Shown here piece after piece: positions 1 through 64,000 of a stretch of DNA of 64,000 bases. Position 1 is the stretch's first letter, and every line of letters begins with the position of its first letter. The notes beneath the pieces were generated by a model. That model was given only the letters and a program-made list of their open reading frames with translations, was not told where the DNA came from and made no database searches. A program made the position numbers and the translations under genes. This DNA comes from Rhizobiaceae bacterium (lineage in GTDB: Bacteria > Pseudomonadota > Alphaproteobacteria > Rhizobiales > Rhizobiaceae): positions 62,001 through 126,000 of the forward strand of contig JABABQ010000041.1 in NCBI GenBank assembly GCA_014238155.1. The letters run 5' to 3'.

Positions 1-974
1 CCAAATGTGTCATGACGATTCACAACATTGCATTTCAAGGATTGTTTCACTGGTCAACGCGCGAATTTTTCAACATTCCAGATCACCTCTTCACCCATGA
101 AGGCGCTGAATATTATGGGCAACTGGGTTTCCTGAAATCCGGCCTCGCATTTGCAGACAAGATCACAACCGTCAGCCCGACCTATGCGGGCGAATTGTTA
201 ACTCAGGAATTCGGCATGGGTTTGGAAGGTTTGTTGCAAGCCCGTCAGTCTGACCTCACCGGCATATTAAATGGCATAGACACAGATATCTGGAATCCCA
301 ACACAGATCCCGCCCTGCCTGCACCCTATTCAGCCCGCAACCGGGTCAAAAAAAATAACAGCCGCGATGTGCTCGAATCCCGATTTGGCTTGACGGCGGA
401 TCCTTCCTCTCCGCTGTTCTGTGTCATCAGTCGACTAACCGAGCAAAAGGGATTGGATCTGCTGCTGCAAGCCCTGCCCCATCTAGTCGAACAGGGAGGC
501 CGCCTTGCTCTGTTGGGATCCGGTGCTGCAGATCTGGAGAATGGCTACCGGCAGGCGGCAAAACATTTTCCCGGCAGGGTAGGAGTGGTCATCGGTTATG
601 ACGAGCAATTGTCACATCTGATGCAGGGAGGAAGCGACGCAATATTGGTTCCCTCACGATTTGAACCCTGTGGTCTGACCCAGCTTTACGGTCTGCGCTA
701 CGGCACACTGCCCGTTGTGGCGTGCACTGGCGGGCTGGCCGATACGGTTGTCGACGCAACTGCTGAAAACCTGAAAGCGAAGATCGCTACTGGAATTCAA
801 ATGCAACCGGGAAATGGTGATGCACTGAAAACAGCTATCACCCGTACATGTGAACTCTTCGTCAATCCAAAGGTCTGGAAGTCAATGATGGGAACGGCCA
901 TGCGAACACCGGTGGGATGGCAGCAATCTGCCCATCAATACTGTGAGCTCTATCAGAACCTGATTGCGAAATAA
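1..974 (+). CDS. glgA: Glycogen synthase, 3' part (5' end outside window)
   Basis: ADP-glucose-dependent alpha-1,4-glucan synthase of family GT5, which elongates glycogen in the cytoplasm. The reading frame is open back to the window edge; the first ATG (position 12) is internal, because the family motif MTIHNIAFQG begins there and the N-terminal ADP-glucose domain with its KxGGL loop is missing. About 323 of the usual ~480 residues are present. The C-terminal nucleotide-binding lobe is intact, with the FEPCGLTQLYGLRYG stretch that carries the conserved glutamate, followed by the TGGLADTV loop. It is followed 17 nt later by glgX, so it belongs to the glycogen operon. The identification is firm; only the 5' end is unknown. 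Confidence 0.95.
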   Translation, partial: KCVMTIHNIAFQGLFHWSTREFFNIPDHLFTHEGAEYYGQLGFLKSGLAFADKITTVSPTYAGELLTQEFGMGLEGLLQARQSDLTGILNGIDTDIWNPNTDPALPAPYSARNRVKKNNSRDVLESRFGLTADPSSPLFCVISRLTEQKGLDLLLQALPHLVEQGGRLALLGSGAADLENGYRQAAKHFPGRVGVVIGYDEQLSHLMQGGSDAILVPSRFEPCGLTQLYGLRYGTLPVVACTGGLADTVVDATAENLKAKIATGIQMQPGNGDALKTAITRTCELFVNPKVWKSMMGTAMRTPVGWQQSAHQYCELYQNLIAK

Positions 975-991
975 GTAGGAAAACTGCGGCA

Positions 992-3087
992 ATGAAACTG
1001 CAACTGCAATCCGGAAATCATCACCATATGGGCGCGCGCTTTGACGGTGAAGGCACCAATTTTGCGGTTTTTTCAGCTCACGCCAGCCGAATGAACCTCT
1101 GCGTGTTTTCCGCCGACGGTAAAACCGAACTGGACCGGCAACCTCTACCGGAACGCACCGGCCATGTCTGGCACGGCTATGTACCGGGGTTAGATCCCGG
1201 AAGTCTTTACGGCTTTCGGGCTGAAGGTATCTACGCACCTGAGCAGGGACACAGATTTAATCCCAACAAACTGCTGATGGACCCCTATGCGCGTGAACTG
1301 TCGGGGGCATGGTCCAATGATTCTGCCACATTGGGGTATGTGCTCAACGCGGCCAGCCAGGACTTGTCTTTTGACAATCGTGACAGTGCATCTTTTGTCC
1401 CCAAATCAATTGTATCGCATCCCGAACTCTATTCTCACATTGAGCCAAGGACCGACACAGATTGGACAAATACCCTGATCTACGAAGCCCACCCCAAGGG
1501 GCTGACTATGGAATGCAACAAAGTTTCAAAATCGGTGCGAGGCACTTATGAGGCACTCGCCAGCGAGCCCGTATTGGACCATCTGCAAAAATTGGGCGTG
1601 TCCGCCATCGAGCTGTTGCCGATACACAGCTTCATCGACGATGACTTTTTGCTGAAGAAAAACCTGCGAAATTACTGGGGATACAACACAATTGGGTTTT
1701 TTGCACCGGAACCGCGATATTTTGGAGCAGAGGGGTTGGCTGGTTTTCAAAACATGGTGCGCCGCTTTCACTCCGCGGGCATCAAGGTGATATTGGATGT
1801 CGTCTATAATCACACTGCCGAAGGCGATCATCGTGGACCAACTCTTTGCATGCGTGGGCTTGATAATGCGTCTTACTATCGGCTGATTGGCGGTCAACCA
1901 CGCTACTATGTTAACGACACAGGCACCGGCAATACTCTCAACGTTTCTCACCCGTTCGTGCTGCGCATGGTCATGGACAGTCTTCGCTTCTGGGTGCAGC
2001 AAATGGGCATTGACGGGTTCAGGTTTGATCTGGCCACAACCCTTGGACGCGAAGACCATGGCTTCGACCGACGCGGCGGGTTTTTTGATGCCATCCGTCA
2101 GGATCCGGTGCTCGCCGACACAAAATTGATCGCCGAACCCTGGGATATTGGCCCAGGCGGGTATCGGGTGGGTGATTTCCCGGCCGAATTCTCCGAATGG
2201 AATGACGGATTTAGAGACACCGTGCGACGCTATTGGCGTGGTGACCATCACAGCGCCCAGGATCTTGGAGCACGGTTGCTCGGGTCGGCCGATAAGTTTG
2301 ATCGAGAAGGCCGTCGGGCCTGGACATCAGTCAACTTTGTCACCTCCCACGACGGCTTCACATTGGCGGATGTCACCCGCTACAATTACCGGCACAACGA
2401 TGAAAATGGCGAAAATGGCGCCGACGGCCACCATGAAAACTTCAGCGACAATTGTGGCATTGAAGGTGAAACACCTGATCTCGAGATCAGAGCCAAAAGA
2501 GCCCTGCGGCAGCGCAACATGCTGGCTACCCTGTTCCTGTCGCAAGGAACTCCCATGTTGCTGGCAGGTGATGAGTTCTCAAACTCTCAGAACGGCAACA
2601 ATAATGCCTATGCTCAGGACAATTCGACCGGATGGCTGAACTGGCAGCAGGCAGACACGGAGATGATCGAATTTGTCTCCAGACTTTCAGAATTCAGGCG
2701 CAATCATCCTTGTTTGCGTCAGAGTAACTTTCTGCACGGCACGAACCGGCAAACAGATGGTTTGCAGGACGTAGAGTGGAGCGATTTTAAAGGCGATTCG
2801 TTGCGCTGGCGGGATCCGGGTCTTTCAAACCTTTGCCTCACGCTGCGCATGTCCGGTGAAACATCTCAAGCCGATGGTTCAGATGACACGGTATTTATCG
2901 TTTTCAACCGCGATCCGGATGAAGCAGAGGTCCAATTGCCAAAAGTCAAACCGGATCATCATTGGGTCCGCGCCATCGACACTGCCGCAAGCGACATATT
3001 TGCCGTCTGCGAATTTGACGGCACGTCAATGCGGGTTGCCGGGCATTCTGTTGTGGCTGCGGTTTCAAAACCCGATGAGATCGCGAG

Positions 3088-3091
<4 letters not shown>
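992..3091 (+). CDS. glgX: Glycogen debranching enzyme GlgX
   Basis: Isoamylase-type enzyme (GH13) that hydrolyses alpha-1,6 branches of phosphorylase-trimmed glycogen. An N-terminal CBM48-like beta domain (GTNFAVFSAHA, roughly residues 15-110) precedes the TIM barrel. Catalytic motifs are complete: DVVYNHT (Asp269), GFRFDLATT (nucleophile Asp346), IAEPWD (acid Glu382) and SHDGF (Asp454). At 699 aa it has the usual GlgX length. Its stop overlaps the malQ start by 4 nt (ATGA), indicating translational coupling in a glgA-glgX-malQ-pgm operon. TreX-like isoamylase is the only realistic alternative, and the operon context favours GlgX. Confidence 0.95.
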
Positions 3092-6782
<3,691 letters not shown>

Positions 6783-7086
6783 TCAGCCAACAATCTATGT
6801 TTTCGCTGCACAATTCTTATATCTCGACGATTAATTGTCGAAGGGCCATCGCGTTTCGCGCGCTCGCCAATCAAAGCTTTTTCCATTTCTGATCTGGGAT
6901 ACCCGCAGACGACACTGAATTGGCACATGCGAATTCTCGCATAAGCATTGCAACGTTTTGAAAATACCTGTTGCCGCAAAAATTAACTTCCAAAAAAGTG
7001 CGGTGAACCTGCTTCAGGCCAGCTTACAGTTTTCGAACCATGGTGCCTCGCTAAAACCGCTAAATAAGGCGTTGCCTGGCAGGACG
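6783..7086. other. Intergenic stretch before the PAS-GGDEF gene
   Basis: About 300 nt between pgm and the most likely start of the sensor cyclase. The sensor frame stays open upstream to a TTG at 6958, so up to 43 extra residues are possible, but that segment has no domain character. No RNA gene or strong hairpin was seen; presumably it holds the promoter of the downstream signalling genes. Confidence 0.4.
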
Positions 7087-8844
7087 ATGAAAGAGTTTAT
7101 GCAATCGATGCAATCACCGAACCAGCCGCCTTCGCTTCAGCCTGAAGAGTCCGATGGTAAAAACCCGATGGAAACTCTCGCCCATCATCAACAAGCCAAT
7201 GTTGAAGATTTATTGGGTCAGCTGGACTTCTATCGTTCGATCGTTGAACAGTTTCCGGGCGGCCTATGTGCATTTGATGAAGACCTCAATCTCACAGTCT
7301 GCAATGAATACCTGAAGAAACTGCTCAACTATCCACCCGAATTGTTCGGTGATGGATTGCCGACCATCGAGCAGCTGTTTCGCTTTAAAGCTGAACGTGG
7401 CGAATATGGCGACGGCGACGTGGAGCAGCACGTTCGTTCGCGAATGGCTCTGGTGGCCCAGCGTCAACCCCACCGCTACGAACGCCAACTCAGTGATGGC
7501 CGCATCATTGAAGTGCGGGGCCGACCGCTGCAAAACGGTGGTTTCGTGACGACTTATTTCGACGTAACCGAAAAGCGTCAGAACGACACCCAGTTTAATG
7601 CTTTGATCAATGGGTTCCCGGGTGGCATCGCCGTATTTGACGTCGCTTACAAAATGTCCTTTTGCAATGACACGCTCAAATCACGCATTCCCAAATCTGA
7701 GGAATTGTTCGCCAATGGCCTTCCAACCATGGAGCAATATATCTGGCACAATGCCAGGCAGGGAACCTACGGCCCGTCCAATCTTTCTCAAACAGTTGCG
7801 CACCGTGTTCGTTCAATTCGCAATGGCCGCGTTTTGAAGCATGAGCTGAAAATCGGTGAAAACCACTTTGTTGAAGTGACGGTGATTCCACTAAAAAATG
7901 GTGGTTTTGTCGAGACCCATGTTGATGTTTCAAACAATCGCCTCAGAACAAATCAACTGGAAGCTGTGGTAGAAAACTTTCCTGGTGGCCTTGCCATGTT
8001 TGACGCAGAGATGAAGCTTGTCCTGCATAACGATCAATATAAGGCACTTTGGAATTATCCGGCAGAATTGTTTGAAAACCAAAAACCTACCTTGCAGGAA
8101 CTTTTGATGTTCAACGCAAAACGTGGTGATTTTGGTGAAGATGCCCCTGAAGTCAGCATCAAAGAACGGCTGGATATTGCGCGGTCCAATGAATCTCACA
8201 CTTTCACACAGGCACGGCCTGACGGACGGACCCTGGAAATCAGCAGCTCGCCGGTTGATGGCGGCGGTTTCGTTACAACATATTACGACATTTCAGAACG
8301 ATTGGCTCAGGAAGAGTCCGCCGTTCAAATGGCGCATTACAGTGCCCTGACCGGACTGCCAAACCGGACGCTTTTCCAAGATCGCCTGAACATCGCCCTG
8401 GCGCAGGCAGAACGCGGGACCAATATCGCCCTGCACCATGTGGATATTCACAACTTCAGCCGCATTAATGATACAGCCGGGCAACAAACCGCCGACAAGA
8501 TTCTCAAGATCCTCGGCTCCCGGATGATGGAAACACGGCGGGAAACTGATACATTTGCGCATCTGGGTGGCGACGAATTTGCAGTTATTCAAATTGGCAT
8601 TGACGATATTGGCGGGGCCGAAATCCTTGCCCGACGGGTGTTGCGAACGATCCGTGAGCCGATCGAGATAGACGGAATGATATTTGAGCTCGACGCCTAT
8701 ATCGGAATCAGTCTGGCACCGCAGAACGGTACTTTCTTTGACGAAATCCAAACGAAATCGAGTTCCGCACTGTTCAACGCAAAGCAGGTGGGGCCAGGAA
8801 TGATAATGTTCTATCACTCCTGCGTGAATCGAGCATTTGTCTAA
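7087..8844 (+). CDS. Triple-PAS diguanylate cyclase
   Basis: Cytoplasmic sensor that probably makes c-di-GMP. Three consecutive PAS repeats of the PAS_12/PAS_7 kind each open with the signature FPGG and close with a GGFV(T/E)T(Y/H).D segment, at roughly residues 50-165, 175-290 and 295-405. A C-terminal GGDEF domain follows with an intact GGDEF motif (494-498) and an I-site RETD (485-488) for product inhibition. There is no EAL domain and no membrane segment. ATG 7087 was chosen because it follows a purine-rich ggcagg; a TTG start at 6958 would add 43 residues. The ligand of the PAS domains cannot be predicted. Confidence 0.85.
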   Translation: MKEFMQSMQSPNQPPSLQPEESDGKNPMETLAHHQQANVEDLLGQLDFYRSIVEQFPGGLCAFDEDLNLTVCNEYLKKLLNYPPELFGDGLPTIEQLFRFKAERGEYGDGDVEQHVRSRMALVAQRQPHRYERQLSDGRIIEVRGRPLQNGGFVTTYFDVTEKRQNDTQFNALINGFPGGIAVFDVAYKMSFCNDTLKSRIPKSEELFANGLPTMEQYIWHNARQGTYGPSNLSQTVAHRVRSIRNGRVLKHELKIGENHFVEVTVIPLKNGGFVETHVDVSNNRLRTNQLEAVVENFPGGLAMFDAEMKLVLHNDQYKALWNYPAELFENQKPTLQELLMFNAKRGDFGEDAPEVSIKERLDIARSNESHTFTQARPDGRTLEISSSPVDGGGFVTTYYDISERLAQEESAVQMAHYSALTGLPNRTLFQDRLNIALAQAERGTNIALHHVDIHNFSRINDTAGQQTADKILKILGSRMMETRRETDTFAHLGGDEFAVIQIGIDDIGGAEILARRVLRTIREPIEIDGMIFELDAYIGISLAPQNGTFFDEIQTKSSSALFNAKQVGPGMIMFYHSCVNRAFV

Positions 8845-9046
8845 TAAAATCATGCCTATATCGCGTGCCGAACAGCCATAATAAATGCAGAGATGTCCGC
8901 AACATCCATGCCCAGAATATTAATAGTCAGGTTTGCGCAAGCCAGAAGATAAAGGGTTGCTGCAATGAGGTAGTGGGATTCGGATTCAGTTTGCACGTCC
9001 TGCACGTGCCATTGAACTAATTCCCGAGGGCAAGAATGGCAAACCG

Positions 9047-9847
9047 TTGGAAAAACCGGCATTAAAAACGCTGCAGCAAGTTCGGGACACGGCGGAGCTT
9101 TGCGACAGTTCCTACGATATCATTTCCAAAAAATTACAATCCCTGACCACGCTGAGCGATGCATTTTCCTGCGTCAGCGACATGTGTACCCGGTATGGTT
9201 ACAGCCATTTTTTAATCGCCCACCCGCCTGAAGTTTCCTGTTCCATGGCGGCAGAAGACATATTGTTGACCAATCTTCCACTTTATCTGGTAGACGACTT
9301 GGTCTCGCTGGAATTGTTTGGCGACTGGTCCATACTCGCACATGTAAACAACACATCGGCACCATTTGCCTGGTCAAAATTGCGTGGAATTCACTTTGAC
9401 TCCTTCCCACATGGCGAAGTTTATGATGATGACAACGAGCTTGGTGGCGCCGACGCCATGTTCGCCAGTGAAATTGAAGCGCAATTTGCTCATTGCATAC
9501 AAACGCCGACGCGCACACAAAAACGTACATTTATTACCCTGTTTTCTGAATCACAGAACGTGTTCGACCTCGAGTTCGAGCTTGTCGTGCTGTTTCAAAA
9601 AATATTCAACCAAATTGAAACTCTCGCCCTCAAGCGGGGACGAGACACTGGTTCCGAGTTAAACAAAAGGGAACTTGAATGCCTCAATTGGGCGGCAGCT
9701 GGTAAAACCAGCGGAGAAATTGCTGTCATCGTATCACTGTCTGAACACACGGTGAATCACTATCTGAACTCCTGCTGCAAGAAACTTGATTGCGTAAACC
9801 GAACGCAAGCCGTCGCGCGTGCAATTCGGATGCGGGTGATAAAATGA
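9047..9847 (+). CDS. LuxR-family transcriptional regulator
   Basis: A protein of 266 aa with an N-terminal region fitting an autoinducer-binding-type domain (roughly 20-180) and a clear C-terminal LuxR helix-turn-helix (LNKRELECLNWAAAGKTSGE and SLSEHTVNHYL). The HTH closely resembles that of VisR in this window. The start is uncertain: the frame opens with TTG at 9047, while the better ribosome binding site (gaggg, 9026-9030) serves an out-of-frame ATG at 9036 that ends after nine codons. The next in-frame ATG (9182) would cut into the sensor domain. A LuxI-like gene 1.3 kb downstream makes a quorum-sensing role plausible but unproven. Confidence 0.85.
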   Translation: MEKPALKTLQQVRDTAELCDSSYDIISKKLQSLTTLSDAFSCVSDMCTRYGYSHFLIAHPPEVSCSMAAEDILLTNLPLYLVDDLVSLELFGDWSILAHVNNTSAPFAWSKLRGIHFDSFPHGEVYDDDNELGGADAMFASEIEAQFAHCIQTPTRTQKRTFITLFSESQNVFDLEFELVVLFQKIFNQIETLALKRGRDTGSELNKRELECLNWAAAGKTSGEIAVIVSLSEHTVNHYLNSCCKKLDCVNRTQAVARAIRMRVIK

Positions 9848-9902
9848 GCCGCGCGCGGTAGCGGAGAGACCAAATTGAACACTAAAGGGTGGGCCCAAAA
9901 TA

Positions 9903-10982
9903 ATGCAACAGGCTAAACAAGTCAGCGAGACGGCAAGGTCAAACAAGCCGCTTCCCATGTCAATGCGAGTGGCAAATGCAATGCACAAAATCGGCGTGGT
10001 CGGCCTGCCGCGAAATTATGAAGTCTTCTACGGCGCCATCAGCGGGACCAGCCCTGAAATCCAAAAGGAACTGATGGAGATCGGCAATGGTATTGATCAG
10101 GAAAAACTGGACGAGCTTTTTGCAAAATATTGCGCGCGCGCCGATGATGAAGTCACTATCGCTAAAATCTGCAACGCGGTTGAGAGCAAACTCAGCAGCA
10201 CCATAGAAATGATCAAAAACGAACAAAGTTCGGTCAGCCAATATGGAAAGATTTTGGGTCAGGCGACACAGAAGCTTGATCCTGGCTCGCGGATGTCGCC
10301 CGACGTCGTCAATAAACTGGTGGGCCTGTTGTCAGACGCCACTGCGACAACTCAAAAACAGGGTCAAAAAACCCTGGAAGAAATTGAAGATAACAGCAGC
10401 GAACTACAGGCGATAAAATCAGAGTTGGCTGAGTATAAAAAACAGGCAGAAACCGATGCACTGACTGGTCTCTATAACCGTCGCGCATTCGACAACCGAT
10501 TGGGTGGTGTCAACGGCCAGGCATTTGGTCAGTCCGCTCTGATAATCGGTGATATTGACCGGTTTAAAACTCTCAACGACACTTATGGGCATCCGTTTGG
10601 TGATCTGGTTATCAAGAATATTGCGCGAGTCATGCAGTCCAACAGCCGCGAGGATGTGTTGTTAGCCCGTTTGGGCGGTGAGGAGTTTGCGATTTTCTCA
10701 ACCGGCATCAACGAAGAAGGCATGATGCGCCTCGCCGAAAGAGTACGAGTTTCAATAGCGGAAGAATCATTTGGTGACGGGCGCATCAAACTGGGGCCTG
10801 GGAAAGTGACCATTTCGCTGGGCGTATGTCATGCCTCGGCGGCTGAAAACGTGCAGAGCCTGTATTCTCAGGCTGATGAGGCGCTCTATGCTTCAAAACG
10901 CAACGGACGCAACCGGGTGACATCCTACGACGATCTGTCGAAATCGCCTGAGAGAAAGAATCTTTACCTCTACCAAGACTAA
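9903..10982 (+). CDS. GGDEF-domain diguanylate cyclase
   Basis: 359 aa. The N-terminal ~170 residues are mainly helical with no recognised sensor domain; a coiled-coil-like segment (around 150-180) leads into the cyclase domain, which begins with ETDALTGLYNRRAFD. The active-site motif is GGEEF at residues 258-262, so catalysis is plausible. The I-site position reads REDV rather than RxxD, so product inhibition may be absent. The start ATG is preceded by aaaggg. It lies 55 nt after the LuxR gene in the same direction, possibly the same transcript. No signal peptide or membrane segment is visible. Confidence 0.85.
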   Translation: MQQAKQVSETARSNKPLPMSMRVANAMHKIGVVGLPRNYEVFYGAISGTSPEIQKELMEIGNGIDQEKLDELFAKYCARADDEVTIAKICNAVESKLSSTIEMIKNEQSSVSQYGKILGQATQKLDPGSRMSPDVVNKLVGLLSDATATTQKQGQKTLEEIEDNSSELQAIKSELAEYKKQAETDALTGLYNRRAFDNRLGGVNGQAFGQSALIIGDIDRFKTLNDTYGHPFGDLVIKNIARVMQSNSREDVLLARLGGEEFAIFSTGINEEGMMRLAERVRVSIAEESFGDGRIKLGPGKVTISLGVCHASAAENVQSLYSQADEALYASKRNGRNRVTSYDDLSKSPERKNLYLYQD

Positions 10983-11024
10983 GGCAGGGTTTTCTGAAAC
11001 CATTCGGCCCCTGGTCTGACGCCG

Positions 11025-11044
11025 CGGATCGGAGCACCGATCCG
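11025..11044. other. Perfect 8-bp hairpin after the GGDEF gene
   Basis: CGGATCGG, loop AGCA, CCGATCCG. It lies 43 nt after the stop codon. No T-run follows on either strand, so it may stabilise or process the transcript rather than terminate it by the intrinsic route. Confidence 0.4.
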
Positions 11045-11192
11045 AAAGGCGGTTATCGGGTGGTAAATTTATGGTGCTATTTTTACTAACCAATTCTCTC
11101 ATGCCCATCCATGTAATTTCCGGTCGCGGCAATATGCTTTAGACTTCGCTTTGCGAACATGTCCAAAGTCAAGTTGTAGTGAGTAGCCGGTA

Positions 11193-11942
11193 ATGATTGA
11201 AGTCGTGCAGATGCCCGTTGAACCGAACAGGTTTGCCTGTGTTCTGGACAGCATGGAATTGCGTCGCGACAGCTTTCTCAACGAAAATACATGGATCGGC
11301 CAATCAGCCAATCGTGTTGGCGCGCTTGAAGATTGTGACCGCGAAGACAGCTTTCACGTCGTAAATCGCGAAGGTAATGAGACAATTGGTTACGCACGCC
11401 TTGTTCCCGTACGGCAACGAGATGATGACGAAACGGTCAGTGGCACTATCGCCGATTTGGCCCAAAAAAGTAATCGCTGCCCAGCGTTCGAATTGCAGTG
11501 TGTCAGTTTTGTCGATGACAGCGATGGCGCCAATGTTAGCGAGCACGGGGGTGGCAGTGATGACGGCAGCGCCGGTCGTGAGATAATATTGCGAGAACTT
11601 ATTATCGAGACAATGCGAATTTCCAACAACCGGCAATGCAGATTTATCTATACAACCAGTGACCGTGGCGGAACCGCACTGCTAAAAAAAATCGGACTGC
11701 GTTATTCCACCTTGTCGGCACCCTTTCCGGTGCAGGACCGACTGATGGTTATTTTGTGCATTCCCGTCACCAACAGCAATATACTCGCCGTCAGCCCGCT
11801 TCGCGTTGTTGGAGGCACCGAAGTGCCCAATCCTCACCGAATGAGGGTGGATGCCCAGGCATCGTCACCGGAAACGCCATCGGATTTTGGGCGTCTGGAA
11901 GCACTCGCCAATTTGACAGACTCTTGCGACGATCCCACATAA
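11193..11942 (+). CDS. Divergent LuxI-type acyl-homoserine-lactone synthase-like protein
   Basis: The N-terminal half places LuxI-family residues at the canonical spacing: Arg24, Phe28, Trp34, an acidic D-x-D-x-x-D set (47, 49, 52), Arg69 in GYARLVP and Glu100 in AFELQC. The arginine normally found three residues after that glutamate is Cys103. A GNAT-like C-terminal half follows (around 140-190), then a tail of ~60 residues longer than usual. The fold is therefore probably that of an autoinducer synthase, but activity is uncertain. Other GNAT acyltransferases are the main alternative. The LuxR gene at 9047-9847 is a candidate partner. Confidence 0.65.
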   Translation: MIEVVQMPVEPNRFACVLDSMELRRDSFLNENTWIGQSANRVGALEDCDREDSFHVVNREGNETIGYARLVPVRQRDDDETVSGTIADLAQKSNRCPAFELQCVSFVDDSDGANVSEHGGGSDDGSAGREIILRELIIETMRISNNRQCRFIYTTSDRGGTALLKKIGLRYSTLSAPFPVQDRLMVILCIPVTNSNILAVSPLRVVGGTEVPNPHRMRVDAQASSPETPSDFGRLEALANLTDSCDDPT

Positions 11943-11949
11943 CACAAGG

Positions 11950-12420
11950 TCAGGATCCTCCAGCTTGGTGTTTCTTGCGATTAATCGCGTCATCGATCAA
12001 ACAGTTGCAACGCCCCATAGTCTGTCCCAGACCTCCATCCAAACGGCCACTCGCCCGGTCAGGATGAAATTCCAGCGCCAGCTTTCGCCGCAAGCTTCTC
12101 AGTTCCGTCAGCGGGAGTTCATCCAACTCTGCTGGAGTTGGAATGACAAATGGTTCTGGCAACTTTGACATTGGTTGCTGCTGCGACGATTGTTCCAGAC
12201 CAACCTCCCGAGCAGCCAGTTCGATCACGTCATCCAGTTGGCCAAACTCTTCCAGCAGATCTGCGGATTGATGTGGATGAACCCGGTTGGATGTGGCGAT
12301 GAATGGCACCGAAATCGGTTCAAGATCGACATCCTCACCATCGCTGTCAGCAGATCTGTTATCTGCAGTAGCGCCCCGCAAGACCAGCTTAAAATTCCAG
12401 AATCGATCCAGCGAACTCAT
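11950..12420 (-). CDS. J-domain-containing protein of unknown role
   Basis: 156 aa. The C-terminal ~60 residues look like a J domain: a helix-II-like LRSLRRKLALEFHPDRASG with the HPD tripeptide, followed by a helix-III-like MGRCNCLIDDAI. J domains stimulate the ATPase of DnaK-type chaperones. The N-terminal ~90 residues are acidic, poorly ordered and unrecognised. There is no G/F-rich region or zinc finger, so it is not DnaJ itself. It is convergent with the LuxI-like gene (7 nt apart) and divergent from a membrane protein gene next to flagellin. Confidence 0.6.
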   Translation of the reverse strand: MSSLDRFWNFKLVLRGATADNRSADSDGEDVDLEPISVPFIATSNRVHPHQSADLLEEFGQLDDVIELAAREVGLEQSSQQQPMSKLPEPFVIPTPAELDELPLTELRSLRRKLALEFHPDRASGRLDGGLGQTMGRCNCLIDDAINRKKHQAGGS

Positions 12421-12589
12421 TTCAACTTATTAAACCCTCGTGCTTTCCCCGGGCTGAACTTTGCCCAGAGAATTCAATTTTTACTCGGATTCAGAGATAG
12501 CTCGACACAAGCTTGATGAGGCAGGCTGACCAAAGATCGAATCGAGCATTGCCGAGCGCAATTCAATTTCCCACCGCGATGAGGATATC

Positions 12590-13030
12590 GTGTTCAAATC
12601 CCTGTTCATTTCCATCTGGGCCATCGGCGTCACAATCGCAGTGGTATTTGCCCCTAAATTTTTGGGGGAAGAAGCCTCCGGGGACGGTGAGATTAAACCG
12701 ATCCTGGTTGATCATCGCTCCGACACATTGTCCGCTGCCCTGTTTGACGAAGGCACTGTAGTTGGCCACTTCACGGCCCGCGTTCACTATAAGCTGCCAA
12801 AAGGCGTAATCGATCCAGATATCGTACCAGTCGACCAGATCATCCTTGATGGCCTGCTTGAACTGGTCTTCAAAGCTGACCCAAGGGAGCTGGCCAAACT
12901 GCGCGAACCACAGCTGGCCGAAATGGCTGACAAGCTGGCGATATTTCTCAACAATCGCAGCACCCCCTTTCCTATCAGCAATGTGCGTTTTGATAGCGCA
13001 AGACTGATGTTGAAGACAGTTTCGCCCTAA
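12590..13030 (+). CDS. Small membrane-anchored protein upstream of fla1
   Basis: 146 aa starting with GTG, preceded by a good ribosome binding site (gagg, 12581-12584). One N-terminal membrane segment (roughly residues 4-22, ISIWAIGVTIAVVFAPKF) is followed by a periplasmic-type domain. Its layout parallels the product of 14379-14915 (- strand): a short cytoplasmic end, IW...VT in the membrane segment, then a VxG...IxDG block and a terminal helix-strand unit. A FliL-like fold is possible but not demonstrated. It directly precedes a flagellin gene. Confidence 0.6.
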   Translation: MFKSLFISIWAIGVTIAVVFAPKFLGEEASGDGEIKPILVDHRSDTLSAALFDEGTVVGHFTARVHYKLPKGVIDPDIVPVDQIILDGLLELVFKADPRELAKLREPQLAEMADKLAIFLNNRSTPFPISNVRFDSARLMLKTVSP

Positions 13031-13085
13031 TGTGGAAATAATCTTCGTGCAACTTCTCACATTTGGTTCTTCCCCCTAACGCTGG

Positions 13086-13101
13086 TTAACCCGCCGTTAA
13101 C
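13086..13101 (+). promoter_or_regulatory. Candidate CtrA binding site upstream of fla1
   Basis: TTAA, seven bases, TTAAC: an exact match to the full alphaproteobacterial CtrA box. It lies ~125 nt before the fla1 start codon in a non-coding stretch, and its second half belongs to a TTAACCAT octamer also found before the other two flagellin genes. Confidence 0.55.
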
Positions 13102-13150
13102 CATAACCTTTTACGGTTTATAAAGAGTGGTAAACCGGACAGATGTCCGA

Positions 13151-13159
13151 GCATGATGC
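13151..13159 (+). promoter_or_regulatory. Flagellin promoter element GCATGATGC (copy at fla1)
   Basis: The nonamer ends 66 nt before the fla1 start codon. The same nonamer occurs 66-67 nt before fla2 and fla3 on the opposite strand. Conservation of both sequence and distance marks it as part of the flagellin promoter or transcription start region. Confidence 0.55.
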
Positions 13160-13224
13160 GCGTTTCCACGGCCGGCGAACGGCATGTCAATCACAGATTT
13201 TCGATTGCCATTTTGGGGCGCCAT

Positions 13225-14145
13225 ATGACCAGTATCAAAACCAATTCTTCAGCGATGACGGCTCTTCGCTCTCTCCAGACAACCAACAAAATGCTGGAGC
13301 AAACGCAGAACCGTATCTCGACAGGGTATAAGGTTTCAACCGCCACGGATAACGCGGCTTATTGGTCGATTGCTACCACAATGCGTTCTGACAACAAGGC
13401 ACTGGCCACCGTGCAGGACGCCTTGGGACTTGGCTCTGCCAAAATTGACGTCACCTACACAGGCATCAATGCAAGCATTGAAGTTATCGATGAGATCAAA
13501 TCAAAACTGGTTGCTTCAAGAGAGCCCGGTATCGATCGCAGCAAAATTCAGGACGAGGTCAATCAATTGCAGGATCAATTGATAGCGATTGCCGATTCAG
13601 CCTCCTTTTCAGGTGAAAACTGGCTGTCCGTTGATTCTGGTGCACTAACTTATGTGCAGATAAAATCAGTTGTTTCCTCATTCACTCGCTCAGCGACGGC
13701 AGTACAGGTTGAAACCATCGATGTTGATACAGCGTCCGTTGAGCTGTTTGATGCAGCAGACCAAACCGGCATCCTGGATTCAGTATTCCTGACCACAGGC
13801 GCAGGTGCTTTTTCCGTATCGGTGACCACTTTGGACATAACCGCCATCGGCGCTGATGATCAGGATATCGACGACATGATCAGCAATGTTGATGCAAAGC
13901 TTGCTGCGATGACAACATCGGCCTCGGACATTGGCGCCATTCAAAAACGCATGTCCAACCAGATGGAGTTTGTTTCCTCGCTAATCGACTCAATCGACAG
14001 GGGCATTGGTGTCCTGGTTGATGCTGATATGTCGAAGGAATCGACTCGCCTGCAAGCGCTGCAAACCCAACAGCAACTCGGCATCCAGTCGCTCTCAATC
14101 GCCAACGCATCTTCCCAGAACATACTGGCTCTCTTCCGGCAGTAA
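13225..14145 (+). CDS. Flagellin (fla1)
   Basis: Filament subunit, 306 aa from the ATG in MTSIKTNSSAMTALRSL, which aligns with the N terminus of the other two flagellins here. The frame extends 24 codons further upstream but that part is leader sequence. Both conserved coiled-coil ends are present (ISTG..V..ATDNAAYWSI at the N terminus, ALQTQQQLGIQSLSIAN at the C terminus) around a short variable centre, as in rhizobial flagellins. It is alone on the plus strand, 19 kb from its two tandem paralogues, and is followed by a strong terminator. Confidence 0.93.
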   Translation: MTSIKTNSSAMTALRSLQTTNKMLEQTQNRISTGYKVSTATDNAAYWSIATTMRSDNKALATVQDALGLGSAKIDVTYTGINASIEVIDEIKSKLVASREPGIDRSKIQDEVNQLQDQLIAIADSASFSGENWLSVDSGALTYVQIKSVVSSFTRSATAVQVETIDVDTASVELFDAADQTGILDSVFLTTGAGAFSVSVTTLDITAIGADDQDIDDMISNVDAKLAAMTTSASDIGAIQKRMSNQMEFVSSLIDSIDRGIGVLVDADMSKESTRLQALQTQQQLGIQSLSIANASSQNILALFRQ

Positions 14146-14185
14146 AGTCAGCTAATATCGGGTTTCAAACTCCGATCAAGAATTG

Positions 14186-14225
14186 AAAAACCCGTCTGAT
14201 TTATGAACCAATCAGACGGGTTTTT
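14186..14225 (+). terminator. Rho-independent terminator of fla1
   Basis: AAAAACCCGTCTGATT pairs with AATCAGACGGGTTTTT around a short loop, ending in a T-run, 40 nt after the flagellin stop codon. Its symmetry may also serve transcripts arriving from the opposite strand. Confidence 0.9.
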
Positions 14226-14260
14226 CGTTTTGTGTTGTGACAAATCATATCTCGATTGAA

Positions 14261-14362
14261 TTAATCGATGATCTGGTTTTCACCGGCTTGGTCAGCTCTC
14301 ATCTGGTTCAGAACCGTCATGTCAGCATCGCGCTGGCCGGCGAGCGAAGCAGCAAGAGCCGT
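14261..14362 (-). other. Coding-like stretch without a normal start codon
   Basis: Read on the minus strand, 33 codons run from just after a TGA to a TAA. They give a protein-like sequence with a segment reading MTVLNQMRADQAGENQ and no rare-codon clusters. The only ATG leaves 19 residues. It sits directly downstream of the 14379-14915 gene. It may be the tail of a decayed gene or chance. Confidence 0.25.
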
Positions 14363-14378
14363 TCACAATTAAATGGAG

Positions 14379-14915
14379 CTAATGTTCGTCATTTTTCTTT
14401 GGTTCTGGTGGTGGTGGTGAATCATCCGGCTGTTGAAGCCAGACTGAACGCAGCGTTTGTTTTCGCCGCGCCTCCTTGGAGCCCAAAAAATTTACACCGC
14501 TCACATATATGTCCCGCACCAGCTCATCACCGACAAGTTCATTGATCTTCCGTTTCAACCCGGATCTGAACTTAAGTAGCTGAAAATAAGATGCTTCTGG
14601 AAAACTGAATTCGGAGTTTCCGACCACCAGCGCTAAATAGCCATCCTGCAGCACCATCTCCATGGGAAGTGAAACCTTCGACAAGACCGCGGCATCCATT
14701 TCCAGAGATACATTTGAAAACATATAACCCTTCATTGCTTTTCCTGAGACTACAGGAGCCACCAACAATTGAGGCTGCGAATAGACTGGAGGCAGCACCG
14801 CAACTGGCTGAACTGCCTGCATGTCCTGGACTTCTGTCAACATGTTCAGACCAACCACCATAGTCACGGTGGTCACCGCACAGCCCCAGATCGCAAAAAA
14901 GATCGCACCAAACAC
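14379..14915 (-). CDS. Membrane-anchored protein at the end of the fliR-side gene series
   Basis: 178 aa with one N-terminal membrane segment (FFAIWGCAVTTVTMVVGL) and an extracytoplasmic domain; the C terminus is rich in Pro, Lys and Asp. Architecture and several positions match the product of 12590-13030, so the two appear distantly paralogous. It lies 11 nt after the FlgN-like gene on the same strand and is convergent with fla1, separated from it by the fla1 terminator. A flagellar role is inferred from position only. Confidence 0.6.
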   Translation of the reverse strand: MFGAIFFAIWGCAVTTVTMVVGLNMLTEVQDMQAVQPVAVLPPVYSQPQLLVAPVVSGKAMKGYMFSNVSLEMDAAVLSKVSLPMEMVLQDGYLALVVGNSEFSFPEASYFQLLKFRSGLKRKINELVGDELVRDIYVSGVNFLGSKEARRKQTLRSVWLQQPDDSPPPPEPKKNDEH

Positions 14916-14925
14916 GTGTTTATTC

Positions 14926-15294
14926 CTAAATCATCTCGCCGTAGGTACCGTCGGCCTCTTCGTTCTTCAAGATTGTAACCATCAGGTCTGACACCTCGCG
15001 CACCGCCGATAGGTGCGCTTTAATCCGTGCTTCGTTGCGTGCCAATGCACGCTTCAGTCGGGCCAGTTCGGTCATAATCGTGCGATCCAGCTCTTCAAAA
15101 TTGCATCCTCGTGAGGCCCGGTTAAGTTCAAACAACAAACGGCTTTTCTTTTCGCTGGATGCACCAAAATCAAAACTCTTGTCCGATTGAATCTGCTCTG
15201 TCTCGAGTTCAATGAATGTGCCCAGCCGAGCGATTACGGTATGCAGGCTAGATTGCTGGCCTGGTTGAGATGAAGCTGGAAAGTTTTCGGACAT
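14926..15294 (-). CDS. FlgN-like flagellar chaperone
   Basis: 122 aa, largely helical. It matches the rhizobial FlgN-like family in layout: an early IARLGTFIELET helix, an FDFGASSEKKSRLLFEL segment and the C-terminal AHLSAVREVSDLM followed by EADGTYG. FlgN proteins chaperone the hook-filament junction proteins FlgK and FlgL, both encoded in this series. The start codon overlaps the stop of the FlgJ-like gene upstream by one base. Confidence 0.6.
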   Translation of the reverse strand: MSENFPASSQPGQQSSLHTVIARLGTFIELETEQIQSDKSFDFGASSEKKSRLLFELNRASRGCNFEELDRTIMTELARLKRALARNEARIKAHLSAVREVSDLMVTILKNEEADGTYGEMI

Positions 15295-15866
15295 TATGTG
15301 TTCTTCAAGCTGGAGTTCGCAGCACTAGTTGCAGAATTTGCTTCGTTGCGGTCTTTAAACAGTGTCGTGAGTTCCAATTGTTGCAGGAACTGCAATGCGC
15401 CATCTTCGGCGCGTGATTTTGATACGGCCTCTGCAGGATCATGCAATCCAGATATCGGCTTAATATTCTCGCCATCAGTTTGATAGCTTTTTAGCAATCG
15501 GTCGGCGATCCCCAGACCACCGTTCTTGGCAAGCTGTTCGCCGATCTTCTCGGCCATCTGAGCTTTCCACATATCGCCAGACAGACCTTCGCCAAAGACG
15601 CTGGATGCATCCTTCGGCATCATTGCCTGAACAAATGTTGACAGCACGACGGATTCAAATTTTTGCAACACTTCCCGAGGACTATCCGGGATAGAGGTTC
15701 GGCGGTTGCCAGCTGTCAAGCTGGCATTGAAGGTAGATGCCGTTGGCTCCTGGGCGGCTTGCGCTTTGGACAATTGTTGAAGTTTCAATCGAGCGTCAGC
15801 CGCACCTTGGGGGTCGGCAGCACGCATTGCATCAATCAGAATGTCGGAACCAAAATCAAACGCCAT
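15294..15866 (-). CDS. Rod-binding protein, FlgJ N-terminal-type
   Basis: 190 aa. The centre (residues ~60-130: LQKFESVVLSTFVQAMM to EQLAKNGGLGIADRLL) fits the FlgJ rod-binding domain, here without the muramidase domain of enterobacterial FlgJ; alphaproteobacteria use such short proteins (CheL in Caulobacter). The peptidoglycan-cutting partner may be the separate lytic transglycosylase at 25499-26065. The C-terminal ~60 residues are unrecognised. Confidence 0.75.
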   Translation of the reverse strand: MAFDFGSDILIDAMRAADPQGAADARLKLQQLSKAQAAQEPTASTFNASLTAGNRRTSIPDSPREVLQKFESVVLSTFVQAMMPKDASSVFGEGLSGDMWKAQMAEKIGEQLAKNGGLGIADRLLKSYQTDGENIKPISGLHDPAEAVSKSRAEDGALQFLQQLELTTLFKDRNEANSATSAANSSLKNT

Positions 15867-15937
15867 ACTAACCTCGCAATTATCGCCACGACCAAGTGTA
15901 AAGCAGCAAACTTGCGGGAAACTATCATCCCGATCGA

Positions 15938-16327
15938 TTAGCGTGGTTGCAGCGCCCGACGATCCAAAATCTCCAGCAGGCGTTTACTTTCTTCATCTCG
16001 ATGTTCCGCAGCCAATCGCGTCTTTAACCTGCTTTTCAGCTTTTTATTGCGCACTGTTTCGCTTTGCAGTTCCTGTTGTGCCACTTCAAGCTGGCTCTTT
16101 GTTTGCAGGCACTTATTCGACAAGCCATGAATGTGGCGCAGGTGCAAATCCGCAAAGACAAGGGTGGTTGTTGCATTGGAAAACGCGGTGCGCGCTGTTT
16201 CCAACTTGGATTCCTGTTGTGTCAATGCAGCTGACAATTCACCAACCTGAGATTTCGCCATTGTTTCTGCCACCGACTGGGCCAGCAGCAGGCGCCGAAG
16301 TTTTTTGGCGGACTTGGAAACAGCCAT
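15938..16327 (-). CDS. FliJ-like coiled-coil protein
   Basis: 129 aa from the ATG in MAVSKSAKKLRRLL, which lies one base after the fliR stop codon. The frame runs 29 codons further into fliR but those are unlikely to be used. The protein is almost entirely charged alpha-helix with heptad character, as expected of FliJ, the stalk of the FliI export ATPase. No other fliJ candidate is in the window. Sequence similarity is too low to be certain. Confidence 0.5.
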   Translation of the reverse strand: MAVSKSAKKLRRLLLAQSVAETMAKSQVGELSAALTQQESKLETARTAFSNATTTLVFADLHLRHIHGLSNKCLQTKSQLEVAQQELQSETVRNKKLKSRLKTRLAAEHRDEESKRLLEILDRRALQPR

Positions 16328-16328
16328 T

Positions 16329-17081
16329 TTAACGGAACACTTTGAATTCGAAAAACCCGTCGATAAACAGACTAAGGAATGAAGGCAGTGAGAAGTACAA
16401 AAGCAATAACCCACCGAAAATCAGGAACGGCAGAGAGATGAAGTAAATCGGAATTTGCGGTGTCAGCTTGTTCAATATGCCGATCATCAGGTTCATGATG
16501 AGAGCATAAGCGATGAATGGACTGGCAAGCCTCAAAACCAGAGAAAAGCTTTCCTTGAGCGTCTCTGTCAGGTTGGCAAGATACACGTCTGTCTCAAAGC
16601 TGCCTGATACCGGCACAACCGCATATGAAGCAATCAGCGATCTGATTACAGCGTGATGGAAGTCGAAGATGAACAGCAATAGTAAGGCCGCCATGGTGAG
16701 CAGCGTACCGATTGCCGCCTGAGGTTCGGTCTCTTCAAATCCGGGGCCCATCAAATTGCCGAATCCAATCACCGTACCCAGTGCCGTAGCGATAAACCCA
16801 AGAGCCAGTAAATAGAATCTAACACACAGTCCGATAAACACTCCAATTACGGTTTCCGATACGACCAGACGTGCCAGAAGTGACGGGTTAGAAATATCTG
16901 TCGTTGAAAGCAGCGGCCAAATCTGTCCGAGCATGGCAATCGTAATTGCAATCACCAGCAGCAAACGAACCTGCATCGGGACACGGCTGCTCGAAATGCC
17001 CGGAAGCACCAAAAAACAGGCCCCAACGCGACAAAATGCCAGCATTACCAGCAAGATGCCGTCCGATGCGAATGCCGTCAC
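16329..17081 (-). CDS. fliR: Flagellar export gate protein FliR
   Basis: Component of the FliP-FliQ-FliR export gate of the flagellar type III secretion system. 250 aa with several hydrophobic segments, an early [15 protein letters not shown] motif and the FliR-typical central [11 protein letters not shown] stretch. Overlaps flhA by 4 nt (ATGA), a typical fliQ-flhA-fliR order. Confidence 0.93.
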
Positions 17082-19162
17082 GACACATTGCCCAAAATGT
17101 TCAGATTGGCTCCGCGGGCAATTTCAACATGAGAAAGCACCGGCAAGTTGGGATGCAGCCGCTCGATGATCATCCGGACATAGGGGCGAACTTCCGGAGC
17201 GGTGATCAACGCGAAATTAACCCCAGCATCCAGGTGGCCCTTGATAGTCTTTGACGCAGCTGTTCCAAATTCCTCCAGCATTTGCGGATCCATGTCGAAT
17301 TCCCGCACTTCCCCCTTTGCGTCCCGCTTGAGGCTTTCGTGAAAAGCCAGATCCCACCGATTACCCAGACGCAATACGTTGAGTGTGCCCTTAATCGTGA
17401 TGTCACCGCACAATTGCTGGCCAATCCGCATCCGAACATGCTCGACAATCTTTTCAGACCGTCGAATATGGGGGGCGATTTCGGCAATCGCTTCCAATAT
17501 CAAATGCAGGTTGCGGATTGAGACCCGTTCCGCGAGCAACAATCGCAAAACAGCTTGAAGCCCAGGATATGAAATGTGGTTGGTACACATTTCCTCGGTC
17601 AGTTTTCGATATTCGGGATCCAGTCCATCAATCAGCGTTTTAGTATCTTTGTAGGATAACAATTGCGGCAAATTGTTTCGGATTACCTCGCTCAGGTGGG
17701 TAAGAATAATCGCCACATTGTCAGCCGTTGGCAGACCGAGCTGTTTAACGTCTTCGGAAAAACTCTCCAGCACGGACAATGCGCGAATACCAAAGGCAGG
17801 CTCTACAGCTTCTTCGCCAGGTATATCCGGCAGGTCCTTTTCACCTATCAGCACCAAAAGTTCACCCAGACGCAATTCATGAGATGCAACGGTGGTGCCG
17901 TGAATTTTGATCTCGTAGCTCTTGTCGCTGATGCTCAAATCCTCATTGAGCCGAACATCCGGGATGACAAAGCCATATTGTGACGCGAATTTCTTGCGCA
18001 TCTTGGACATGCGAAATGCCAACTCCTCCCGTTTGGGAACCAGGTGTGTCGCCAATTGCTTGCCGAGGACCAACTCAATTTCACTTGTTGCCAGAGATGA
18101 TTTAACCGAATTTTGCTCGGCGTCAGTCTGCTCCTGTGCAGATTTCTCCGCCGATACCCGGCGGCTCTCTGCCTCAGCCCGAGTTCGCTGGGATATCATA
18201 AAGGCCGATCCAGCCAGAATTAACGCCATCGACATGAATGGAACAAAAGGCAGGCCTGGCATCAATGCGAAAACAAGCATCAACACAGCAGCCAGCTGCA
18301 ATGCTTTGGGATAGGCGCCAAGCTGTCCGAATACTGCTTTGTCAGCCGACCCGCGCGTGCCGCCCTTGGATACCAGAAGACCCGCCGCCAACGAAACTAT
18401 CAAGGCCGGGATTTGTGACACCAGACCGTCGCCAACTGAAAGTTTGGTGAACACATCGGCAGCTTCGGCGAGGCTCATATCATGGCGGGTATAGCCGATG
18501 ATAATGCCACCGAATATATTGATCGCGGTAATGATCAGGCCGGCAATCGCATCTCCGCGGACGAATTTCGAAGCCCCGTCCATTGAACCGAAAAACGAAC
18601 TTTCTTCCTCCAGTTCACGCCGCCGCCGTTGGGCCTCCTTTTCATCGATGATGCCAGCCGACAGATCTGCATCAATAGACATTTGTTTGCCGGGAACCGC
18701 ATCCAGTGTAAATCGAGCTCCGACCTCCGCAATCCGAGTAGAACCTTTTGTAATTACTACGAAATTTACAATTACCAGAATCATAAATACGATCAGACCG
18801 ATAACGAAATCACCGCTCATAACAAAGCTGGAAAACCCACCGATGACGTAACCGGCAGCGTTGACGCCCTCATGCCCCTGGGAAAGTATCCCACGTGTGG
18901 TGGCGATGTTCATCGACAAGCGCAGCATCGTCGCAATCAGCAGTATTGTCGGAAACGAGGAAAAATCGAGTGGCTTGGATATCCACAGCGACACCATCAA
19001 AATCAGGACCGAAAGAGCGATCGAAATCGACAGGCCGATATCGATAAAGACTGTCGGTAGAGGCAGAAAAAGGATTGCCAGAATAAAGATGACGGCACCA
19101 GCAAACAAAACGTCTTTGCCGTTGCTGCTCGCAACATCGTTAAGGGAGGCATCTACCGCCAT
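17078..19162 (-). CDS. flhA: Flagellar export protein FlhA
   Basis: Export gate protein, 694 aa. The N-terminal half (~25-330) has about eight membrane segments with the FHIPEP-family signature [19 protein letters not shown]; the cytoplasmic C-terminal half (~350-694) forms the nonameric ring that docks chaperone-substrate complexes. Full length for the family. It lies between fliQ and fliR. Confidence 0.96.
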
Positions 19163-19269
19163 ACTGATCCATCTAACATCGGGAAATTTGCGTTCCCCAA
19201 CGAGATTAAAGCGTCAAACTTGCGCCGAACTCACCAGCACAATTGCAACGGGTTGGCAGTGCAACCTGC

Positions 19270-19536
19270 CTAAAAACCAGATTGAATATGGGAATATACT
19301 GAGTTGGCCAGACGCCCCATCTGAGCTCCGATAAAGGTGGCTGAAAAGGCGACAGAGGCAAAAATGGCAAGAATCTTTGGCACGAATGTCAGCGTGATTT
19401 CCTGGACCTGAGTCAACGCCTGAAGCAGTGCAATGGAGAGGCCTACCACCATTGCAGCAACAACAGCTGGCGAAGACGCTACAATGAGGGTCCACATCGC
19501 CAATTGAGTAATATCGAGTGCGTCAGCTTGATTCAT
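19270..19536 (-). CDS. fliQ: Flagellar export gate protein FliQ
   Basis: 88 aa with two membrane segments and the FliQ-typical LLQALTQVQEITLTFVPK. The start overlaps the flgD stop by one base (TGATG). About 107 nt separate it from flhA. Confidence 0.92.
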   Translation of the reverse strand: MNQADALDITQLAMWTLIVASSPAVVAAMVVGLSIALLQALTQVQEITLTFVPKILAIFASVAFSATFIGAQMGRLANSVYSHIQSGF

Positions 19537-19934
19537 CAGCTGAGTGTAACACGTCCGTCGACCGAAATCTCAGCACCTGATGCCAGAACCGCCGTGCCAA
19601 TGCCATTTGTCACTTTTACCTGAACAATTTCACCTGATGTGGCTCCGTCTGCAGAGGTAATTGTTCGGCCAATCAGCGAACCAGCGCTGGCAATGAAAGA
19701 AGAAGAGATCAAATTATCAAGCTTCTCATTCATCTGGATCGATTGTTCAACATTGGAGAAACTGGCCAGCTGAGCAACGTATTCCGTCGATTCCATTGGT
19801 TTGGTCGGGTCTTGATTTTGCATCTCTGCAACCAGCAACTTCAGGAAGGAGTCGTAATCCACACTCGCGGCCGATGCGGCTGAATTGGCGGCACTCGCCT
19901 GAGAAATACTTGATACCGGGGCTATCTCTGTCAT
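19536..19934 (-). CDS. flgD: Hook-capping protein FlgD (short form)
   Basis: Scaffold for hook assembly. The conserved N-terminal FlgD motif is present (FLKLLVAEMQNQDPTKPM, then STEYVAQLASFSNVEQ). At 132 aa it lacks the large C-terminal domains of enterobacterial FlgD, as is usual in rhizobia. It lies 5 nt after flbT. Confidence 0.93.
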   Translation of the reverse strand: MTEIAPVSSISQASAANSAASAASVDYDSFLKLLVAEMQNQDPTKPMESTEYVAQLASFSNVEQSIQMNEKLDNLISSSFIASAGSLIGRTITSADGATSGEIVQVKVTNGIGTAVLASGAEISVDGRVTLS

Positions 19935-19939
19935 TGCTT

Positions 19940-20383
19940 TTATCCTGCCTTTACCTGGGCTAACTGGGTTTCTTCAAACGGAAAGCTCGTTTTGAAACTA
20001 TCCAATAGTCTCTGTTCGATCGGGTACAACGTCTTCAACGTTTTCATCGCTTCATGAAATCGGCTGTCGGAGACCATTTTTTCGACATTTGCCAATTCCG
20101 CTCTCACGGTCGATTCTTCAAAAGTCAGAAATAATTGCTCCAACTGCTCCTTGAACATGCGGCTGGCCGCCTTTGTATCGCTTGGCGACATGAGCTGAAT
20201 TTGAATTGTAAAGTATAGCCTTTTCAACGGAGTATTGGCATCTATCGCCTGCAATACCTGGCTTTCGAGAAGAAACTGAACATCATTGAGGAATTCCAAA
20301 GAAGTTTTTCTGTCAACTTTGATCACCGCCCCATTTATGTAGACGCGCTCGTGTGGCTTCAGTGAAATCTTGAATGTCGACAA
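19940..20383 (-). CDS. flbT: FlbT, post-transcriptional regulator of flagellin
   Basis: In Caulobacter FlbT binds the 5' untranslated region of flagellin mRNA; in rhizobia and Brucella it also controls flagellin synthesis. The family motif ISLKPHERVYINGAVIKVDR starts at residue 6 if TTG 20383 is used. That TTG follows a GGAGGGG ribosome binding site at the end of flaF with 7-nt spacing, so it is preferred over the ATG 54 nt upstream. The result is 148 aa, the normal length. Confidence 0.9.
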   Translation of the reverse strand: MSTFKISLKPHERVYINGAVIKVDRKTSLEFLNDVQFLLESQVLQAIDANTPLKRLYFTIQIQLMSPSDTKAASRMFKEQLEQLFLTFEESTVRAELANVEKMVSDSRFHEAMKTLKTLYPIEQRLLDSFKTSFPFEETQLAQVKAG

Positions 20384-20384
20384 G

Positions 20385-20729
20385 TCAAATCCCCTCCATG
20401 ATTGTCTCTGTGATCTCAATGACACCGTCGAAGTCATCTGATTCCCGTTGCCTGATCTTTTCCATTTCCTTTAATATCCAGATTCCGACAGATATCAGGC
20501 CAGCGCGAATTTCATCGGAAAGCTGATTGTCCGGCTGCGCCAGGTCTTCCAGCAGGGCCGTCCACAAGCGTCGACAAAAATGCGTTGCTTCAATGATCGC
20601 CATGGCATCAGAAGGGTTGTCCTTCGCCTTGCCAAGTAGCTCAATCGATCGCGCCAAAAGCTGGCGTTCACGAGTTCGCGCATCAACAACGGCATCTTCT
20701 TGGATGTCAGCATATTGCAGCTGGTACAT
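20385..20729 (-). CDS. flaF: FlaF, flagellin biosynthesis regulator
   Basis: 114 aa, the usual size, with the conserved helices ending in FCRRLWTALLEDLA and LSDEIRAGLISVGIWI. FlaF helps flagellin secretion or translation and opposes FlbT in alphaproteobacteria. It sits in the typical order flgL-flaF-flbT; its final codons contain the flbT ribosome binding site. Confidence 0.92.
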   Translation of the reverse strand: MYQLQYADIQEDAVVDARTRERQLLARSIELLGKAKDNPSDAMAIIEATHFCRRLWTALLEDLAQPDNQLSDEIRAGLISVGIWILKEMEKIRQRESDDFDGVIEITETIMEGI

Positions 20730-20756
20730 GCCATTTCCTTTCGTATCTGCCCCTCA

Positions 20757-21800
20757 TCATCTGATGTATTGCATCAGGCTAAGCTGCTGCATCCGACCTG
20801 TGAGGGTGTAGGAAGTCTCAATCTGGGTGATCAAGGAATTAAGCCGCGTTGCGGCTTCATATGGATCCACTGCCACCATTTTGTCCGAATGGAGGGTTAG
20901 CTCGTCCATTTGAACACCAATTCGTTCTGAAGAGTCTGTAACCCGGTTGGCCAACAACCCTGTCCTGCCTTGCAGCTCGGCCAGTTGACCAGTAGATGTG
21001 CCAACCTGGTTGAGCGCTGATTTTGCAGCCGCAGACCGAGCCGCACCATTAAAATCGTCAGTAATGAATTCTGCTGCGATCACCGCAGCAAAAACTGCAT
21101 TTTGAAAGCCGACTTCATTGGCGCTGACAGAGCCAGTGCTCTGCTCATGCAATCCGATACGGGCGGTTATCGTCTCGTCGGTTGCGTTGGAAAATGTGGC
21201 TGTCCATCCGGCACCGGTAAAAAGCGGGCTCAACGTATTATCTATGAAATCCGTCATATCCGCTGCAGTGATACCGGCGGCGGCGGGGTTGGTTTTAGCG
21301 AATCCAAAATGCGTTAGAAACGCATTATCAACGGCGTCCTTTGGTCCCGGCGACTGATAATTGAGCGACGGGGCTTCAGCGGAATTGATGCCGCCAAATA
21401 TATATTCGCCGTGCAGCGTTGTATTGAGCAACCCGGATATAGTCTGCAATGCACTTTCACCAGCCCGCTGAGCCAGGTGTACCGTGTGATTATCACTGAC
21501 ACTTGCGGTCAATGTCGCGAGCAGGCTTTGGGCGGCATCGTTAACGGAACCGGTCGCCGAGATCGACATTTCCAACCGACCTGCGGTGCGGCTGTTGCTG
21601 TCTGAAATTGTTTGAAGTCGGTCTATATCACCGAGCATCGCGAAACGGCGGCCGTTGCTGCTACCCAAAGACAATCCCGAATCCGATACCTGACCCGACA
21701 CAACTTCCTTTTGTGCGTTAACAAAATCACGCTGGAGACTGCTTATCGAATGACGCAGATTGTTGAACATTGATTGGGTAGAAACTTGTGAAACCTTCAT
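20757..21800 (-). CDS. flgL: Hook-filament junction protein FlgL
   Basis: HAP3, 347 aa, flagellin-like at both ends (LRHSISSLQRDFVNAQKEV near the N terminus). The start follows a GAGG site formed by the end of flgK. Exported by the flagellar secretion system, probably with the FlgN-like chaperone encoded at 14926-15294. Confidence 0.92.
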   Translation of the reverse strand: MKVSQVSTQSMFNNLRHSISSLQRDFVNAQKEVVSGQVSDSGLSLGSSNGRRFAMLGDIDRLQTISDSNSRTAGRLEMSISATGSVNDAAQSLLATLTASVSDNHTVHLAQRAGESALQTISGLLNTTLHGEYIFGGINSAEAPSLNYQSPGPKDAVDNAFLTHFGFAKTNPAAAGITAADMTDFIDNTLSPLFTGAGWTATFSNATDETITARIGLHEQSTGSVSANEVGFQNAVFAAVIAAEFITDDFNGAARSAAAKSALNQVGTSTGQLAELQGRTGLLANRVTDSSERIGVQMDELTLHSDKMVAVDPYEAATRLNSLITQIETSYTLTGRMQQLSLMQYIR

Positions 21801-21804
21801 CTGA

Positions 21805-23268
21805 CTACCTCACCACGCTCATCAAAGTGGCAAGCATTTCGTCGACGGTGCTGATAACCCTGGCTGATGCCTCGTAAGAATGCTCCAGCTGTAACAGCAG
21901 AGCCATTTCCTCATCGATATTTACACCGGTCTGATTTGAGATCTTTTCTGCCAGCCTGGCATGCAACGAATCCTTGGTCGCAGCGGCTTGAGTTGCCTCG
22001 CTACGTTGGCCATCCAGCCATCCAATTGATTGTGCTGCATATGTCAGCAAACTCATCGATCCGCCTATTTCGGATTGTCCGTCAAAGTCAGTTGTGCCAT
22101 CCAGAGATTGCACGAGGCTGATCAAATGATCGGAATAAGACGCAGCACCGGACGGGTTGTGAGTATATGCAGCCCCATTGGCCCCACCGTCGCGCAACAG
22201 ATTGATGTTCCCGCCCTGTGCCGGGTCAAACTGCGGATTGATCGAAATATCGGAAGCCAGACCAGGTAGCAATACACCCGTCGGAGGTAAGGCAGGAGCA
22301 CCGGAATAAGTGAACAGTCCGGCCAATGAAGGCAATGCGCCTCCCGTTGCATCAGTTTCGGCAAAAGCGGTAATCAGCCCCCGAGCCACTTCATCCAGCT
22401 GGCTTTGAATTGTCGCCCCAGAATCATCACGCAGTTGAATCATGGCAGACAATGTGCCGCTGGCGGTGGTATTGGCGCCGGTTCCACCAAGAACCGGAAC
22501 TCCGTCGATGCGAATTGGGTTTCCGGTGGTTGTCGGCCCATAAACTGGGACCGGGTCAAAAGTGACAGTTCGCGGAACTGTTTCGAACAAGGTCGCGCCA
22601 CCCTTTGTGACGAGCACCGCGTCATTGCCTTCACGGGTCAAAACATTGACAGGCACAATTTCAGTTATCTGTTTGAGCAAAGCATTCCGCTGATCCAGCG
22701 CATCACTGACATCACGCCCGGCACGCGTACCGCTGGTTACGTCACCATTGGCCGCATGGAATTCAGACAGCAGTTGATTGAGTTTTGTCACTTCATACTT
22801 CAGCTCAACATCCATGGATGTTTTGAAAGTCTGAATGGATCCAGAAGCATTATTCAGGGAGTTGACCAGATCCGTGGCGTTTTGCAGTGCTACTTGTGCC
22901 AGCAGACCATTTGAGGGTTCAGCGCTATAAGTCTGGAGACTGTTGTGAAGTTCGGTCAGCCCCTGCGACAATGAAGTTGAGCCATCCAGGCCATTAATTG
23001 AGATCGATAATTGATCCAGACGATCTGAAATCAGCGACTGTGCTTTTGATTCAGCAAGAGCTTCCATGCTGGCAGCGCTCAACTGACTGTCAACGCCGTT
23101 GCGAATAACCACGACACGCGAACCCAGGCCCGAACTTTCGACGACACCTTGTCTGCGCGTGTAGTTTTCATTTCCGGCATTGGTGACGTTCCGCGAAACA
23201 ATGCTGGTCTGTCGCGTGACGTTAAACAGCGAGTTTTGCGCAGTTTGAAGGGCCGAAGTTAGCGACAT
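21805..23268 (-). CDS. flgK: Hook-filament junction protein FlgK
   Basis: HAP1, 487 aa from the ATG at 23268; a TTG one codon upstream is also possible. N-terminal motif TSIVSRNVTNAGNENYTRRQ and C-terminal LLQLEHSYEASARVISTVDEM are the conserved rod-hook family ends. It lies between flgE and flgL. Confidence 0.94.
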   Translation of the reverse strand: MSLTSALQTAQNSLFNVTRQTSIVSRNVTNAGNENYTRRQGVVESSGLGSRVVVIRNGVDSQLSAASMEALAESKAQSLISDRLDQLSISINGLDGSTSLSQGLTELHNSLQTYSAEPSNGLLAQVALQNATDLVNSLNNASGSIQTFKTSMDVELKYEVTKLNQLLSEFHAANGDVTSGTRAGRDVSDALDQRNALLKQITEIVPVNVLTREGNDAVLVTKGGATLFETVPRTVTFDPVPVYGPTTTGNPIRIDGVPVLGGTGANTTASGTLSAMIQLRDDSGATIQSQLDEVARGLITAFAETDATGGALPSLAGLFTYSGAPALPPTGVLLPGLASDISINPQFDPAQGGNINLLRDGGANGAAYTHNPSGAASYSDHLISLVQSLDGTTDFDGQSEIGGSMSLLTYAAQSIGWLDGQRSEATQAAATKDSLHARLAEKISNQTGVNIDEEMALLLQLEHSYEASARVISTVDEMLATLMSVVR

Positions 23269-23301
23269 CAATCAGTCCGGATCGAAGTTAAAATTGCGGG
23301 T

Positions 23302-24567
23302 TTATCGTTTCAGATTGACCAGAACATCAAGCAGATCTGATCCGGTTTGAAACGCCTTGGAATTAGCGGTGTAGCTGCGTTGTGACTGAATCATTGTTGT
23401 CAGTTCGCTGGCCAGATCGACATTCGACTGTTCAAGTGCGGAAGGTACGACTTCGCCAAAGCTGCCATTGCCGGGAAAGCCGATCTGCACCGAACCGGAA
23501 TTTTGACTTTCCAGAAAGATACTGCCGGTCTGGGCCGTCAATTGGTCAGGGCTGGTGACTGATGCGAGAGGAATCTGGTACAGCGCTCGAAACGAGCCGT
23601 CCCCATATCGCGCATGCAATACCCCGTCACTGCCTATATCAATACCGGTTATCGGCGAAGGCGGGTTACCATTCACCTTGGCTTCCAAAACCGTATATTC
23701 GGCGGCAAGCTGGCTCATCCCGGTTAGATCAATCGACGTTGCCGTACCATTTGGTATGGTAAAGCTAATTGAATTTATGCTTGCTCCGGTTAAACCACCT
23801 GTGGTGATATCAAAGTTCAAAGTATCCGTGGCAAGTGCCGCGCTGGAATATGGAAATCCGGTACCGATCGACGCATCCGCCTGATCATAGATGGCCACCT
23901 CCCAATCACCAGCAGCAGTATTTGTGAAATACATATCAACCAGCCGCTCCTCACCAAGGTTATCATAGACCACCAGTGATGTTTTCTGATCGAATTCTGA
24001 AGTTGCCAGGTTGGCAGAAGGCAATGGCACCGCGGTCGGAACAGTGCTGGAGGGCAAGTTGGCAGTGAACGTGCCCTGACTGCTTGGATTGGCAATCAGA
24101 TCAAATTCAACAATTGAAACTTCTTCCAACCCACCAAAACCGTTGGCTACTGCAGATACAGGTCCGTTTTCCAGGCTGTAGCCGGTCAAAACCATGCCGG
24201 CAGAGTTAACCAATCGGCCCTCACCGTCGGCTACAAAAGAGCCGGCTCTCGTTAAATAGGGTGATCCCGAAGCATCGTTGACAATAAAAAACCCGTTGCC
24301 GTTGATCGCCAGATCCGTAACAGAACTTGTATATTCAAGCGTACCTTGTGTGGATACAGTCTGACGCAGGTCGGTCAAAACACCACCAGACCCAACTTGG
24401 GAGCTGGTATCAGATTGACCCGGCGTTACCAATTGCGAGAATTGGGTATTGTAGGCTTTGTACCCAGTGGTGTCTGAATTGGCGATGTTGTCAGCAACCG
24501 CCGACAATCTATTGGCCTGAGCTTGCATACCAGAAACACTGGTTCTCATCATTCCATAAAGGCTCAT
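23302..24567 (-). CDS. flgE: Flagellar hook protein FlgE
   Basis: Hook subunit, 421 aa. N-terminal MRTSVSGMQAQANRLSAVAD and the NIANSDTTGYK motif are typical; the C terminus has the conserved LTTMIQSQRSYTANSKAFQT. The start codon follows a CAGGAG site. Its promoter region carries one copy of the putative FtcR element, so flgE probably starts its own transcript even though ftcR lies directly upstream. Confidence 0.95.
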   Translation of the reverse strand: MSLYGMMRTSVSGMQAQANRLSAVADNIANSDTTGYKAYNTQFSQLVTPGQSDTSSQVGSGGVLTDLRQTVSTQGTLEYTSSVTDLAINGNGFFIVNDASGSPYLTRAGSFVADGEGRLVNSAGMVLTGYSLENGPVSAVANGFGGLEEVSIVEFDLIANPSSQGTFTANLPSSTVPTAVPLPSANLATSEFDQKTSLVVYDNLGEERLVDMYFTNTAAGDWEVAIYDQADASIGTGFPYSSAALATDTLNFDITTGGLTGASINSISFTIPNGTATSIDLTGMSQLAAEYTVLEAKVNGNPPSPITGIDIGSDGVLHARYGDGSFRALYQIPLASVTSPDQLTAQTGSIFLESQNSGSVQIGFPGNGSFGEVVPSALEQSNVDLASELTTMIQSQRSYTANSKAFQTGSDLLDVLVNLKR

Positions 24568-24615
24568 TTTGGATACTCCTGGGTTTACCGATTATGCCAA
24601 CCCTAGTGTACCAAC

Positions 24616-24632
24616 CTTGCCTGAAACGTTTG
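24616..24632 (-). promoter_or_regulatory. Putative FtcR/Rem site upstream of flgE
   Basis: Minus strand reads CAAACGTTTCAGGCAAG, ending 49 nt from the flgE start codon. It matches the copies before flgB, the DUF1217 gene and motA in sequence, orientation and distance. An inverted repeat (GCCTGA/TCAGGC, 24619-24639) overlaps it and reaches into the end of ftcR. Confidence 0.5.
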
Positions 24633-24633
24633 G

Positions 24634-25359
24634 TCAGGCGGAAGCTCCCACCACGCCGGATCCAGAAAGTTCAAGGCTTTCTCTGACTTGCACTGGCATC
24701 AGGCGATAGCCGAGATATCTCTTTGAATCGATTGGGTCATAGCCCAGAGCATTGCGCAACTTCTTACGCAATTTGCTGATGTGGCTTTCAATGACATTTT
24801 CCTCAACGTCCTCGTTGAAGACACCGTAAATAGCGCTGAAAATTTGCGATTTGTTGGCCCGACGGTCGCCAATAGAAGCAAGATATTCCAGAATTCGCCG
24901 TTCCCGGCGAGGCAGCGGAAACGTTTGATCGTCAATGGCAGGATCACGCCCGTCAAGATAAATGTGGAGCCGGTCCAGATGAACACAACTTTCCTTGTTG
25001 GCCGTGCGCCGCTTGATCGCAGCTATACGGGCGATGATTTCTCTGACGTGAACCGGTTTTTTGACGACGTCATCAACGCCACTTTCAAACAGTTTTAACG
25101 TGTCCTCCAGCGACGACTGATCGAGGAGTGCGATGACCGGTGCGTTGGTTTTTTCACGGATGGCCGCGGGAGAAAGGCCCTCCATCTCAGACACACCGAT
25201 CAAGCACGCCCCTACCGAAGTTAAATCTTCCTCGCTTGCAGAATTCATCCACCCATCGAATTCTACCTGGTCAAATCCTGCACTGGGAAATCCCTCATTT
25301 CCAAACTGCGATGAAAAGCCCTGCTGTACCAGTTCGCGTTCATCAATTATTACGATCAC
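24634..25359 (-). CDS. ftcR: FtcR/Rem-type orphan response regulator
   Basis: OmpR-family regulator of flagellar genes, 241 aa. An atypical receiver domain (1-115) precedes a winged-helix DNA-binding domain (~130-225, with RRERRILEYLASIGDRRANK and ENVIESHISKLRKKL). The usual phosphoacceptor aspartate is replaced: the strand-3 end reads CLIG (Gly55), while the distal KPVHVREI lysine is kept. In Sinorhizobium (Rem) and Brucella (FtcR) the homologue acts below VisNR and activates structural genes. Neighbours fliK, motC and flgE match that locus. Confidence 0.88.
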   Translation of the reverse strand: MIVIIDERELVQQGFSSQFGNEGFPSAGFDQVEFDGWMNSASEEDLTSVGACLIGVSEMEGLSPAAIREKTNAPVIALLDQSSLEDTLKLFESGVDDVVKKPVHVREIIARIAAIKRRTANKESCVHLDRLHIYLDGRDPAIDDQTFPLPRRERRILEYLASIGDRRANKSQIFSAIYGVFNEDVEENVIESHISKLRKKLRNALGYDPIDSKRYLGYRLMPVQVRESLELSGSGVVGASA

Positions 25360-25380
25360 GAATATTCCCCCGAATCATTA

Positions 25381-25451
25381 TTACCCTGTGGATAACCGTA
25401 AAGGGGGTAAGGAATCCGCGACTATTGCAAAATATTGCATGCAAGATCTTG
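25381..25451. promoter_or_regulatory. Palindromes upstream of ftcR
   Basis: Three dyads lie between the ftcR start and the transglycosylase gene: TTACCC/GGGTAA (25381-25410), TTGCATGCAA (25435-25444) and CAAGATCTTG (25442-25451). LuxR-type dimers such as VisN/VisR bind dyads and control rem in Sinorhizobium, so these are candidate operators. This is inference from position. Confidence 0.35.
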
Positions 25452-25498
25452 AGGTTGATAAGAGGAACATAACGCCAACATTTGCTGGGAGAAGACTC

Positions 25499-26065
25499 TT
25501 AATACATTGATTTACATATGCTATTGGAAGATGTTGTATTCGTTGCAAATTTCCTGTCGATCATGTGGTGAAGTACGCGGCAGACATATTTTTTTTGTGC
25601 TGCGTGGTTTTTGTCGCCTGCATGATAACGCGCAACTGCCACTGACCAGCTGCCATGGCGGTCTTTCAGGCGCCGTAGAAAGCGAGCTGAATAGTTCACA
25701 TTAAGCCGCGGATCAAGCATTGATTCCAAGGATCGAAATTCAGCGGCGTGATATTTGTGATTGATTTGCATGCATCCAAGATCGATCAAGTTTCGTCCTA
25801 ACGCCCGTTGCCTTTTAAATATGTTCAGCGCTTCACGTTGACTGTTTGGAAAAAATGTCCGCCCCTCCACATTAAGTGCATAGGGGTGAAGGCGACCCTT
25901 TCGACCGGATTCAGCAAGCCCCACGGCATAAAGCAGGGCGATCGGAACATCGTATTTCTGAGCTGCCAGATAGATATGTTCTTCACAGACATTGGCTTTT
26001 GCAGTCGAAATACTGATCTGAGAGCTAAATAATATTGTGAGTAGCAGTGTTTTCTTCATCAACAT
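25499..26065 (-). CDS. Lytic transglycosylase in the flagellar cluster
   Basis: 188 aa. A signal peptide (KKTLLLTILFSSQISISTAKA) is followed by an SLT/goose-lysozyme-type domain with the catalytic glutamate in YAVGLAESG and the conserved LGCMQINHKYH. It probably opens the peptidoglycan for rod growth, replacing the muramidase domain missing from the FlgJ-like protein. The coding start overlaps the end of fliK by up to 41 nt; ATG 26065 or ATG 26059 may be used. The C-terminal ~25 residues are basic and unrecognised. Confidence 0.8.
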   Translation of the reverse strand: MLMKKTLLLTILFSSQISISTAKANVCEEHIYLAAQKYDVPIALLYAVGLAESGRKGRLHPYALNVEGRTFFPNSQREALNIFKRQRALGRNLIDLGCMQINHKYHAAEFRSLESMLDPRLNVNYSARFLRRLKDRHGSWSVAVARYHAGDKNHAAQKKYVCRVLHHMIDRKFATNTTSSNSICKSMY

Positions 26066-27554
26066 TCGTCATGTCTTTTGCGGGTTGGCTGTTGTCTTCT
26101 GCCGTACGATTGTCCCGCTGCGACGTTCCGGTTTCGGACTTGCCTGCGGCACCCCCATATTCTGATTGTGCAGTGCTTTGAAATTGTGATGTATTTTCCG
26201 ACTGTGGGCCGCTGATAGTAATGCCGTCGACCTTAAATCCCAGGTTCCGGAGGTTGTTCACCAAAGAATCCTGATCCACCAGCAGTGCCCGATAGGCTTG
26301 ATCGGTTGCCGTGCGAACTTCGATCGTCACCTGGCCCTGATGCATACGCAAACTCAGTTCCAACTTGCCCAGTTCCACCGGGTTGAGCGTCACATTCAAG
26401 GCTTGAAGTACCTTGCCGTTTGGCTTCACAGATTCGGTGAACTGCACCGAAGGGGCCGATAACATTCTGGTCCAGTTTGTATTTTCTTTAATTGCCGTAA
26501 TCAACGTCTGTGAAGGTTGCCCGAGTGTGCCAAGCGAAAGGTCGTTGACCGGTTTGACTGGTGCAGCATCTGTTGTCGGCAGCGGCATCGCAGAATTTTC
26601 CTGGTTTGAACCAGTGGCGCGAACCTGGCTGGCAACTTCACCGCGTTGATGCCCAGATGCATTTTGAAGTTCCACGCCAGAGCGGAATGTTGTGGTTTCA
26701 TTTTGAAGTGCTGCCAACGGCATCTGTTTTCGCAAGTCCGCTGCGACAGTCTGCTTCCCATCGGCTTTGCCAGATGACTTTGGCGGCATGACAACCGATT
26801 CCGCGGCCAGTGCTCTATTTGGCATTGTACCACCTGGTACGGTATCTGATGAAGACATAACCTGCCTGCTGGTGCCAGCGCGTAAATTCACAGGTTCAGA
26901 AACCACTGGGCCCATTTTCGAATTCGTTGTTTCCCCATCATTGGTGGGAACTGCCGCCGGGACGACAGGATCAATCTTTATCGGTGATTTGGTTCTTGCA
27001 ACGTCGGCACCTGCTTGCACTGCGGGGCTGCCAGCCATTGCCAAACGTTCTGCCGCCAATTCAAAACCATTAAGCAGGTTGGTTGATTCGCTGGTATCCA
27101 AATGCTCCTCAAAGGATTCGGCTTCAATTTCATCAGCCTCGGATACAGCAACACCCGTCGCGACTGGTTCACTGTTGTCTGAAAATAGTGTTTCCGGCGT
27201 AAGATTGTCTCTGGACACTGTTTCCACCTGCAAGGCGGGCTCAGCGGTATTTTCTTCCAATGACACTCCAAGTTTTTCGTTGGTGAGTATTGTATCTGAA
27301 TCTGCACTACCAAGATCTGAGTTTCCCATGCCGATATAGGCCGCCTTGGCATCACTAAATTGAATGCCGACACCAGCCTTGGCCGCAACGGAATTTTCAG
27401 CCTGGCCTTCAGGTTTCTGAATCTTGAGAGCTGAGCGCGCATCACTCAGCAAGCGGCCAAACCCGGCGCCACCCTTTTCTTGTGGTGATCCGGGCAACGA
27501 TCTGTCGGAGTGTAAAGCAGGCGTCGATTTCAAATTAACTAAATTCTGGAACAT
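26025..27554 (-). CDS. fliK: Flagellar hook-length control protein FliK
   Basis: 509 aa. The long N-terminal part (~1-350) is low-complexity, rich in Ala, Ser, Thr and Val, as expected of the molecular ruler. The C-terminal FliK domain (~370-450) is clear: LNPVELGKLELSLRMHQGQV followed by RNLGFKVDGITISG. Rhizobial homologues were once called MotD. It directly follows motC in the motB-motC-fliK order known from Sinorhizobium. Confidence 0.88.
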   Translation of the reverse strand: MFQNLVNLKSTPALHSDRSLPGSPQEKGGAGFGRLLSDARSALKIQKPEGQAENSVAAKAGVGIQFSDAKAAYIGMGNSDLGSADSDTILTNEKLGVSLEENTAEPALQVETVSRDNLTPETLFSDNSEPVATGVAVSEADEIEAESFEEHLDTSESTNLLNGFELAAERLAMAGSPAVQAGADVARTKSPIKIDPVVPAAVPTNDGETTNSKMGPVVSEPVNLRAGTSRQVMSSSDTVPGGTMPNRALAAESVVMPPKSSGKADGKQTVAADLRKQMPLAALQNETTTFRSGVELQNASGHQRGEVASQVRATGSNQENSAMPLPTTDAAPVKPVNDLSLGTLGQPSQTLITAIKENTNWTRMLSAPSVQFTESVKPNGKVLQALNVTLNPVELGKLELSLRMHQGQVTIEVRTATDQAYRALLVDQDSLVNNLRNLGFKVDGITISGPQSENTSQFQSTAQSEYGGAAGKSETGTSQRDNRTAEDNSQPAKDMTNVDEENTATHNII

Positions 27555-27555
27555 G

Positions 27556-28863
27556 TTACTCGCTCAATAGACTATCAATATCGGACAGACGCTTTTGGGT
27601 ATTGCCGATGAACTGATCGATTTCACTTTGATTCTTTTCCATTTCCATCATGGCAGAAGAAGTTGGCCTGGAGCTTGCGCCCTTGCCGACAACGTCGCCA
27701 CCGTCGTCGCTGTTATCGCTGTCGTCACGGACGCCGGTTGTTGGTATATTTTCCAGAGTGTCCTGCACCATTGGCCGCGCCGAACTCTTCGGTACACTTA
27801 CGGCGTTCGAATTGGTTTGCACATTATCGATAGGTGCTACGATATATCCCAATATTCCTCGGGCTCGTTGCAACAACCTCAAGTCAGCCGCAGCCAGTCG
27901 ATTTTGATCCAGGGCATCCAAATCGGCCAATAGCGCGTTGGGTTCTTGTGTGGTCATAGCCGAAAGCAATTGAAACAGCAGTAATTGTACCGGGTTGATG
28001 GAAAACGTATTTTTGGCACCAGACAGGTCTTCAATTTTGGCAATCGAAAATTCTGCCAGTTTCATATGACCAGACTCCAGCGCTCCCCGAACAAGATGCA
28101 TGTGAAATGCGGCCGCAAATGCCGGAGGCATCAAGTCTCCCAATTCACCGACATCATCCAGCGAAATGGTGCGCCGCATTGAAAATATGCCTTTTCGCAA
28201 CATCACCAGATATTGTTTTCGGTAAGGGGATCCAATGAAACGTCGAGCATATTGCTTGGCCATTTTGACAAAAGATCTGCCCTCGCCAAATGCCGCATGC
28301 AAAGACATTAAACGGCGCAAACTGGCCTCTTCAAGTAATGTGCCCGGAGCCGAGAGGCGCACCAGATTATATTGACTAATAGCCCGTTTAGGAACTTTGC
28401 GACTGTAAAGATTTCCCTTGGCAAAGGCCACAAAGGGCACCAGGCGACCATCCAGATCTGAGTGGTCAATATCTGCAAATCTCTTCGTGGCCTGATTTCG
28501 TTTGCGCTCCCTGTAGTCGATAACAGCTCGTGCAAGTTTGCGGTGAAGCCTTGGCGACTTAACTTCTCTAAGAGCTTCAATCACCGCGCCGGAACCGGTG
28601 CCGACGATTCCAAATATGACCAATGCGCGTATTTCTGCAGCACTCATATCGGTGGCATTGCCGGATTCAGCGATGCCTGCATCCAGCAGTTTCATCAGGT
28701 GTTTTTGCAGTGGCAATGCCGCCACGTCGCCTCGGGCAATGCGGTCCTGAACCTGAAGCAGACTGAGCATCAGTGAATCGATCTTGACGGGATCCGCCGC
28801 GCAGGCAACACCACCGGTCAGACATGTTGCAAGGATGGCAGAAATCAACCGTTTCATAGTCAC
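27556..28863 (-). CDS. motC: Periplasmic motility protein MotC
   Basis: 435 aa with a signal peptide (RLISAILATCLTGGVACAA). Matches rhizobial MotC, a periplasmic protein needed for flagellar rotation that interacts with MotB. The first possible start is a GTG overlapping the motB stop by 4 nt (GTGA); an ATG two codons later is equally possible. Its putative chaperone MotE is encoded at 37264-37797. Confidence 0.88.
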   Translation of the reverse strand: MTMKRLISAILATCLTGGVACAADPVKIDSLMLSLLQVQDRIARGDVAALPLQKHLMKLLDAGIAESGNATDMSAAEIRALVIFGIVGTGSGAVIEALREVKSPRLHRKLARAVIDYRERKRNQATKRFADIDHSDLDGRLVPFVAFAKGNLYSRKVPKRAISQYNLVRLSAPGTLLEEASLRRLMSLHAAFGEGRSFVKMAKQYARRFIGSPYRKQYLVMLRKGIFSMRRTISLDDVGELGDLMPPAFAAAFHMHLVRGALESGHMKLAEFSIAKIEDLSGAKNTFSINPVQLLLFQLLSAMTTQEPNALLADLDALDQNRLAAADLRLLQRARGILGYIVAPIDNVQTNSNAVSVPKSSARPMVQDTLENIPTTGVRDDSDNSDDGGDVVGKGASSRPTSSAMMEMEKNQSEIDQFIGNTQKRLSDIDSLLSE

Positions 28864-30347
28864 AGCACTTCAAGCAGAATTTCGATGCGTCTGTTCTCTT
28901 CAGCTTCGGGATCACCGGGAACACGTAATACCCGATCGGAAAACCCAACGACCTGCGAAACTCTTTTTTCTTGCAGGCCGCCTCTTTCCAACATCAAACG
29001 AGCCGCATGGGCCCGGGCAGTGGAAAGTCGCCAATTGTCATAGTCCTTTCCGGAATAGGGTCGCCCATCGGTGTGCCCATAGACCCGGACTTTTCCCGGG
29101 CGGGAGGACAATACCGTGGAGATTTCTGCCATCGCCAGAACCACTTCGCCTTTTGGAATGGCAGATCCTACCTGGAACATGCTGAACCCGAACTGATCTG
29201 TAATCGAGATCAACACACCGTCGTCCTGAATCTTAACGGAGAGGCTTTCCGATATTTGTTCAGACCTACCCAACTTCGCTTCAAGACGCTGTTTGATCTG
29301 TTGACGGATATCGTGCGCCTCAGACTTAATTTTTTCAGCCGTCTCAGCAACCTTTTCTGCTTTCTTCCGCGCCTCGGCTTTGGCGAATTCTTCTGCTTTC
29401 TTCCGCACCTCGGCCTTAGCGAATTCTTCAGCCTTCATTTTTTTCTCGGCTTCCAGTTCCTCGGCCGCTTTCGGCATTTTTTCAGCCTCTGCTATCTCAG
29501 CTGCATCATGCGCCTCTGCATTCGCATCTGCGGCCTTCGCCTTTGCATCTGGGGCCTTCGCCTTTGCATCAAGGGCCTTCGTCTCACCCTCGGCTTTCTC
29601 CAATTTTTTGGATGATTTATCTTTATTTCCAGCAAGTTGTGTTTGTCCAGCAGCAGTAGCACCATCTCTTTGTTCAACCTCCAGACTGGCTGCAAGGACG
29701 TAATCATCCAGTTTTACCGGGCTGTCCAATCCACGCTGTTCCAACGTTCCCTGATCTGACGTTTTCTCGCCGGGTCCAGCGTGATTGGTCTCAGCATTTG
29801 CCACCTGCATCGCCAGAGATTGCTCGTCCTCGGGTGATTTCATCACCTCGGCGAACGGATCCAGCAAGGCGTCTTCCTGGTTAAGGACGGCTTCGGAGAA
29901 TTCTTCCTGAACGCTCATTGCAACTTCAAGTTTCTCAATTTCGGATTTTGCCAGATCATCCAGAACAGCAAATGGGTCTTTGAAGAAATCTTCCTCACGT
30001 ACGGTTGTTTCTGAAACCTCAATTTCCTGTTTTTGTCTGTTCTGTCCGTCGTTCTTTTTATCTTCTTCGTCGTCTTCTTCTGCTGGCAAATCAGAACTTG
30101 AGGATTCTTCAAGACCCTTGATGCTGCGAGTCCGATCAATAAGTTTGACGGGATTAAAATAGCTGGCCACGGATTTTTTAGTTTTTTCATTGGCGGCATT
30201 GACCAACCACAAAACTAGAAACAGCGCCATCATTGCCGTCATGAAGTCAGCAAAAGCAATTTTCCAGGCACCGCCGTGATGGCCGTCACCGCCTCCGCCC
30301 GAACGTTTGACAATGATGATTTCTTGTTTTTCTTCTTCGGCACTCAT
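28860..30347 (-). CDS. motB: Flagellar motor stator protein MotB (long, repeat-containing)
   Basis: 495 aa. One N-terminal membrane helix with the stator motif FADFMTAMMALFLVLWL places the proton-carrying aspartate at residue 34. The C-terminal OmpA-like peptidoglycan-binding domain (~385-495) has VYGHTDGRPYSGKDYDNWRLS and NRRIEILLEV. Between them lies an unusually long acidic then Lys/Ala/Glu-rich linker with internal repeats. It overlaps the fliH-like gene and motC by 4 nt each. motA lies far away, at 45027. Confidence 0.93.
   Translation of the reverse strand: MSAEEEKQEIIIVKRSGGGGDGHHGGAWKIAFADFMTAMMALFLVLWLVNAANEKTKKSVASYFNPVKLIDRTRSIKGLEESSSSDLPAEEDDEEDKKNDGQNRQKQEIEVSETTVREEDFFKDPFAVLDDLAKSEIEKLEVAMSVQEEFSEAVLNQEDALLDPFAEVMKSPEDEQSLAMQVANAETNHAGPGEKTSDQGTLEQRGLDSPVKLDDYVLAASLEVEQRDGATAAGQTQLAGNKDKSSKKLEKAEGETKALDAKAKAPDAKAKAADANAEAHDAAEIAEAEKMPKAAEELEAEKKMKAEEFAKAEVRKKAEEFAKAEARKKAEKVAETAEKIKSEAHDIRQQIKQRLEAKLGRSEQISESLSVKIQDDGVLISITDQFGFSMFQVGSAIPKGEVVLAMAEISTVLSSRPGKVRVYGHTDGRPYSGKDYDNWRLSTARAHAARLMLERGGLQEKRVSQVVGFSDRVLRVPGDPEAEENRRIEILLEVL
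29355..29570. repeat. In-frame repeats encoding the MotB linker
   Basis: A 36-nt unit (two copies from 29355 and 29391) encodes EEFAKAE-R-KKA. A 21-nt unit (copies at 29532 and 29553) encodes DAKAKA-. Copies differ at a few bases, so the array is a decaying or slowly changing tandem repeat inside motB. Confidence 0.8.
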
Positions 30348-31033
30348 CGGTTCAGCGCCTTATCGATTTTCTTGGCCCAGTCGCCAATTCGAGTGGAGAG
30401 AATTTGTTCGTTGAGACGGACAACCAGGTCGGTTGAATCTGATTGTTCAACGTCGATTTGACAAGTTCCGCCTGCCAATGCTGTTGAAACCGCATTTGTC
30501 AGATTTGCGGGTCCGCTGAGTTTAATGCGATCAATTGCTTCGGTTTTGATGGCATGTTTAATGTCACTAACCAATTGTTCTATGCTGGCGCTGGACAGGC
30601 GCTGCTGCAGCAATTGCTCGAGCGATTGCACCAACATAAATTCCAACTTGTCGGCGACCTGATCTATTAATCCCGATTGCAGATCCTGCAACTGTGACAT
30701 GATTTCATTGTTATGCGCGGCTTCCATTTGTTCCAACTCGGCAGCATGTTGAACTCGCAAATCATCCAATCCATCTACCTGATCTTCAACGAGCACAATT
30801 GCGGGTTCTGATACTTCTTCTTGGAGCGCCGGGCCGCCTTGCAGTTGGTCCAGTTCGGACGCGAGCCTGGCGAGGTCATCGTCTTCATTAACCGGTTGAA
30901 TGTCGGATTGATCCACCCAAATCTGTTGATCAGCCGGTTGCCCAAATAGCGGTTTGAATTCCTGCCCGCGCGGCCGAATGTGGTCTTCACCTTTGGAAAA
31001 ATCGGGCAGGTGCGAAAATCCAGGAGCAGTCAT
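30344..31033 (-). CDS. FliH-like export ATPase regulator
   Basis: 229 aa. An acidic N-terminal half is followed by a helical segment (~95-150) and a C-terminal domain whose layout fits FliH/SctL: LSGPANLTNAV, then a VEQSDSTDLVVRLNEQIL-ST-IGDW ending. FliH holds the FliI ATPase at the export gate. It lies between fliF and motB with 1- and 4-nt overlaps. Sequence similarity to textbook FliH is weak, so the call rests on architecture and position. Confidence 0.6.
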   Translation of the reverse strand: MTAPGFSHLPDFSKGEDHIRPRGQEFKPLFGQPADQQIWVDQSDIQPVNEDDDLARLASELDQLQGGPALQEEVSEPAIVLVEDQVDGLDDLRVQHAAELEQMEAAHNNEIMSQLQDLQSGLIDQVADKLEFMLVQSLEQLLQQRLSSASIEQLVSDIKHAIKTEAIDRIKLSGPANLTNAVSTALAGGTCQIDVEQSDSTDLVVRLNEQILSTRIGDWAKKIDKALNR

Positions 31034-32694
31034 CAGGCCGCCTCTGAATCAAGCCACCGCCGAAGTACCTGGGCCGACGCCTCTTCATTTTGGGACGCGA
31101 ATTCTTCCAACCGTTCCTGAGGCGACTTCTTGAACTGTCCAAAAAGATTGTCAGTATCCGCATCAAGTTGATCTTCCAGGCCGAAAGATGGTTCCAATTC
31201 CGGAGCAGCGATCTGCTCCAGGTCGCTGGGTGCTGCCAGCGCTGCGTCAGCCTGACTGTCTGCAGCCAATGCGGCCTGCGCTGAGGCAGTTGATGTCCGT
31301 GTCAGCGAATTGATGAGCGGGCGTATTCCCATAAATATCAACAAGATGGAACCAATCAGGAAGGCAAGGGAATTGATCATGGTGCCGAGTTGATCAGTCA
31401 ACTTATCCGCGATGCTCCGCTGTGGCAGCTCTGCGGTTCCTATTTGATCCACAAATTCAACCGCTGCGACGTCAATCAAGTCGCCGCGCTGTTGATCAAA
31501 GCCCATTGCAGCCATCGCAACGCGTTTGATCTGCTCCATGCGTTCGTTCAGTTGTTCCGGTGTGAATTGCTCACCAAGCACGTCTTCCAAACGCTTTCGG
31601 TTCAAAATAATTGATGCTGATAGCTTCTTAACTTCAAACCCATTGCTGAATGTCGCGACCTTTTTGGAGTTGAGTTCGTAATTTGTTGTCTCCTCGCGGC
31701 GTTCACTTTCCTGAGAAGTTTGTGGGCCAGCGGCAGCCGCCGCCGGCTCGGCATTCGGCAAATTCTGGTCGACGCTTGACGGAGCAGAACTTGATTTTTG
31801 AGAATTGGAATCCTGGGTCTTCACAACCTGAACAGATCGTTCGATCCGAGACTCCGGATCATAAATGGTTTCCTCAATCTGACGCCTGTCAGTGTCGACA
31901 GTTGCCTGAACATTTACCCTGAAATTGTGCGCTCCAAGATAAGGGGAAAGAGCCGTGACAACATTCGTTTTCAACTGATCCTCGACCATTTTCTGAATGC
32001 TGATCGAATTGTTCAACGTGCTGGTGGATGGATCCTCTCCTGCTGCCAGCAATCGGCCGGATGCATCCAGTACGGTGACATTTTCCAACAGAAGTTGTGG
32101 TACGGCTGCTGCAACCAGATGGCGAATGGCAAACGCAGCCTTGGTGCCCTGCGATCCATTGGTGCGCACCAGAACGGAAGCAGAAGCCTCCCGGTTTTTC
32201 GAACCGAAACTGCGATTATCCGGTTTAACAATATGGACGCGCGCGGCTTTGATGCCGCTGATGGCCTGGATTGATCGGGCGATTTCGCCCTCCAACACAC
32301 GCACCCGGGTCACTTCCTGCATGAACGAAGTCAAACCAAGCGAGCCCAGGTTATCGAACAGCTCATAGCCGGATCCTGAACTGCTGGGCAGGCCTTTCTC
32401 AGCCAGGATCATACGGGCCTTGCTGGTTTTTCCGGTTTCAACGAGCACCGAGGTGCCGTTGTTGTCGACGTCATAGGAAATGCCGGCATCGGCCAATACA
32501 ATGCCAATACGGTTGATGTCATCACGTTCCAGGCCGACATAAAGCGTTTCAAACGCGGGTCGGTTTACGTATTTCGCCCCCAATCCAATGGAAACCACAA
32601 CGAGCAGTGCGGCGACGGCCAAAGTGACAAGTCGGCGAGGTCCCAGCGCCGACAAATTTGACCAGATGAGCTGAAGTTGATCCTGCACGTGCAA
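31033..32694 (-). CDS. fliF: Flagellar MS-ring protein FliF
   Basis: 553 aa. Two membrane helices (~22-43 and ~437-460) bracket the periplasmic ring-building domains, with the family motif YVGLERDDINRIGIVLADAG and GYELFDNLGSLGLTSFMQE near the N terminus. The C-terminal cytoplasmic tail, which should bind FliG, ends in QVLRRWLDSEA. It heads the fliF, fliH-like, motB, motC, fliK series. Confidence 0.95.
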   Translation of the reverse strand: MHVQDQLQLIWSNLSALGPRRLVTLAVAALLVVVSIGLGAKYVNRPAFETLYVGLERDDINRIGIVLADAGISYDVDNNGTSVLVETGKTSKARMILAEKGLPSSSGSGYELFDNLGSLGLTSFMQEVTRVRVLEGEIARSIQAISGIKAARVHIVKPDNRSFGSKNREASASVLVRTNGSQGTKAAFAIRHLVAAAVPQLLLENVTVLDASGRLLAAGEDPSTSTLNNSISIQKMVEDQLKTNVVTALSPYLGAHNFRVNVQATVDTDRRQIEETIYDPESRIERSVQVVKTQDSNSQKSSSAPSSVDQNLPNAEPAAAAAGPQTSQESERREETTNYELNSKKVATFSNGFEVKKLSASIILNRKRLEDVLGEQFTPEQLNERMEQIKRVAMAAMGFDQQRGDLIDVAAVEFVDQIGTAELPQRSIADKLTDQLGTMINSLAFLIGSILLIFMGIRPLINSLTRTSTASAQAALAADSQADAALAAPSDLEQIAAPELEPSFGLEDQLDADTDNLFGQFKKSPQERLEEFASQNEEASAQVLRRWLDSEAA

Positions 32695-32728
32695 CGCTTC
32701 CTAACAAAACTTCTCTCACGTTAACGAT

Positions 32729-32737
32729 TGAAGCTTG
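32729..32737 (-). promoter_or_regulatory. Half of the putative FtcR element upstream of fliF
   Basis: Minus strand reads CAAGCTTCA, identical to the left part of the element at flgB and motA, but the second CAAG half-site is missing and the distance to the start codon is about 13 nt shorter than at flgB. Weak evidence that fliF is controlled differently. Confidence 0.3.
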
Positions 32738-32770
32738 TGCGGATATGACCAGCCCTGCCTTTTGACCATG

Positions 32771-32806
32771 CAAAAAGCCGCCCCCCGAAGAGTCGGGGCG
32801 CGGCCT
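32771..32806 (-). terminator. Rho-independent terminator of fla2
   Basis: On the minus strand a GC-rich stem (GCCGCGCCCCGA with TCGGGGGGCGGC, one mismatch) ends in a TTTTT run, 27 nt after the flagellin stop. It separates the flagellin from fliF. Confidence 0.88.
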
Positions 32807-32832
32807 TGAGTAAAGCTGTAACTGATTTGAAG

Positions 32833-33756
32833 TTAACGGAACAGAGACAGAATAGTCTGGGAACTGCCATTGGCGATTGCCAGAGCCTGTGTTCCCAACT
32901 GTTGTTGTGTCTGCAATGCCGACAAACGTGTTGATTCCTTTGTCATATCTGCATCAACCAGTGCGCCAATTCCGCGCTCGATTGCATTCATCAGATTGGA
33001 AACAAAGTCGTTCTGCATATCAATACGTCCTTTTGACGAACCGATATCGGAGGCAGCCGTAGTCATGCTGCTGATCGCTGTATCAACTTCCGAAATCATT
33101 TCATCAAGATCGGTATCATCAAAGTTGGCAGCAGTGATATCCAGCGTTGAGATAGAAACCGTTACTGCGCCAGCACCTGTCGTGGTGAAGTCGGTGTCAA
33201 GAATACCGGATGCTGCCGCATTGGCATCAAATAGCTTGATGGCGGAGGTATCAATGTCGACCGTACCAACAGAGACGGTGCCGTCAGCTGCACGGTTAAA
33301 CGATGCAACAACCTGCTTGGTCGCAGTATAACCAGTCGCTGCAGAATCCTGTGACAACCAGTTTTCACCACTGAAGCTTGCCGATGTGGCGATGCTGGTA
33401 AGCTGATTTTGAAGTTCGCCAATTTCACTTTGAATTTTTGCCTTGTCGACACCTGGCTCACGGGCAGCGACCAGCTTGCTCTTGATTTCATCAACAACAT
33501 CAATGGCGCTGTTAATACCGGTGTATGCAACATCGGCCTTTGCAGCTCCAAGGCCCAGGGCGTCCTGAACGGAACTCAAAGCTTTATTGTCTGAGCGCAT
33601 GGTCGTCGCAATTGACCAATATGCAGCGTTGTCAGAAGCCTCTCCGACCCGCAAGCCGGTAGAAATGCGAGCCTGAGTGGTTTCAAGCGCCTGATTGGTA
33701 GCCTGCAAGGATTTTAATGCCGTCATTGCGGCAGAGTTTGTCATAATACTGGACAC
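32833..33756 (-). CDS. Flagellin (fla2)
   Basis: 307 aa, GTG start preceded by a GGGGGA site. Nearly the same as fla3 over the N-terminal ~130 residues and the C-terminal ~70, with most differences in the centre (~130-200), which shows a recent tandem duplication. Conserved filament-core ends are intact (ISTGLRVGEASDNAAYWSI; LSALQTQQQLGTQALAIAN). Confidence 0.95.
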   Translation of the reverse strand: MSSIMTNSAAMTALKSLQATNQALETTQARISTGLRVGEASDNAAYWSIATTMRSDNKALSSVQDALGLGAAKADVAYTGINSAIDVVDEIKSKLVAAREPGVDKAKIQSEIGELQNQLTSIATSASFSGENWLSQDSAATGYTATKQVVASFNRAADGTVSVGTVDIDTSAIKLFDANAAASGILDTDFTTTGAGAVTVSISTLDITAANFDDTDLDEMISEVDTAISSMTTAASDIGSSKGRIDMQNDFVSNLMNAIERGIGALVDADMTKESTRLSALQTQQQLGTQALAIANGSSQTILSLFR

Positions 33757-33788
33757 GAAGCGTCCCCCTTTTTCTTTTGATTATTTTA

Positions 33789-33831
33789 GGGACATACCGG
33801 CCCGTCCGGTAACAGTGAAAAGGCATCATGC
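33789..33831 (-). promoter_or_regulatory. Flagellin leader hairpin and promoter element (fla2)
   Basis: A 22-bp block (33789-33810) containing the dyad ACCGG/CCGGT is shared, but for one base, with the fla3 leader at the same distance (32-33 nt) from the start codon. The GCATGATGC nonamer (33823-33831) follows upstream, 67 nt from the start. The hairpin would lie in the mRNA leader and is a possible FlbT target. Confidence 0.5.
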
Positions 33832-33904
33832 CACCAAACCCGTCGTTTGGATCACCGCTGAGTGCCCAAACTGCTGTTCGGTGATTGAAAAGCTGTGAAG
33901 CGAT

Positions 33905-33912
33905 ATGGTTAA
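33905..33912 (-). promoter_or_regulatory. TTAACCAT octamer upstream of fla2
   Basis: The same octamer lies upstream of fla1 (13097-13104) and fla3 (35149-35156). It contains the TTAACC half of a CtrA box. Only fla1 has a second half at seven-base spacing. Confidence 0.35.
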
Positions 33913-34045
33913 GAATATTGGGATCCGGAAATTGGCGCCAAATTTCGCAGATGAGTATTTTGAAGGCTAATTTAATCTTAACACGACATGCGTGCCAAGC
34001 GGTTCAGTTGAGCATTTATAAGAATGCTGCAAGATCAAAACAGTA

Positions 34046-34076
34046 ATCGGGCAACCTATGTTATAGGCCGCCCGAT
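34046..34076 (-). terminator. Terminator of fla3
   Basis: Two nested stems, ATCGGGC/GCCCGAT and CCTAT/ATAGG around a 3-nt loop, lie 26 nt after the fla3 stop. On the minus strand a T-rich but interrupted tract (TACTGTTTTG) follows. Confidence 0.7.
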
Positions 34077-34101
34077 CCACATTAACTTCTGTTCAGATGA
34101 T

Positions 34102-35025
34102 TTATCTAAACAGTGACAGGATCGACTGTGCACTACTATTGGCAATGGACAACGCCTGAATGCCAAGCTGCTGTTGCGTCTGCAAGGCAGACAGTCGGGT
34201 AGATTCCTTCGACATATCCGCATCCACCAGCGTGCCGACGCCTCTGTCAATCGCATCCATCAGATTTGCCACAAAATCGGATTGCATATCTATGCGCCCT
34301 TTGGACGCGCCAAGATCTGATGCCGACGTGGTCATCGAACCCAATGCCCCATCGACAGCCGAGATCATCTCGTCAAGATCAGTAGTATCAATACTGGCGG
34401 CTGTAATATCCAGCGAATAAACCGAAACAGTTACTGCACCAGCTCCGGTCGTTGTAAAATCTGTATCCAGGATGCCTGAAGCAGCTACGTTGGCGTCAAA
34501 CAATTTGGTCGCTGAAATGCTTATTGAAACAGTTCCAACGGAGACACTGCCATCCGAAGCGCGGTTGAATGAGCCGACAATTTCCTTGGTGATAGAGTAG
34601 CCGACGGCGGCTGAATCCTGAGAAAGCCAGTTTTCTCCGCTGAAGCTTGCCGATACCGCAACACTGCTCAGCTGGCTCTGAAGTTCCCCAATTTCACTTT
34701 GGATCTTGCTTTTATCGACGCCGGGTTCGCGTGCAGCAACCAGTTTGGATTTGATTTCATCAACCACGTCAATTGCAGAATTCATACCGGTGTAGGCGAC
34801 ATCAACTTTGGCAGCACCTAATCCCAATGCATCCTGAACCGTACCCAATGCCTTGTTATCCGACCGCATTGTAGTCGCTATCGACCAATAGGCGGCGTTG
34901 TCGGAAGCCTCTCCAACTCTTAATCCTGTAGAAATGCGGGATTGGGTCATCTCAAGTGACCTGTTGGTCGCTTGCAAAGATTTCAACGCCGTCATTGCGG
35001 CGGAGTTAGTCATTATACTGGACAC
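34102..35025 (-). CDS. Flagellin (fla3)
   Basis: 307 aa, GTG start with an AGGGGA-type site. First of the tandem pair; closely matches fla2 in both filament-core ends and diverges in the centre. Each gene has its own promoter element and terminator, so they are probably separate transcripts. Confidence 0.95.
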   Translation of the reverse strand: MSSIMTNSAAMTALKSLQATNRSLEMTQSRISTGLRVGEASDNAAYWSIATTMRSDNKALGTVQDALGLGAAKVDVAYTGMNSAIDVVDEIKSKLVAAREPGVDKSKIQSEIGELQSQLSSVAVSASFSGENWLSQDSAAVGYSITKEIVGSFNRASDGSVSVGTVSISISATKLFDANVAASGILDTDFTTTGAGAVTVSVYSLDITAASIDTTDLDEMISAVDGALGSMTTSASDLGASKGRIDMQSDFVANLMDAIDRGVGTLVDADMSKESTRLSALQTQQQLGIQALSIANSSAQSILSLFR

Positions 35026-35056
35026 GAATCGTCCCCTTTTACTTTACAAAATACAA

Positions 35057-35099
35057 GGGACATACCGGCCTGTCCGGTGATCGCGAATGTGCATCATGC
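35057..35099 (-). promoter_or_regulatory. Flagellin leader hairpin and promoter element (fla3)
   Basis: The counterpart of the fla2 leader: the 22-bp block with dyad ACCGG/CCGGT at 35057-35078 and the GCATGATGC nonamer at 35091-35099, 66 nt from the start codon. The TTAACCAT octamer follows at 35149-35156. Confidence 0.5.
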
Positions 35100-35229
35100 C
35101 TCCAGACTTCAAGCCTGGATCGCGTCGGAGCTTTTATGGTGAATAAAAATGGTTAACAAGCCGTGTAAGGTGCGGCGACCCAAGCGGCGACCTAGGTGGC
35201 GATTCAGACGGCGAGTCTCAATATCTTCG

Positions 35230-35964
35230 CTACAGGAACGACCTCATCATCGATCCAACCAGAAGATTCCAACCGTCAATCAGTATAAAAAACAATACTT
35301 TAAATGGTAATGCAACGACGGTTGGCGGCAACATCATCATACCCATTGCCATGGTGATTGTTGCCACGATCAGATCAATCACCAAAAACGGCACCAGAAT
35401 CAAAAACCCGATTTCAAAGCCTCGGCGTATCTCCGATATCATGAACGCAGGAACGATAACCCGCAGTGCGACATCTTCGTCCTGGGTAAATGTCGGGTCA
35501 TTCTCAAGCGCAATGTCGGCAAACAATCCTAGATCCTTGTCCCGTACATTTTTGATCATGAATTCCTTAAACGGCCCGGCAATTTTTTCAAACGCTTGCG
35601 CTTCTGTGATCTGTTCGTTGACCAACGGTTGAACACCTTCAGACCATGCCCGGTCGAAGGTAGGTGACATGACATGAAATGTCATAAACAGAGACAGGCT
35701 TATGAGAATGAGATTGGCAGGCGTCGTCTGAAGACCGATGCCCATGCGCAGGATCGAAAACGCAATGATAAATCGGGTAAAACTGGTGACCACAACCAGA
35801 ATTCCCGGCGCCACCGCCAACACGGTGAGCAGTCCAAACAATTGAATTATTTGCCCGGAGGTCTGTCCGTTGCGTGGACCGGTCAAACTCTCCAGATCAA
35901 ATGACTGGGCAAAACCGGCATCGGTGAATTGCAGAAAAACAGCAAGTGCAACAAGTATTCTCAT
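35230..35964 (-). CDS. fliP: Flagellar export gate protein FliP
   Basis: 244 aa with a cleavable signal peptide (LVALAVFLQFTDAGFAQ) and four membrane segments. FliP signatures are present: SFTRFIIAFSILRMGIGLQ and FLVIDLIVATITMAMGMMMLPP. Overlaps fliL by 4 nt and ends the flgB operon. Confidence 0.95.
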   Translation of the reverse strand: MRILVALAVFLQFTDAGFAQSFDLESLTGPRNGQTSGQIIQLFGLLTVLAVAPGILVVVTSFTRFIIAFSILRMGIGLQTTPANLILISLSLFMTFHVMSPTFDRAWSEGVQPLVNEQITEAQAFEKIAGPFKEFMIKNVRDKDLGLFADIALENDPTFTQDEDVALRVIVPAFMISEIRRGFEIGFLILVPFLVIDLIVATITMAMGMMMLPPTVVALPFKVLFFILIDGWNLLVGSMMRSFL

Positions 35965-36548
35965 TCAAACACCAGAGTTCTGACCAGCACTGCCTTGGCC
36001 TCGCCACCACTTCGGATCACCGCCCGCTCGCTAAGTTCTGCCCTCAAATTTGTATATCCACTGGGACCTTCCACGTGATGCAGCTTGACAGTTCGCATAT
36101 AGGCAAAAAGGTCTTGATGAATTTGCTCCAGGATTTCCGCCGAAAGGCCTGCTTTGCCAACAACTGCCAGTTCCAAACGCACCCAGACATCATCTGGCGC
36201 GGCCAGATTGGTCAAAATGGGTGCAAGTGGCTTTGCATAGGACTGGCTGACACCTTCACCATTTTCATCACCTGCATCGCCATCATCAGACATCATTTCG
36301 TGACCGTCACCGGCCTTATCGTGCTGTTTATCCAATTCGCTCAATTTGGAACTGGCCGTCTGTTGGGCTGATCCGGCGAGATTACCCGGATCTAGGAACA
36401 TCGACACACCAAACCCCGCACCGGCAGCGAGGCCAGTTACCAGCAAAAACATGACAATGTGAACGATCAGAGACGTTTTCTTTGGCGCAGCCACATCGGC
36501 AGCGGGTTCTTTTTCTGCTTCAGCTTCGGGTTTTGGATCGTTGGACAT
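35961..36548 (-). CDS. fliL: Flagellar basal body-associated protein FliL
   Basis: 195 aa. A short cytoplasmic N terminus, one membrane helix (~30-50, MFLLVTGLAAGAGFGVSMFL), an acidic linker and the periplasmic FliL domain (~95-195) with the conserved RAELSERAVIRSGGEAKAVL near the end. FliL surrounds the stator MotAB and supports torque. Confidence 0.9.
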   Translation of the reverse strand: MSNDPKPEAEAEKEPAADVAAPKKTSLIVHIVMFLLVTGLAAGAGFGVSMFLDPGNLAGSAQQTASSKLSELDKQHDKAGDGHEMMSDDGDAGDENGEGVSQSYAKPLAPILTNLAAPDDVWVRLELAVVGKAGLSAEILEQIHQDLFAYMRTVKLHHVEGPSGYTNLRAELSERAVIRSGGEAKAVLVRTLVFE

Positions 36549-36562
36549 CTGCCGGTTGGTTC

Positions 36563-37267
36563 CTAGAAGGGGAGCACGGTATCGAGCAATTGCTGGCCAT
36601 AGGGTGGCCGCTGCATATTGGAAATATGCCCTCGCCCGCCATAGGACACGCGTGCCTCAGCAATACGCTCATATGAAATTGTGTTGTTTGGCCCGATATC
36701 GGTCGGGCGCACGATGCCAGCGATCGTCAAAACGCGTAGCTCAGCATTCAACCGGACCTCCTGTGACCCTCGAACAACCAGATTGCCATTGGACAGAACA
36801 CGAGTAACGACCGCAGCAACGGACAATTGGATACTTTCTGACCGATTGGTTCCACCATCACCGGAAAAGTCAGAAGTCGAATTCAGCTTGCCACTGGCAT
36901 TGCCATCATTGCCGACACCACCGACGGAATAATCACCCGACAGACCGATGCCCCGGGCGACTGATCGCTTGCTGTCTGATTGGTTGGAGAATTTGGCCTT
37001 GTCGTTAATGGAGACTTCGACCGTCAGAATATCGCCGGGATCTATCGCCAGTTTATCTTTGAACAGATCACCTTGACGATTGTGCCAGGTGGAAAACGCC
37101 ACATTGGTTGGAGCGTTGGCGTAGACAACCGGTGTTTCGCCCGCATCCTCTCCAACCAGGCCATCTCCGACTTCGGAAAGCTCCGGGTTCTTACCAATTT
37201 CGTTCAGTTGAGATGAACATCCCGCCAGCAACACGATCAAACCACACAACGGGAGGAGCCGGGTCAT
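36563..37267 (-). CDS. flgH: L-ring lipoprotein FlgH
   Basis: Outer-membrane ring subunit, 234 aa. A lipoprotein signal (LCGLIVLLAGCS) gives the acylated cysteine at residue 17. Contains the conserved ILTVEVSINDKAKFSNQSD and GNLVVRGSQEVRLNAE segments. It overlaps motE by 4 nt. Confidence 0.95.
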   Translation of the reverse strand: MTRLLPLCGLIVLLAGCSSQLNEIGKNPELSEVGDGLVGEDAGETPVVYANAPTNVAFSTWHNRQGDLFKDKLAIDPGDILTVEVSINDKAKFSNQSDSKRSVARGIGLSGDYSVGGVGNDGNASGKLNSTSDFSGDGGTNRSESIQLSVAAVVTRVLSNGNLVVRGSQEVRLNAELRVLTIAGIVRPTDIGPNNTISYERIAEARVSYGGRGHISNMQRPPYGQQLLDTVLPF

Positions 37268-37797
37268 GACGGTTCCTTCGATGCTGTGCTGGCGGCAATA
37301 ACCTGGGTTATATTAGCAGCTTTTGCAGGGCTCATTTCGTTCAGAATAACACTTGCCTTGCGGCGAGGCATTTTCAGCACAATCGCAGCAGCAAGTGTCG
37401 GGTCCAGCATTTCAAGACGACCTGCCGCAGCGTCCGGGCGCATTTTTGAATAGATTTCCACCAGGCTGGTATCGGCCAGGTTGGCAAACTGATCGCGTTT
37501 CTCTTGCCAGGCTTCAACTTCGGCCCGTTTTTCTTCCAGCGCCACAATACGTGCCTCTATCGCAGCCCTTAGTTCCTTCAATTCCTGCATTTTCAATGCA
37601 TAGCGACGCTCCTGGGCATCATCCTTGATATTTGTGCAAAAATCACCGGCTGGAGCACTCGCCAGGCTCTTGTTTCCGACCACCCGCACCTGTTTGCGAG
37701 GCTGTTCCGCATAGGCCAGCGAACCCCACACCAGGGAAGCCAGAAACAAAATCAAACCATAGCCGTTTATAGAAAGGGATGAGGAAGGCTTATCCAT
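37264..37797 (-). CDS. motE: MotE, periplasmic chaperone of MotC
   Basis: 177 aa with a signal peptide, a central coiled coil (~62-100, MQELKELRAAIEARIVALEE) and a C-terminal MgtE-N-like unit (YSKMRPDAAAGRLEMLDPTL). This architecture and the place between flgI and flgH match MotE of Sinorhizobium, which folds or stabilises MotC. The start codon overlaps the flgI stop by one base. Confidence 0.85.
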   Translation of the reverse strand: MDKPSSSLSINGYGLILFLASLVWGSLAYAEQPRKQVRVVGNKSLASAPAGDFCTNIKDDAQERRYALKMQELKELRAAIEARIVALEEKRAEVEAWQEKRDQFANLADTSLVEIYSKMRPDAAAGRLEMLDPTLAAAIVLKMPRRKASVILNEMSPAKAANITQVIAASTASKEPS

Positions 37798-38897
37798 TAT
37801 TGCAAAACCAGTTCTGCTTGTAGCGCACCGGCGCTTTTGATGGCTTGAAGGATGGCAATGATGTCGGTGGGTTTCACGCCAAGCTGATTGAGACCGCGAA
37901 TGAGCTCTTGAAGATCGGTACCGTCGACCGTCGCGATCTGCCCCGAATCTTCGATCGCAGTGATCTCGGTATTCGGTTCAACTGCAGTTACGCCTTCAGA
38001 AAATGGATTGGGTTGCACCACATTGGGTAACTCACTCACCCGAACCGAAAGCGTTCCATGGCTGACGGCAACTTTGGAAATTTTGACGTTTTCACCAATC
38101 ACAACCGTGCCAGTGCGTTCATCCAGGACCACGCGAGCAACGGTATCGGTTTTTACCCGAAGGTTTTCGATTTCAGCAACAAACCGTGCCGTCGAAATAT
38201 TGCGGGGTTTGGTCAAGGTGATCGTTGCTGAGTCCCGTTCCTGCGCGGCGCGGGCACCATAGGCGCGCATTGTAAATTTGTTGATTGTGTCGGTCACGCG
38301 AACCGCGGTTGAAAAATCCGGATTACGCAATTGCATATCCATCACACTGAAATCTGAAAGCTTGTCGCTCAACCCCTGTTCAACCACCGCACCATTAGGA
38401 ATGCGCCCTGTGGTTGGCACACCGCGGGTCAGCGTTTCGGCCTGTCCTTCAGCTTGAAAGCCCGATACGACCACTGCCCCCTGAGCGGCGGCGTAGGTTT
38501 CCAGATCGGCACCTCTCAAAGGGGTCATCACTAATGTGCCCCCGGAAAGTGAGGTCGCATCGCCAATTGAGGAAACTGTCACGTCCAAACGCGCACCTGG
38601 CGTTGCGAACACGGGCAGTTTTGCTGTGACGATGACGGCCGCCAGGTTTTTCGACCGGGCAGCGCGGCTGCCGGAAGCGATGCCAAGACGCGACAACATC
38701 GCTTTGAGAGACTGTTCGGTAAAGGGTGAATTTCTCAGACCATCGCCAGTGCCCTGAAGTCCAACGACCAATCCATACCCCACAAGCATGTTCTCGCGCG
38801 CAATCTGGAGATTGGCGATGTCTTTCAAACGCGATGATGCAGATGCTGGCCAGGCCGTGACAATAATGACCAGCAAAACTACAAGTATCCGCATCAC
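37797..38897 (-). CDS. flgI: P-ring protein FlgI
   Basis: 366 aa with a signal peptide and the conserved N terminus RLKDIANLQIARENMLVGYG and C terminus LIRGLNQLGVKPTDIIAILQ. Periplasmic ring around the rod. It overlaps flgA by 4 nt; FlgA assists its assembly. Confidence 0.95.
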   Translation of the reverse strand: MMRILVVLLVIIVTAWPASASSRLKDIANLQIARENMLVGYGLVVGLQGTGDGLRNSPFTEQSLKAMLSRLGIASGSRAARSKNLAAVIVTAKLPVFATPGARLDVTVSSIGDATSLSGGTLVMTPLRGADLETYAAAQGAVVVSGFQAEGQAETLTRGVPTTGRIPNGAVVEQGLSDKLSDFSVMDMQLRNPDFSTAVRVTDTINKFTMRAYGARAAQERDSATITLTKPRNISTARFVAEIENLRVKTDTVARVVLDERTGTVVIGENVKISKVAVSHGTLSVRVSELPNVVQPNPFSEGVTAVEPNTEITAIEDSGQIATVDGTDLQELIRGLNQLGVKPTDIIAILQAIKSAGALQAELVLQ

Positions 38898-39355
38898 AGG
38901 GCTCCTGTGATCAAAGATCCATCACTACGCACCCGCGCCACAAATATCTTTCCACTCGAAGGATTACGCATGCGGATCGTATCACCCGCCGCTGCGTCTG
39001 AAAGCGCCACGCAAACCAGACTGATGGCCAGCGCACCGCTGGAAAACTGCACCCGTTTCAAAGAACCGGCCTTGATCAATGGTGCGGGTTGAGCAGATCC
39101 GATTTTGATAAACCGACCGGGCAGGATTGTCCGTTTGGCCTGCTGGCCGACAATTTCCTGAGCGTTGCTGACAAAGCGATAACTGATCTGTGGTTGTCGG
39201 ATCAGTTTTACGGATTTCAGATCCATTTCTTCAATAATCTGGCCAGGATAAATCGTTCGCTTTGCCACGACAGCAAATTCGGCGGCCTGCACAGCCATCG
39301 TTGAAATGATGAACCCTGCACAAAGCAGGGTCACAAATTTTGCAACAATCCTCAC
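38894..39355 (-). CDS. flgA: P-ring assembly chaperone FlgA
   Basis: 153 aa, a short form. Signal peptide followed by an SAF-type region (FAVVAKRTIYPGQIIEEMDL) and the C-terminal VRMRNPSSGKIFVARV-like motif (here DTIRMRNPSSGKIFVARV). Four bases separate it from flgG. Confidence 0.93.
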   Translation of the reverse strand: MRIVAKFVTLLCAGFIISTMAVQAAEFAVVAKRTIYPGQIIEEMDLKSVKLIRQPQISYRFVSNAQEIVGQQAKRTILPGRFIKIGSAQPAPLIKAGSLKRVQFSSGALAISLVCVALSDAAAGDTIRMRNPSSGKIFVARVRSDGSLITGAL

Positions 39356-39359
39356 AACC

Positions 39360-40148
39360 CTACCGAATATTTTTGGAGATTATCGATGCCATGTCATCAG
39401 CCGCCTGAATGACTTTGGAATTCATTTCATAGCCGCGTTGAGCGGAGATCAGTTCGGTAATTTCCTTGACGGAATCAACGTTGGAGGCCTCCAGGTATCC
39501 CTGACGCATTGTGCCGTACCCAGCGTCTCCAGGCACTCCCACATTGGCATCACCAGATGCTGCAGATGCGGCAAACAGACTGCCTCCCATCGGGGTCAAA
39601 CCGACTTCATTGGCGAACGTTGCCAAGGTAATCTGACCAAGGTCTTGCAAATCCTGCTGTGCGGGAAGTCGGGCAAAAACCTGGCCGGTGTCGTTAATAA
39701 TTACTTCAATTGCGTCAATTGGCACCGTGATGTTTGGACTGACCAACAAGCCGTCCAGATTTACCAGCTGACCACCCGCATTGGTGTTCAACGCACCTGA
39801 CCGCGAATAATAGGTCTGGCCGTCACCTCCCTCGATCTGCAGCCAGCCATTGCCCTGAATCGCCAGGTCGAGCCGGTTGCCAGTGCTGGTCAAGGCACCT
39901 TGCAAATGAACATTACGCACGGCGGATATTTGAACACCCGAGCCGATATGCGCACCTTCCGGCACGATATTGCTGTCTGCCTGGCTGGGAACGCCACTGG
40001 CGCGTTCGGTCTGGTAAATCAGATCGGTGAATTCGGCCCGGGCACGTTTGAAGCCTGTGGTGTTGATGTTTGCAATGTTGTGGGCAATGACCTCAAGATT
40101 TTTCTGCTGGGCATTCATGCCAGTCGCAGCAATGGAAAGTGCACGCAT
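39360..40148 (-). CDS. flgG: Distal rod protein FlgG
   Basis: 262 aa. N-terminal [20 protein letters not shown] and [20 protein letters not shown] plus C-terminal [20 protein letters not shown] are the defining motifs. Exported subunit of the distal rod. Confidence 0.96.
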
Positions 40149-40159
40149 AATTTCTTCCT

Positions 40160-40483
40160 TTAAATAGCCATTCGACTGATTTCGAGATAGGCGCTGACAA
40201 CTTTGTCCCGCACCGCGATTGCGATCTGCAACGATTGTTCGGCGCTCATCACAGCCTCGGCCACTTCTCGCGGTCCTGTATCACCGCGAAGACCGCCAAT
40301 CGCTGCAGTTTCTGCAGTGTTTAATTTGTCTATTGTTGACTCACCCACCGACGCCAAGACATCAGCAAAGGTCCCCACGCCATTTGCGGCTGCAGTCTGG
40401 GAGGAGGTAACTGCGGGAACCTTTGCCGAATCCGTCGATAGTGACGGAATTCCTAGTGCAGCAGCTGTAACTGGATCTATCAT
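40160..40483 (-). CDS. fliE: Rod-MS ring junction protein FliE
   Basis: 107 aa with the C-terminal FliE motif ([20 protein letters not shown], then SAYLEISRM). Adjoins flgC with a one-base overlap. Confidence 0.93.
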
Positions 40484-40899
40484 TACGATGGCCTCATCAG
40501 TTCAATTGTCATCGACACAAGATCACGCACTTGTTTGACCACCTGAAGATTAGCTTCATAGGAGCGATTGGCCTCACGCATGTCGGCCATTTCAACCAGT
40601 ACGTTGACATTGGGCATTTTGACGTAACCGGAATCGTCTGCCGCAGCATGACCCGGGTCAAATTCTATTGGAAACGAAGAATAATCCAGACCGACCTGAT
40701 TTGCCTTGATCAAGTTCAGTCCGGCAGCACGGTCCATTTCCGCAGTAAAACTAATTGTCTTGCGCTGATAGGGATCGCCACCGGAAGCCTTTGCGGTTGA
40801 TTGGGCGTTGGCGATATTTTCCGACACGACCCGCAAGCGGTTGGATTGAGCATTCAATCCGCTTCCGGCAATTCGCATGGCAGCTGTAAGCGGGTCCAT
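40483..40899 (-). CDS. flgC: Proximal rod protein FlgC
   Basis: 138 aa. Conserved ends: [20 protein letters not shown] at the N terminus and [20 protein letters not shown] at the C terminus, with the FlgC-typical [11 protein letters not shown]. Overlaps flgB by one base. Confidence 0.95.
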
Positions 40900-41279
40900 T
40901 ATCCACCCCTTGTGGTCATCAAAATCATTCGGTGGAACGATTTTATTATGGCTGTATTCAGTTCGTAGGTGCGGCGCACCTCGCCAGCAGAGATAAGTTC
41001 ATCTTCGACACTCACCCGCTGATCCGACTTGGATGACGCATCAACTTCACGTTCCGACACGTTGTAAGCACCTTTTTCGGTGGAGCCTGATATGTGGCTG
41101 GAACTGGTTACAGCCAACCCAGCGGCCTTCTGGCTGAGAACTTCCTTGAAAGGCGCAACATCTGACGGGGTGAAGCCATTGGTATTGGCATTGGCAATGT
41201 TATTGGCAACGACCCGTTGCCTGACGGTCGCCCATTTCGCCTGTTGCGAGGCCAATTCAAAGAGGTTTACGCTGTCCAT
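40899..41279 (-). CDS. flgB: Proximal rod protein FlgB
   Basis: 126 aa. Carries [20 protein letters not shown] and a C-terminal [15 protein letters not shown]. First gene of the ten-gene rod and ring operon down to fliP; the putative FtcR element lies 42 nt upstream of its start codon. Confidence 0.94.
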
Positions 41280-41320
41280 CGGATTTCCCTTTTCCTCCGA
41301 TGACAGAATGCAGCTTCAGT

Positions 41321-41335
41321 CTTGCGTGAAGCTTG
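41321..41335 (-). promoter_or_regulatory. Putative FtcR/Rem site upstream of flgB
   Basis: Minus strand reads CAAGCTTCACGCAAG: two CAAG half-sites in direct orientation, 11 bp apart. The same 15-mer stands before motA. Direct repeats about one helical turn apart are what OmpR-family regulators bind. Confidence 0.6.
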
Positions 41336-41373
41336 TGGTCACGCTGGACCAGCGTGTCAGGTGCCTGCAAACA

Positions 41374-42000
41374 TCAGTAAACCAGCTTTAAAACGTGGTT
41401 ATTGGAGGTCAGCAACTGCCAACCTCCCTGCCCCCGCGACAACGATTTAACCGTGCTGCCATCGGGGAGACGGGAGCCAACTGCTACTGGCAATAAATCA
41501 TCACCATCACGTATCAAGGCCCGTTCGCGCGTTGCAAACACCATCCTGAGCGAGGCATGTTCCACCAATTCAACTGACGGAGTTTCAAGCTTTTCAATTG
41601 GAGAGCGCGGTCGCAGCGCGTTTCGTAATCTTGGAATACTGGTGGGTCGGGGCCGAATGGAACCGGTGGTCACCGCATCGACATTTTTCAACTCAAGATC
41701 TGTATCGATTATCTTGACCTGCGCCAACTCGGCCAGTTGTTTAAAAAGCGGATTTCGGGTTTCGGTCACCCGTTCTCCAACCAGCGGTTCGCCATTATCA
41801 ATTCGGCCGGTAAATTCCATGACCGGTGGTCCAAACTCCGATTCATGATGATACACATAATAAGGCAGATATGAACTCCCGGCCGCCAGACAAAGGCCAA
41901 CAAAGCCCAGTCCCATATCCAGCAATCGGCTTCGGCGGCGTCGGATTTTCGCCAGCATTGACGGTTTGGGCGCTGCTTTAACTGACTGTATCTGCTTCAT
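41374..42000 (-). CDS. Single-pass membrane protein of the fliI operon
   Basis: 208 aa with a basic cytoplasmic start, one membrane helix (~28-50, MGLGFVGLCLAAGSSYLPYY) and an extracytoplasmic region that carries VDAVTTGSIRPRP. The C-terminal ~70 residues look like a small beta domain. It starts inside the end of fliI (23-nt overlap). I do not recognise the family; the position suggests a flagellar role. Confidence 0.6.
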   Translation of the reverse strand: MKQIQSVKAAPKPSMLAKIRRRRSRLLDMGLGFVGLCLAAGSSYLPYYVYHHESEFGPPVMEFTGRIDNGEPLVGERVTETRNPLFKQLAELAQVKIIDTDLELKNVDAVTTGSIRPRPTSIPRLRNALRPRSPIEKLETPSVELVEHASLRMVFATRERALIRDGDDLLPVAVGSRLPDGSTVKSLSRGQGGWQLLTSNNHVLKLVY

Positions 42001-43342
42001 TATTTTGATCCGGTTGGTTGTTGCCTTTCAAGAAGGTCACGAGGTCGTCAAATGCATTTAGCGATCCCGGTGCATCGGGTGGCTGGCAGATCGCCTCATA
42101 AATTGCAGGTACAGTTTCAACCGCCTTGTCGAGTTCGGTATCCGACCCTGGTTTCCACCCTCCCAACATTCGCAAATCCCGTGTCTCTTCAAACTTGGAA
42201 ATCATTTTGCGCAATTGCAGCACCAGATTGCGCTCCTCCGGTGTCCATACTTTTTCAGCCAGTCGAGAAATGGATGCCAGCGGATTGACCGGTGGATAGC
42301 GGCCTTCCTCGGCAATCGTCCTGTCGAGCACCAAATGCCCGTCAATAATTCCCCGAACCGCATCAGCAATGGGATCATTGTGGTCATCGCCATCCACCAA
42401 AACTGTCGCGATGGCGGTTATCGATCCAGCGCCTTCAACGCCGGCCCCAGCTCGTTCCAGCAATTTAGGTAATTGGGTGAACACCGAAGACGTATAGCCG
42501 CGGGCAACCGGTGGTTCGCCGTTCGCAACGCTGATTTCCCGCAAGGAATGGGCATAGCGGGTCAGCGAATCGAGCAATAACAGCACATTGCTTCCCTGAC
42601 GGGCAAAACTCTCACACACATCCAGAGCCAGTTCCGGCGCGCGCCGTCGCAACATCGGACTTTCATCGCTCGTCGCAACAACAGCGACTGTTTTCTGAAT
42701 CCCCGGTTCACCAATCGAATCTTCCAGAAATTCCCGCACCTCACGTCCCCGTTCGCCGACAAGCGCGACCACGACAACGTCGAAAGCATCAGACTTTGCC
42801 AACATCGACAGCAGGGTCGACTTACCAACTCCGGATCCGGCGAAAATACCCATTCGCTGCCCTCTGCAGAGCGGCGCAAAAATATCAATCACCTTAACGC
42901 CTGTTTTCAACGGCACGTTCAAGCGAGATCGCTGCATGGCACCGTTTTTGCGAGTATCCTTGGTGGTCTGCTGGCTGCCTTTCGTAAGAGGCATGGGAGG
43001 TAGTGAGTCGATTGGTTCGCCCATGGCGTTTACAACACGCCCAAGCCAATGCGGATTGGGACGTGGCAAAGCCTGCTCATCGGCGAACACCAGTTCGCCT
43101 ATTGTACAGGCGCCGTCAGTGTCGAATGGACAGATAAATGTGTGGCCACTTTCAATGCGCACGACTTCGCCCAACCTGTCTTTCCCCAGGCGCAATACCT
43201 GCCCCAACGACACCCGGTGCGAAATGCCAGCTACGGTCACCAGATTGGGTGAAACACATTCCACTGTGCCGCCATATTTTATAAGGTCGCCGGCCTGGAG
43301 GGTCGGCGGCAACAAGTCGCTCATGCGTTGCAGTGCACCCAT
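41978..43342 (-). CDS. fliI: Flagellar export ATPase FliI
   Basis: 454 aa, an F1-beta-like ATPase that drives flagellar protein export. Walker A GSGVGKST at residues 169-176, VALVGERGREVREFLEDS after it, and Walker B-type NVLLLLDSLTRYAHSLRE. It follows flgF by two bases. Confidence 0.96.
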   Translation of the reverse strand: MGALQRMSDLLPPTLQAGDLIKYGGTVECVSPNLVTVAGISHRVSLGQVLRLGKDRLGEVVRIESGHTFICPFDTDGACTIGELVFADEQALPRPNPHWLGRVVNAMGEPIDSLPPMPLTKGSQQTTKDTRKNGAMQRSRLNVPLKTGVKVIDIFAPLCRGQRMGIFAGSGVGKSTLLSMLAKSDAFDVVVVALVGERGREVREFLEDSIGEPGIQKTVAVVATSDESPMLRRRAPELALDVCESFARQGSNVLLLLDSLTRYAHSLREISVANGEPPVARGYTSSVFTQLPKLLERAGAGVEGAGSITAIATVLVDGDDHNDPIADAVRGIIDGHLVLDRTIAEEGRYPPVNPLASISRLAEKVWTPEERNLVLQLRKMISKFEETRDLRMLGGWKPGSDTELDKAVETVPAIYEAICQPPDAPGSLNAFDDLVTFLKGNNQPDQNNEADTVS

Positions 43343-43344
43343 GG

Positions 43345-44070
43345 TCAGGAGCCGGATCCAAGCGTCTTGATTGCTTCTTCCTTGGAAGCTTCAGTATCGC
43401 GGATGGAGGCGGCAATCTGATCAAATGTTCGATGAACGATGATCAGTTTACTCATCTCATCAATCGGATTAACATTTGATCCTTCAACAAAACCCTGCAG
43501 TACGCCGATACCCGCAGTATCGACGACGGGTTGCGGTTCCGTCTCGGCAATAATCCCGGAACTTCCAAAGCGCTGGAATTCCTCCGCAGGCTGATATTCA
43601 AACAATCCAATCGAACTCACCAATCTTTCGTCCTGGCGAATTATCCCGTCCTTGGCCACTTCAGGGCGCCCACCGGCAGGATTGAGTTGAATTGGAGACC
43701 CACCTGAATCGAGGACCGCATGGCCCTCCAGTGTCACAAGTTCACCTGAATCAAGCATTTTGAATCGCCCGTCTCGCGTGACAATTGTTCCCGCTGGAGA
43801 CTCAGCTGCAAACCAGGCGTCCCCTTGTATGGCAAAATCGAGGCTGGCCCCGGTTTCGGTAACCGATCCGGTTAGCGGCGATAGATAAGACTGTCCCTCA
43901 TTGACATAGGACGGTGCGCTAGCATCTACCCCGTCCAAAACCTCTTCAAACTTGATCTGCCCGGCGCGAAAGCCGGTCGTGTTTGCGTTTGCAACATTGT
44001 TGGCAATTGTGTTGAGCCGCCGTTCCAGGGCCACTTGGGACGAAAGCGATACATAAAGACTGGTGTCCAT
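43345..44070 (-). CDS. flgF: Proximal rod protein FlgF
   Basis: 241 aa. N-terminal LERRLNTIANNVANANTTGF and C-terminal GFVEGSNVNPIDEMSKLIIV identify a rod protein of the FlgF/FlgG family; length and the neighbouring fliI support FlgF. Confidence 0.92.
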   Translation of the reverse strand: MDTSLYVSLSSQVALERRLNTIANNVANANTTGFRAGQIKFEEVLDGVDASAPSYVNEGQSYLSPLTGSVTETGASLDFAIQGDAWFAAESPAGTIVTRDGRFKMLDSGELVTLEGHAVLDSGGSPIQLNPAGGRPEVAKDGIIRQDERLVSSIGLFEYQPAEEFQRFGSSGIIAETEPQPVVDTAGIGVLQGFVEGSNVNPIDEMSKLIIVHRTFDQIAASIRDTEASKEEAIKTLGSGS

Positions 44071-44085
44071 GGAAAAAGAGGCCTC

Positions 44086-44850
44086 TTATCTCAGGGTTTG
44101 GATGGTGAGCAGCAGATTGGTTGAAATGCCATAGGCAGTTCCCTGGTTGAACAAATCCAGAGACGGATTCGGCGGGCCGTTGGACGCATCCCAGATGCTG
44201 ACAAAGCGCTCAATGAATTTCGACAATTCTTCCGGCTCGGAAAAAATGCTGACATCGATCCGCTCATCCAGCATTTCAACTTGCTTGTCGATGTCGAGAA
44301 ACGCACTGGCTTCAGGTATCTGCAGAACCTGTCGCACTACCGTCGACAATGCCCGGTCAGCAAGAATTTCTTCAGTTGTTGTGAGTGACGGCGCCTTGCG
44401 TTCAAAATACAATGCCAATCTGACGCCCTCATTGGTCGCACCAGCATTTTCTTCCAATTGCTGTCGCAGAAACTTGTCGACAACCCCTTGTTGAGTTCGA
44501 TCAAAGGACGTCGTCGCAGTGTTATAACGCTCAAAATCAAAGGTCTCCGCCAGATCTCGATAGCGGCCATCCGCCATCCTGTTAACGAATGCGTCGTCTT
44601 CATCGCGCCCTTCTTCAAATACCTTGGTGACCAGTGCCTTCGCATAGTTCATTTCTTCCAAACCATGTGCCTTCATCACATAGCGAAACAAACGGTCGTC
44701 TTCGACCAGATCTTCGATCGATTTAACGTTGCCGATATTCTCCAGATAATATTCGGTGTCCCGCTTGACGCGTGCGTCTGACTGAACGACTTCCAGCGAA
44801 CGGGGTAAATCGCGAACTGCCAATTGGTAGCCGGTAAGTGTGCTGATCAT
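44086..44850 (-). CDS. DUF1217 family flagellar protein
   Basis: 254 aa, mostly helical. It matches the DUF1217 proteins encoded next to flgF in rhizobial flagellar clusters (TGYQLAVRDLPRSLEVVQSD near the start; STNLLLTIQTL at the end). The molecular function is unknown. First gene of the operon with flgF, fliI and the membrane protein; the putative FtcR element lies 45 nt upstream. Confidence 0.75.
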   Translation of the reverse strand: MISTLTGYQLAVRDLPRSLEVVQSDARVKRDTEYYLENIGNVKSIEDLVEDDRLFRYVMKAHGLEEMNYAKALVTKVFEEGRDEDDAFVNRMADGRYRDLAETFDFERYNTATTSFDRTQQGVVDKFLRQQLEENAGATNEGVRLALYFERKAPSLTTTEEILADRALSTVVRQVLQIPEASAFLDIDKQVEMLDERIDVSIFSEPEELSKFIERFVSIWDASNGPPNPSLDLFNQGTAYGISTNLLLTIQTLR

Positions 44851-44893
44851 CTTGTCGGGCTCCTGTTATGCCAGCCTCACAGTGCAACAGCAG

Positions 44894-44910
44894 CCTTGCG
44901 TGAGACTTTC
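44894..44910 (-). promoter_or_regulatory. Putative FtcR/Rem site upstream of the DUF1217-flgF operon
   Basis: Minus strand reads GAAAGTCTCACGCAAGG: an AAAG and a CAAG half-site 11 bp apart, with the CACGCAAG half identical to the copies before flgB and motA. It points to the minus-strand operon. Confidence 0.55.
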
Positions 44911-44964
44911 CATCCAGCCGCCACCCAAATAAATGGCACCCAGGCCTCGCGCCCATGGTCAGGT

Positions 44965-44979
44965 CAAGCTTCACGCAAG
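44965..44979 (+). promoter_or_regulatory. Putative FtcR/Rem site upstream of motA
   Basis: CAAGCTTCACGCAAG on the plus strand, 48 nt before the motA start codon, identical to the flgB copy. With the element at 44894 it forms a divergent pair within one short intergenic region. Confidence 0.6.
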
Positions 44980-45026
44980 AATACAATCCTAACGGTTGAA
45001 CAACGAATTTTATCAGGGAGAAACCA

Positions 45027-45896
45027 GTGGGAATCATCATCGGACTGATTGTCACACTTGGCTGTGTGCTGGGTGGGTACATGGCCATGGGCGGATACCT
45101 GTCGGTGCTGGCGCAACCGTGGGAATTTGTCATTATCGGCGGAGCTGCGCTTGGCACGTTTCTTGTGGCTAACCCGATGGTTGTTGTTAAAGACGCGATG
45201 AAGGGAATTGGTGAAGCGGTAAAGGGGAAAGCACCCAATGATGCCGACTATGTCGAACTGCTAGGCCTGCTTTTCACCCTGTTGCGCGAGATGAAAAACA
45301 AACCCAAAAACGAAGTCGAAGGCCACATTGATTCACCAGAGGAATCTGAGATATTCATTGCCCATCCCATCGTTCTCAACAACCCGGCCTTGCTCAACTT
45401 CATCTGCGACTATTGCCGTCTTATCCTGGTTGGCAACGCCCGCCCCCACGAAGTGGAGTCGCTGATGGAAGAGGAAATCGGCACCATTCAGCACGAAAAA
45501 ATGGAGGCCGTACACGCCCTCACATCGATTGGTGACGGCTTACCAGCGCTTGGTATTGTGGCTGCGGTCTTGGGTGTGGTGAAAGCCATGGGCGCAATTG
45601 ATAGTTCCCCGGAAGTGTTGGGTGGATTAATCGGGGCCGCACTGGTGGGAACTTTTGTCGGCATCTTCCTGTCCTACGCAGTGGTTGGTCCAATCGCTGC
45701 CAAGCTAAAGATCGTTCGTGAAATGAACATGCGGATCTATTTCGTTTCAAAGCAAACACTCATCGCCTACATGAATGGTGCAATGCCACAAATAGCGGTG
45801 GAATTCGGGCGTAAGGCCATCTCCGCCCACGATCGCCCATCCATCGATCAGGTGGAAGAGAAAATGATGAATTCGACCGCCCCGCAGGCAGCCTAG
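45027..45896 (+). CDS. motA: Flagellar motor stator protein MotA
   Basis: 289 aa, GTG start after a GGGAGAAA site. Four membrane segments with the MotA pattern: [20 protein letters not shown] at the start, then [20 protein letters not shown] and [20 protein letters not shown]. Forms the proton channel with MotB. First gene of motA-fliM-fliN-fliG-flhB. Confidence 0.96.
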
Positions 45897-45897
45897 T

Positions 45898-46791
45898 ATG
45901 ACCGTTCCCTCCGATCCCGCTGCGATGCAGGCGCATCTTCTGGAACAGTTGCTGCAAGGCTCCAGCCGCAAGCCGCAAACGGAATCAAAGGCGCCTGCAA
46001 AATTCATCAAGCAGATGAGTGAAAAAATCGAGACGAAACTGCGTGATCGGTTGCATCATGAAATTCTCGCTACATCGCTGAACTGTGCGTCCGTCAAACT
46101 GTTGCAGCTTTATCCTTCCGCAGGAATGCCTGTTTCAATATTGTGGGACAGTACCGGAGCCCCGTTGGGTCTGTTTCGGTGTGACAAACTTACCTTCGCA
46201 GTTCTTGCGCGACTTTGTTTTGGTGGCGACATCGAATCGCCGATCTCGGCTGCGGAAGGTCAAGTAACTGAGGCCGAAATTGGGTTGCAACAAGTATTGG
46301 CTCGCCTGATTACGCGCGCACTGGAAGAAACCGGCCTGGCAACTGTAGCCCAGACCTCAACGGTCCTGGAGGATGAGTTTGAAAGGGATGAGTACGAAGA
46401 CAGTGATGCTTTCAAATGTAACTTTGAAATCACTGTTGGCCAGACCTGCTGTACAATCAATCTGATGCTTCGCCAGTCGGTTGTATTGGGTGCATCTGAA
46501 CCAGCCGAAGCCAATGGCTTGGCAGCTTTCAACTCATCGAACGACGAACTGTTGCAAACCCCGGTTCAGGCCAGCGTCAAACTTAAGCCACAACCAACAA
46601 CCTTGGGCAAAATACGGTCTTTGAAAGTCGGAGATTGCCTGCCACTGGTTGGAGACGATCAATTGAGGGGGCAGTTCATTGTCAGCGACCAGGAGATATT
46701 TGATTGTCAGATTGGACGGTCTGGGGACGCATACTCCTTGAAAATCGGCAACCGACCCAATTTGAAATCCATCACCAATCCAGCAACATAA
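45898..46791 (+). CDS. fliM: Flagellar motor switch protein FliM (divergent)
   Basis: 297 aa. Divergent, as is usual in rhizobia. The central CheC-like region is recognisable but weakly conserved; the C-terminal ~75 residues fit the FliN-like domain (KVGDCLPLVGDDQLRGQFIV). The call relies on the order motA-fliM-fliN-fliG, which is conserved in Sinorhizobium. Confidence 0.8.
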   Translation: MTVPSDPAAMQAHLLEQLLQGSSRKPQTESKAPAKFIKQMSEKIETKLRDRLHHEILATSLNCASVKLLQLYPSAGMPVSILWDSTGAPLGLFRCDKLTFAVLARLCFGGDIESPISAAEGQVTEAEIGLQQVLARLITRALEETGLATVAQTSTVLEDEFERDEYEDSDAFKCNFEITVGQTCCTINLMLRQSVVLGASEPAEANGLAAFNSSNDELLQTPVQASVKLKPQPTTLGKIRSLKVGDCLPLVGDDQLRGQFIVSDQEIFDCQIGRSGDAYSLKIGNRPNLKSITNPAT

Positions 46792-46836
46792 CTCACTGCC
46801 TGACCGCAGGCGACCCAACAGTAACGGAGCAACATA

Positions 46837-47253
46837 ATGGGCGACAGCGCCGCGCTTGACGAAACCATGGATGAAGATATTACCTCCGCACAACAGGATA
46901 GTTTTTCTCAAAGCCAGGAAGATCTCAACAACGCTATTGAGGAACTGAGCGGGCTGGGAGAGAGCGATTCCGCTCCTCAATCAACTTCACCTTCCCAACA
47001 ATCGGGCGCTGATGCATCGGACTTGATTTGGGATCTTCCCGTCGATGTCAATATCGTGTTGGGAACCACCCAGCTTTCGGTTGCCCGGCTGATGGCCCTG
47101 GAACCGGGCGAGGTTGTGGAACTGAATCGCCGCATCGGCGAGCCTCTCGATATCACGGTCAACGGGTGTAAGGTTGCAAGGGGTGAAATTGTCATGCGCG
47201 AAGACGACAAAACCAAATTTGCGATTCAAATTGTAGAGATTGTTGGGCGTTAA
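46837..47253 (+). CDS. fliN: Flagellar motor switch protein FliN
   Basis: 138 aa. A ~60-residue acidic, Gln/Ser-rich N terminus precedes the SpoA/FliN domain: DLPVDVNIVLGTTQLSVARL, LEPGEVVELNRRIGEPLDI, then VNGCKVARGEIV. Part of the C-ring. Confidence 0.94.
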   Translation: MGDSAALDETMDEDITSAQQDSFSQSQEDLNNAIEELSGLGESDSAPQSTSPSQQSGADASDLIWDLPVDVNIVLGTTQLSVARLMALEPGEVVELNRRIGEPLDITVNGCKVARGEIVMREDDKTKFAIQIVEIVGR

Positions 47254-47256
47254 AAA

Positions 47257-48273
47257 TTGCAAATAGCTTCACTGCACGATCTGAGTTCCATGCAAAAGGC
47301 AGCCGCCATTTTGGTTGCCATGAACAAGGAACAGGCAAAAAAGATTCTCAGTCACTTTAAGTCAGAGGACGTAAAGTCGCTGATGCGGGCTTCAGAAAAC
47401 ATTCAGGACTTGTCCCGAGAGACTTTGGAAGAACTCATCGACGAGTTTGAGGTGGAATGCTCAAGAGGTCCCGGACTGATTGATTCATCCAGTGCCATTC
47501 AACTTCTGATTGAAGAAGCGCTAACGCCCGAACAAATGGCGTCATTGCAGGTGGGACCGGAAGCAACCGAGATCGCCCTTAAGAAGAAAACAATCTGGGA
47601 GCTTCTGGACAAGATTGAGGAAAAAAACCTGATCGAATTCCTGTCCGAGGAAAACAGGGATGTTGCCGGATATATTCTCACCCGCCTTCCATCCAAGAGG
47701 TCTGCGGCGCTCATTGGCCTCCTGCCAAATGAAGTTCGCTCGGGCGTTGTTGCCGGCATGATCACTTCCAGGCCACCAAATTCCGATGCGGTGATCATGT
47801 TGGAAAGTTTGCTCAAGAACAAATTTGGCCGGGCCATTGGTGCCAGCAAGAGTTCCGGTAGCCAAAAGATGGTCGCAGGCATGCTCAATGAGCTGGATCG
47901 CGACCTGACCGACAGCTTGTTTGCTGATCTTGCCAGCGTGGTGAAACCCAATTCTCTGCAATCTGTGAAATCGATGATGTTCCGTTTTGAAGATGTGGTT
48001 TCTCTCGACAAAGTTGCCCGCTCGACGCTGTTTGATCAAATCTCGACGGACGTAACCACCATGGCCTTGCGCGGCTCTGATCCTGAGACACTGGAAGCGG
48101 TGTTGTCCGCATTGGGACAGCGCACCAGACGCATGTTGGAAGCTGAACTTGAAACCGCATCCTCTGCCAGTCCCGAGGAAATCAAAGACGCGCAAAAGGA
48201 AATTGCAAATACCGTTCTCAATCTGGCTTCCGCTGGATCCATCTCTATCCCGACACCAGAACCCGACGCCTAG
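47257..48273 (+). CDS. fliG: Flagellar motor switch protein FliG
   Basis: 338 aa. The C-terminal domain that contacts the stator has FRFEDVVSLDKVARSTLFDQ and ALRGSDPETLEAVLSALGQR. A TTG three bases after fliN gives an N terminus matching the family (LHDLSSMQKAAAILVAMNKE); the alternative ATG at 47290 would remove 11 residues. Confidence 0.93.
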   Translation: MQIASLHDLSSMQKAAAILVAMNKEQAKKILSHFKSEDVKSLMRASENIQDLSRETLEELIDEFEVECSRGPGLIDSSSAIQLLIEEALTPEQMASLQVGPEATEIALKKKTIWELLDKIEEKNLIEFLSEENRDVAGYILTRLPSKRSAALIGLLPNEVRSGVVAGMITSRPPNSDAVIMLESLLKNKFGRAIGASKSSGSQKMVAGMLNELDRDLTDSLFADLASVVKPNSLQSVKSMMFRFEDVVSLDKVARSTLFDQISTDVTTMALRGSDPETLEAVLSALGQRTRRMLEAELETASSASPEEIKDAQKEIANTVLNLASAGSISIPTPEPDA

Positions 48274-48298
48274 GGCGTCCTGCTAGCGGAACAGAGCA

Positions 48299-49375
48299 AT
48301 GTCGGAAACTGAGGACAAAGACAGCAAAACCGAAGAACCGACCGAGAAAAAGATAAAGGATGCTCTGAAGAAGGGGCAGACCGCCAGTTCCCGGGAAGTG
48401 CCGCTTCTGGTCTCAATCGCTGCATTCACAATCTATTTGATTTTCTCGGGAAAGAGTTTCATCGATACGGCGTTTGTTTTCCTGCGCAATATTTTTGAAC
48501 AGGTCGGCACATTGGATATCCACAATACGCTAGACGCCAACAATCTCTTTACCGCCGTTGCCAGCCAGTTTGTCCTCCTGATTACGCCCTTATGTGTGTT
48601 GCTGATGGCCGGAGGCATATTGTCCGCTGTTGCACAAAATGAACCACGCATGGTGCTCAACCGGATAGCCCCAAAAGCCTCCAAACTTTCACTGATCAAA
48701 GGTTGGGGGCGGGTATTTGGGAAACAGGGAATGGTGGAATTCGCCAAGAGCGTCTCCAAACTTCTGTTTTGCGGCACGGTTGTCTTTGTCACCCTGTATT
48801 CATCACCCCAGCAATTGCTCAACGGAATGTTCCAGGAACCGGGCAGTTACGGTGATGTCGTCACCAATCTGATGGAGAAACTGCTGATTTCCGTCTGCAT
48901 TGCGATGACTTTGATCGCCGCTGCTGATTATCTGTGGTCACGCTATTCCTGGCGTGAAAATCTGAAGATGAGCCGCAAGGAGATCACCGACGAACACAAA
49001 CAAGCTGAGGGTGATCCACTGCTGAAAGCCCGGATGCGCTCCATTGCGCGTGACAGGTCAAGACAGCGCATGATGGAAGCTGTCCCAAGTTCAACTCTAA
49101 TCATCGCCAACCCGACACATATTTCCATTGCCCTGCGGTTTGATTCAGAGTCAGATGAAGCTCCGGTTGTCGTTGCCAAAGGTCAGGATTTGATTGCCCT
49201 TCGCATCAGAGAGATAGCATCACAGCACGAAATCCCAATATTTGTTAAGGTGGAACTGGCGCGGGCTCTCAACAAGGCAGTACAGGTTGACCAGATCATT
49301 CCACCTGAATTTTATGCTGCCGTGGCGGAACTCATCAACACGGTTTATAAACGCACATCGACAGTGACAGGATAG
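48299..49375 (+). CDS. flhB: Flagellar export switch protein FlhB
   Basis: 358 aa. Opens with the FlhB signature KTEEPTEKKIKDALKKGQ, has four membrane segments, and the self-cleaving NPTH motif at residues 271-274 that switches export from hook to filament substrates. Confidence 0.96.
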   Translation: MSETEDKDSKTEEPTEKKIKDALKKGQTASSREVPLLVSIAAFTIYLIFSGKSFIDTAFVFLRNIFEQVGTLDIHNTLDANNLFTAVASQFVLLITPLCVLLMAGGILSAVAQNEPRMVLNRIAPKASKLSLIKGWGRVFGKQGMVEFAKSVSKLLFCGTVVFVTLYSSPQQLLNGMFQEPGSYGDVVTNLMEKLLISVCIAMTLIAAADYLWSRYSWRENLKMSRKEITDEHKQAEGDPLLKARMRSIARDRSRQRMMEAVPSSTLIIANPTHISIALRFDSESDEAPVVVAKGQDLIALRIREIASQHEIPIFVKVELARALNKAVQVDQIIPPEFYAAVAELINTVYKRTSTVTG

Positions 49376-49377
49376 AA

Positions 49378-49800
49378 ATGACCTCTCGAGCAGACAACCA
49401 GTTGCACGAACAACATATCATGCTTGCCATCCAACCCCTCATCAAGGAATTGCTGCTGGTGGATGTTGCCGATCTGATCGCCTATCTGACGTTTGAGCAG
49501 CACAATCAGGTCGCCGACATTATTGATTCTGCAACCGAACAGTATTTTGCACCAGGTTTTGTGGGGTACCGTGAGGTTGGCTCGGCGGCCATCGATTGGG
49601 ACAGGTCGCCGTCAATCACACTGGAATTGGTGATGAATGCCCCGAACCATTCTTTCGAGTTCAGCTTGATATTGGAAAGTCAGGTCGCCTCGATCAAATT
49701 GGGACGGATAAACGCGCTTTCCCAGGACGTTGAACACGACGTTGAAACGTCATTGAAATCGTTGGAACGGGCAATTGCCGTAAATAGCGTGCGTGCTTGA
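49378..49800 (+). CDS. Unrecognised protein downstream of flhB
   Basis: 140 aa, no membrane segment or signal peptide. Starts two bases after flhB, so it is probably co-translated with the motA operon. Helical N terminus (IQPLIKELLLVDVADLIAYL) followed by an alternating-strand centre. No family recognised. Confidence 0.6.
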   Translation: MTSRADNQLHEQHIMLAIQPLIKELLLVDVADLIAYLTFEQHNQVADIIDSATEQYFAPGFVGYREVGSAAIDWDRSPSITLELVMNAPNHSFEFSLILESQVASIKLGRINALSQDVEHDVETSLKSLERAIAVNSVRA

Positions 49801-49816
49801 TCGAAACGGATAGCTC

Positions 49817-50440
49817 TTAGCCGCACTTGCGAAAGTCAGACTGCATGCATTCAAGGACCAGTTTTTTCGCCTGACGCACCTGGTCGGATGAAAGCTTGCG
49901 CTTCAGTCTCTTGTAGTTGTCACCTGCCCGTCGACTGCCATTGGTCGCGGCAACTTCATACCACATTAAAGCAGTAACTTGACTTGAACGGGTACCACGG
50001 CCCGCTTCGAACATGGTTCCAAGATTGTTTTGAGAATCGACTTCACCCTGACGCGCGGCTTTTTGAAACCATTTCATCGCCATGGAATAATCAGTCTCAA
50101 CACCTTCCCCGGCTCGATAGAGCGCACCCAATGTAAACTGGGCGGAAGGATATCCTTCATTGGCCGATATGGTAAAAAGTTCCACTGCCCTGTCGAGATC
50201 CTGCCTCACTCCCAGACCTTCTCGATACATCGCTGCAAGGGGCAGGCGTGCTGCAGAATGACCCTGTTTCACCGCACGTTCGAGCCAGATTGCTGCATCA
50301 GCAGGATTGCCATCCTCAAACAATTTTCGGGCTTTATCGTAATCAGCTGCGCCTCCCGCCACCGCGGTAGTAATCATCAGTCCATAGGAGACGACGATCA
50401 GCAGCAATCCATATCGGCAGAAATAAAGTTTTTTGGTCAT
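49817..50440 (-). CDS. Sel1-repeat periplasmic protein
   Basis: 207 aa with a signal peptide (GLLLIVVSYGLMITTAVAGG) and three to four Sel1-like repeats, for example ARLPLAAMYREGLGVRQDLD, AQFTLGALYRAGEGVETDY and SQNNLGTMFEAGRG. Such solenoids usually mediate protein contacts. It resembles ExoR-type regulators in architecture but is shorter, so no specific function is assigned. Convergent with the motA operon. Confidence 0.75.
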   Translation of the reverse strand: MTKKLYFCRYGLLLIVVSYGLMITTAVAGGAADYDKARKLFEDGNPADAAIWLERAVKQGHSAARLPLAAMYREGLGVRQDLDRAVELFTISANEGYPSAQFTLGALYRAGEGVETDYSMAMKWFQKAARQGEVDSQNNLGTMFEAGRGTRSSQVTALMWYEVAATNGSRRAGDNYKRLKRKLSSDQVRQAKKLVLECMQSDFRKCG

Positions 50441-50606
50441 ACAGGTTCACCCAATATGAAAGCGTCAGACAGCGTCCCGAAGGCCACGATTATGGTGCCA
50501 GGAGAGCAAGAACGTGAGTTGTTTCTAGCAATCCAACCTTCTGCGAAACTGACCACCTCCAGTTACCAATCCCGGCAATGTGTTTGTCGGATTGACGAAG
50601 AATAGA

Positions 50607-51317
50607 TCAGTCAAGCTCAGAGCGATCGATCACCCCCAATTGAATTGCCTTGGTGACAGTATGAATCCGATTATTGGTTCCAAGCTTTTGAGCAGCCAGG
50701 CTGAAATAGTGATTTACCGTATGTTCAGACAAGGACAGTATCTCACCGATTTCGCTGCTGGTTTTGCCACATGCACACCAGACCAGACATCTGCGCTCGC
50801 TGGCGCTTAGTGACATCAACCCTTCATTTTCCTTCAAAACCGTGACAGCCAATTCACGCTCATACAGTTCGAGCGTGTCCAGCACCAAATCAGGATAGCG
50901 ACCTTTTGGCTTGCGGCGTTTTTTAAAAAATATGACCGCGCCACGTCGCATTCCCGGCATTTGAGCGGGAATGCAATATCCGCCAACGAAATCCTGTTCT
51001 TCGAGCAGTTGATCCAGTGCCTCGTCGGCAATCGTTCTTCCCAAGCGAGTTTCTGTCACTGTGTCGATCCCGACAAGCCATCTAAATGGCATGCCGGTCG
51101 TGGACAACATACGAAAAATTGAAACATTGTTGAGGCCGTCCAACGCCAATATGCGATCAATCAGATCGTCCGTCAGACTGGTGAATCTCAATTTTGGATA
51201 AAGGTTGTCAGCAATCTGATGATCGATATCAAAAACCGCATACTCATCCAGCAGATGAGTCGACGTCAACAGTCGCAGGTTTTCAGAGTCCTCGTTCAAA
51301 TTCAGAAATTTCCTCAT
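50607..51317 (-). CDS. visR: VisR, LuxR-type flagellar master regulator
   Basis: 236 aa. N-terminal autoinducer-binding-like domain and a C-terminal LuxR HTH (LSASERRCLVWCACGKTSSE and SLSEHTVNHYF). In Sinorhizobium VisN and VisR form a heteromer at the top of the flagellar cascade and activate rem. The gene lies downstream of the visN-like gene on the same strand and near the flhB operon, as in that genus. Confidence 0.82.
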   Translation of the reverse strand: MRKFLNLNEDSENLRLLTSTHLLDEYAVFDIDHQIADNLYPKLRFTSLTDDLIDRILALDGLNNVSIFRMLSTTGMPFRWLVGIDTVTETRLGRTIADEALDQLLEEQDFVGGYCIPAQMPGMRRGAVIFFKKRRKPKGRYPDLVLDTLELYERELAVTVLKENEGLMSLSASERRCLVWCACGKTSSEIGEILSLSEHTVNHYFSLAAQKLGTNNRIHTVTKAIQLGVIDRSELD

Positions 51318-51447
51318 TCCGGGTCATCAGATTTGCTAACACCGCCTGTTTTGCGCGGCCATTTCCCAGTCGGCCACTGAAGCGGCAAGCCAGAGCCGTT
51401 CACGGATCTCTTATTCCTGCATCAACCATGCCGACTGATTTAATCAT

Positions 51448-51828
51448 TCAACCCGTTGCTGGTAGGGTTGAATCTAATTGATCGTCCGGTGATATGGCTT
51501 GCTTCATATCGGCAATTGCACGCTCAGCCAGAGTGCAGATAAAGCTGTCGCGGTCGCTGGCAGCAATGATTTCATTGAGAAGAAACTCAATACGGTGCGC
51601 ACGTTCGTCTTGACAGCAAAGATCAGCGTCCAAAATCTGAGAAAACACCTCTGATACTTCCCGGTCCACGGTAACGACCAAATTGCCCCCGTCCATGTCA
51701 GATTGCGCAAGCGCAGTATCCAATTTTCGACGTGCCACTTCAAAGCGAGCAATCACCTCGCCGATGCGTTGTGCCATCTGATCCTCCCGGGGCCGTCTTT
51801 GCTTGAGCCACTCCTCGGGCGACAGCAC
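51448..51828 (-). CDS. Unrecognised protein between visN and visR
   Basis: 126 aa, mostly helical, no membrane segment. Seventeen bases after visN and about 130 nt before visR, same strand, so probably part of the same transcript. No family recognised. Sinorhizobium visN and visR are adjacent, so this insertion is unusual. Confidence 0.6.
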   Translation of the reverse strand: MLSPEEWLKQRRPREDQMAQRIGEVIARFEVARRKLDTALAQSDMDGGNLVVTVDREVSEVFSQILDADLCCQDERAHRIEFLLNEIIAASDRDSFICTLAERAIADMKQAISPDDQLDSTLPATG

Positions 51829-51844
51829 TAAAAGGAAAATACGG

Positions 51845-52624
51845 TCAGATCAAGTCATGGTCGCCGATCTGCATGTGGGAAAATTCCCCATATGCCAATG
51901 CCTTGGCCACAGTCTGAGCCAGATTGGCTGCTTTTAATCTGTCTTGCGCCGACTTCATAACCAGGCCCAAAGCAACTTCGCCGAGACCTAACGATGCGGC
52001 AATATCCGCACTGGGAATTCCCTGTATGGCAAACAACAACGCACTGGCTTGCAGTGTCGAAAGCCTCTTGGGCTCAAACAGTTTCGAAACTTCCGGAAAC
52101 CGACTGATCATGGCAGTTGCAATTTGGCATACGGCGACGATCAATTGCTCGCGGCTTCCTGCATTCCTGTTGGTGTCTTCCATTCCAATCGAGAATATGG
52201 CTATTCCACCGCCAATCACGACCGGCACCGCAAAAACCGAAACATAGGGAAGCTTCTGCACTTCCGTTAAATATCGCTGGCTCAGAAATTCGGGATGTCG
52301 CGATTTGGAGATATGTTTCCAGTCAAAAGGTTGCAACAATCGTTGCGCTTCCTTTTTTGTCGGACATCCACCGGCCCGCTGCATTTTTGGCGCAAGATCA
52401 ACCAATGGTTGCGGTAAATCCCTGAACGGTCTTATCGCAGGCACAGAATCATCATCGCTGCAGAAGATGACCGAAACCAAATTGTGTTCAAGATGTTTGA
52501 TGTATTTTTGAGCAATGACGCAGGCATCGTTCAAGCTCGAGCTTTCATTAAGACACTGTAAAGTGTCGCGAATTTTTAGTTGTGATGTTTGCCCAACACC
52601 GGTATTTTCAACAAGTTTTAACAT
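51845..52624 (-). CDS. visN: VisN, LuxR-type flagellar master regulator
   Basis: 259 aa from the ATG that follows GGAGGG with normal spacing; a GTG five codons upstream is less likely. N-terminal sensor-like domain and a degenerate C-terminal HTH (LLFAIQGIPSADIAASLGLG, then ALGLVMKSAQDRLKAANLAQ), weaker than that of VisR. Order and partner support VisN. Confidence 0.78.
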   Translation of the reverse strand: MLKLVENTGVGQTSQLKIRDTLQCLNESSSLNDACVIAQKYIKHLEHNLVSVIFCSDDDSVPAIRPFRDLPQPLVDLAPKMQRAGGCPTKKEAQRLLQPFDWKHISKSRHPEFLSQRYLTEVQKLPYVSVFAVPVVIGGGIAIFSIGMEDTNRNAGSREQLIVAVCQIATAMISRFPEVSKLFEPKRLSTLQASALLFAIQGIPSADIAASLGLGEVALGLVMKSAQDRLKAANLAQTVAKALAYGEFSHMQIGDHDLI

Positions 52625-52669
52625 GATATCGCCCTCCACGAATCACTCCCCAAGAGTAAATGTAGCGAA

Positions 52670-52707
52670 TATCGGTCCAGAATTATACTAATTATCGTAC
52701 CAGATTG
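52670..52707. promoter_or_regulatory. Imperfect direct repeat upstream of visN
   Basis: TATCGGTCCAGAATT and TATCGTACCAGATTG start 23 bp apart, 46 nt or more before the visN start. Possible regulator binding site; no known consensus matched. Confidence 0.3.
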
Positions 52708-52807
52708 ATCTAGAGACGAATTGCCACAGCGCCATCATGGGAACTGACGTCGAGAAAACAGATTGGCAACCGATGAAAATCGAATTTCTCAAGGCTTTCT
52801 ATCGACG

Positions 52808-54130
52808 CTATTCCAGCGCCTTTTCAAGGGCGGTCGTCAATTTGTCGACGATTTCTCCAACGTGCAATTCTTGCATAATATACGGCGGCGCCAGCAATAC
52901 ATGGTCACCTGATTTCCCGTCGACGGTTCCGCCCATTGGATAACAGGCCAATCCGGCTTCAAATGCCGCTGCTTTAAACTTTTGGTTTATTCTAAGCTTG
53001 GGATCAAACGGCTCTTTCGAAGCGCGGTCTGCCACCAGTTCCATTGCCAAAAACAGTCCCCGACCCCTGATGTCACCAATATGAGCGTGTTGCCCAAATG
53101 CGTCATTCAGCGCCGACTTCAATTGATTTCCACGCAAATTCACCTGGTCAACCAGGCCTCGTTGCAAAATCGCCCGTAACACGGCAAGCCCGGCCGCACA
53201 GGCCGTCGGGTGAGCAATATAGGTATGACCATGTTGGAAAAAGCCGGACCCTTGCCTGATCGCTTCAAAAATCGCTTTTGAGCACATCATTGCACCGATC
53301 GGCTGATACCCACCCCCAAGACCCTTTGCTATACAGACTATATCTGGAGAAATACCTTCCTGCTCACTGGCAAATAACGAACCAGTTCGCCCCATTCCGC
53401 ACATTACCTCATCCAGAATCAGCAACACGCCATGTTGATCACATATTTCACGAATCCGTTTGAAATAGCCTGCTACCGGGGGGGCCGCACCAAGTGTCGC
53501 GCCAACCACCGGTTCGGCAATAAATGCCATCACCGATTCTGGACCCAGTCGCTGAATTTCGGCTTCCAGCTCATTGGCGACGCGCTGACCATAGTCGAAT
53601 GGGGATTCATTATCGCTACGCCCCCGATATTCATAACAGGCAGATACATAGCTGCTATCAATCAAGATCGGAGCAAATTGTTCCCGCCGCAACTGATTAC
53701 CGCCTACGGCAAGCGCACCAAGCGTGTTGCCATGATAACTCTGCTTGCGAGCAATGATGTGGCGCCGCTCAGGTTCCCCCCGTTCGACAAAATATTGCCG
53801 CGCCAGTTTGAGCGCTGATTCAACGGCCTCGGACCCTCCTGACACGAAATAAACCTGGTCGATTCCTGCCGGCGCATGAGCGATGAGCAATTCAGCCAGC
53901 TCCTCCGCCGGTTCGGAAGTGAAAAAGCTGGTGTGTGCAAATGCTACTTTGTCGAGCTGCGATTTGATCGCCTCTGTTACTTCCCGATCACCATGGCCCA
54001 GACACGAAACGGCGGCCCCTCCGGAGCCGTCGAAATATTTTTTACCGGTGGAATCGATGAGATAACATCCATCGCCGCCGGATACCACTGGCGGCTGGAT
54101 GCGCGTATTTCTGCCAAAAACGTGACTCAT
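52808..54130 (-). CDS. Class III pyridoxal-phosphate aminotransferase
   Basis: 440 aa, full length. Family features: SGGSEAVESALKLARQYF for cofactor phosphate binding, LLILDEVMCGMGRTG with the ring-binding aspartate, and the Schiff-base lysine in CIAKGLGGGYQPIG (Lys269). Likely an omega-amino acid or amine:pyruvate aminotransferase; the substrate cannot be told. Start preceded by GAGGG. It follows the decayed TRAP remnant. Confidence 0.9.
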   Translation of the reverse strand: MSHVFGRNTRIQPPVVSGGDGCYLIDSTGKKYFDGSGGAAVSCLGHGDREVTEAIKSQLDKVAFAHTSFFTSEPAEELAELLIAHAPAGIDQVYFVSGGSEAVESALKLARQYFVERGEPERRHIIARKQSYHGNTLGALAVGGNQLRREQFAPILIDSSYVSACYEYRGRSDNESPFDYGQRVANELEAEIQRLGPESVMAFIAEPVVGATLGAAPPVAGYFKRIREICDQHGVLLILDEVMCGMGRTGSLFASEQEGISPDIVCIAKGLGGGYQPIGAMMCSKAIFEAIRQGSGFFQHGHTYIAHPTACAAGLAVLRAILQRGLVDQVNLRGNQLKSALNDAFGQHAHIGDIRGRGLFLAMELVADRASKEPFDPKLRINQKFKAAAFEAGLACYPMGGTVDGKSGDHVLLAPPYIMQELHVGEIVDKLTTALEKALE

Positions 54131-54142
54131 TGGTTGAAACCC

Positions 54143-54286
54143 TCAGGCCGTAGCGGTTTCCCGGCGGCGACGTTGTGTCAGGAAAATGATCTCCAACAGC
54201 AGGAGTGCTGGAATGTAAAACAATTCTTCTGGCATTATTTCCACTTTGGTCTTGACTTGAGATACCACGACGGGGGCATCACCATA
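54143..54286 (-). pseudogene. Frameshifted 3' remnant of a second TRAP permease gene
   Basis: On the minus strand 47 codons end in MPEELFYIPALLLLEIIF plus an RRRR tail. This closely matches the C terminus of the intact TRAP permease (LPKELFYIPALLLLGMIC). Upstream of a TAA in this frame, a shifted frame (about 54287-54360) continues the similarity weakly (PWWDPHGAVERLE versus LTWDSKHKQLDRL). No usable start remains. It is best explained as the tail of a deleted paralogue. Confidence 0.7.
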
Positions 54287-54365
54287 TTAATAGAACAACT
54301 TTCCAATCTTTCCACGGCGCCATGCGGATCCCACCAAGGTCTTTTAACCAACACTTTTGCGGACG

Positions 54366-54797
54366 TTAGTTGTCCCGGACAACGAAAACAGATTGTTTTG
54401 CGTGGCGCACCACACGCGCTGCGTTTGGCCCCAGCAGATAGTCCTTTGGTTCCGGTGTGTGTGACGACATGACAATGACACCGCACTCCAGTTTATCCGC
54501 TACGCGCACAATTTCTTTATAAATCGAACCTTGCTGTACATCGCTCGTGGCAGGCACCTCGGCGGGGATATTATCTGCAACAAAGGTCGCAAGATCCTTT
54601 TCCACTGCGGCCAGCACATTTTTGGCGTGATCTGGCGGAAAAAACGAACCTACCACCGCCATTCCGAAATCAGGAATGACAGTTAGGATATGTAATGTAC
54701 CACCGTTGATTTTCGCCAGATCAATGGCAACGGGCAGAGCTTTTTTCCATGAACTTTCCTGATGAAGATCAACTGGAACCAAAATAGAGTCATACAT
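54366..54797 (-). CDS. Universal stress protein, UspA family
   Basis: 143 aa. Begins with the USP strand YDSILVPVDLHQ and ends with GVIVMSSHTPEPKDYLLGPN and AKQSVFVVRDN. The ATP-binding glycine motif is only partly kept (GPNA). USP genes are often coupled to TRAP transporters; this one follows the permease gene by 16 nt. Confidence 0.88.
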   Translation of the reverse strand: MYDSILVPVDLHQESSWKKALPVAIDLAKINGGTLHILTVIPDFGMAVVGSFFPPDHAKNVLAAVEKDLATFVADNIPAEVPATSDVQQGSIYKEIVRVADKLECGVIVMSSHTPEPKDYLLGPNAARVVRHAKQSVFVVRDN

Positions 54798-54813
54798 TTT
54801 CGAGTTCCCTTTC

Positions 54814-57444
54814 CTAACTAGCTAAAGCTCTTGACTTACGTTGCCGACCAAGCTGCAACATGCAGATCATACCCAAAAGCAAAAGTGCAGGAATATAGAA
54901 CAATTCTTTGGGCAGTCGGTCGCGTTTCAGAAGGACTTTGTCGATCACCAATGGATTGTCAAAGTCGCCCATCGTGAACAATCGATCCAGCTGTTTGTGC
55001 TTGGAATCCCAAGTCAGCGCGTCAATGACGACCTTGCCGTCCTCTTCCAGCACCTGAAGCCCGCCATTGGTCAAGCGCGTCTCACCGTCAGCCTTATCGC
55101 CAAGATTCAGTAGAATGCTGGTATTGTTCTGCTCATCGGGATCATCGAAATCGGGGCCGACTATGCGAATGCGCATGGTGGCATCGTCCGGCAAGCCCTC
55201 GGCCAGCACCAGCGCCTGGACGCCTGGTCTGTGTTCAAAGGGAGGCGACACATAATCTAGCCAGAAGCCCGGTCGGAACAAGGTAAAGGCGATCAGCAAC
55301 AGGGCGACGCTTTCCCAGACCCGACTTCGGAACAGAAACCAGCCCTGGGTGGCGGCGGCAAACAGCATCATCGCCATGGTGGCGACGATAAACACCACGA
55401 CACCTTTGAACACGGTGACATTCATCAACAATAGTTCGGTGTTGAACAAGAACAGGAACGGCAGCAAAGCTGTACGGATGTCATAGGCAAAGCCCTGAAT
55501 ACCGGTTTTGATCGGATCGCCCCTGGAGATCGCTGCCGCCGCATAGGCTGCAAGGCCAACCGGGGGCGTGTCATCGGCCAGAATGCCAAAGTAGAACACG
55601 AACAGATGCACCGCGACCAGCGGCACGATCAATCCGGATTTTGCAGCAAGTGCCACGATGACCGGCGCCATAAGCCCGGCCACAACCAGATAGTTAGCCG
55701 TGGTCGGCAGGCCCATGCCCAGTATCAGGCTCATGATAGCCACCAGTACCAGCATCACCACAAGGTTGCCGCCGGACAGGAATTCGACAACTTCGCCGAC
55801 AAATCCATGCGCGCCGGTCAGTGAGATCGAGCCGACGATGACCCCGGCCGCCGCCGTGGCGATACCGATGGAAATCATGTTGCGTGCGCCCGCGATTGTG
55901 CCCTGAACGGCCTCGCCGACGCCAGCTTTGAATCTTTCAAACACAGCCGATTCACCACGAAATATCGCTTTGAGAGGGTGCTGGGTCAGGGTGATGAAGA
56001 TCATCGCAAGGCAGGCATAGTAGGCCGACAGATGCGCCGAGAGGCGTTCGGGTGACGGCAAAATGCACCACAGAAGAATGATGATCGGCAGCAGGTAATA
56101 AAGCCCGGTCCAGGCGGTATCCGCCGCCGGGGGCAGTTCGGTTATCGGTGCTTCAGGGTCGTCCTTTTCCAGGTCGGGACGGCGTGATGCGATGTACAGC
56201 AACACCAGATAAAGCAGCAAACAAATCGCCAAAACCATATAGACCGTCAGCCCCGGAAAAGCCGCCTTCACCTGACCAAGGGTGAAATATACCGCGAGGA
56301 ACAATACGCCTACTGTAATGAACCCGGTCAGAAAGCCGATCATCTTGCGCTGGAAGGTGTGAATTGATGGCGGCTTGGGCAGACCTTTAAGGTCCAGCTT
56401 GCAGGCTTCGATATGCACGATATAGACCAGCGCGATGTAGGAAATGACCGCTGGCAGCAACGCGTGTTTCAGCAAGGTGGTGTATTCAACGCCGGTGAAT
56501 TCGGCGATCAGGAACGCCGCCGCTCCCATGACCGGGGGCATCAGCTGGCCGTTGGTGGACGAAGCCACCTCGACCGCGCCAGCCTTTTCAGCTGAAAAGC
56601 CGGTGCGTTTCATCAGTGGAATGGTAAATGTGCCGGTTGTAACAGTGTTGGCAATCGAAGAGCCGGAATAAAGCCCGCTAAGGGCCGAGGCGATGACAGC
56701 GGCCTTGGCCGGTCCGCCCTTGAAATGGCCGAGCAAGGCAAAGGCGATCTTGATAAAATACCCCCCCGCACCGGCCTTTTCCAGGATTGCGCCAAATAGC
56801 ACGAACAGGAAAATAGTTTGCGTCGACACCGCCAGGGGTTTGCCGAATACGCCTTCTTCCTGCATCCAGAAATGCCACATGCCTTTGACATACGAGGCCC
56901 CGCCCCAGTTGCCACCGCCGATGAACACATAGCCGGCAAGCACACCGGCGACGATAACCAACGGCAAGCCAAGTGAGCGGTAAACGGCGAGGGTAAGAAC
57001 GATCATACCGAGCGCGGCGACGGTCATGTCATACTGGATATTGGGATGAATGAAATCACCGGCCCGTTCGGCGATATTGGTGTTCATCAAAATCATGTAG
57101 AGCATTGCCAACACGCCGATACCCAGCATCACCCAGTCATACCAGGGAATGCTGGTACGCGAGCTGCTTTTAAAGAGTGGAAAAGCGAGCGTGGCGAGAA
57201 CAAGAGCGAACGCCAAATGGATTTTGCGTGAAATCGACAAGTTGCCGATGAATTGGAAGAAATCAACACCAAGTGCGGTTGACAGCATAGAAGGAACGGG
57301 GGACGCGATGTAAAGCTGATAGAGTGCCCATAAAAAACATATCACGGGTATAAGCTTTGCCTGCCATCCCGCTGGATTACGCGCACCTGTATCTACATCC
57401 GCGACCAGTTTGTCCGCGTCTGTCATCGTTTGGTTATCTGTCAT
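54814..57444 (-). CDS. TRAP transporter fused permease (TAXI type)
   Basis: 876 aa from the ATG that follows GGGAGGG; 17 codons upstream are leader. About 16-20 membrane segments. The large TRAP subunit contains GLYSGSSIANTVTTGTFTIP and LILGMGLPTTANYLVVAGL. The small subunit is fused at the N terminus. A C-terminal DUF3394-like extension (~720-876) ends in a final membrane helix. It uses an ion gradient to import a substrate delivered by the binding protein encoded upstream. The DNA looks richer in G+C than its neighbours. Confidence 0.93.
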   Translation of the reverse strand: MTDNQTMTDADKLVADVDTGARNPAGWQAKLIPVICFLWALYQLYIASPVPSMLSTALGVDFFQFIGNLSISRKIHLAFALVLATLAFPLFKSSSRTSIPWYDWVMLGIGVLAMLYMILMNTNIAERAGDFIHPNIQYDMTVAALGMIVLTLAVYRSLGLPLVIVAGVLAGYVFIGGGNWGGASYVKGMWHFWMQEEGVFGKPLAVSTQTIFLFVLFGAILEKAGAGGYFIKIAFALLGHFKGGPAKAAVIASALSGLYSGSSIANTVTTGTFTIPLMKRTGFSAEKAGAVEVASSTNGQLMPPVMGAAAFLIAEFTGVEYTTLLKHALLPAVISYIALVYIVHIEACKLDLKGLPKPPSIHTFQRKMIGFLTGFITVGVLFLAVYFTLGQVKAAFPGLTVYMVLAICLLLYLVLLYIASRRPDLEKDDPEAPITELPPAADTAWTGLYYLLPIIILLWCILPSPERLSAHLSAYYACLAMIFITLTQHPLKAIFRGESAVFERFKAGVGEAVQGTIAGARNMISIGIATAAAGVIVGSISLTGAHGFVGEVVEFLSGGNLVVMLVLVAIMSLILGMGLPTTANYLVVAGLMAPVIVALAAKSGLIVPLVAVHLFVFYFGILADDTPPVGLAAYAAAAISRGDPIKTGIQGFAYDIRTALLPFLFLFNTELLLMNVTVFKGVVVFIVATMAMMLFAAATQGWFLFRSRVWESVALLLIAFTLFRPGFWLDYVSPPFEHRPGVQALVLAEGLPDDATMRIRIVGPDFDDPDEQNNTSILLNLGDKADGETRLTNGGLQVLEEDGKVVIDALTWDSKHKQLDRLFTMGDFDNPLVIDKVLLKRDRLPKELFYIPALLLLGMICMLQLGRQRKSRALAS

Positions 57445-57535
57445 GTATCCCTCCCCAGGGGTCCGGTCGTTTGTCAAACAGCACTCGCCCGGCATATAAA
57501 AACTACTTTTGGCGCTTTATTGCAGTGGCGCAATC

Positions 57536-57561
57536 GTAGCAGGGGGATTTCCCCCTGCTAC
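57536..57561. other. Perfect 11-bp intercistronic hairpin
   Basis: GTAGCAGGGGG, 4-nt loop, CCCCCTGCTAC, between the binding-protein and permease genes. With no T-run on the minus strand it probably protects the upstream mRNA or attenuates read-through, so more binding protein than permease is made. Confidence 0.6.
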
Positions 57562-57572
57562 GCGGGCTGAGA

Positions 57573-58538
57573 TTACATCCAGCCTTGTTCCTTGTAGTAT
57601 TTGACCGCACCGTCATGCAGTGGTGCAGACAGGCCGTCCTTGATCATTTCTTCCGGTTTCAGGTTGGCAAAAGCAGGGTGTAGTTTTGTGAACTGCTCAA
57701 AGTTCTCGAACACTGCTTTCACAACAACATAGACCACTTCTTCCGGCACATCGGCGCTGGTGACAAATGTAGCACCCACACCGAACGTAGTGACGTCTTT
57801 GTCATTGTTATACATGCCAGCTGGAATGGTCGCTGAACGATAGTAAGAATTGTCAGCAATCAGCTTGTCGATTTCCGGTCCGGTCACATCCACAAGATGC
57901 GCCGCACAGGATGCCAAGCTTTCTTGCGTCAGCGCGGACGGGTGACCCACCAGCCAGAAATAAGCATCGATTTTGCCGTCACAAACAGCGGCGCCGGTTT
58001 CAGCAGATTTCATTTCTGCCGCAAGTGCCAGATCAGAACGTTCCCAACCAAGAGCACCTTCAAGAACTTCCCATGTGCCACGTGTACCAGAACCCGGGTT
58101 ACCGATGTTCATCCGTTTGCCTTTTACGTCACTGATATTGGAAATTCCCGCGTCATCGCGCGCAATAACGGTCACAGGCTCGGCATGAACAGAAAATACG
58201 GCACGCAGTTTCTCAAACTTGCCGGCATCAGCAAATTTTGATGTGCCGTTATATGCATGGTACTGCCAATCAGACTGAGCCACACCGAATTCAAGTTCGC
58301 CAGCTTTGATGGTGTTGATATTGTAGATCGAACCACCGGTAGATTCAGCCGAGCAACGAATTCCATGCTCTTTACGGTTTTTATTCACCAGGCGGCATAT
58401 CGCACCACCGGTGGGATAATAAACACCGGTTACTCCACCGGTACCAATTGAAACAAACTGCTGGTCGGCAGCAAAGCTCTGGCCGGTCAACGTCGCAGAC
58501 GCTGCGACCGCAGTAGCTAGAAGTAATTTTTTCATCAT
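57573..58538 (-). CDS. TRAP transporter solute-binding protein, TAXI family
   Basis: 321 aa from the ATG after AGGGAGA, followed by a signal peptide ([21 protein letters not shown]). Family motif [20 protein letters not shown] at the mature N terminus. Substrates of TAXI proteins include glutamate and other carboxylates, but the ligand here is not evident. First gene of the transporter operon. Confidence 0.93.
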
Positions 58539-59059
58539 AGTCTCCCTGTTAATTACCAAAATGAGCGTTGACCCATCCCGGCTTGATTAAAGTCGTCGAA
58601 ATTTCAGATTTAGATCGAGGCGGTTACCCATTTGTTCAGGCTCCCACCAACGCTCACACAATTTTTCCCACTCACCCTGTATGAGCGAGGGTTGCTCGTG
58701 CCGTGTCGTCAAATATCGATCCATCAGACCGTTATTCAGACATGTTCAATCAATAAGGTCAATCGTTTGAAACGCTTATGGCGGGAGAAAATGCTTCTGA
58801 ACACAGACAGCGGGACTGGTGTGCCCAATTATTCAATTATGCGACAACGCCAATTTCACGGGCCTCAAACCAAGATACGAGTAACGCCATTGGCAAAATA
58901 ATTGGCAGAACTATTGGCACAACAGACAACAAACACATTCAAAACGCTACAGCATTCGAATCTTCACCAACATATTTCGTGCGTGCTGGTCTGGGTCAGC
59001 CATCCTCAACCGCTTGCTCGACGGCAATACCAGATACCGCATCATCACGTCAGATATGC
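58539..59059. other. Non-coding stretch upstream of the TRAP operon
   Basis: About 520 nt with no convincing gene. It should hold the promoter of the TRAP operon. No RNA gene or repeat recognised. Confidence 0.4.
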
Positions 59060-59629
59060 TCAGAACTTCGGATCAACTGTCACGATCGACCATTTCTTTC
59101 CACTCTGGGATGGTCTTATTTCGTGAACAATTATGGTCGAAAAATCCTTTTGGGCGACAACATGCAACTCATGGTCTAGCAAAGCGCCAGTGGAATTGTT
59201 TTGAACGTTCTCGGCACGGACACAGGCAGTTTTACCTTGCACAAACTTGTCCAGATTGACCGTTGACATATCTTCGATAGCCTTGGTCAGCTCTTCCAAT
59301 ATTTCCCAGGCAGAATTTTTGATCAACTCCACACGTGAGCGACCCATCAGCTTTTCATAGGAATCATTGACTTTGAAATACACCCCATGGAAATCCAGAA
59401 TCGCCGTCGCATGATTTCGCGATAGGAGATGATTCACAAACGGATGAGCGCGCCCATCGCCAACTTTAATCAGAATGTCACGCAGGATTGCCGACTTAAC
59501 AAGGCTGGGGGTTACTATACCACTTTCCCAACGATATATGGTTGTCGAATCAACTTGCATCATGGTGGCCAGTTGTTCCTGTGTTAATCCCTTGTTCTTG
59601 CGCAGTGATTTGATTTCTTCAGGTGTCAT
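59060..59629 (-). CDS. XRE-family regulator with PAS-like domain
   Basis: 189 aa from the ATG in MTPEEIKSLRKNKGLTQEQL; an ATG 18 codons upstream is possible. The helix-turn-helix covers residues 1-50 (VDSTTIYRWESGIVTPS). A PAS-like domain follows at ~70-115 (AILDFHGVYFKVNDSYEKLM). Possibly controls the neighbouring TRAP operon. Confidence 0.8.
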   Translation of the reverse strand: MTPEEIKSLRKNKGLTQEQLATMMQVDSTTIYRWESGIVTPSLVKSAILRDILIKVGDGRAHPFVNHLLSRNHATAILDFHGVYFKVNDSYEKLMGRSRVELIKNSAWEILEELTKAIEDMSTVNLDKFVQGKTACVRAENVQNNSTGALLDHELHVVAQKDFSTIIVHEIRPSQSGKKWSIVTVDPKF

Positions 59630-60324
59630 AGTGATTGCCTTACAGTTTCTGAACTTAAGACCGTCCTTTTCAAGACGACCCACCTGCCCAAACCCACCGA
59701 CTTAAAAATTCACGTTGCCCTGGTTGACCTTTCAAATTCACTTCGTCGGCGATCCGTTCCGCCTTCGAAAATGCACACCATTCCCGCACTTGAATGGCGC
59801 TATATTGTTGATGATCCTACCAATGCATCAACCCATAATTCTGTAGCTTTGTGCGAGAAATATGAATGAAATAAAGCAATACAAAGAACAGATATTTCCT
59901 TCTGACCGATCATTGATTGCATTTTCCTTCATCGTTTGTTTCAATTCCGCGTATCCGGGTCTTCTCCAAACCAGCCCCGGTTGCCCCGCAATTCATTCAT
60001 GCCGCCGTTGCAGCTTTATTCGGCATTGATGCAACTCACTTGTTCAAATCAACACCAGTGCAAATCAACGCAATGAACAGAATTTCGCACATCATGTGCC
60101 TCGGCACGAAACATCACCACTGCAAGAATATTTATTTCAACGGATTTTGAAGGTCGCAGCGGTGGCAATCATATTCAGGGCGCATACGCTGGATCGGCCA
60201 TTCCGGAAAAGACGACAGGCCTGCCAAAAGCCAACGCGTGGACCAGGTCCCGCGCGCACGATAATATGCAACCTGCAGAAATCGTAAAAAATTAAATCTG
60301 CAAAATACAAGGCCTGTGGGCAGT
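59630..60324. other. Non-coding stretch
   Basis: About 700 nt without a supported gene, RNA or mobile element. Some short AT-rich segments only. Confidence 0.4.
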
Positions 60325-60498
60325 TCAGTTCAATTCTGACCAGTGGCGATTGACCCGCCGTCGCCATACCACTTTGCCGGTTCGCAGAATTTCATAATAC
60401 CCCCCGCGCGTACGGACTGTGAAATCCGGGTGTGGATAGCCCAGTTTCTGCATTTCGCGACAGCAGGTAAATAATGTTTCGAGCTGTTTGTTTGTCAT
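60325..60498 (-). CDS. Small basic protein, 57 aa
   Basis: ATG to TGA on the minus strand. The sequence looks protein-like: KQLETLFTCCREMQKLGYPH at the start and GKVVWRRRVNRHWSELN at the end, with a strongly basic C terminus. The ribosome binding site is weak (GAAA). Unrecognised; could be a small DNA- or RNA-binding protein. Isolated in an otherwise non-coding region. Confidence 0.45.
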   Translation of the reverse strand: MTNKQLETLFTCCREMQKLGYPHPDFTVRTRGGYYEILRTGKVVWRRRVNRHWSELN

Positions 60499-60800
60499 GG
60501 TTTCTTTTTTTGCAATATTATAGGAAAGTTATATTTATTGTGGCAGTGTAGAGAGATTGATGTGGAATTTACACTGCAGAATTATTTGAAATCGCCTCCA
60601 ATTCAGGCTCTGTACTTTTATTGTTGTGAAGCCGCGTTGAGCGCTCCGTTTGAATAAAATGGCTACTCTCCTTGACGCGGTTTTCACCCAAAACCAGCGT
60701 CCGGCTTTTCCCAGTTTACAATTTCCCACCTGCAAATTCAGATGATCGACCGCTGAACACCGCACCATTTCAATCTCTTGTTGGTTCCATTCGACATTTC
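60499..60800. other. Non-coding stretch before the cyclase pseudogene
   Basis: About 300 nt, AT-rich in its first 100 nt. No feature recognised. Confidence 0.35.
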
Positions 60801-61327
60801 ATGATCCCGCAATTCACAAAAGTACGTACACAGGGAGTGGTTGTCATGTTTGTTGACATCGTCGCTTTACCCGACTGGCTCAAAGCGTTTCCCCTGACGA
60901 AGTGGCTGTTCTTTTACCAAGCTTTCATCGCCTGGCGGAAGGAGCCTTGGTCAATAATAACGGAACGCTCGATAAATATCTGGGCGATGGAGTCTTGATC
61001 ACTTTCGGTACACCCGATGCCAGCCCGGATGAGGCGTCCAATGCCCTTGCATGCGCAGATGAGCTAATCGGGACGATGGATCATTTTAATGACCAGCGTC
61101 GCCTGAAGGCACATTCGGTTATAATCATGTCGATTGGAGTGCATTTTGGCCCGTTTATCCTTGGAGACATCGGAACCGAGAGACGGCTTAAATATGCTGC
61201 TTTGGGTGAAACCGTATATGTGGCGAATCGGTTTGAGGAAATGACACGCAACCTGGATTGTATTGACCCACCGGATGAGGCGGTCAAGCAGGAAACCCAA
61301 AATTGGGAACGATTACTGGAACATTAG
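60801..61327 (+). pseudogene. Frameshifted class III nucleotide cyclase
   Basis: Frame 1 from ATG 60801 encodes GVVVMFVDIVAL, the first metal-binding strand. Frame 2 from about 60893 continues with PDEVAVLLPSFHRL, GTLDKYLGDGVLITFGTP and SIGVHFGPFILGDIGTERRL. One missing base in CCCC (60891-60894) separates them. The catalytic asparagine-arginine motif VN-x-A-x-R reads VYVANR, so the asparagine is lost. The gene is therefore probably dead. It would be a short cyclase with no sensor domain. Confidence 0.75.
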
Positions 61328-61797
61328 CGACGACAGGAAACTCAGCAAGGTGTGCGGGGGCGAAGTGATGGCATCGTCATCTGAATCCGTTAGTGAATTG
61401 CTGCTGAGGGATAATCGCACCACATCCCTAAGCCTTTGAACGGTCAGCTAGAGTTAGTGTTCCGCGCGGTATTTTGGCATCTGCAACGCCACCAAAACCC
61501 AGCCTGGTCATTATGTCACAATCGCCGGATTGCCATTTCTGAACCGGCCGCCAAATACATTTCAAATATTATTATTTGAGATGAATTATGAATATACTCC
61601 AATATAGGAAATACTACTACTTATGGAAAGTTTATTGGAAATATGTTCTACAATTCAAATTAATCCCAAAAAAAACACAATTAAATACACATTTTGCATA
61701 ATATATATTTTTTCCATGCACTTTTATTAGATGAACTCACGAAACTTTTATGATATCGAATAAGTTGTTTTTTATAAATCAGCATAGGAGAATGGGT
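61328..61797. other. Very AT-rich intergenic region
   Basis: 470 nt. The second half (about 61555-61760) is strikingly A+T-rich compared with the rest of the window. No ORF or hairpin supported. Probably regulatory or of foreign origin. Confidence 0.45.
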
Positions 61798-62508
61798 ATG
61801 AAAAACATTGAGAGCTATATAAATCAAACAGAAGATTGGGGTGATTATTCGGGGTCCGACGTGCTCGATCCTGAATTGCCGGATACGGAAACCGACTTGT
61901 CATTGATCGACTCTTCGGTACTTTTGAGTGGTCGTAAGCTGCGTGAATTACGACGCAGCCGAGGATTGAGTCAGGTCGAACTGGCGGAACTTCTGGGCGT
62001 CACTCAACCGAATGTCTCTCGATGGGAGGCCGGATTTGAAAAAACCCCTGTCAGAATCCGCAACCGGCTGAAGGATATATTGCTCGGTCATAAGCAAAAT
62101 GCCGGTAGCTTTTTCAATCGCGTCGCCCGTTTCGATCCGACATTATCGGCTTGCTACATAAAGCCATTTTCCCTGCCGATTATCAAACTATCCCACAACA
62201 CTGCCAGCATGTTGTCGCGCCCACCTGGTGATTATGTCGGAAAAGATTTCCGTCGCGTGTTCAAATCGGAAGGCACCGATAAATTTTTTGAGGAACGTCC
62301 CTTGTCCGATTATGCGCTGCTTCACCTCAATCACGACCTGATACCGGAAGAACCAAACCCCAAAATTTCTGCATATCGTGAGGATGTTAAGCTGTACGTA
62401 TTTCAACCGGAAGACAGCACTCCGATGGTAGTAGCGCGCTCCCACTTTTCAAAACCAACGGGCCAACCAGCAAGAATGATCAGCTCTATCGCCATCGATG
62501 AATTTTAG
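61798..62508 (+). CDS. XRE-family transcriptional regulator
   Basis: 236 aa from the ATG preceded by AGGAG with good spacing; two ATGs upstream are in frame but poorly placed. An acidic N-terminal ~40 residues, then the HTH (GLSQVELAELLGVTQPNVSR, about 58-77) and a C-terminal ~140-residue domain with a possible PAS-like fold. The domain order parallels the regulator at 59060-59629. Confidence 0.8.
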   Translation: MKNIESYINQTEDWGDYSGSDVLDPELPDTETDLSLIDSSVLLSGRKLRELRRSRGLSQVELAELLGVTQPNVSRWEAGFEKTPVRIRNRLKDILLGHKQNAGSFFNRVARFDPTLSACYIKPFSLPIIKLSHNTASMLSRPPGDYVGKDFRRVFKSEGTDKFFEERPLSDYALLHLNHDLIPEEPNPKISAYREDVKLYVFQPEDSTPMVVARSHFSKPTGQPARMISSIAIDEF

Positions 62509-62648
62509 TCCGGTTTCCGGATCGACCGATCACAAATTGTGACACGAGGCCTGAACAACAAAACGGTGAAGGGCCATCGAGAGCGAAAACGGATCGATTG
62601 AAATTCCGAATTGTTTCGCCGCACGCCCCAATACTGACCAACAAACAC

Positions 62649-62694
62649 CGGCGCTGAAACTCCCATGCACCTGTTGAAAACGGTTCCAGCGCCG
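62649..62694. other. Hairpin between convergent genes
   Basis: CGGCGCTG pairs with CAGCGCCG across a 30-nt loop, immediately after the deaminase gene. Possible bidirectional terminator, without a clear T-run. Confidence 0.35.
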
Positions 62695-62698
62695 TTAA

Positions 62699-63169
62699 TT
62701 ATTTCACCTCATCCTCAGCAATATCTTCTGCCCACAGTGCAGGTTTTTCTTTGATGAATTTTTTCATCAGATCGATGCAATCCTGATTATTGACGACGAT
62801 TACCTCGACACCTCGTTCGCGCAAAAAGTCTTCATTACCGCCGAAATTTACGTTCTCGCCAACAACAACGCGGGTAATTCCAAATTGCACGATTGTGCCT
62901 GAACACATCATGCATGGCGAAAGTGACGTATAAAGTGTCATGTTCCGGTATGATTTTTGACGCCCAGCCTTGCGCAGGCAATCCATTTCTCCATGAGCAA
63001 TAGGGTCTCCTCCCTGCACTCGCTGATTTCGACCCTGGGCGATTAGTTCATCGCCGCGGGCCAAAACCGACCCGATCGGACAGCCGCCTTCGTCAAACCC
63101 AACCTTGGCTTGCTCATAAGCTGTTTGCAAAAACTTGTTGTCAAATTCGGTCAGCACTTGTCTCTCCAT
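62699..63169 (-). CDS. Cytosine deaminase resembling the yeast enzyme
   Basis: 156 aa, zinc-dependent deaminase fold. Zinc ligands and catalytic glutamate: His59-Gly-Glu61 and Pro85-Cys86-x-x-Cys89. Long stretches match yeast Fcy1: TLYTSLSPCMMCSG, VVVGENVNFGGNEDF, and an ED(I)xE C terminus (AEDIAEDE). It probably converts cytosine to uracil. The start directly follows the permease stop (TAGATG). A GTG four codons later with GGAGAG before it is also possible. Confidence 0.85.
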   Translation of the reverse strand: MERQVLTEFDNKFLQTAYEQAKVGFDEGGCPIGSVLARGDELIAQGRNQRVQGGDPIAHGEMDCLRKAGRQKSYRNMTLYTSLSPCMMCSGTIVQFGITRVVVGENVNFGGNEDFLRERGVEVIVVNNQDCIDLMKKFIKEKPALWAEDIAEDEVK

Positions 63170-64000
63170 CTATACGCGTTCTCCCCTTCTAAATGGCACG
63201 AGCAGCGCCTGAGGGTATTTTGTTTTTCTCGCCATGATGATCATGGCGACTATCGACATGACATAAGGCAGCATGAGGAAGAACTGATAGGGGATAAACG
63301 CCCCAACAGATTGCTGCGCTCTCACCTGCAAGGCTTCGAGCCCGGCAAACAACAATGCTCCCACCAAAGCCCGGCCAGGGTTCCAGGAAGCGAAGATCAC
63401 CAGCGCCACACAGATCCATCCTCTTCCGTTGATCATGCCAAAATAGAACGCATCGAACCAGGACATGGTAATAAATGCCCCACCAACCGCCATGAAGGCG
63501 CTTCCAACCATCACTGCTGCGGTGCGAACTGCAAGAACATTGATGCCTTGGGCTTCAACGGCCACCGGATTTTCTCCGGACATACGCACAGCCAGACCTA
63601 CTGGTGTTCTAAACAGGACATACCAGACCACCGGCACAGTCAGCAGAGCCAGATACGTCATCGCCGATTGACTGAATACTGCCTCTCCGATCAACGGCAT
63701 GTCTGAAAGCCAGGGAATTTCTATCGGCTGAAACGGTATAATTTTCGGAGGAGTCGTCGCGTCGGGTAAAAGCATACGATAAACAAAATAGCTCAACGCT
63801 GAAGCAAATAGAGTAATTCCAATCCCGGTTACGTGTTGTGAAAGGCCCAGATGGACGGTAAATATGGCATGCAGCAATCCGAAAACCGCTCCCATTGATG
63901 CTGCAAATATTACACCACCCCAAAGATCACCGCCCTGGTAGACCCACATCCAACCCGACATGGCCCCAACGGTCATGATTCCCTCAATGCCCAGATTGAG
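63170..64000 (-). CDS. ABC transporter permease, nucleoside/BMP type (5' end outside window)
   Basis: Minus-strand gene whose frame is open to the window edge; 277 codons are visible. The sequence LNLGIEGIMTVGAMSGWM at the edge is the conserved INLGxEGxM motif of branched-chain-type permeases found in YufQ/NupQ-like nucleoside importers. Six or more membrane segments. Coupled to the deaminase, which suggests uptake and salvage of a pyrimidine base or nucleoside. Confidence 0.88.
   Translation of the reverse strand, partial: LNLGIEGIMTVGAMSGWMWVYQGGDLWGGVIFAASMGAVFGLLHAIFTVHLGLSQHVTGIGITLFASALSYFVYRMLLPDATTPPKIIPFQPIEIPWLSDMPLIGEAVFSQSAMTYLALLTVPVVWYVLFRTPVGLAVRMSGENPVAVEAQGINVLAVRTAAVMVGSAFMAVGGAFITMSWFDAFYFGMINGRGWICVALVIFASWNPGRALVGALLFAGLEALQVRAQQSVGAFIPYQFFLMLPYVMSIVAMIIMARKTKYPQALLVPFRRGERV

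What the first reader, a model, noticed from the sequence alone, without database searches (positions are those of the whole stretch)
24616..44979. Four-copy direct-repeat promoter element, candidate FtcR/Rem binding site
Seen directly: CAAACGTTTCAGGCAAG (flgE), CACAAGCTTCACGCAAG (flgB), GGAAAGTCTCACGCAAG (DUF1217-flgF) and GTCAAGCTTCACGCAAG (motA). All are oriented toward their gene and end 42-49 nt before the start codon. Two CAAG-like half-sites stand 11 bp apart. Known: OmpR-family proteins bind direct repeats about one helical turn apart, and Rem/FtcR activates such operons. Inference: this is the FtcR box. I know of no published consensus for it.
Basis: partly seen in the sequence, partly recalled or inferred. 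Interest (0 to 1): 0.8.

Follow-up and report, generated by a model that had tools for sequence, protein, structure and literature searches.

The report
Shared on-switch of flagellar operons
A short repeated DNA signal sits just before several flagellum-building gene groups in this bacterium and its relatives, and it is very probably where the flagellar activator FtcR/Rem docks to turn those genes on.

Summary
In the 4.8-Mb genome the core pattern has four exact matches, all at these promoters. Comparison turns the motif into a composite promoter, CMAG-n-YYC-RSR-CAAG-N10-TA: an 11-bp direct repeat and, 10 bp on, a -10-like TA. It recurs upstream of motA, flgB, DUF1217, flgE, fliF, flhA and the rod-binding gene in FtcR-bearing relatives. 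The window has one further probable site (flhA) and two weak ones (fliF, rod-binding).

Two controls tie it to FtcR. Among 154 flagellated genomes, two or more strict matches occur in 31 of 49 with FtcR and 1 of 105 without. In ten FtcR genomes with two flagellar systems, FtcR-type clusters hold 53 sites (reversed matrix 0); the other clusters, in nine of them, hold 4 (reversed 3).

Best reading: FtcR, which lacks the phosphorylatable aspartate, binds the repeat over the -35 region and recruits RNA polymerase. Binding is not shown. The only FtcR motif I found in print (B. melitensis, TGTGGGCA) differs. The founding Rem paper could not be read, so novelty is provisional.

The parts
44963..44979 (+). 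FtcR box of motA (GTCAAGCTTCACGCAAG), -10-like TA at 44990-44991
   Evidence: score 29.2, highest in window
44895..44911 (-). FtcR box of the DUF1217 gene, followed by flgF and fliI (GGAAAGTCTCACGCAAG), CA at 44884-44883
   Evidence: 19.8
41321..41337 (-). FtcR box of flgB and the genes after it (CACAAGCTTCACGCAAG), CA at 41310-41309
   Evidence: 23.5
24616..24632 (-). FtcR box of flgE (CAAACGTTTCAGGCAAG), TA at 24605-24604
   Evidence: 14.2
19219..19233 (-). probable FtcR box of flhA (TGAGTTCGGCGCAAG, then N10-TA)
   Evidence: 12.8; several relatives have one before flhA
32734..32748 (-). possible degenerate FtcR box of fliF (TCATATCCGCACAAG, then N10-TA)
   Evidence: 6.5, not significant alone; the same TCAT...CGCACAAG variant stands before fliF in three relatives
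15911..15925 (-). possible FtcR box of the rod-binding protein gene (ATAGTTTCCCGCAAG, then N10-TA)
   Evidence: 7.5, not significant alone; relatives have one before this gene
24634..25359 (-). ftcR: OmpR/PhoB-type response regulator, orthologue of FtcR/Rem/LafR (name by position and similarity), directly upstream of flgE
   Evidence: Pfam Trans_reg_C and sub-threshold Response_reg; orthologues in 54 of 199 genomes, own included; Leu at the phospho-aspartate position

Best explanation
The element is the operator-promoter of the FtcR/Rem regulon. FtcR is a response regulator with no phosphorylatable aspartate. A head-to-tail pair binds the 11-bp direct repeat (half-site CMAG/CAAG), which covers about -37 to -23 in place of a -35 hexamer; RNA polymerase with the housekeeping sigma factor is recruited to the TA-containing -10 ten bp downstream. 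This turns on motA-fliM-fliN-fliG-flhB, DUF1217-flgF-fliI, flgB and followers, flgE and followers, probably flhA, possibly fliF and the rod-binding gene. Shown here: the sequence architecture, its conservation, its concentration in FtcR-type flagellar clusters and its co-occurrence with FtcR. Inferred: binding, dimer orientation, sigma factor, transcription start, activation, operon extents.
For: Exact core 4 of 4 at these promoters in the whole genome; a relaxed composite pattern gives 6 matches, 4 of them these, against 1 for the reversed control. motA and flgB upstreams of relatives carry it at near-constant distance: 118 of 120 upstream regions in a self-trained alignment. FtcR presence predicts strict matches: 120 in 54 FtcR+ genomes (reversed control 23) against 32 in 145 FtcR- genomes (reversed control 77); flagellated genomes only, two or more in 31 of 49 against 1 of 105. 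All 14 families with FtcR in the sample have a genome with a strict match, 12 of 14 a genome with two or more. Within dual-flagella genomes: FtcR-type clusters 53 sites (reversed 0, permuted mean 2.1), other clusters 4 (reversed 3, permuted 1.8). Nine FtcR+ flagellated genomes with no strict match still have relaxed boxes, 46 against 3 reversed. Motif self-similarity peaks at offset 11 (0 of 5000 column shuffles at that offset, 17 of 5000 at any offset from 3 to 14). In the recognition-helix stretch SHISKLRKKL, 7 of 10 positions are at least 90% identical and the rest at least 60% in 30 orthologues. Literature passages: Rem directly activates class II genes and is aspartate-less (PMC9812332); LafR controls lateral but not polar flagella (PMC8429497).
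Against: The only FtcR binding motif I found in print is TGTGGGCA (B. melitensis ChIP-seq, 118 of 363 peaks; PMC9456535, passages). It occurs 3 times in the window, near 2 expected for a random 8-mer by my own arithmetic, and not at these promoters; exact copies occur in 0 of 12 motA/flgB/DUF1217/fliF upstreams of three Brucella-group loci, though one-mismatch copies occur in 6 of 15 upstreams, some of which overlap. ftcR itself has no box here, although B. melitensis FtcR is reported to autoregulate. No binding, footprint or start-site data were available. The strict pattern finds only one of the four copies in the own genome. The fliF and rod-binding sites score no better than a site inside motC before fliK (7.7) or a second fliF candidate (6.7) that I do not claim. 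With one mismatch allowed the core is not enriched in the genome.
Confidence: 0.87

Rival explanations
1. The element is bound by another regulator specific to this flagellar type, such as the LuxR-type pair VisN/VisR, and FtcR acts elsewhere.
For: A LuxR-type gene (GerE domain) stands at 50607-51317 beside the cluster; it and the gene at 9047-9847 match 32 and 33 of 118 loci of relatives. VisNR is needed for motility in several rhizobia (PMC9812332, passages).
Against: A review states that Azorhizobium and B. diazoefficiens lack visNR but have rem homologues (PMC8429497, passages), and the box occurs in FtcR-type clusters of dual-flagella genomes (I did not search those genomes for visNR). 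The same review has VisNR acting through rem. An 11-bp direct repeat is the expected shape for an OmpR-family protein, not for a LuxR dimer (general knowledge).
Confidence: 0.05
2. It is a core promoter read by an alternative sigma factor: the box is a long -35 element and TA the -10.
For: Fixed spacing of box to TA in the model and in many sites.
Against: The conserved block is 15 bp with an internal 11-bp direct repeat, longer than a -35 element; its presence follows FtcR. Sigma factor co-occurrence was not tested.
Confidence: 0.05
3. It is a CtrA box variant.
For: Same 4-N7-4 direct-repeat geometry over the -35 region; CtrA drives flagellar genes in other alphaproteobacteria (PMC6180460, start of abstract in the search listing).
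Against: Half-sites are CMAG/CAAG, not TTAA; the non-FtcR flagellar clusters hold it only at chance level.
Confidence: 0.02
4. Chance resemblance plus shared ancestry of neighbouring promoters, with no function.
For: The first pattern was derived from the four copies; loose searches are at noise.
Against: Recurs at corresponding promoters across 14 families with low reversed controls.
Confidence: 0.01

Closest known systems
Rem/FtcR/LafR/ActR regulon (Rhizobiales flagellar class II genes)
   Same: Same regulator family, same kind of target genes (motor, rod, hook, export); aspartate-less receiver.
   Different: No operator sequence for it was found in the papers I could search, apart from the B. 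melitensis ChIP motif TGTGGGCA, which differs.
PhoB (Pho) box
   Same: OmpR-family site replacing the -35 element; 16 of 33 S. meliloti Pho boxes with mapped starts are reported to overlap the -35, 22 to 25 nt upstream of the start (PMC3616915, passages), the position inferred here.
   Different: Half-site is CMAG/CAAG rather than the PhoB half-site (recalled as TGTCA); the regulator is reported to need no phosphorylation.
CtrA box (TTAA-N7-TTAA) and FeuP candidate site (TTCA-N7-TTCA)
   Same: Identical 4-N7-4 geometry (PMC3616915, passages; full CtrA consensus recalled).
   Different: Different letters; concentrated in the FtcR-type flagellar system.

Membership tests
Operator of an OmpR-family activator (class II promoter) | Direct repeat with period of about one helical turn | tested here: met
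   Self-similarity peaks at offset 11
Operator of an OmpR-family activator (class II promoter) | Lies over the -35 region with a -10 downstream at fixed distance | tested here: inconclusive
   TA conserved 10 bp after CAAG (T 0.82, A 0.91), CA in two of the four window copies; start sites are not mapped, so the -35 position is inferred
FtcR/Rem operator | Follows FtcR across genomes and is concentrated at its flagellar system | tested here: met
   some strict matches lie elsewhere (chemoreceptor, CheY-like, PilZ, unknown frames), and 31 of 145 FtcR- genomes have a match (below their reversed control)
FtcR/Rem operator | Bound by FtcR/Rem protein | not testable with these tools
   No binding data; needs footprint or EMSA
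FtcR/Rem operator | Matches the published B. melitensis FtcR ChIP motif TGTGGGCA | tested here: not met
   Absent from the window promoters and, as exact copy, from 12 of 12 Brucella-group upstreams
FtcR/Rem protein family (the regulator) | Receiver plus PhoB-type winged helix, aspartate-less, orthologous | tested here: met
   Leu, Ile or Val at the acceptor position in 30 of 30 orthologues examined
CtrA box | TTAA-N7-TTAA half-sites | tested here: not met
   CMAG/CAAG

The most novel reading that the evidence does not exclude
One operator-promoter code serves every Rem/FtcR/LafR/ActR flagellar system in the order. It arose by re-lettering a CtrA-like 4-N7-4 site (TTAA to CAAG) and so moved flagella from a phosphorelay-gated regulator to one that needs no phosphate; the published TGTGGGCA motif of B. 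melitensis FtcR is then not its flagellar operator.
Probability: 0.3. Interest if true: 0.65.

Novelty: new member of a known kind. Interest (0 to 1): 0.5.

Why it matters
It gives a testable operator for a master activator of flagella across many families of a large bacterial order, lets its regulon be read from sequence, separates probably direct targets (motor, rod, hook, export) from the flagellin genes, which lack the box in this window, and conflicts usefully with the one FtcR motif I found in print.

Tried and rejected
Short-core searches: CTTCACGCAAG with two mismatches in the window, YCASGCAAG genome-wide (137 matches against 126 for the reversed pattern) and the four-copy core with one mismatch are at or near noise; only the long or composite forms discriminate. 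The B. melitensis motif TGTGGGCA was sought and not found as an exact copy at these promoters.

A conserved 58-aa open frame behind a box in four genomes of one genus (L136-L139) was followed as a possible feedback gene. One of the four was scanned and has no Pfam or NCBIfam match; it occurs in 4 of 199 genomes, all of that genus, and not in the own genome, so it was not built on. The Sel1-repeat gene behind a box-like site in the window has one match among 118 loci, so that site is not claimed. Structure prediction was not used: it would not decide DNA specificity.

Literature: ten searches were allowed and seven used. No Rem, FtcR or LafR operator motif other than TGTGGGCA appeared in the listings or in the passages read; no paper was read whole and no supplement was open. 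The Rem paper, the MirA paper and the PubMed id I recalled for the FtcR paper are not held; the LafR paper was not looked up by id.
Full report
Observation. The genes are flgE, flgB, a DUF1217 gene followed by flgF and fliI, and motA. The gap between box and start codon is 41-48 nt. The regulator gene directly upstream of flgE (24634-25359, minus strand) has a PhoB-type DNA-binding domain and a receiver match below Pfam's cut-off.

Chance. In the whole 4.8-Mb genome the degenerate core AMGYYTCASGCAAG has four exact matches, all at these promoters. The pattern was made from the copies, so this is post hoc; with one mismatch the genome is near noise (17 against 13 reversed). Looser searches are also at noise. 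The proof has to come from other genomes.

Footprint in relatives. FliI was used to fetch 80 named loci (the best 80 of 571 candidates). The best match to the four-copy matrix was then taken upstream of motA, DUF1217, flgB and flgF. motA and flgB upstreams carry a good match, its first base about 55 to 75 nt before the start, in most loci. DUF1217 carries one in many loci but not in most Mesorhizobium loci, where I suspect misplaced starts (not checked in that call; a Mesorhizobium-like genome does have it). flgF itself mostly lacks one, as expected inside an operon. At score 14 the four-copy matrix found 62 sites in 79 loci against 11 for its reverse and a mean of 9.2 (maximum 26) for 30 permuted matrices; at score 8 the difference is small, 1265 against 960. 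Refining on motA and flgB gave the composite CMAG-n-YYC-RSR-CAAG, ten little-conserved bases, then TA (120 upstream regions; 2 scored low, both in L071). This alignment is self-trained and is used as a model, not as a test. Its columns resemble each other best at offset 11.

Tests with genomes not chosen for the motif. In 199 genomes of the order, FtcR orthologues form a clear class: best E-value 1.3e-40 or lower in 54 genomes, 1.0e-22 or higher in the other 145. The strict composite pattern hits 42 of 54 FtcR+ genomes (120 matches, reversed control 23) and 31 of 145 FtcR- genomes (32 matches, reversed control 77). It finds only one of the four copies in the own genome, so it is not sensitive. 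To remove the effect of simply having flagella I used FlgI: among 154 flagellated genomes, 40 of 49 FtcR+ against 18 of 105 FtcR- have a match, and 31 of 49 against 1 of 105 have two or more. Phylogeny is not corrected for in these Fisher tests; the FtcR+ genomes lie in 14 families, all with a genome that has a strict match, 12 with a genome that has two or more.

Within-genome control. Twelve genomes gave two FlgI matches. Two without FtcR (G094, G149) were left aside; ten have FtcR. I took up to 40 kb around FlgI of the FtcR-type cluster in ten genomes, and of the other cluster in nine (the second FlgI of G108 was not in the list shown). In eight of the ten the FtcR-type FlgI lies on the FtcR contig near it; in G105 and G197 it was assigned by FlgI similarity. 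With the composite matrix at score 12 the FtcR-type clusters have 53 sites (reversed 0, permuted mean 2.1, maximum 7); 46 of the 53 precede a recognised flagellar gene. The other clusters have 4 (reversed 3, permuted mean 1.8, maximum 7), one of them before fliP. This matches what a review says of B. diazoefficiens, where LafR controls lateral but not polar flagella (PMC8429497, passages).

Exceptions. Twelve FtcR+ genomes had no strict match. Three of them (G063, G109, G151) are not among the genomes with a FlgI match. The flagellar regions of the other nine were fetched: all nine have relaxed boxes before flagellar genes, 46 sites against 3 reversed at score 12. Eight further FtcR-type genomes, chosen partly because they had strict matches, gave 68 sites against 6 reversed at score 11. 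In a family sample 133 of 151 genomes have a strict match; FtcR was not searched in most of these.

Matches outside the cluster. Of the strict matches I looked at 20 chosen places, several thought to lie away from the main cluster. Genes behind them include flgB (L148, L152, L155), flgE (L149), a frame containing FlgC (L153), a chemoreceptor (L144), a CheY-like protein (L145) and a PilZ protein (L147), but also a frame with RTX repeats, a repeat protein and frames of unknown kind that may be chance.

Extent in the window. With the composite matrix the scores are motA 29.2, flgB 23.5, DUF1217 19.8, flgE 14.2, flhA 12.8; the reversed matrix reaches 8.8, and permuted matrices give 0.5 sites at score 12 on average. 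A site before a Sel1-repeat gene (15.4) and one at 8927-8953 (12.3) have no support from relatives that I could show. The fliF and rod-binding genes have weak sites (6.5 and 7.5). They would not stand alone: a site inside motC before fliK scores 7.7 and a second fliF candidate 6.7. I keep them because relatives have boxes before these genes, and the fliF variant TCAT...CGCACAAG is shared with three other genomes at 41-45 nt (window 40). In all seven the downstream half-site is CAAG; the upstream half varies. motB, motC, flgK, flgL, flaF, flbT, flgD and ftcR show no convincing box, nor does the flagellin tested (34102-35025).

Mechanism. If TA is at -12/-11, the repeat covers about -37 to -23, so it replaces the -35 element. 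That is the position reported for 16 of 33 Pho boxes in S. meliloti, and the 4-N7-4 layout is also that of the CtrA and FeuP sites (PMC3616915, passages). FtcR here has Leu at the position of the phospho-aspartate of PmrA (read from the alignment); of 30 orthologues 25 have Leu, 4 Ile and 1 Val, and the recognition-helix region is strongly conserved. Rem is described as aspartate-less, active without phosphorylation, and directly activating class II genes (PMC9812332, passages). B. melitensis FtcR is reported to bind upstream of fliF (PMC9456535, passages), a promoter with a box in relatives. I therefore propose binding set by FtcR supply, with recruitment of housekeeping RNA polymerase. Binding, start sites and the sigma factor are inferred.

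Against. The same paper gives a different FtcR motif, TGTGGGCA, in 118 of 363 peaks. It is not at the window promoters. Exact copies are in none of 12 motA, flgB, DUF1217 and fliF upstreams of three Brucella-group loci; the 9 motA, flgB and DUF1217 upstreams all have a half-site pair with the right spacing, the 3 fliF upstreams have no strict one. One-mismatch copies of the 8-mer occur in 6 of 15 upstreams, partly overlapping regions; about 3 would be expected by my own arithmetic. Either that motif marks other targets, or my assignment is wrong. ftcR has no box, so autoregulation, if any, is not by this element.

Novelty. The regulator and its targets are known. The operator was not found in seven literature searches, but the key older papers could not be read, so an earlier description is quite possible. 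I rate it a new member of a known kind.

Noticed in passing
window 35156-35151 and 33912-33905 (minus strand): The two flagellin genes at 34102-35025 and 32833-33756 have a TTAACC(AT) element upstream (read); S. meliloti 'motif 2' (TTTGTTAACCAT, PMC3616915, passage) looks alike.
   Followed up: no
window 50552-50526 (minus): A good box-like site (15.4) about 97 nt before a Sel1-repeat gene (49817-50440); the gene has one match in 118 relatives' loci.
   Followed up: partly
window 50607-51317 and 9047-9847: A LuxR-type regulator gene (GerE) and another gene with matches in many relatives' flagellar loci; candidates for VisR/VisN, a name from recall. The second was not scanned for domains.
   Followed up: partly
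L136-L139 around 2053-2330: A box precedes a conserved 58-aa open frame of unknown family in the four genomes of genus g3 in the sample.
   Followed up: partly
L144, L145, L147: Strict matches precede a chemoreceptor, a CheY-like and a PilZ gene, suggesting a wider regulon in some genera.
   Followed up: partly
L141 and L151: Two genomes of one genus (G025, G098) have a box before a similar short open frame of unknown family.
   Followed up: no
G042, G079, G178, G197: These genomes carry two FtcR-like proteins each.
   Followed up: no
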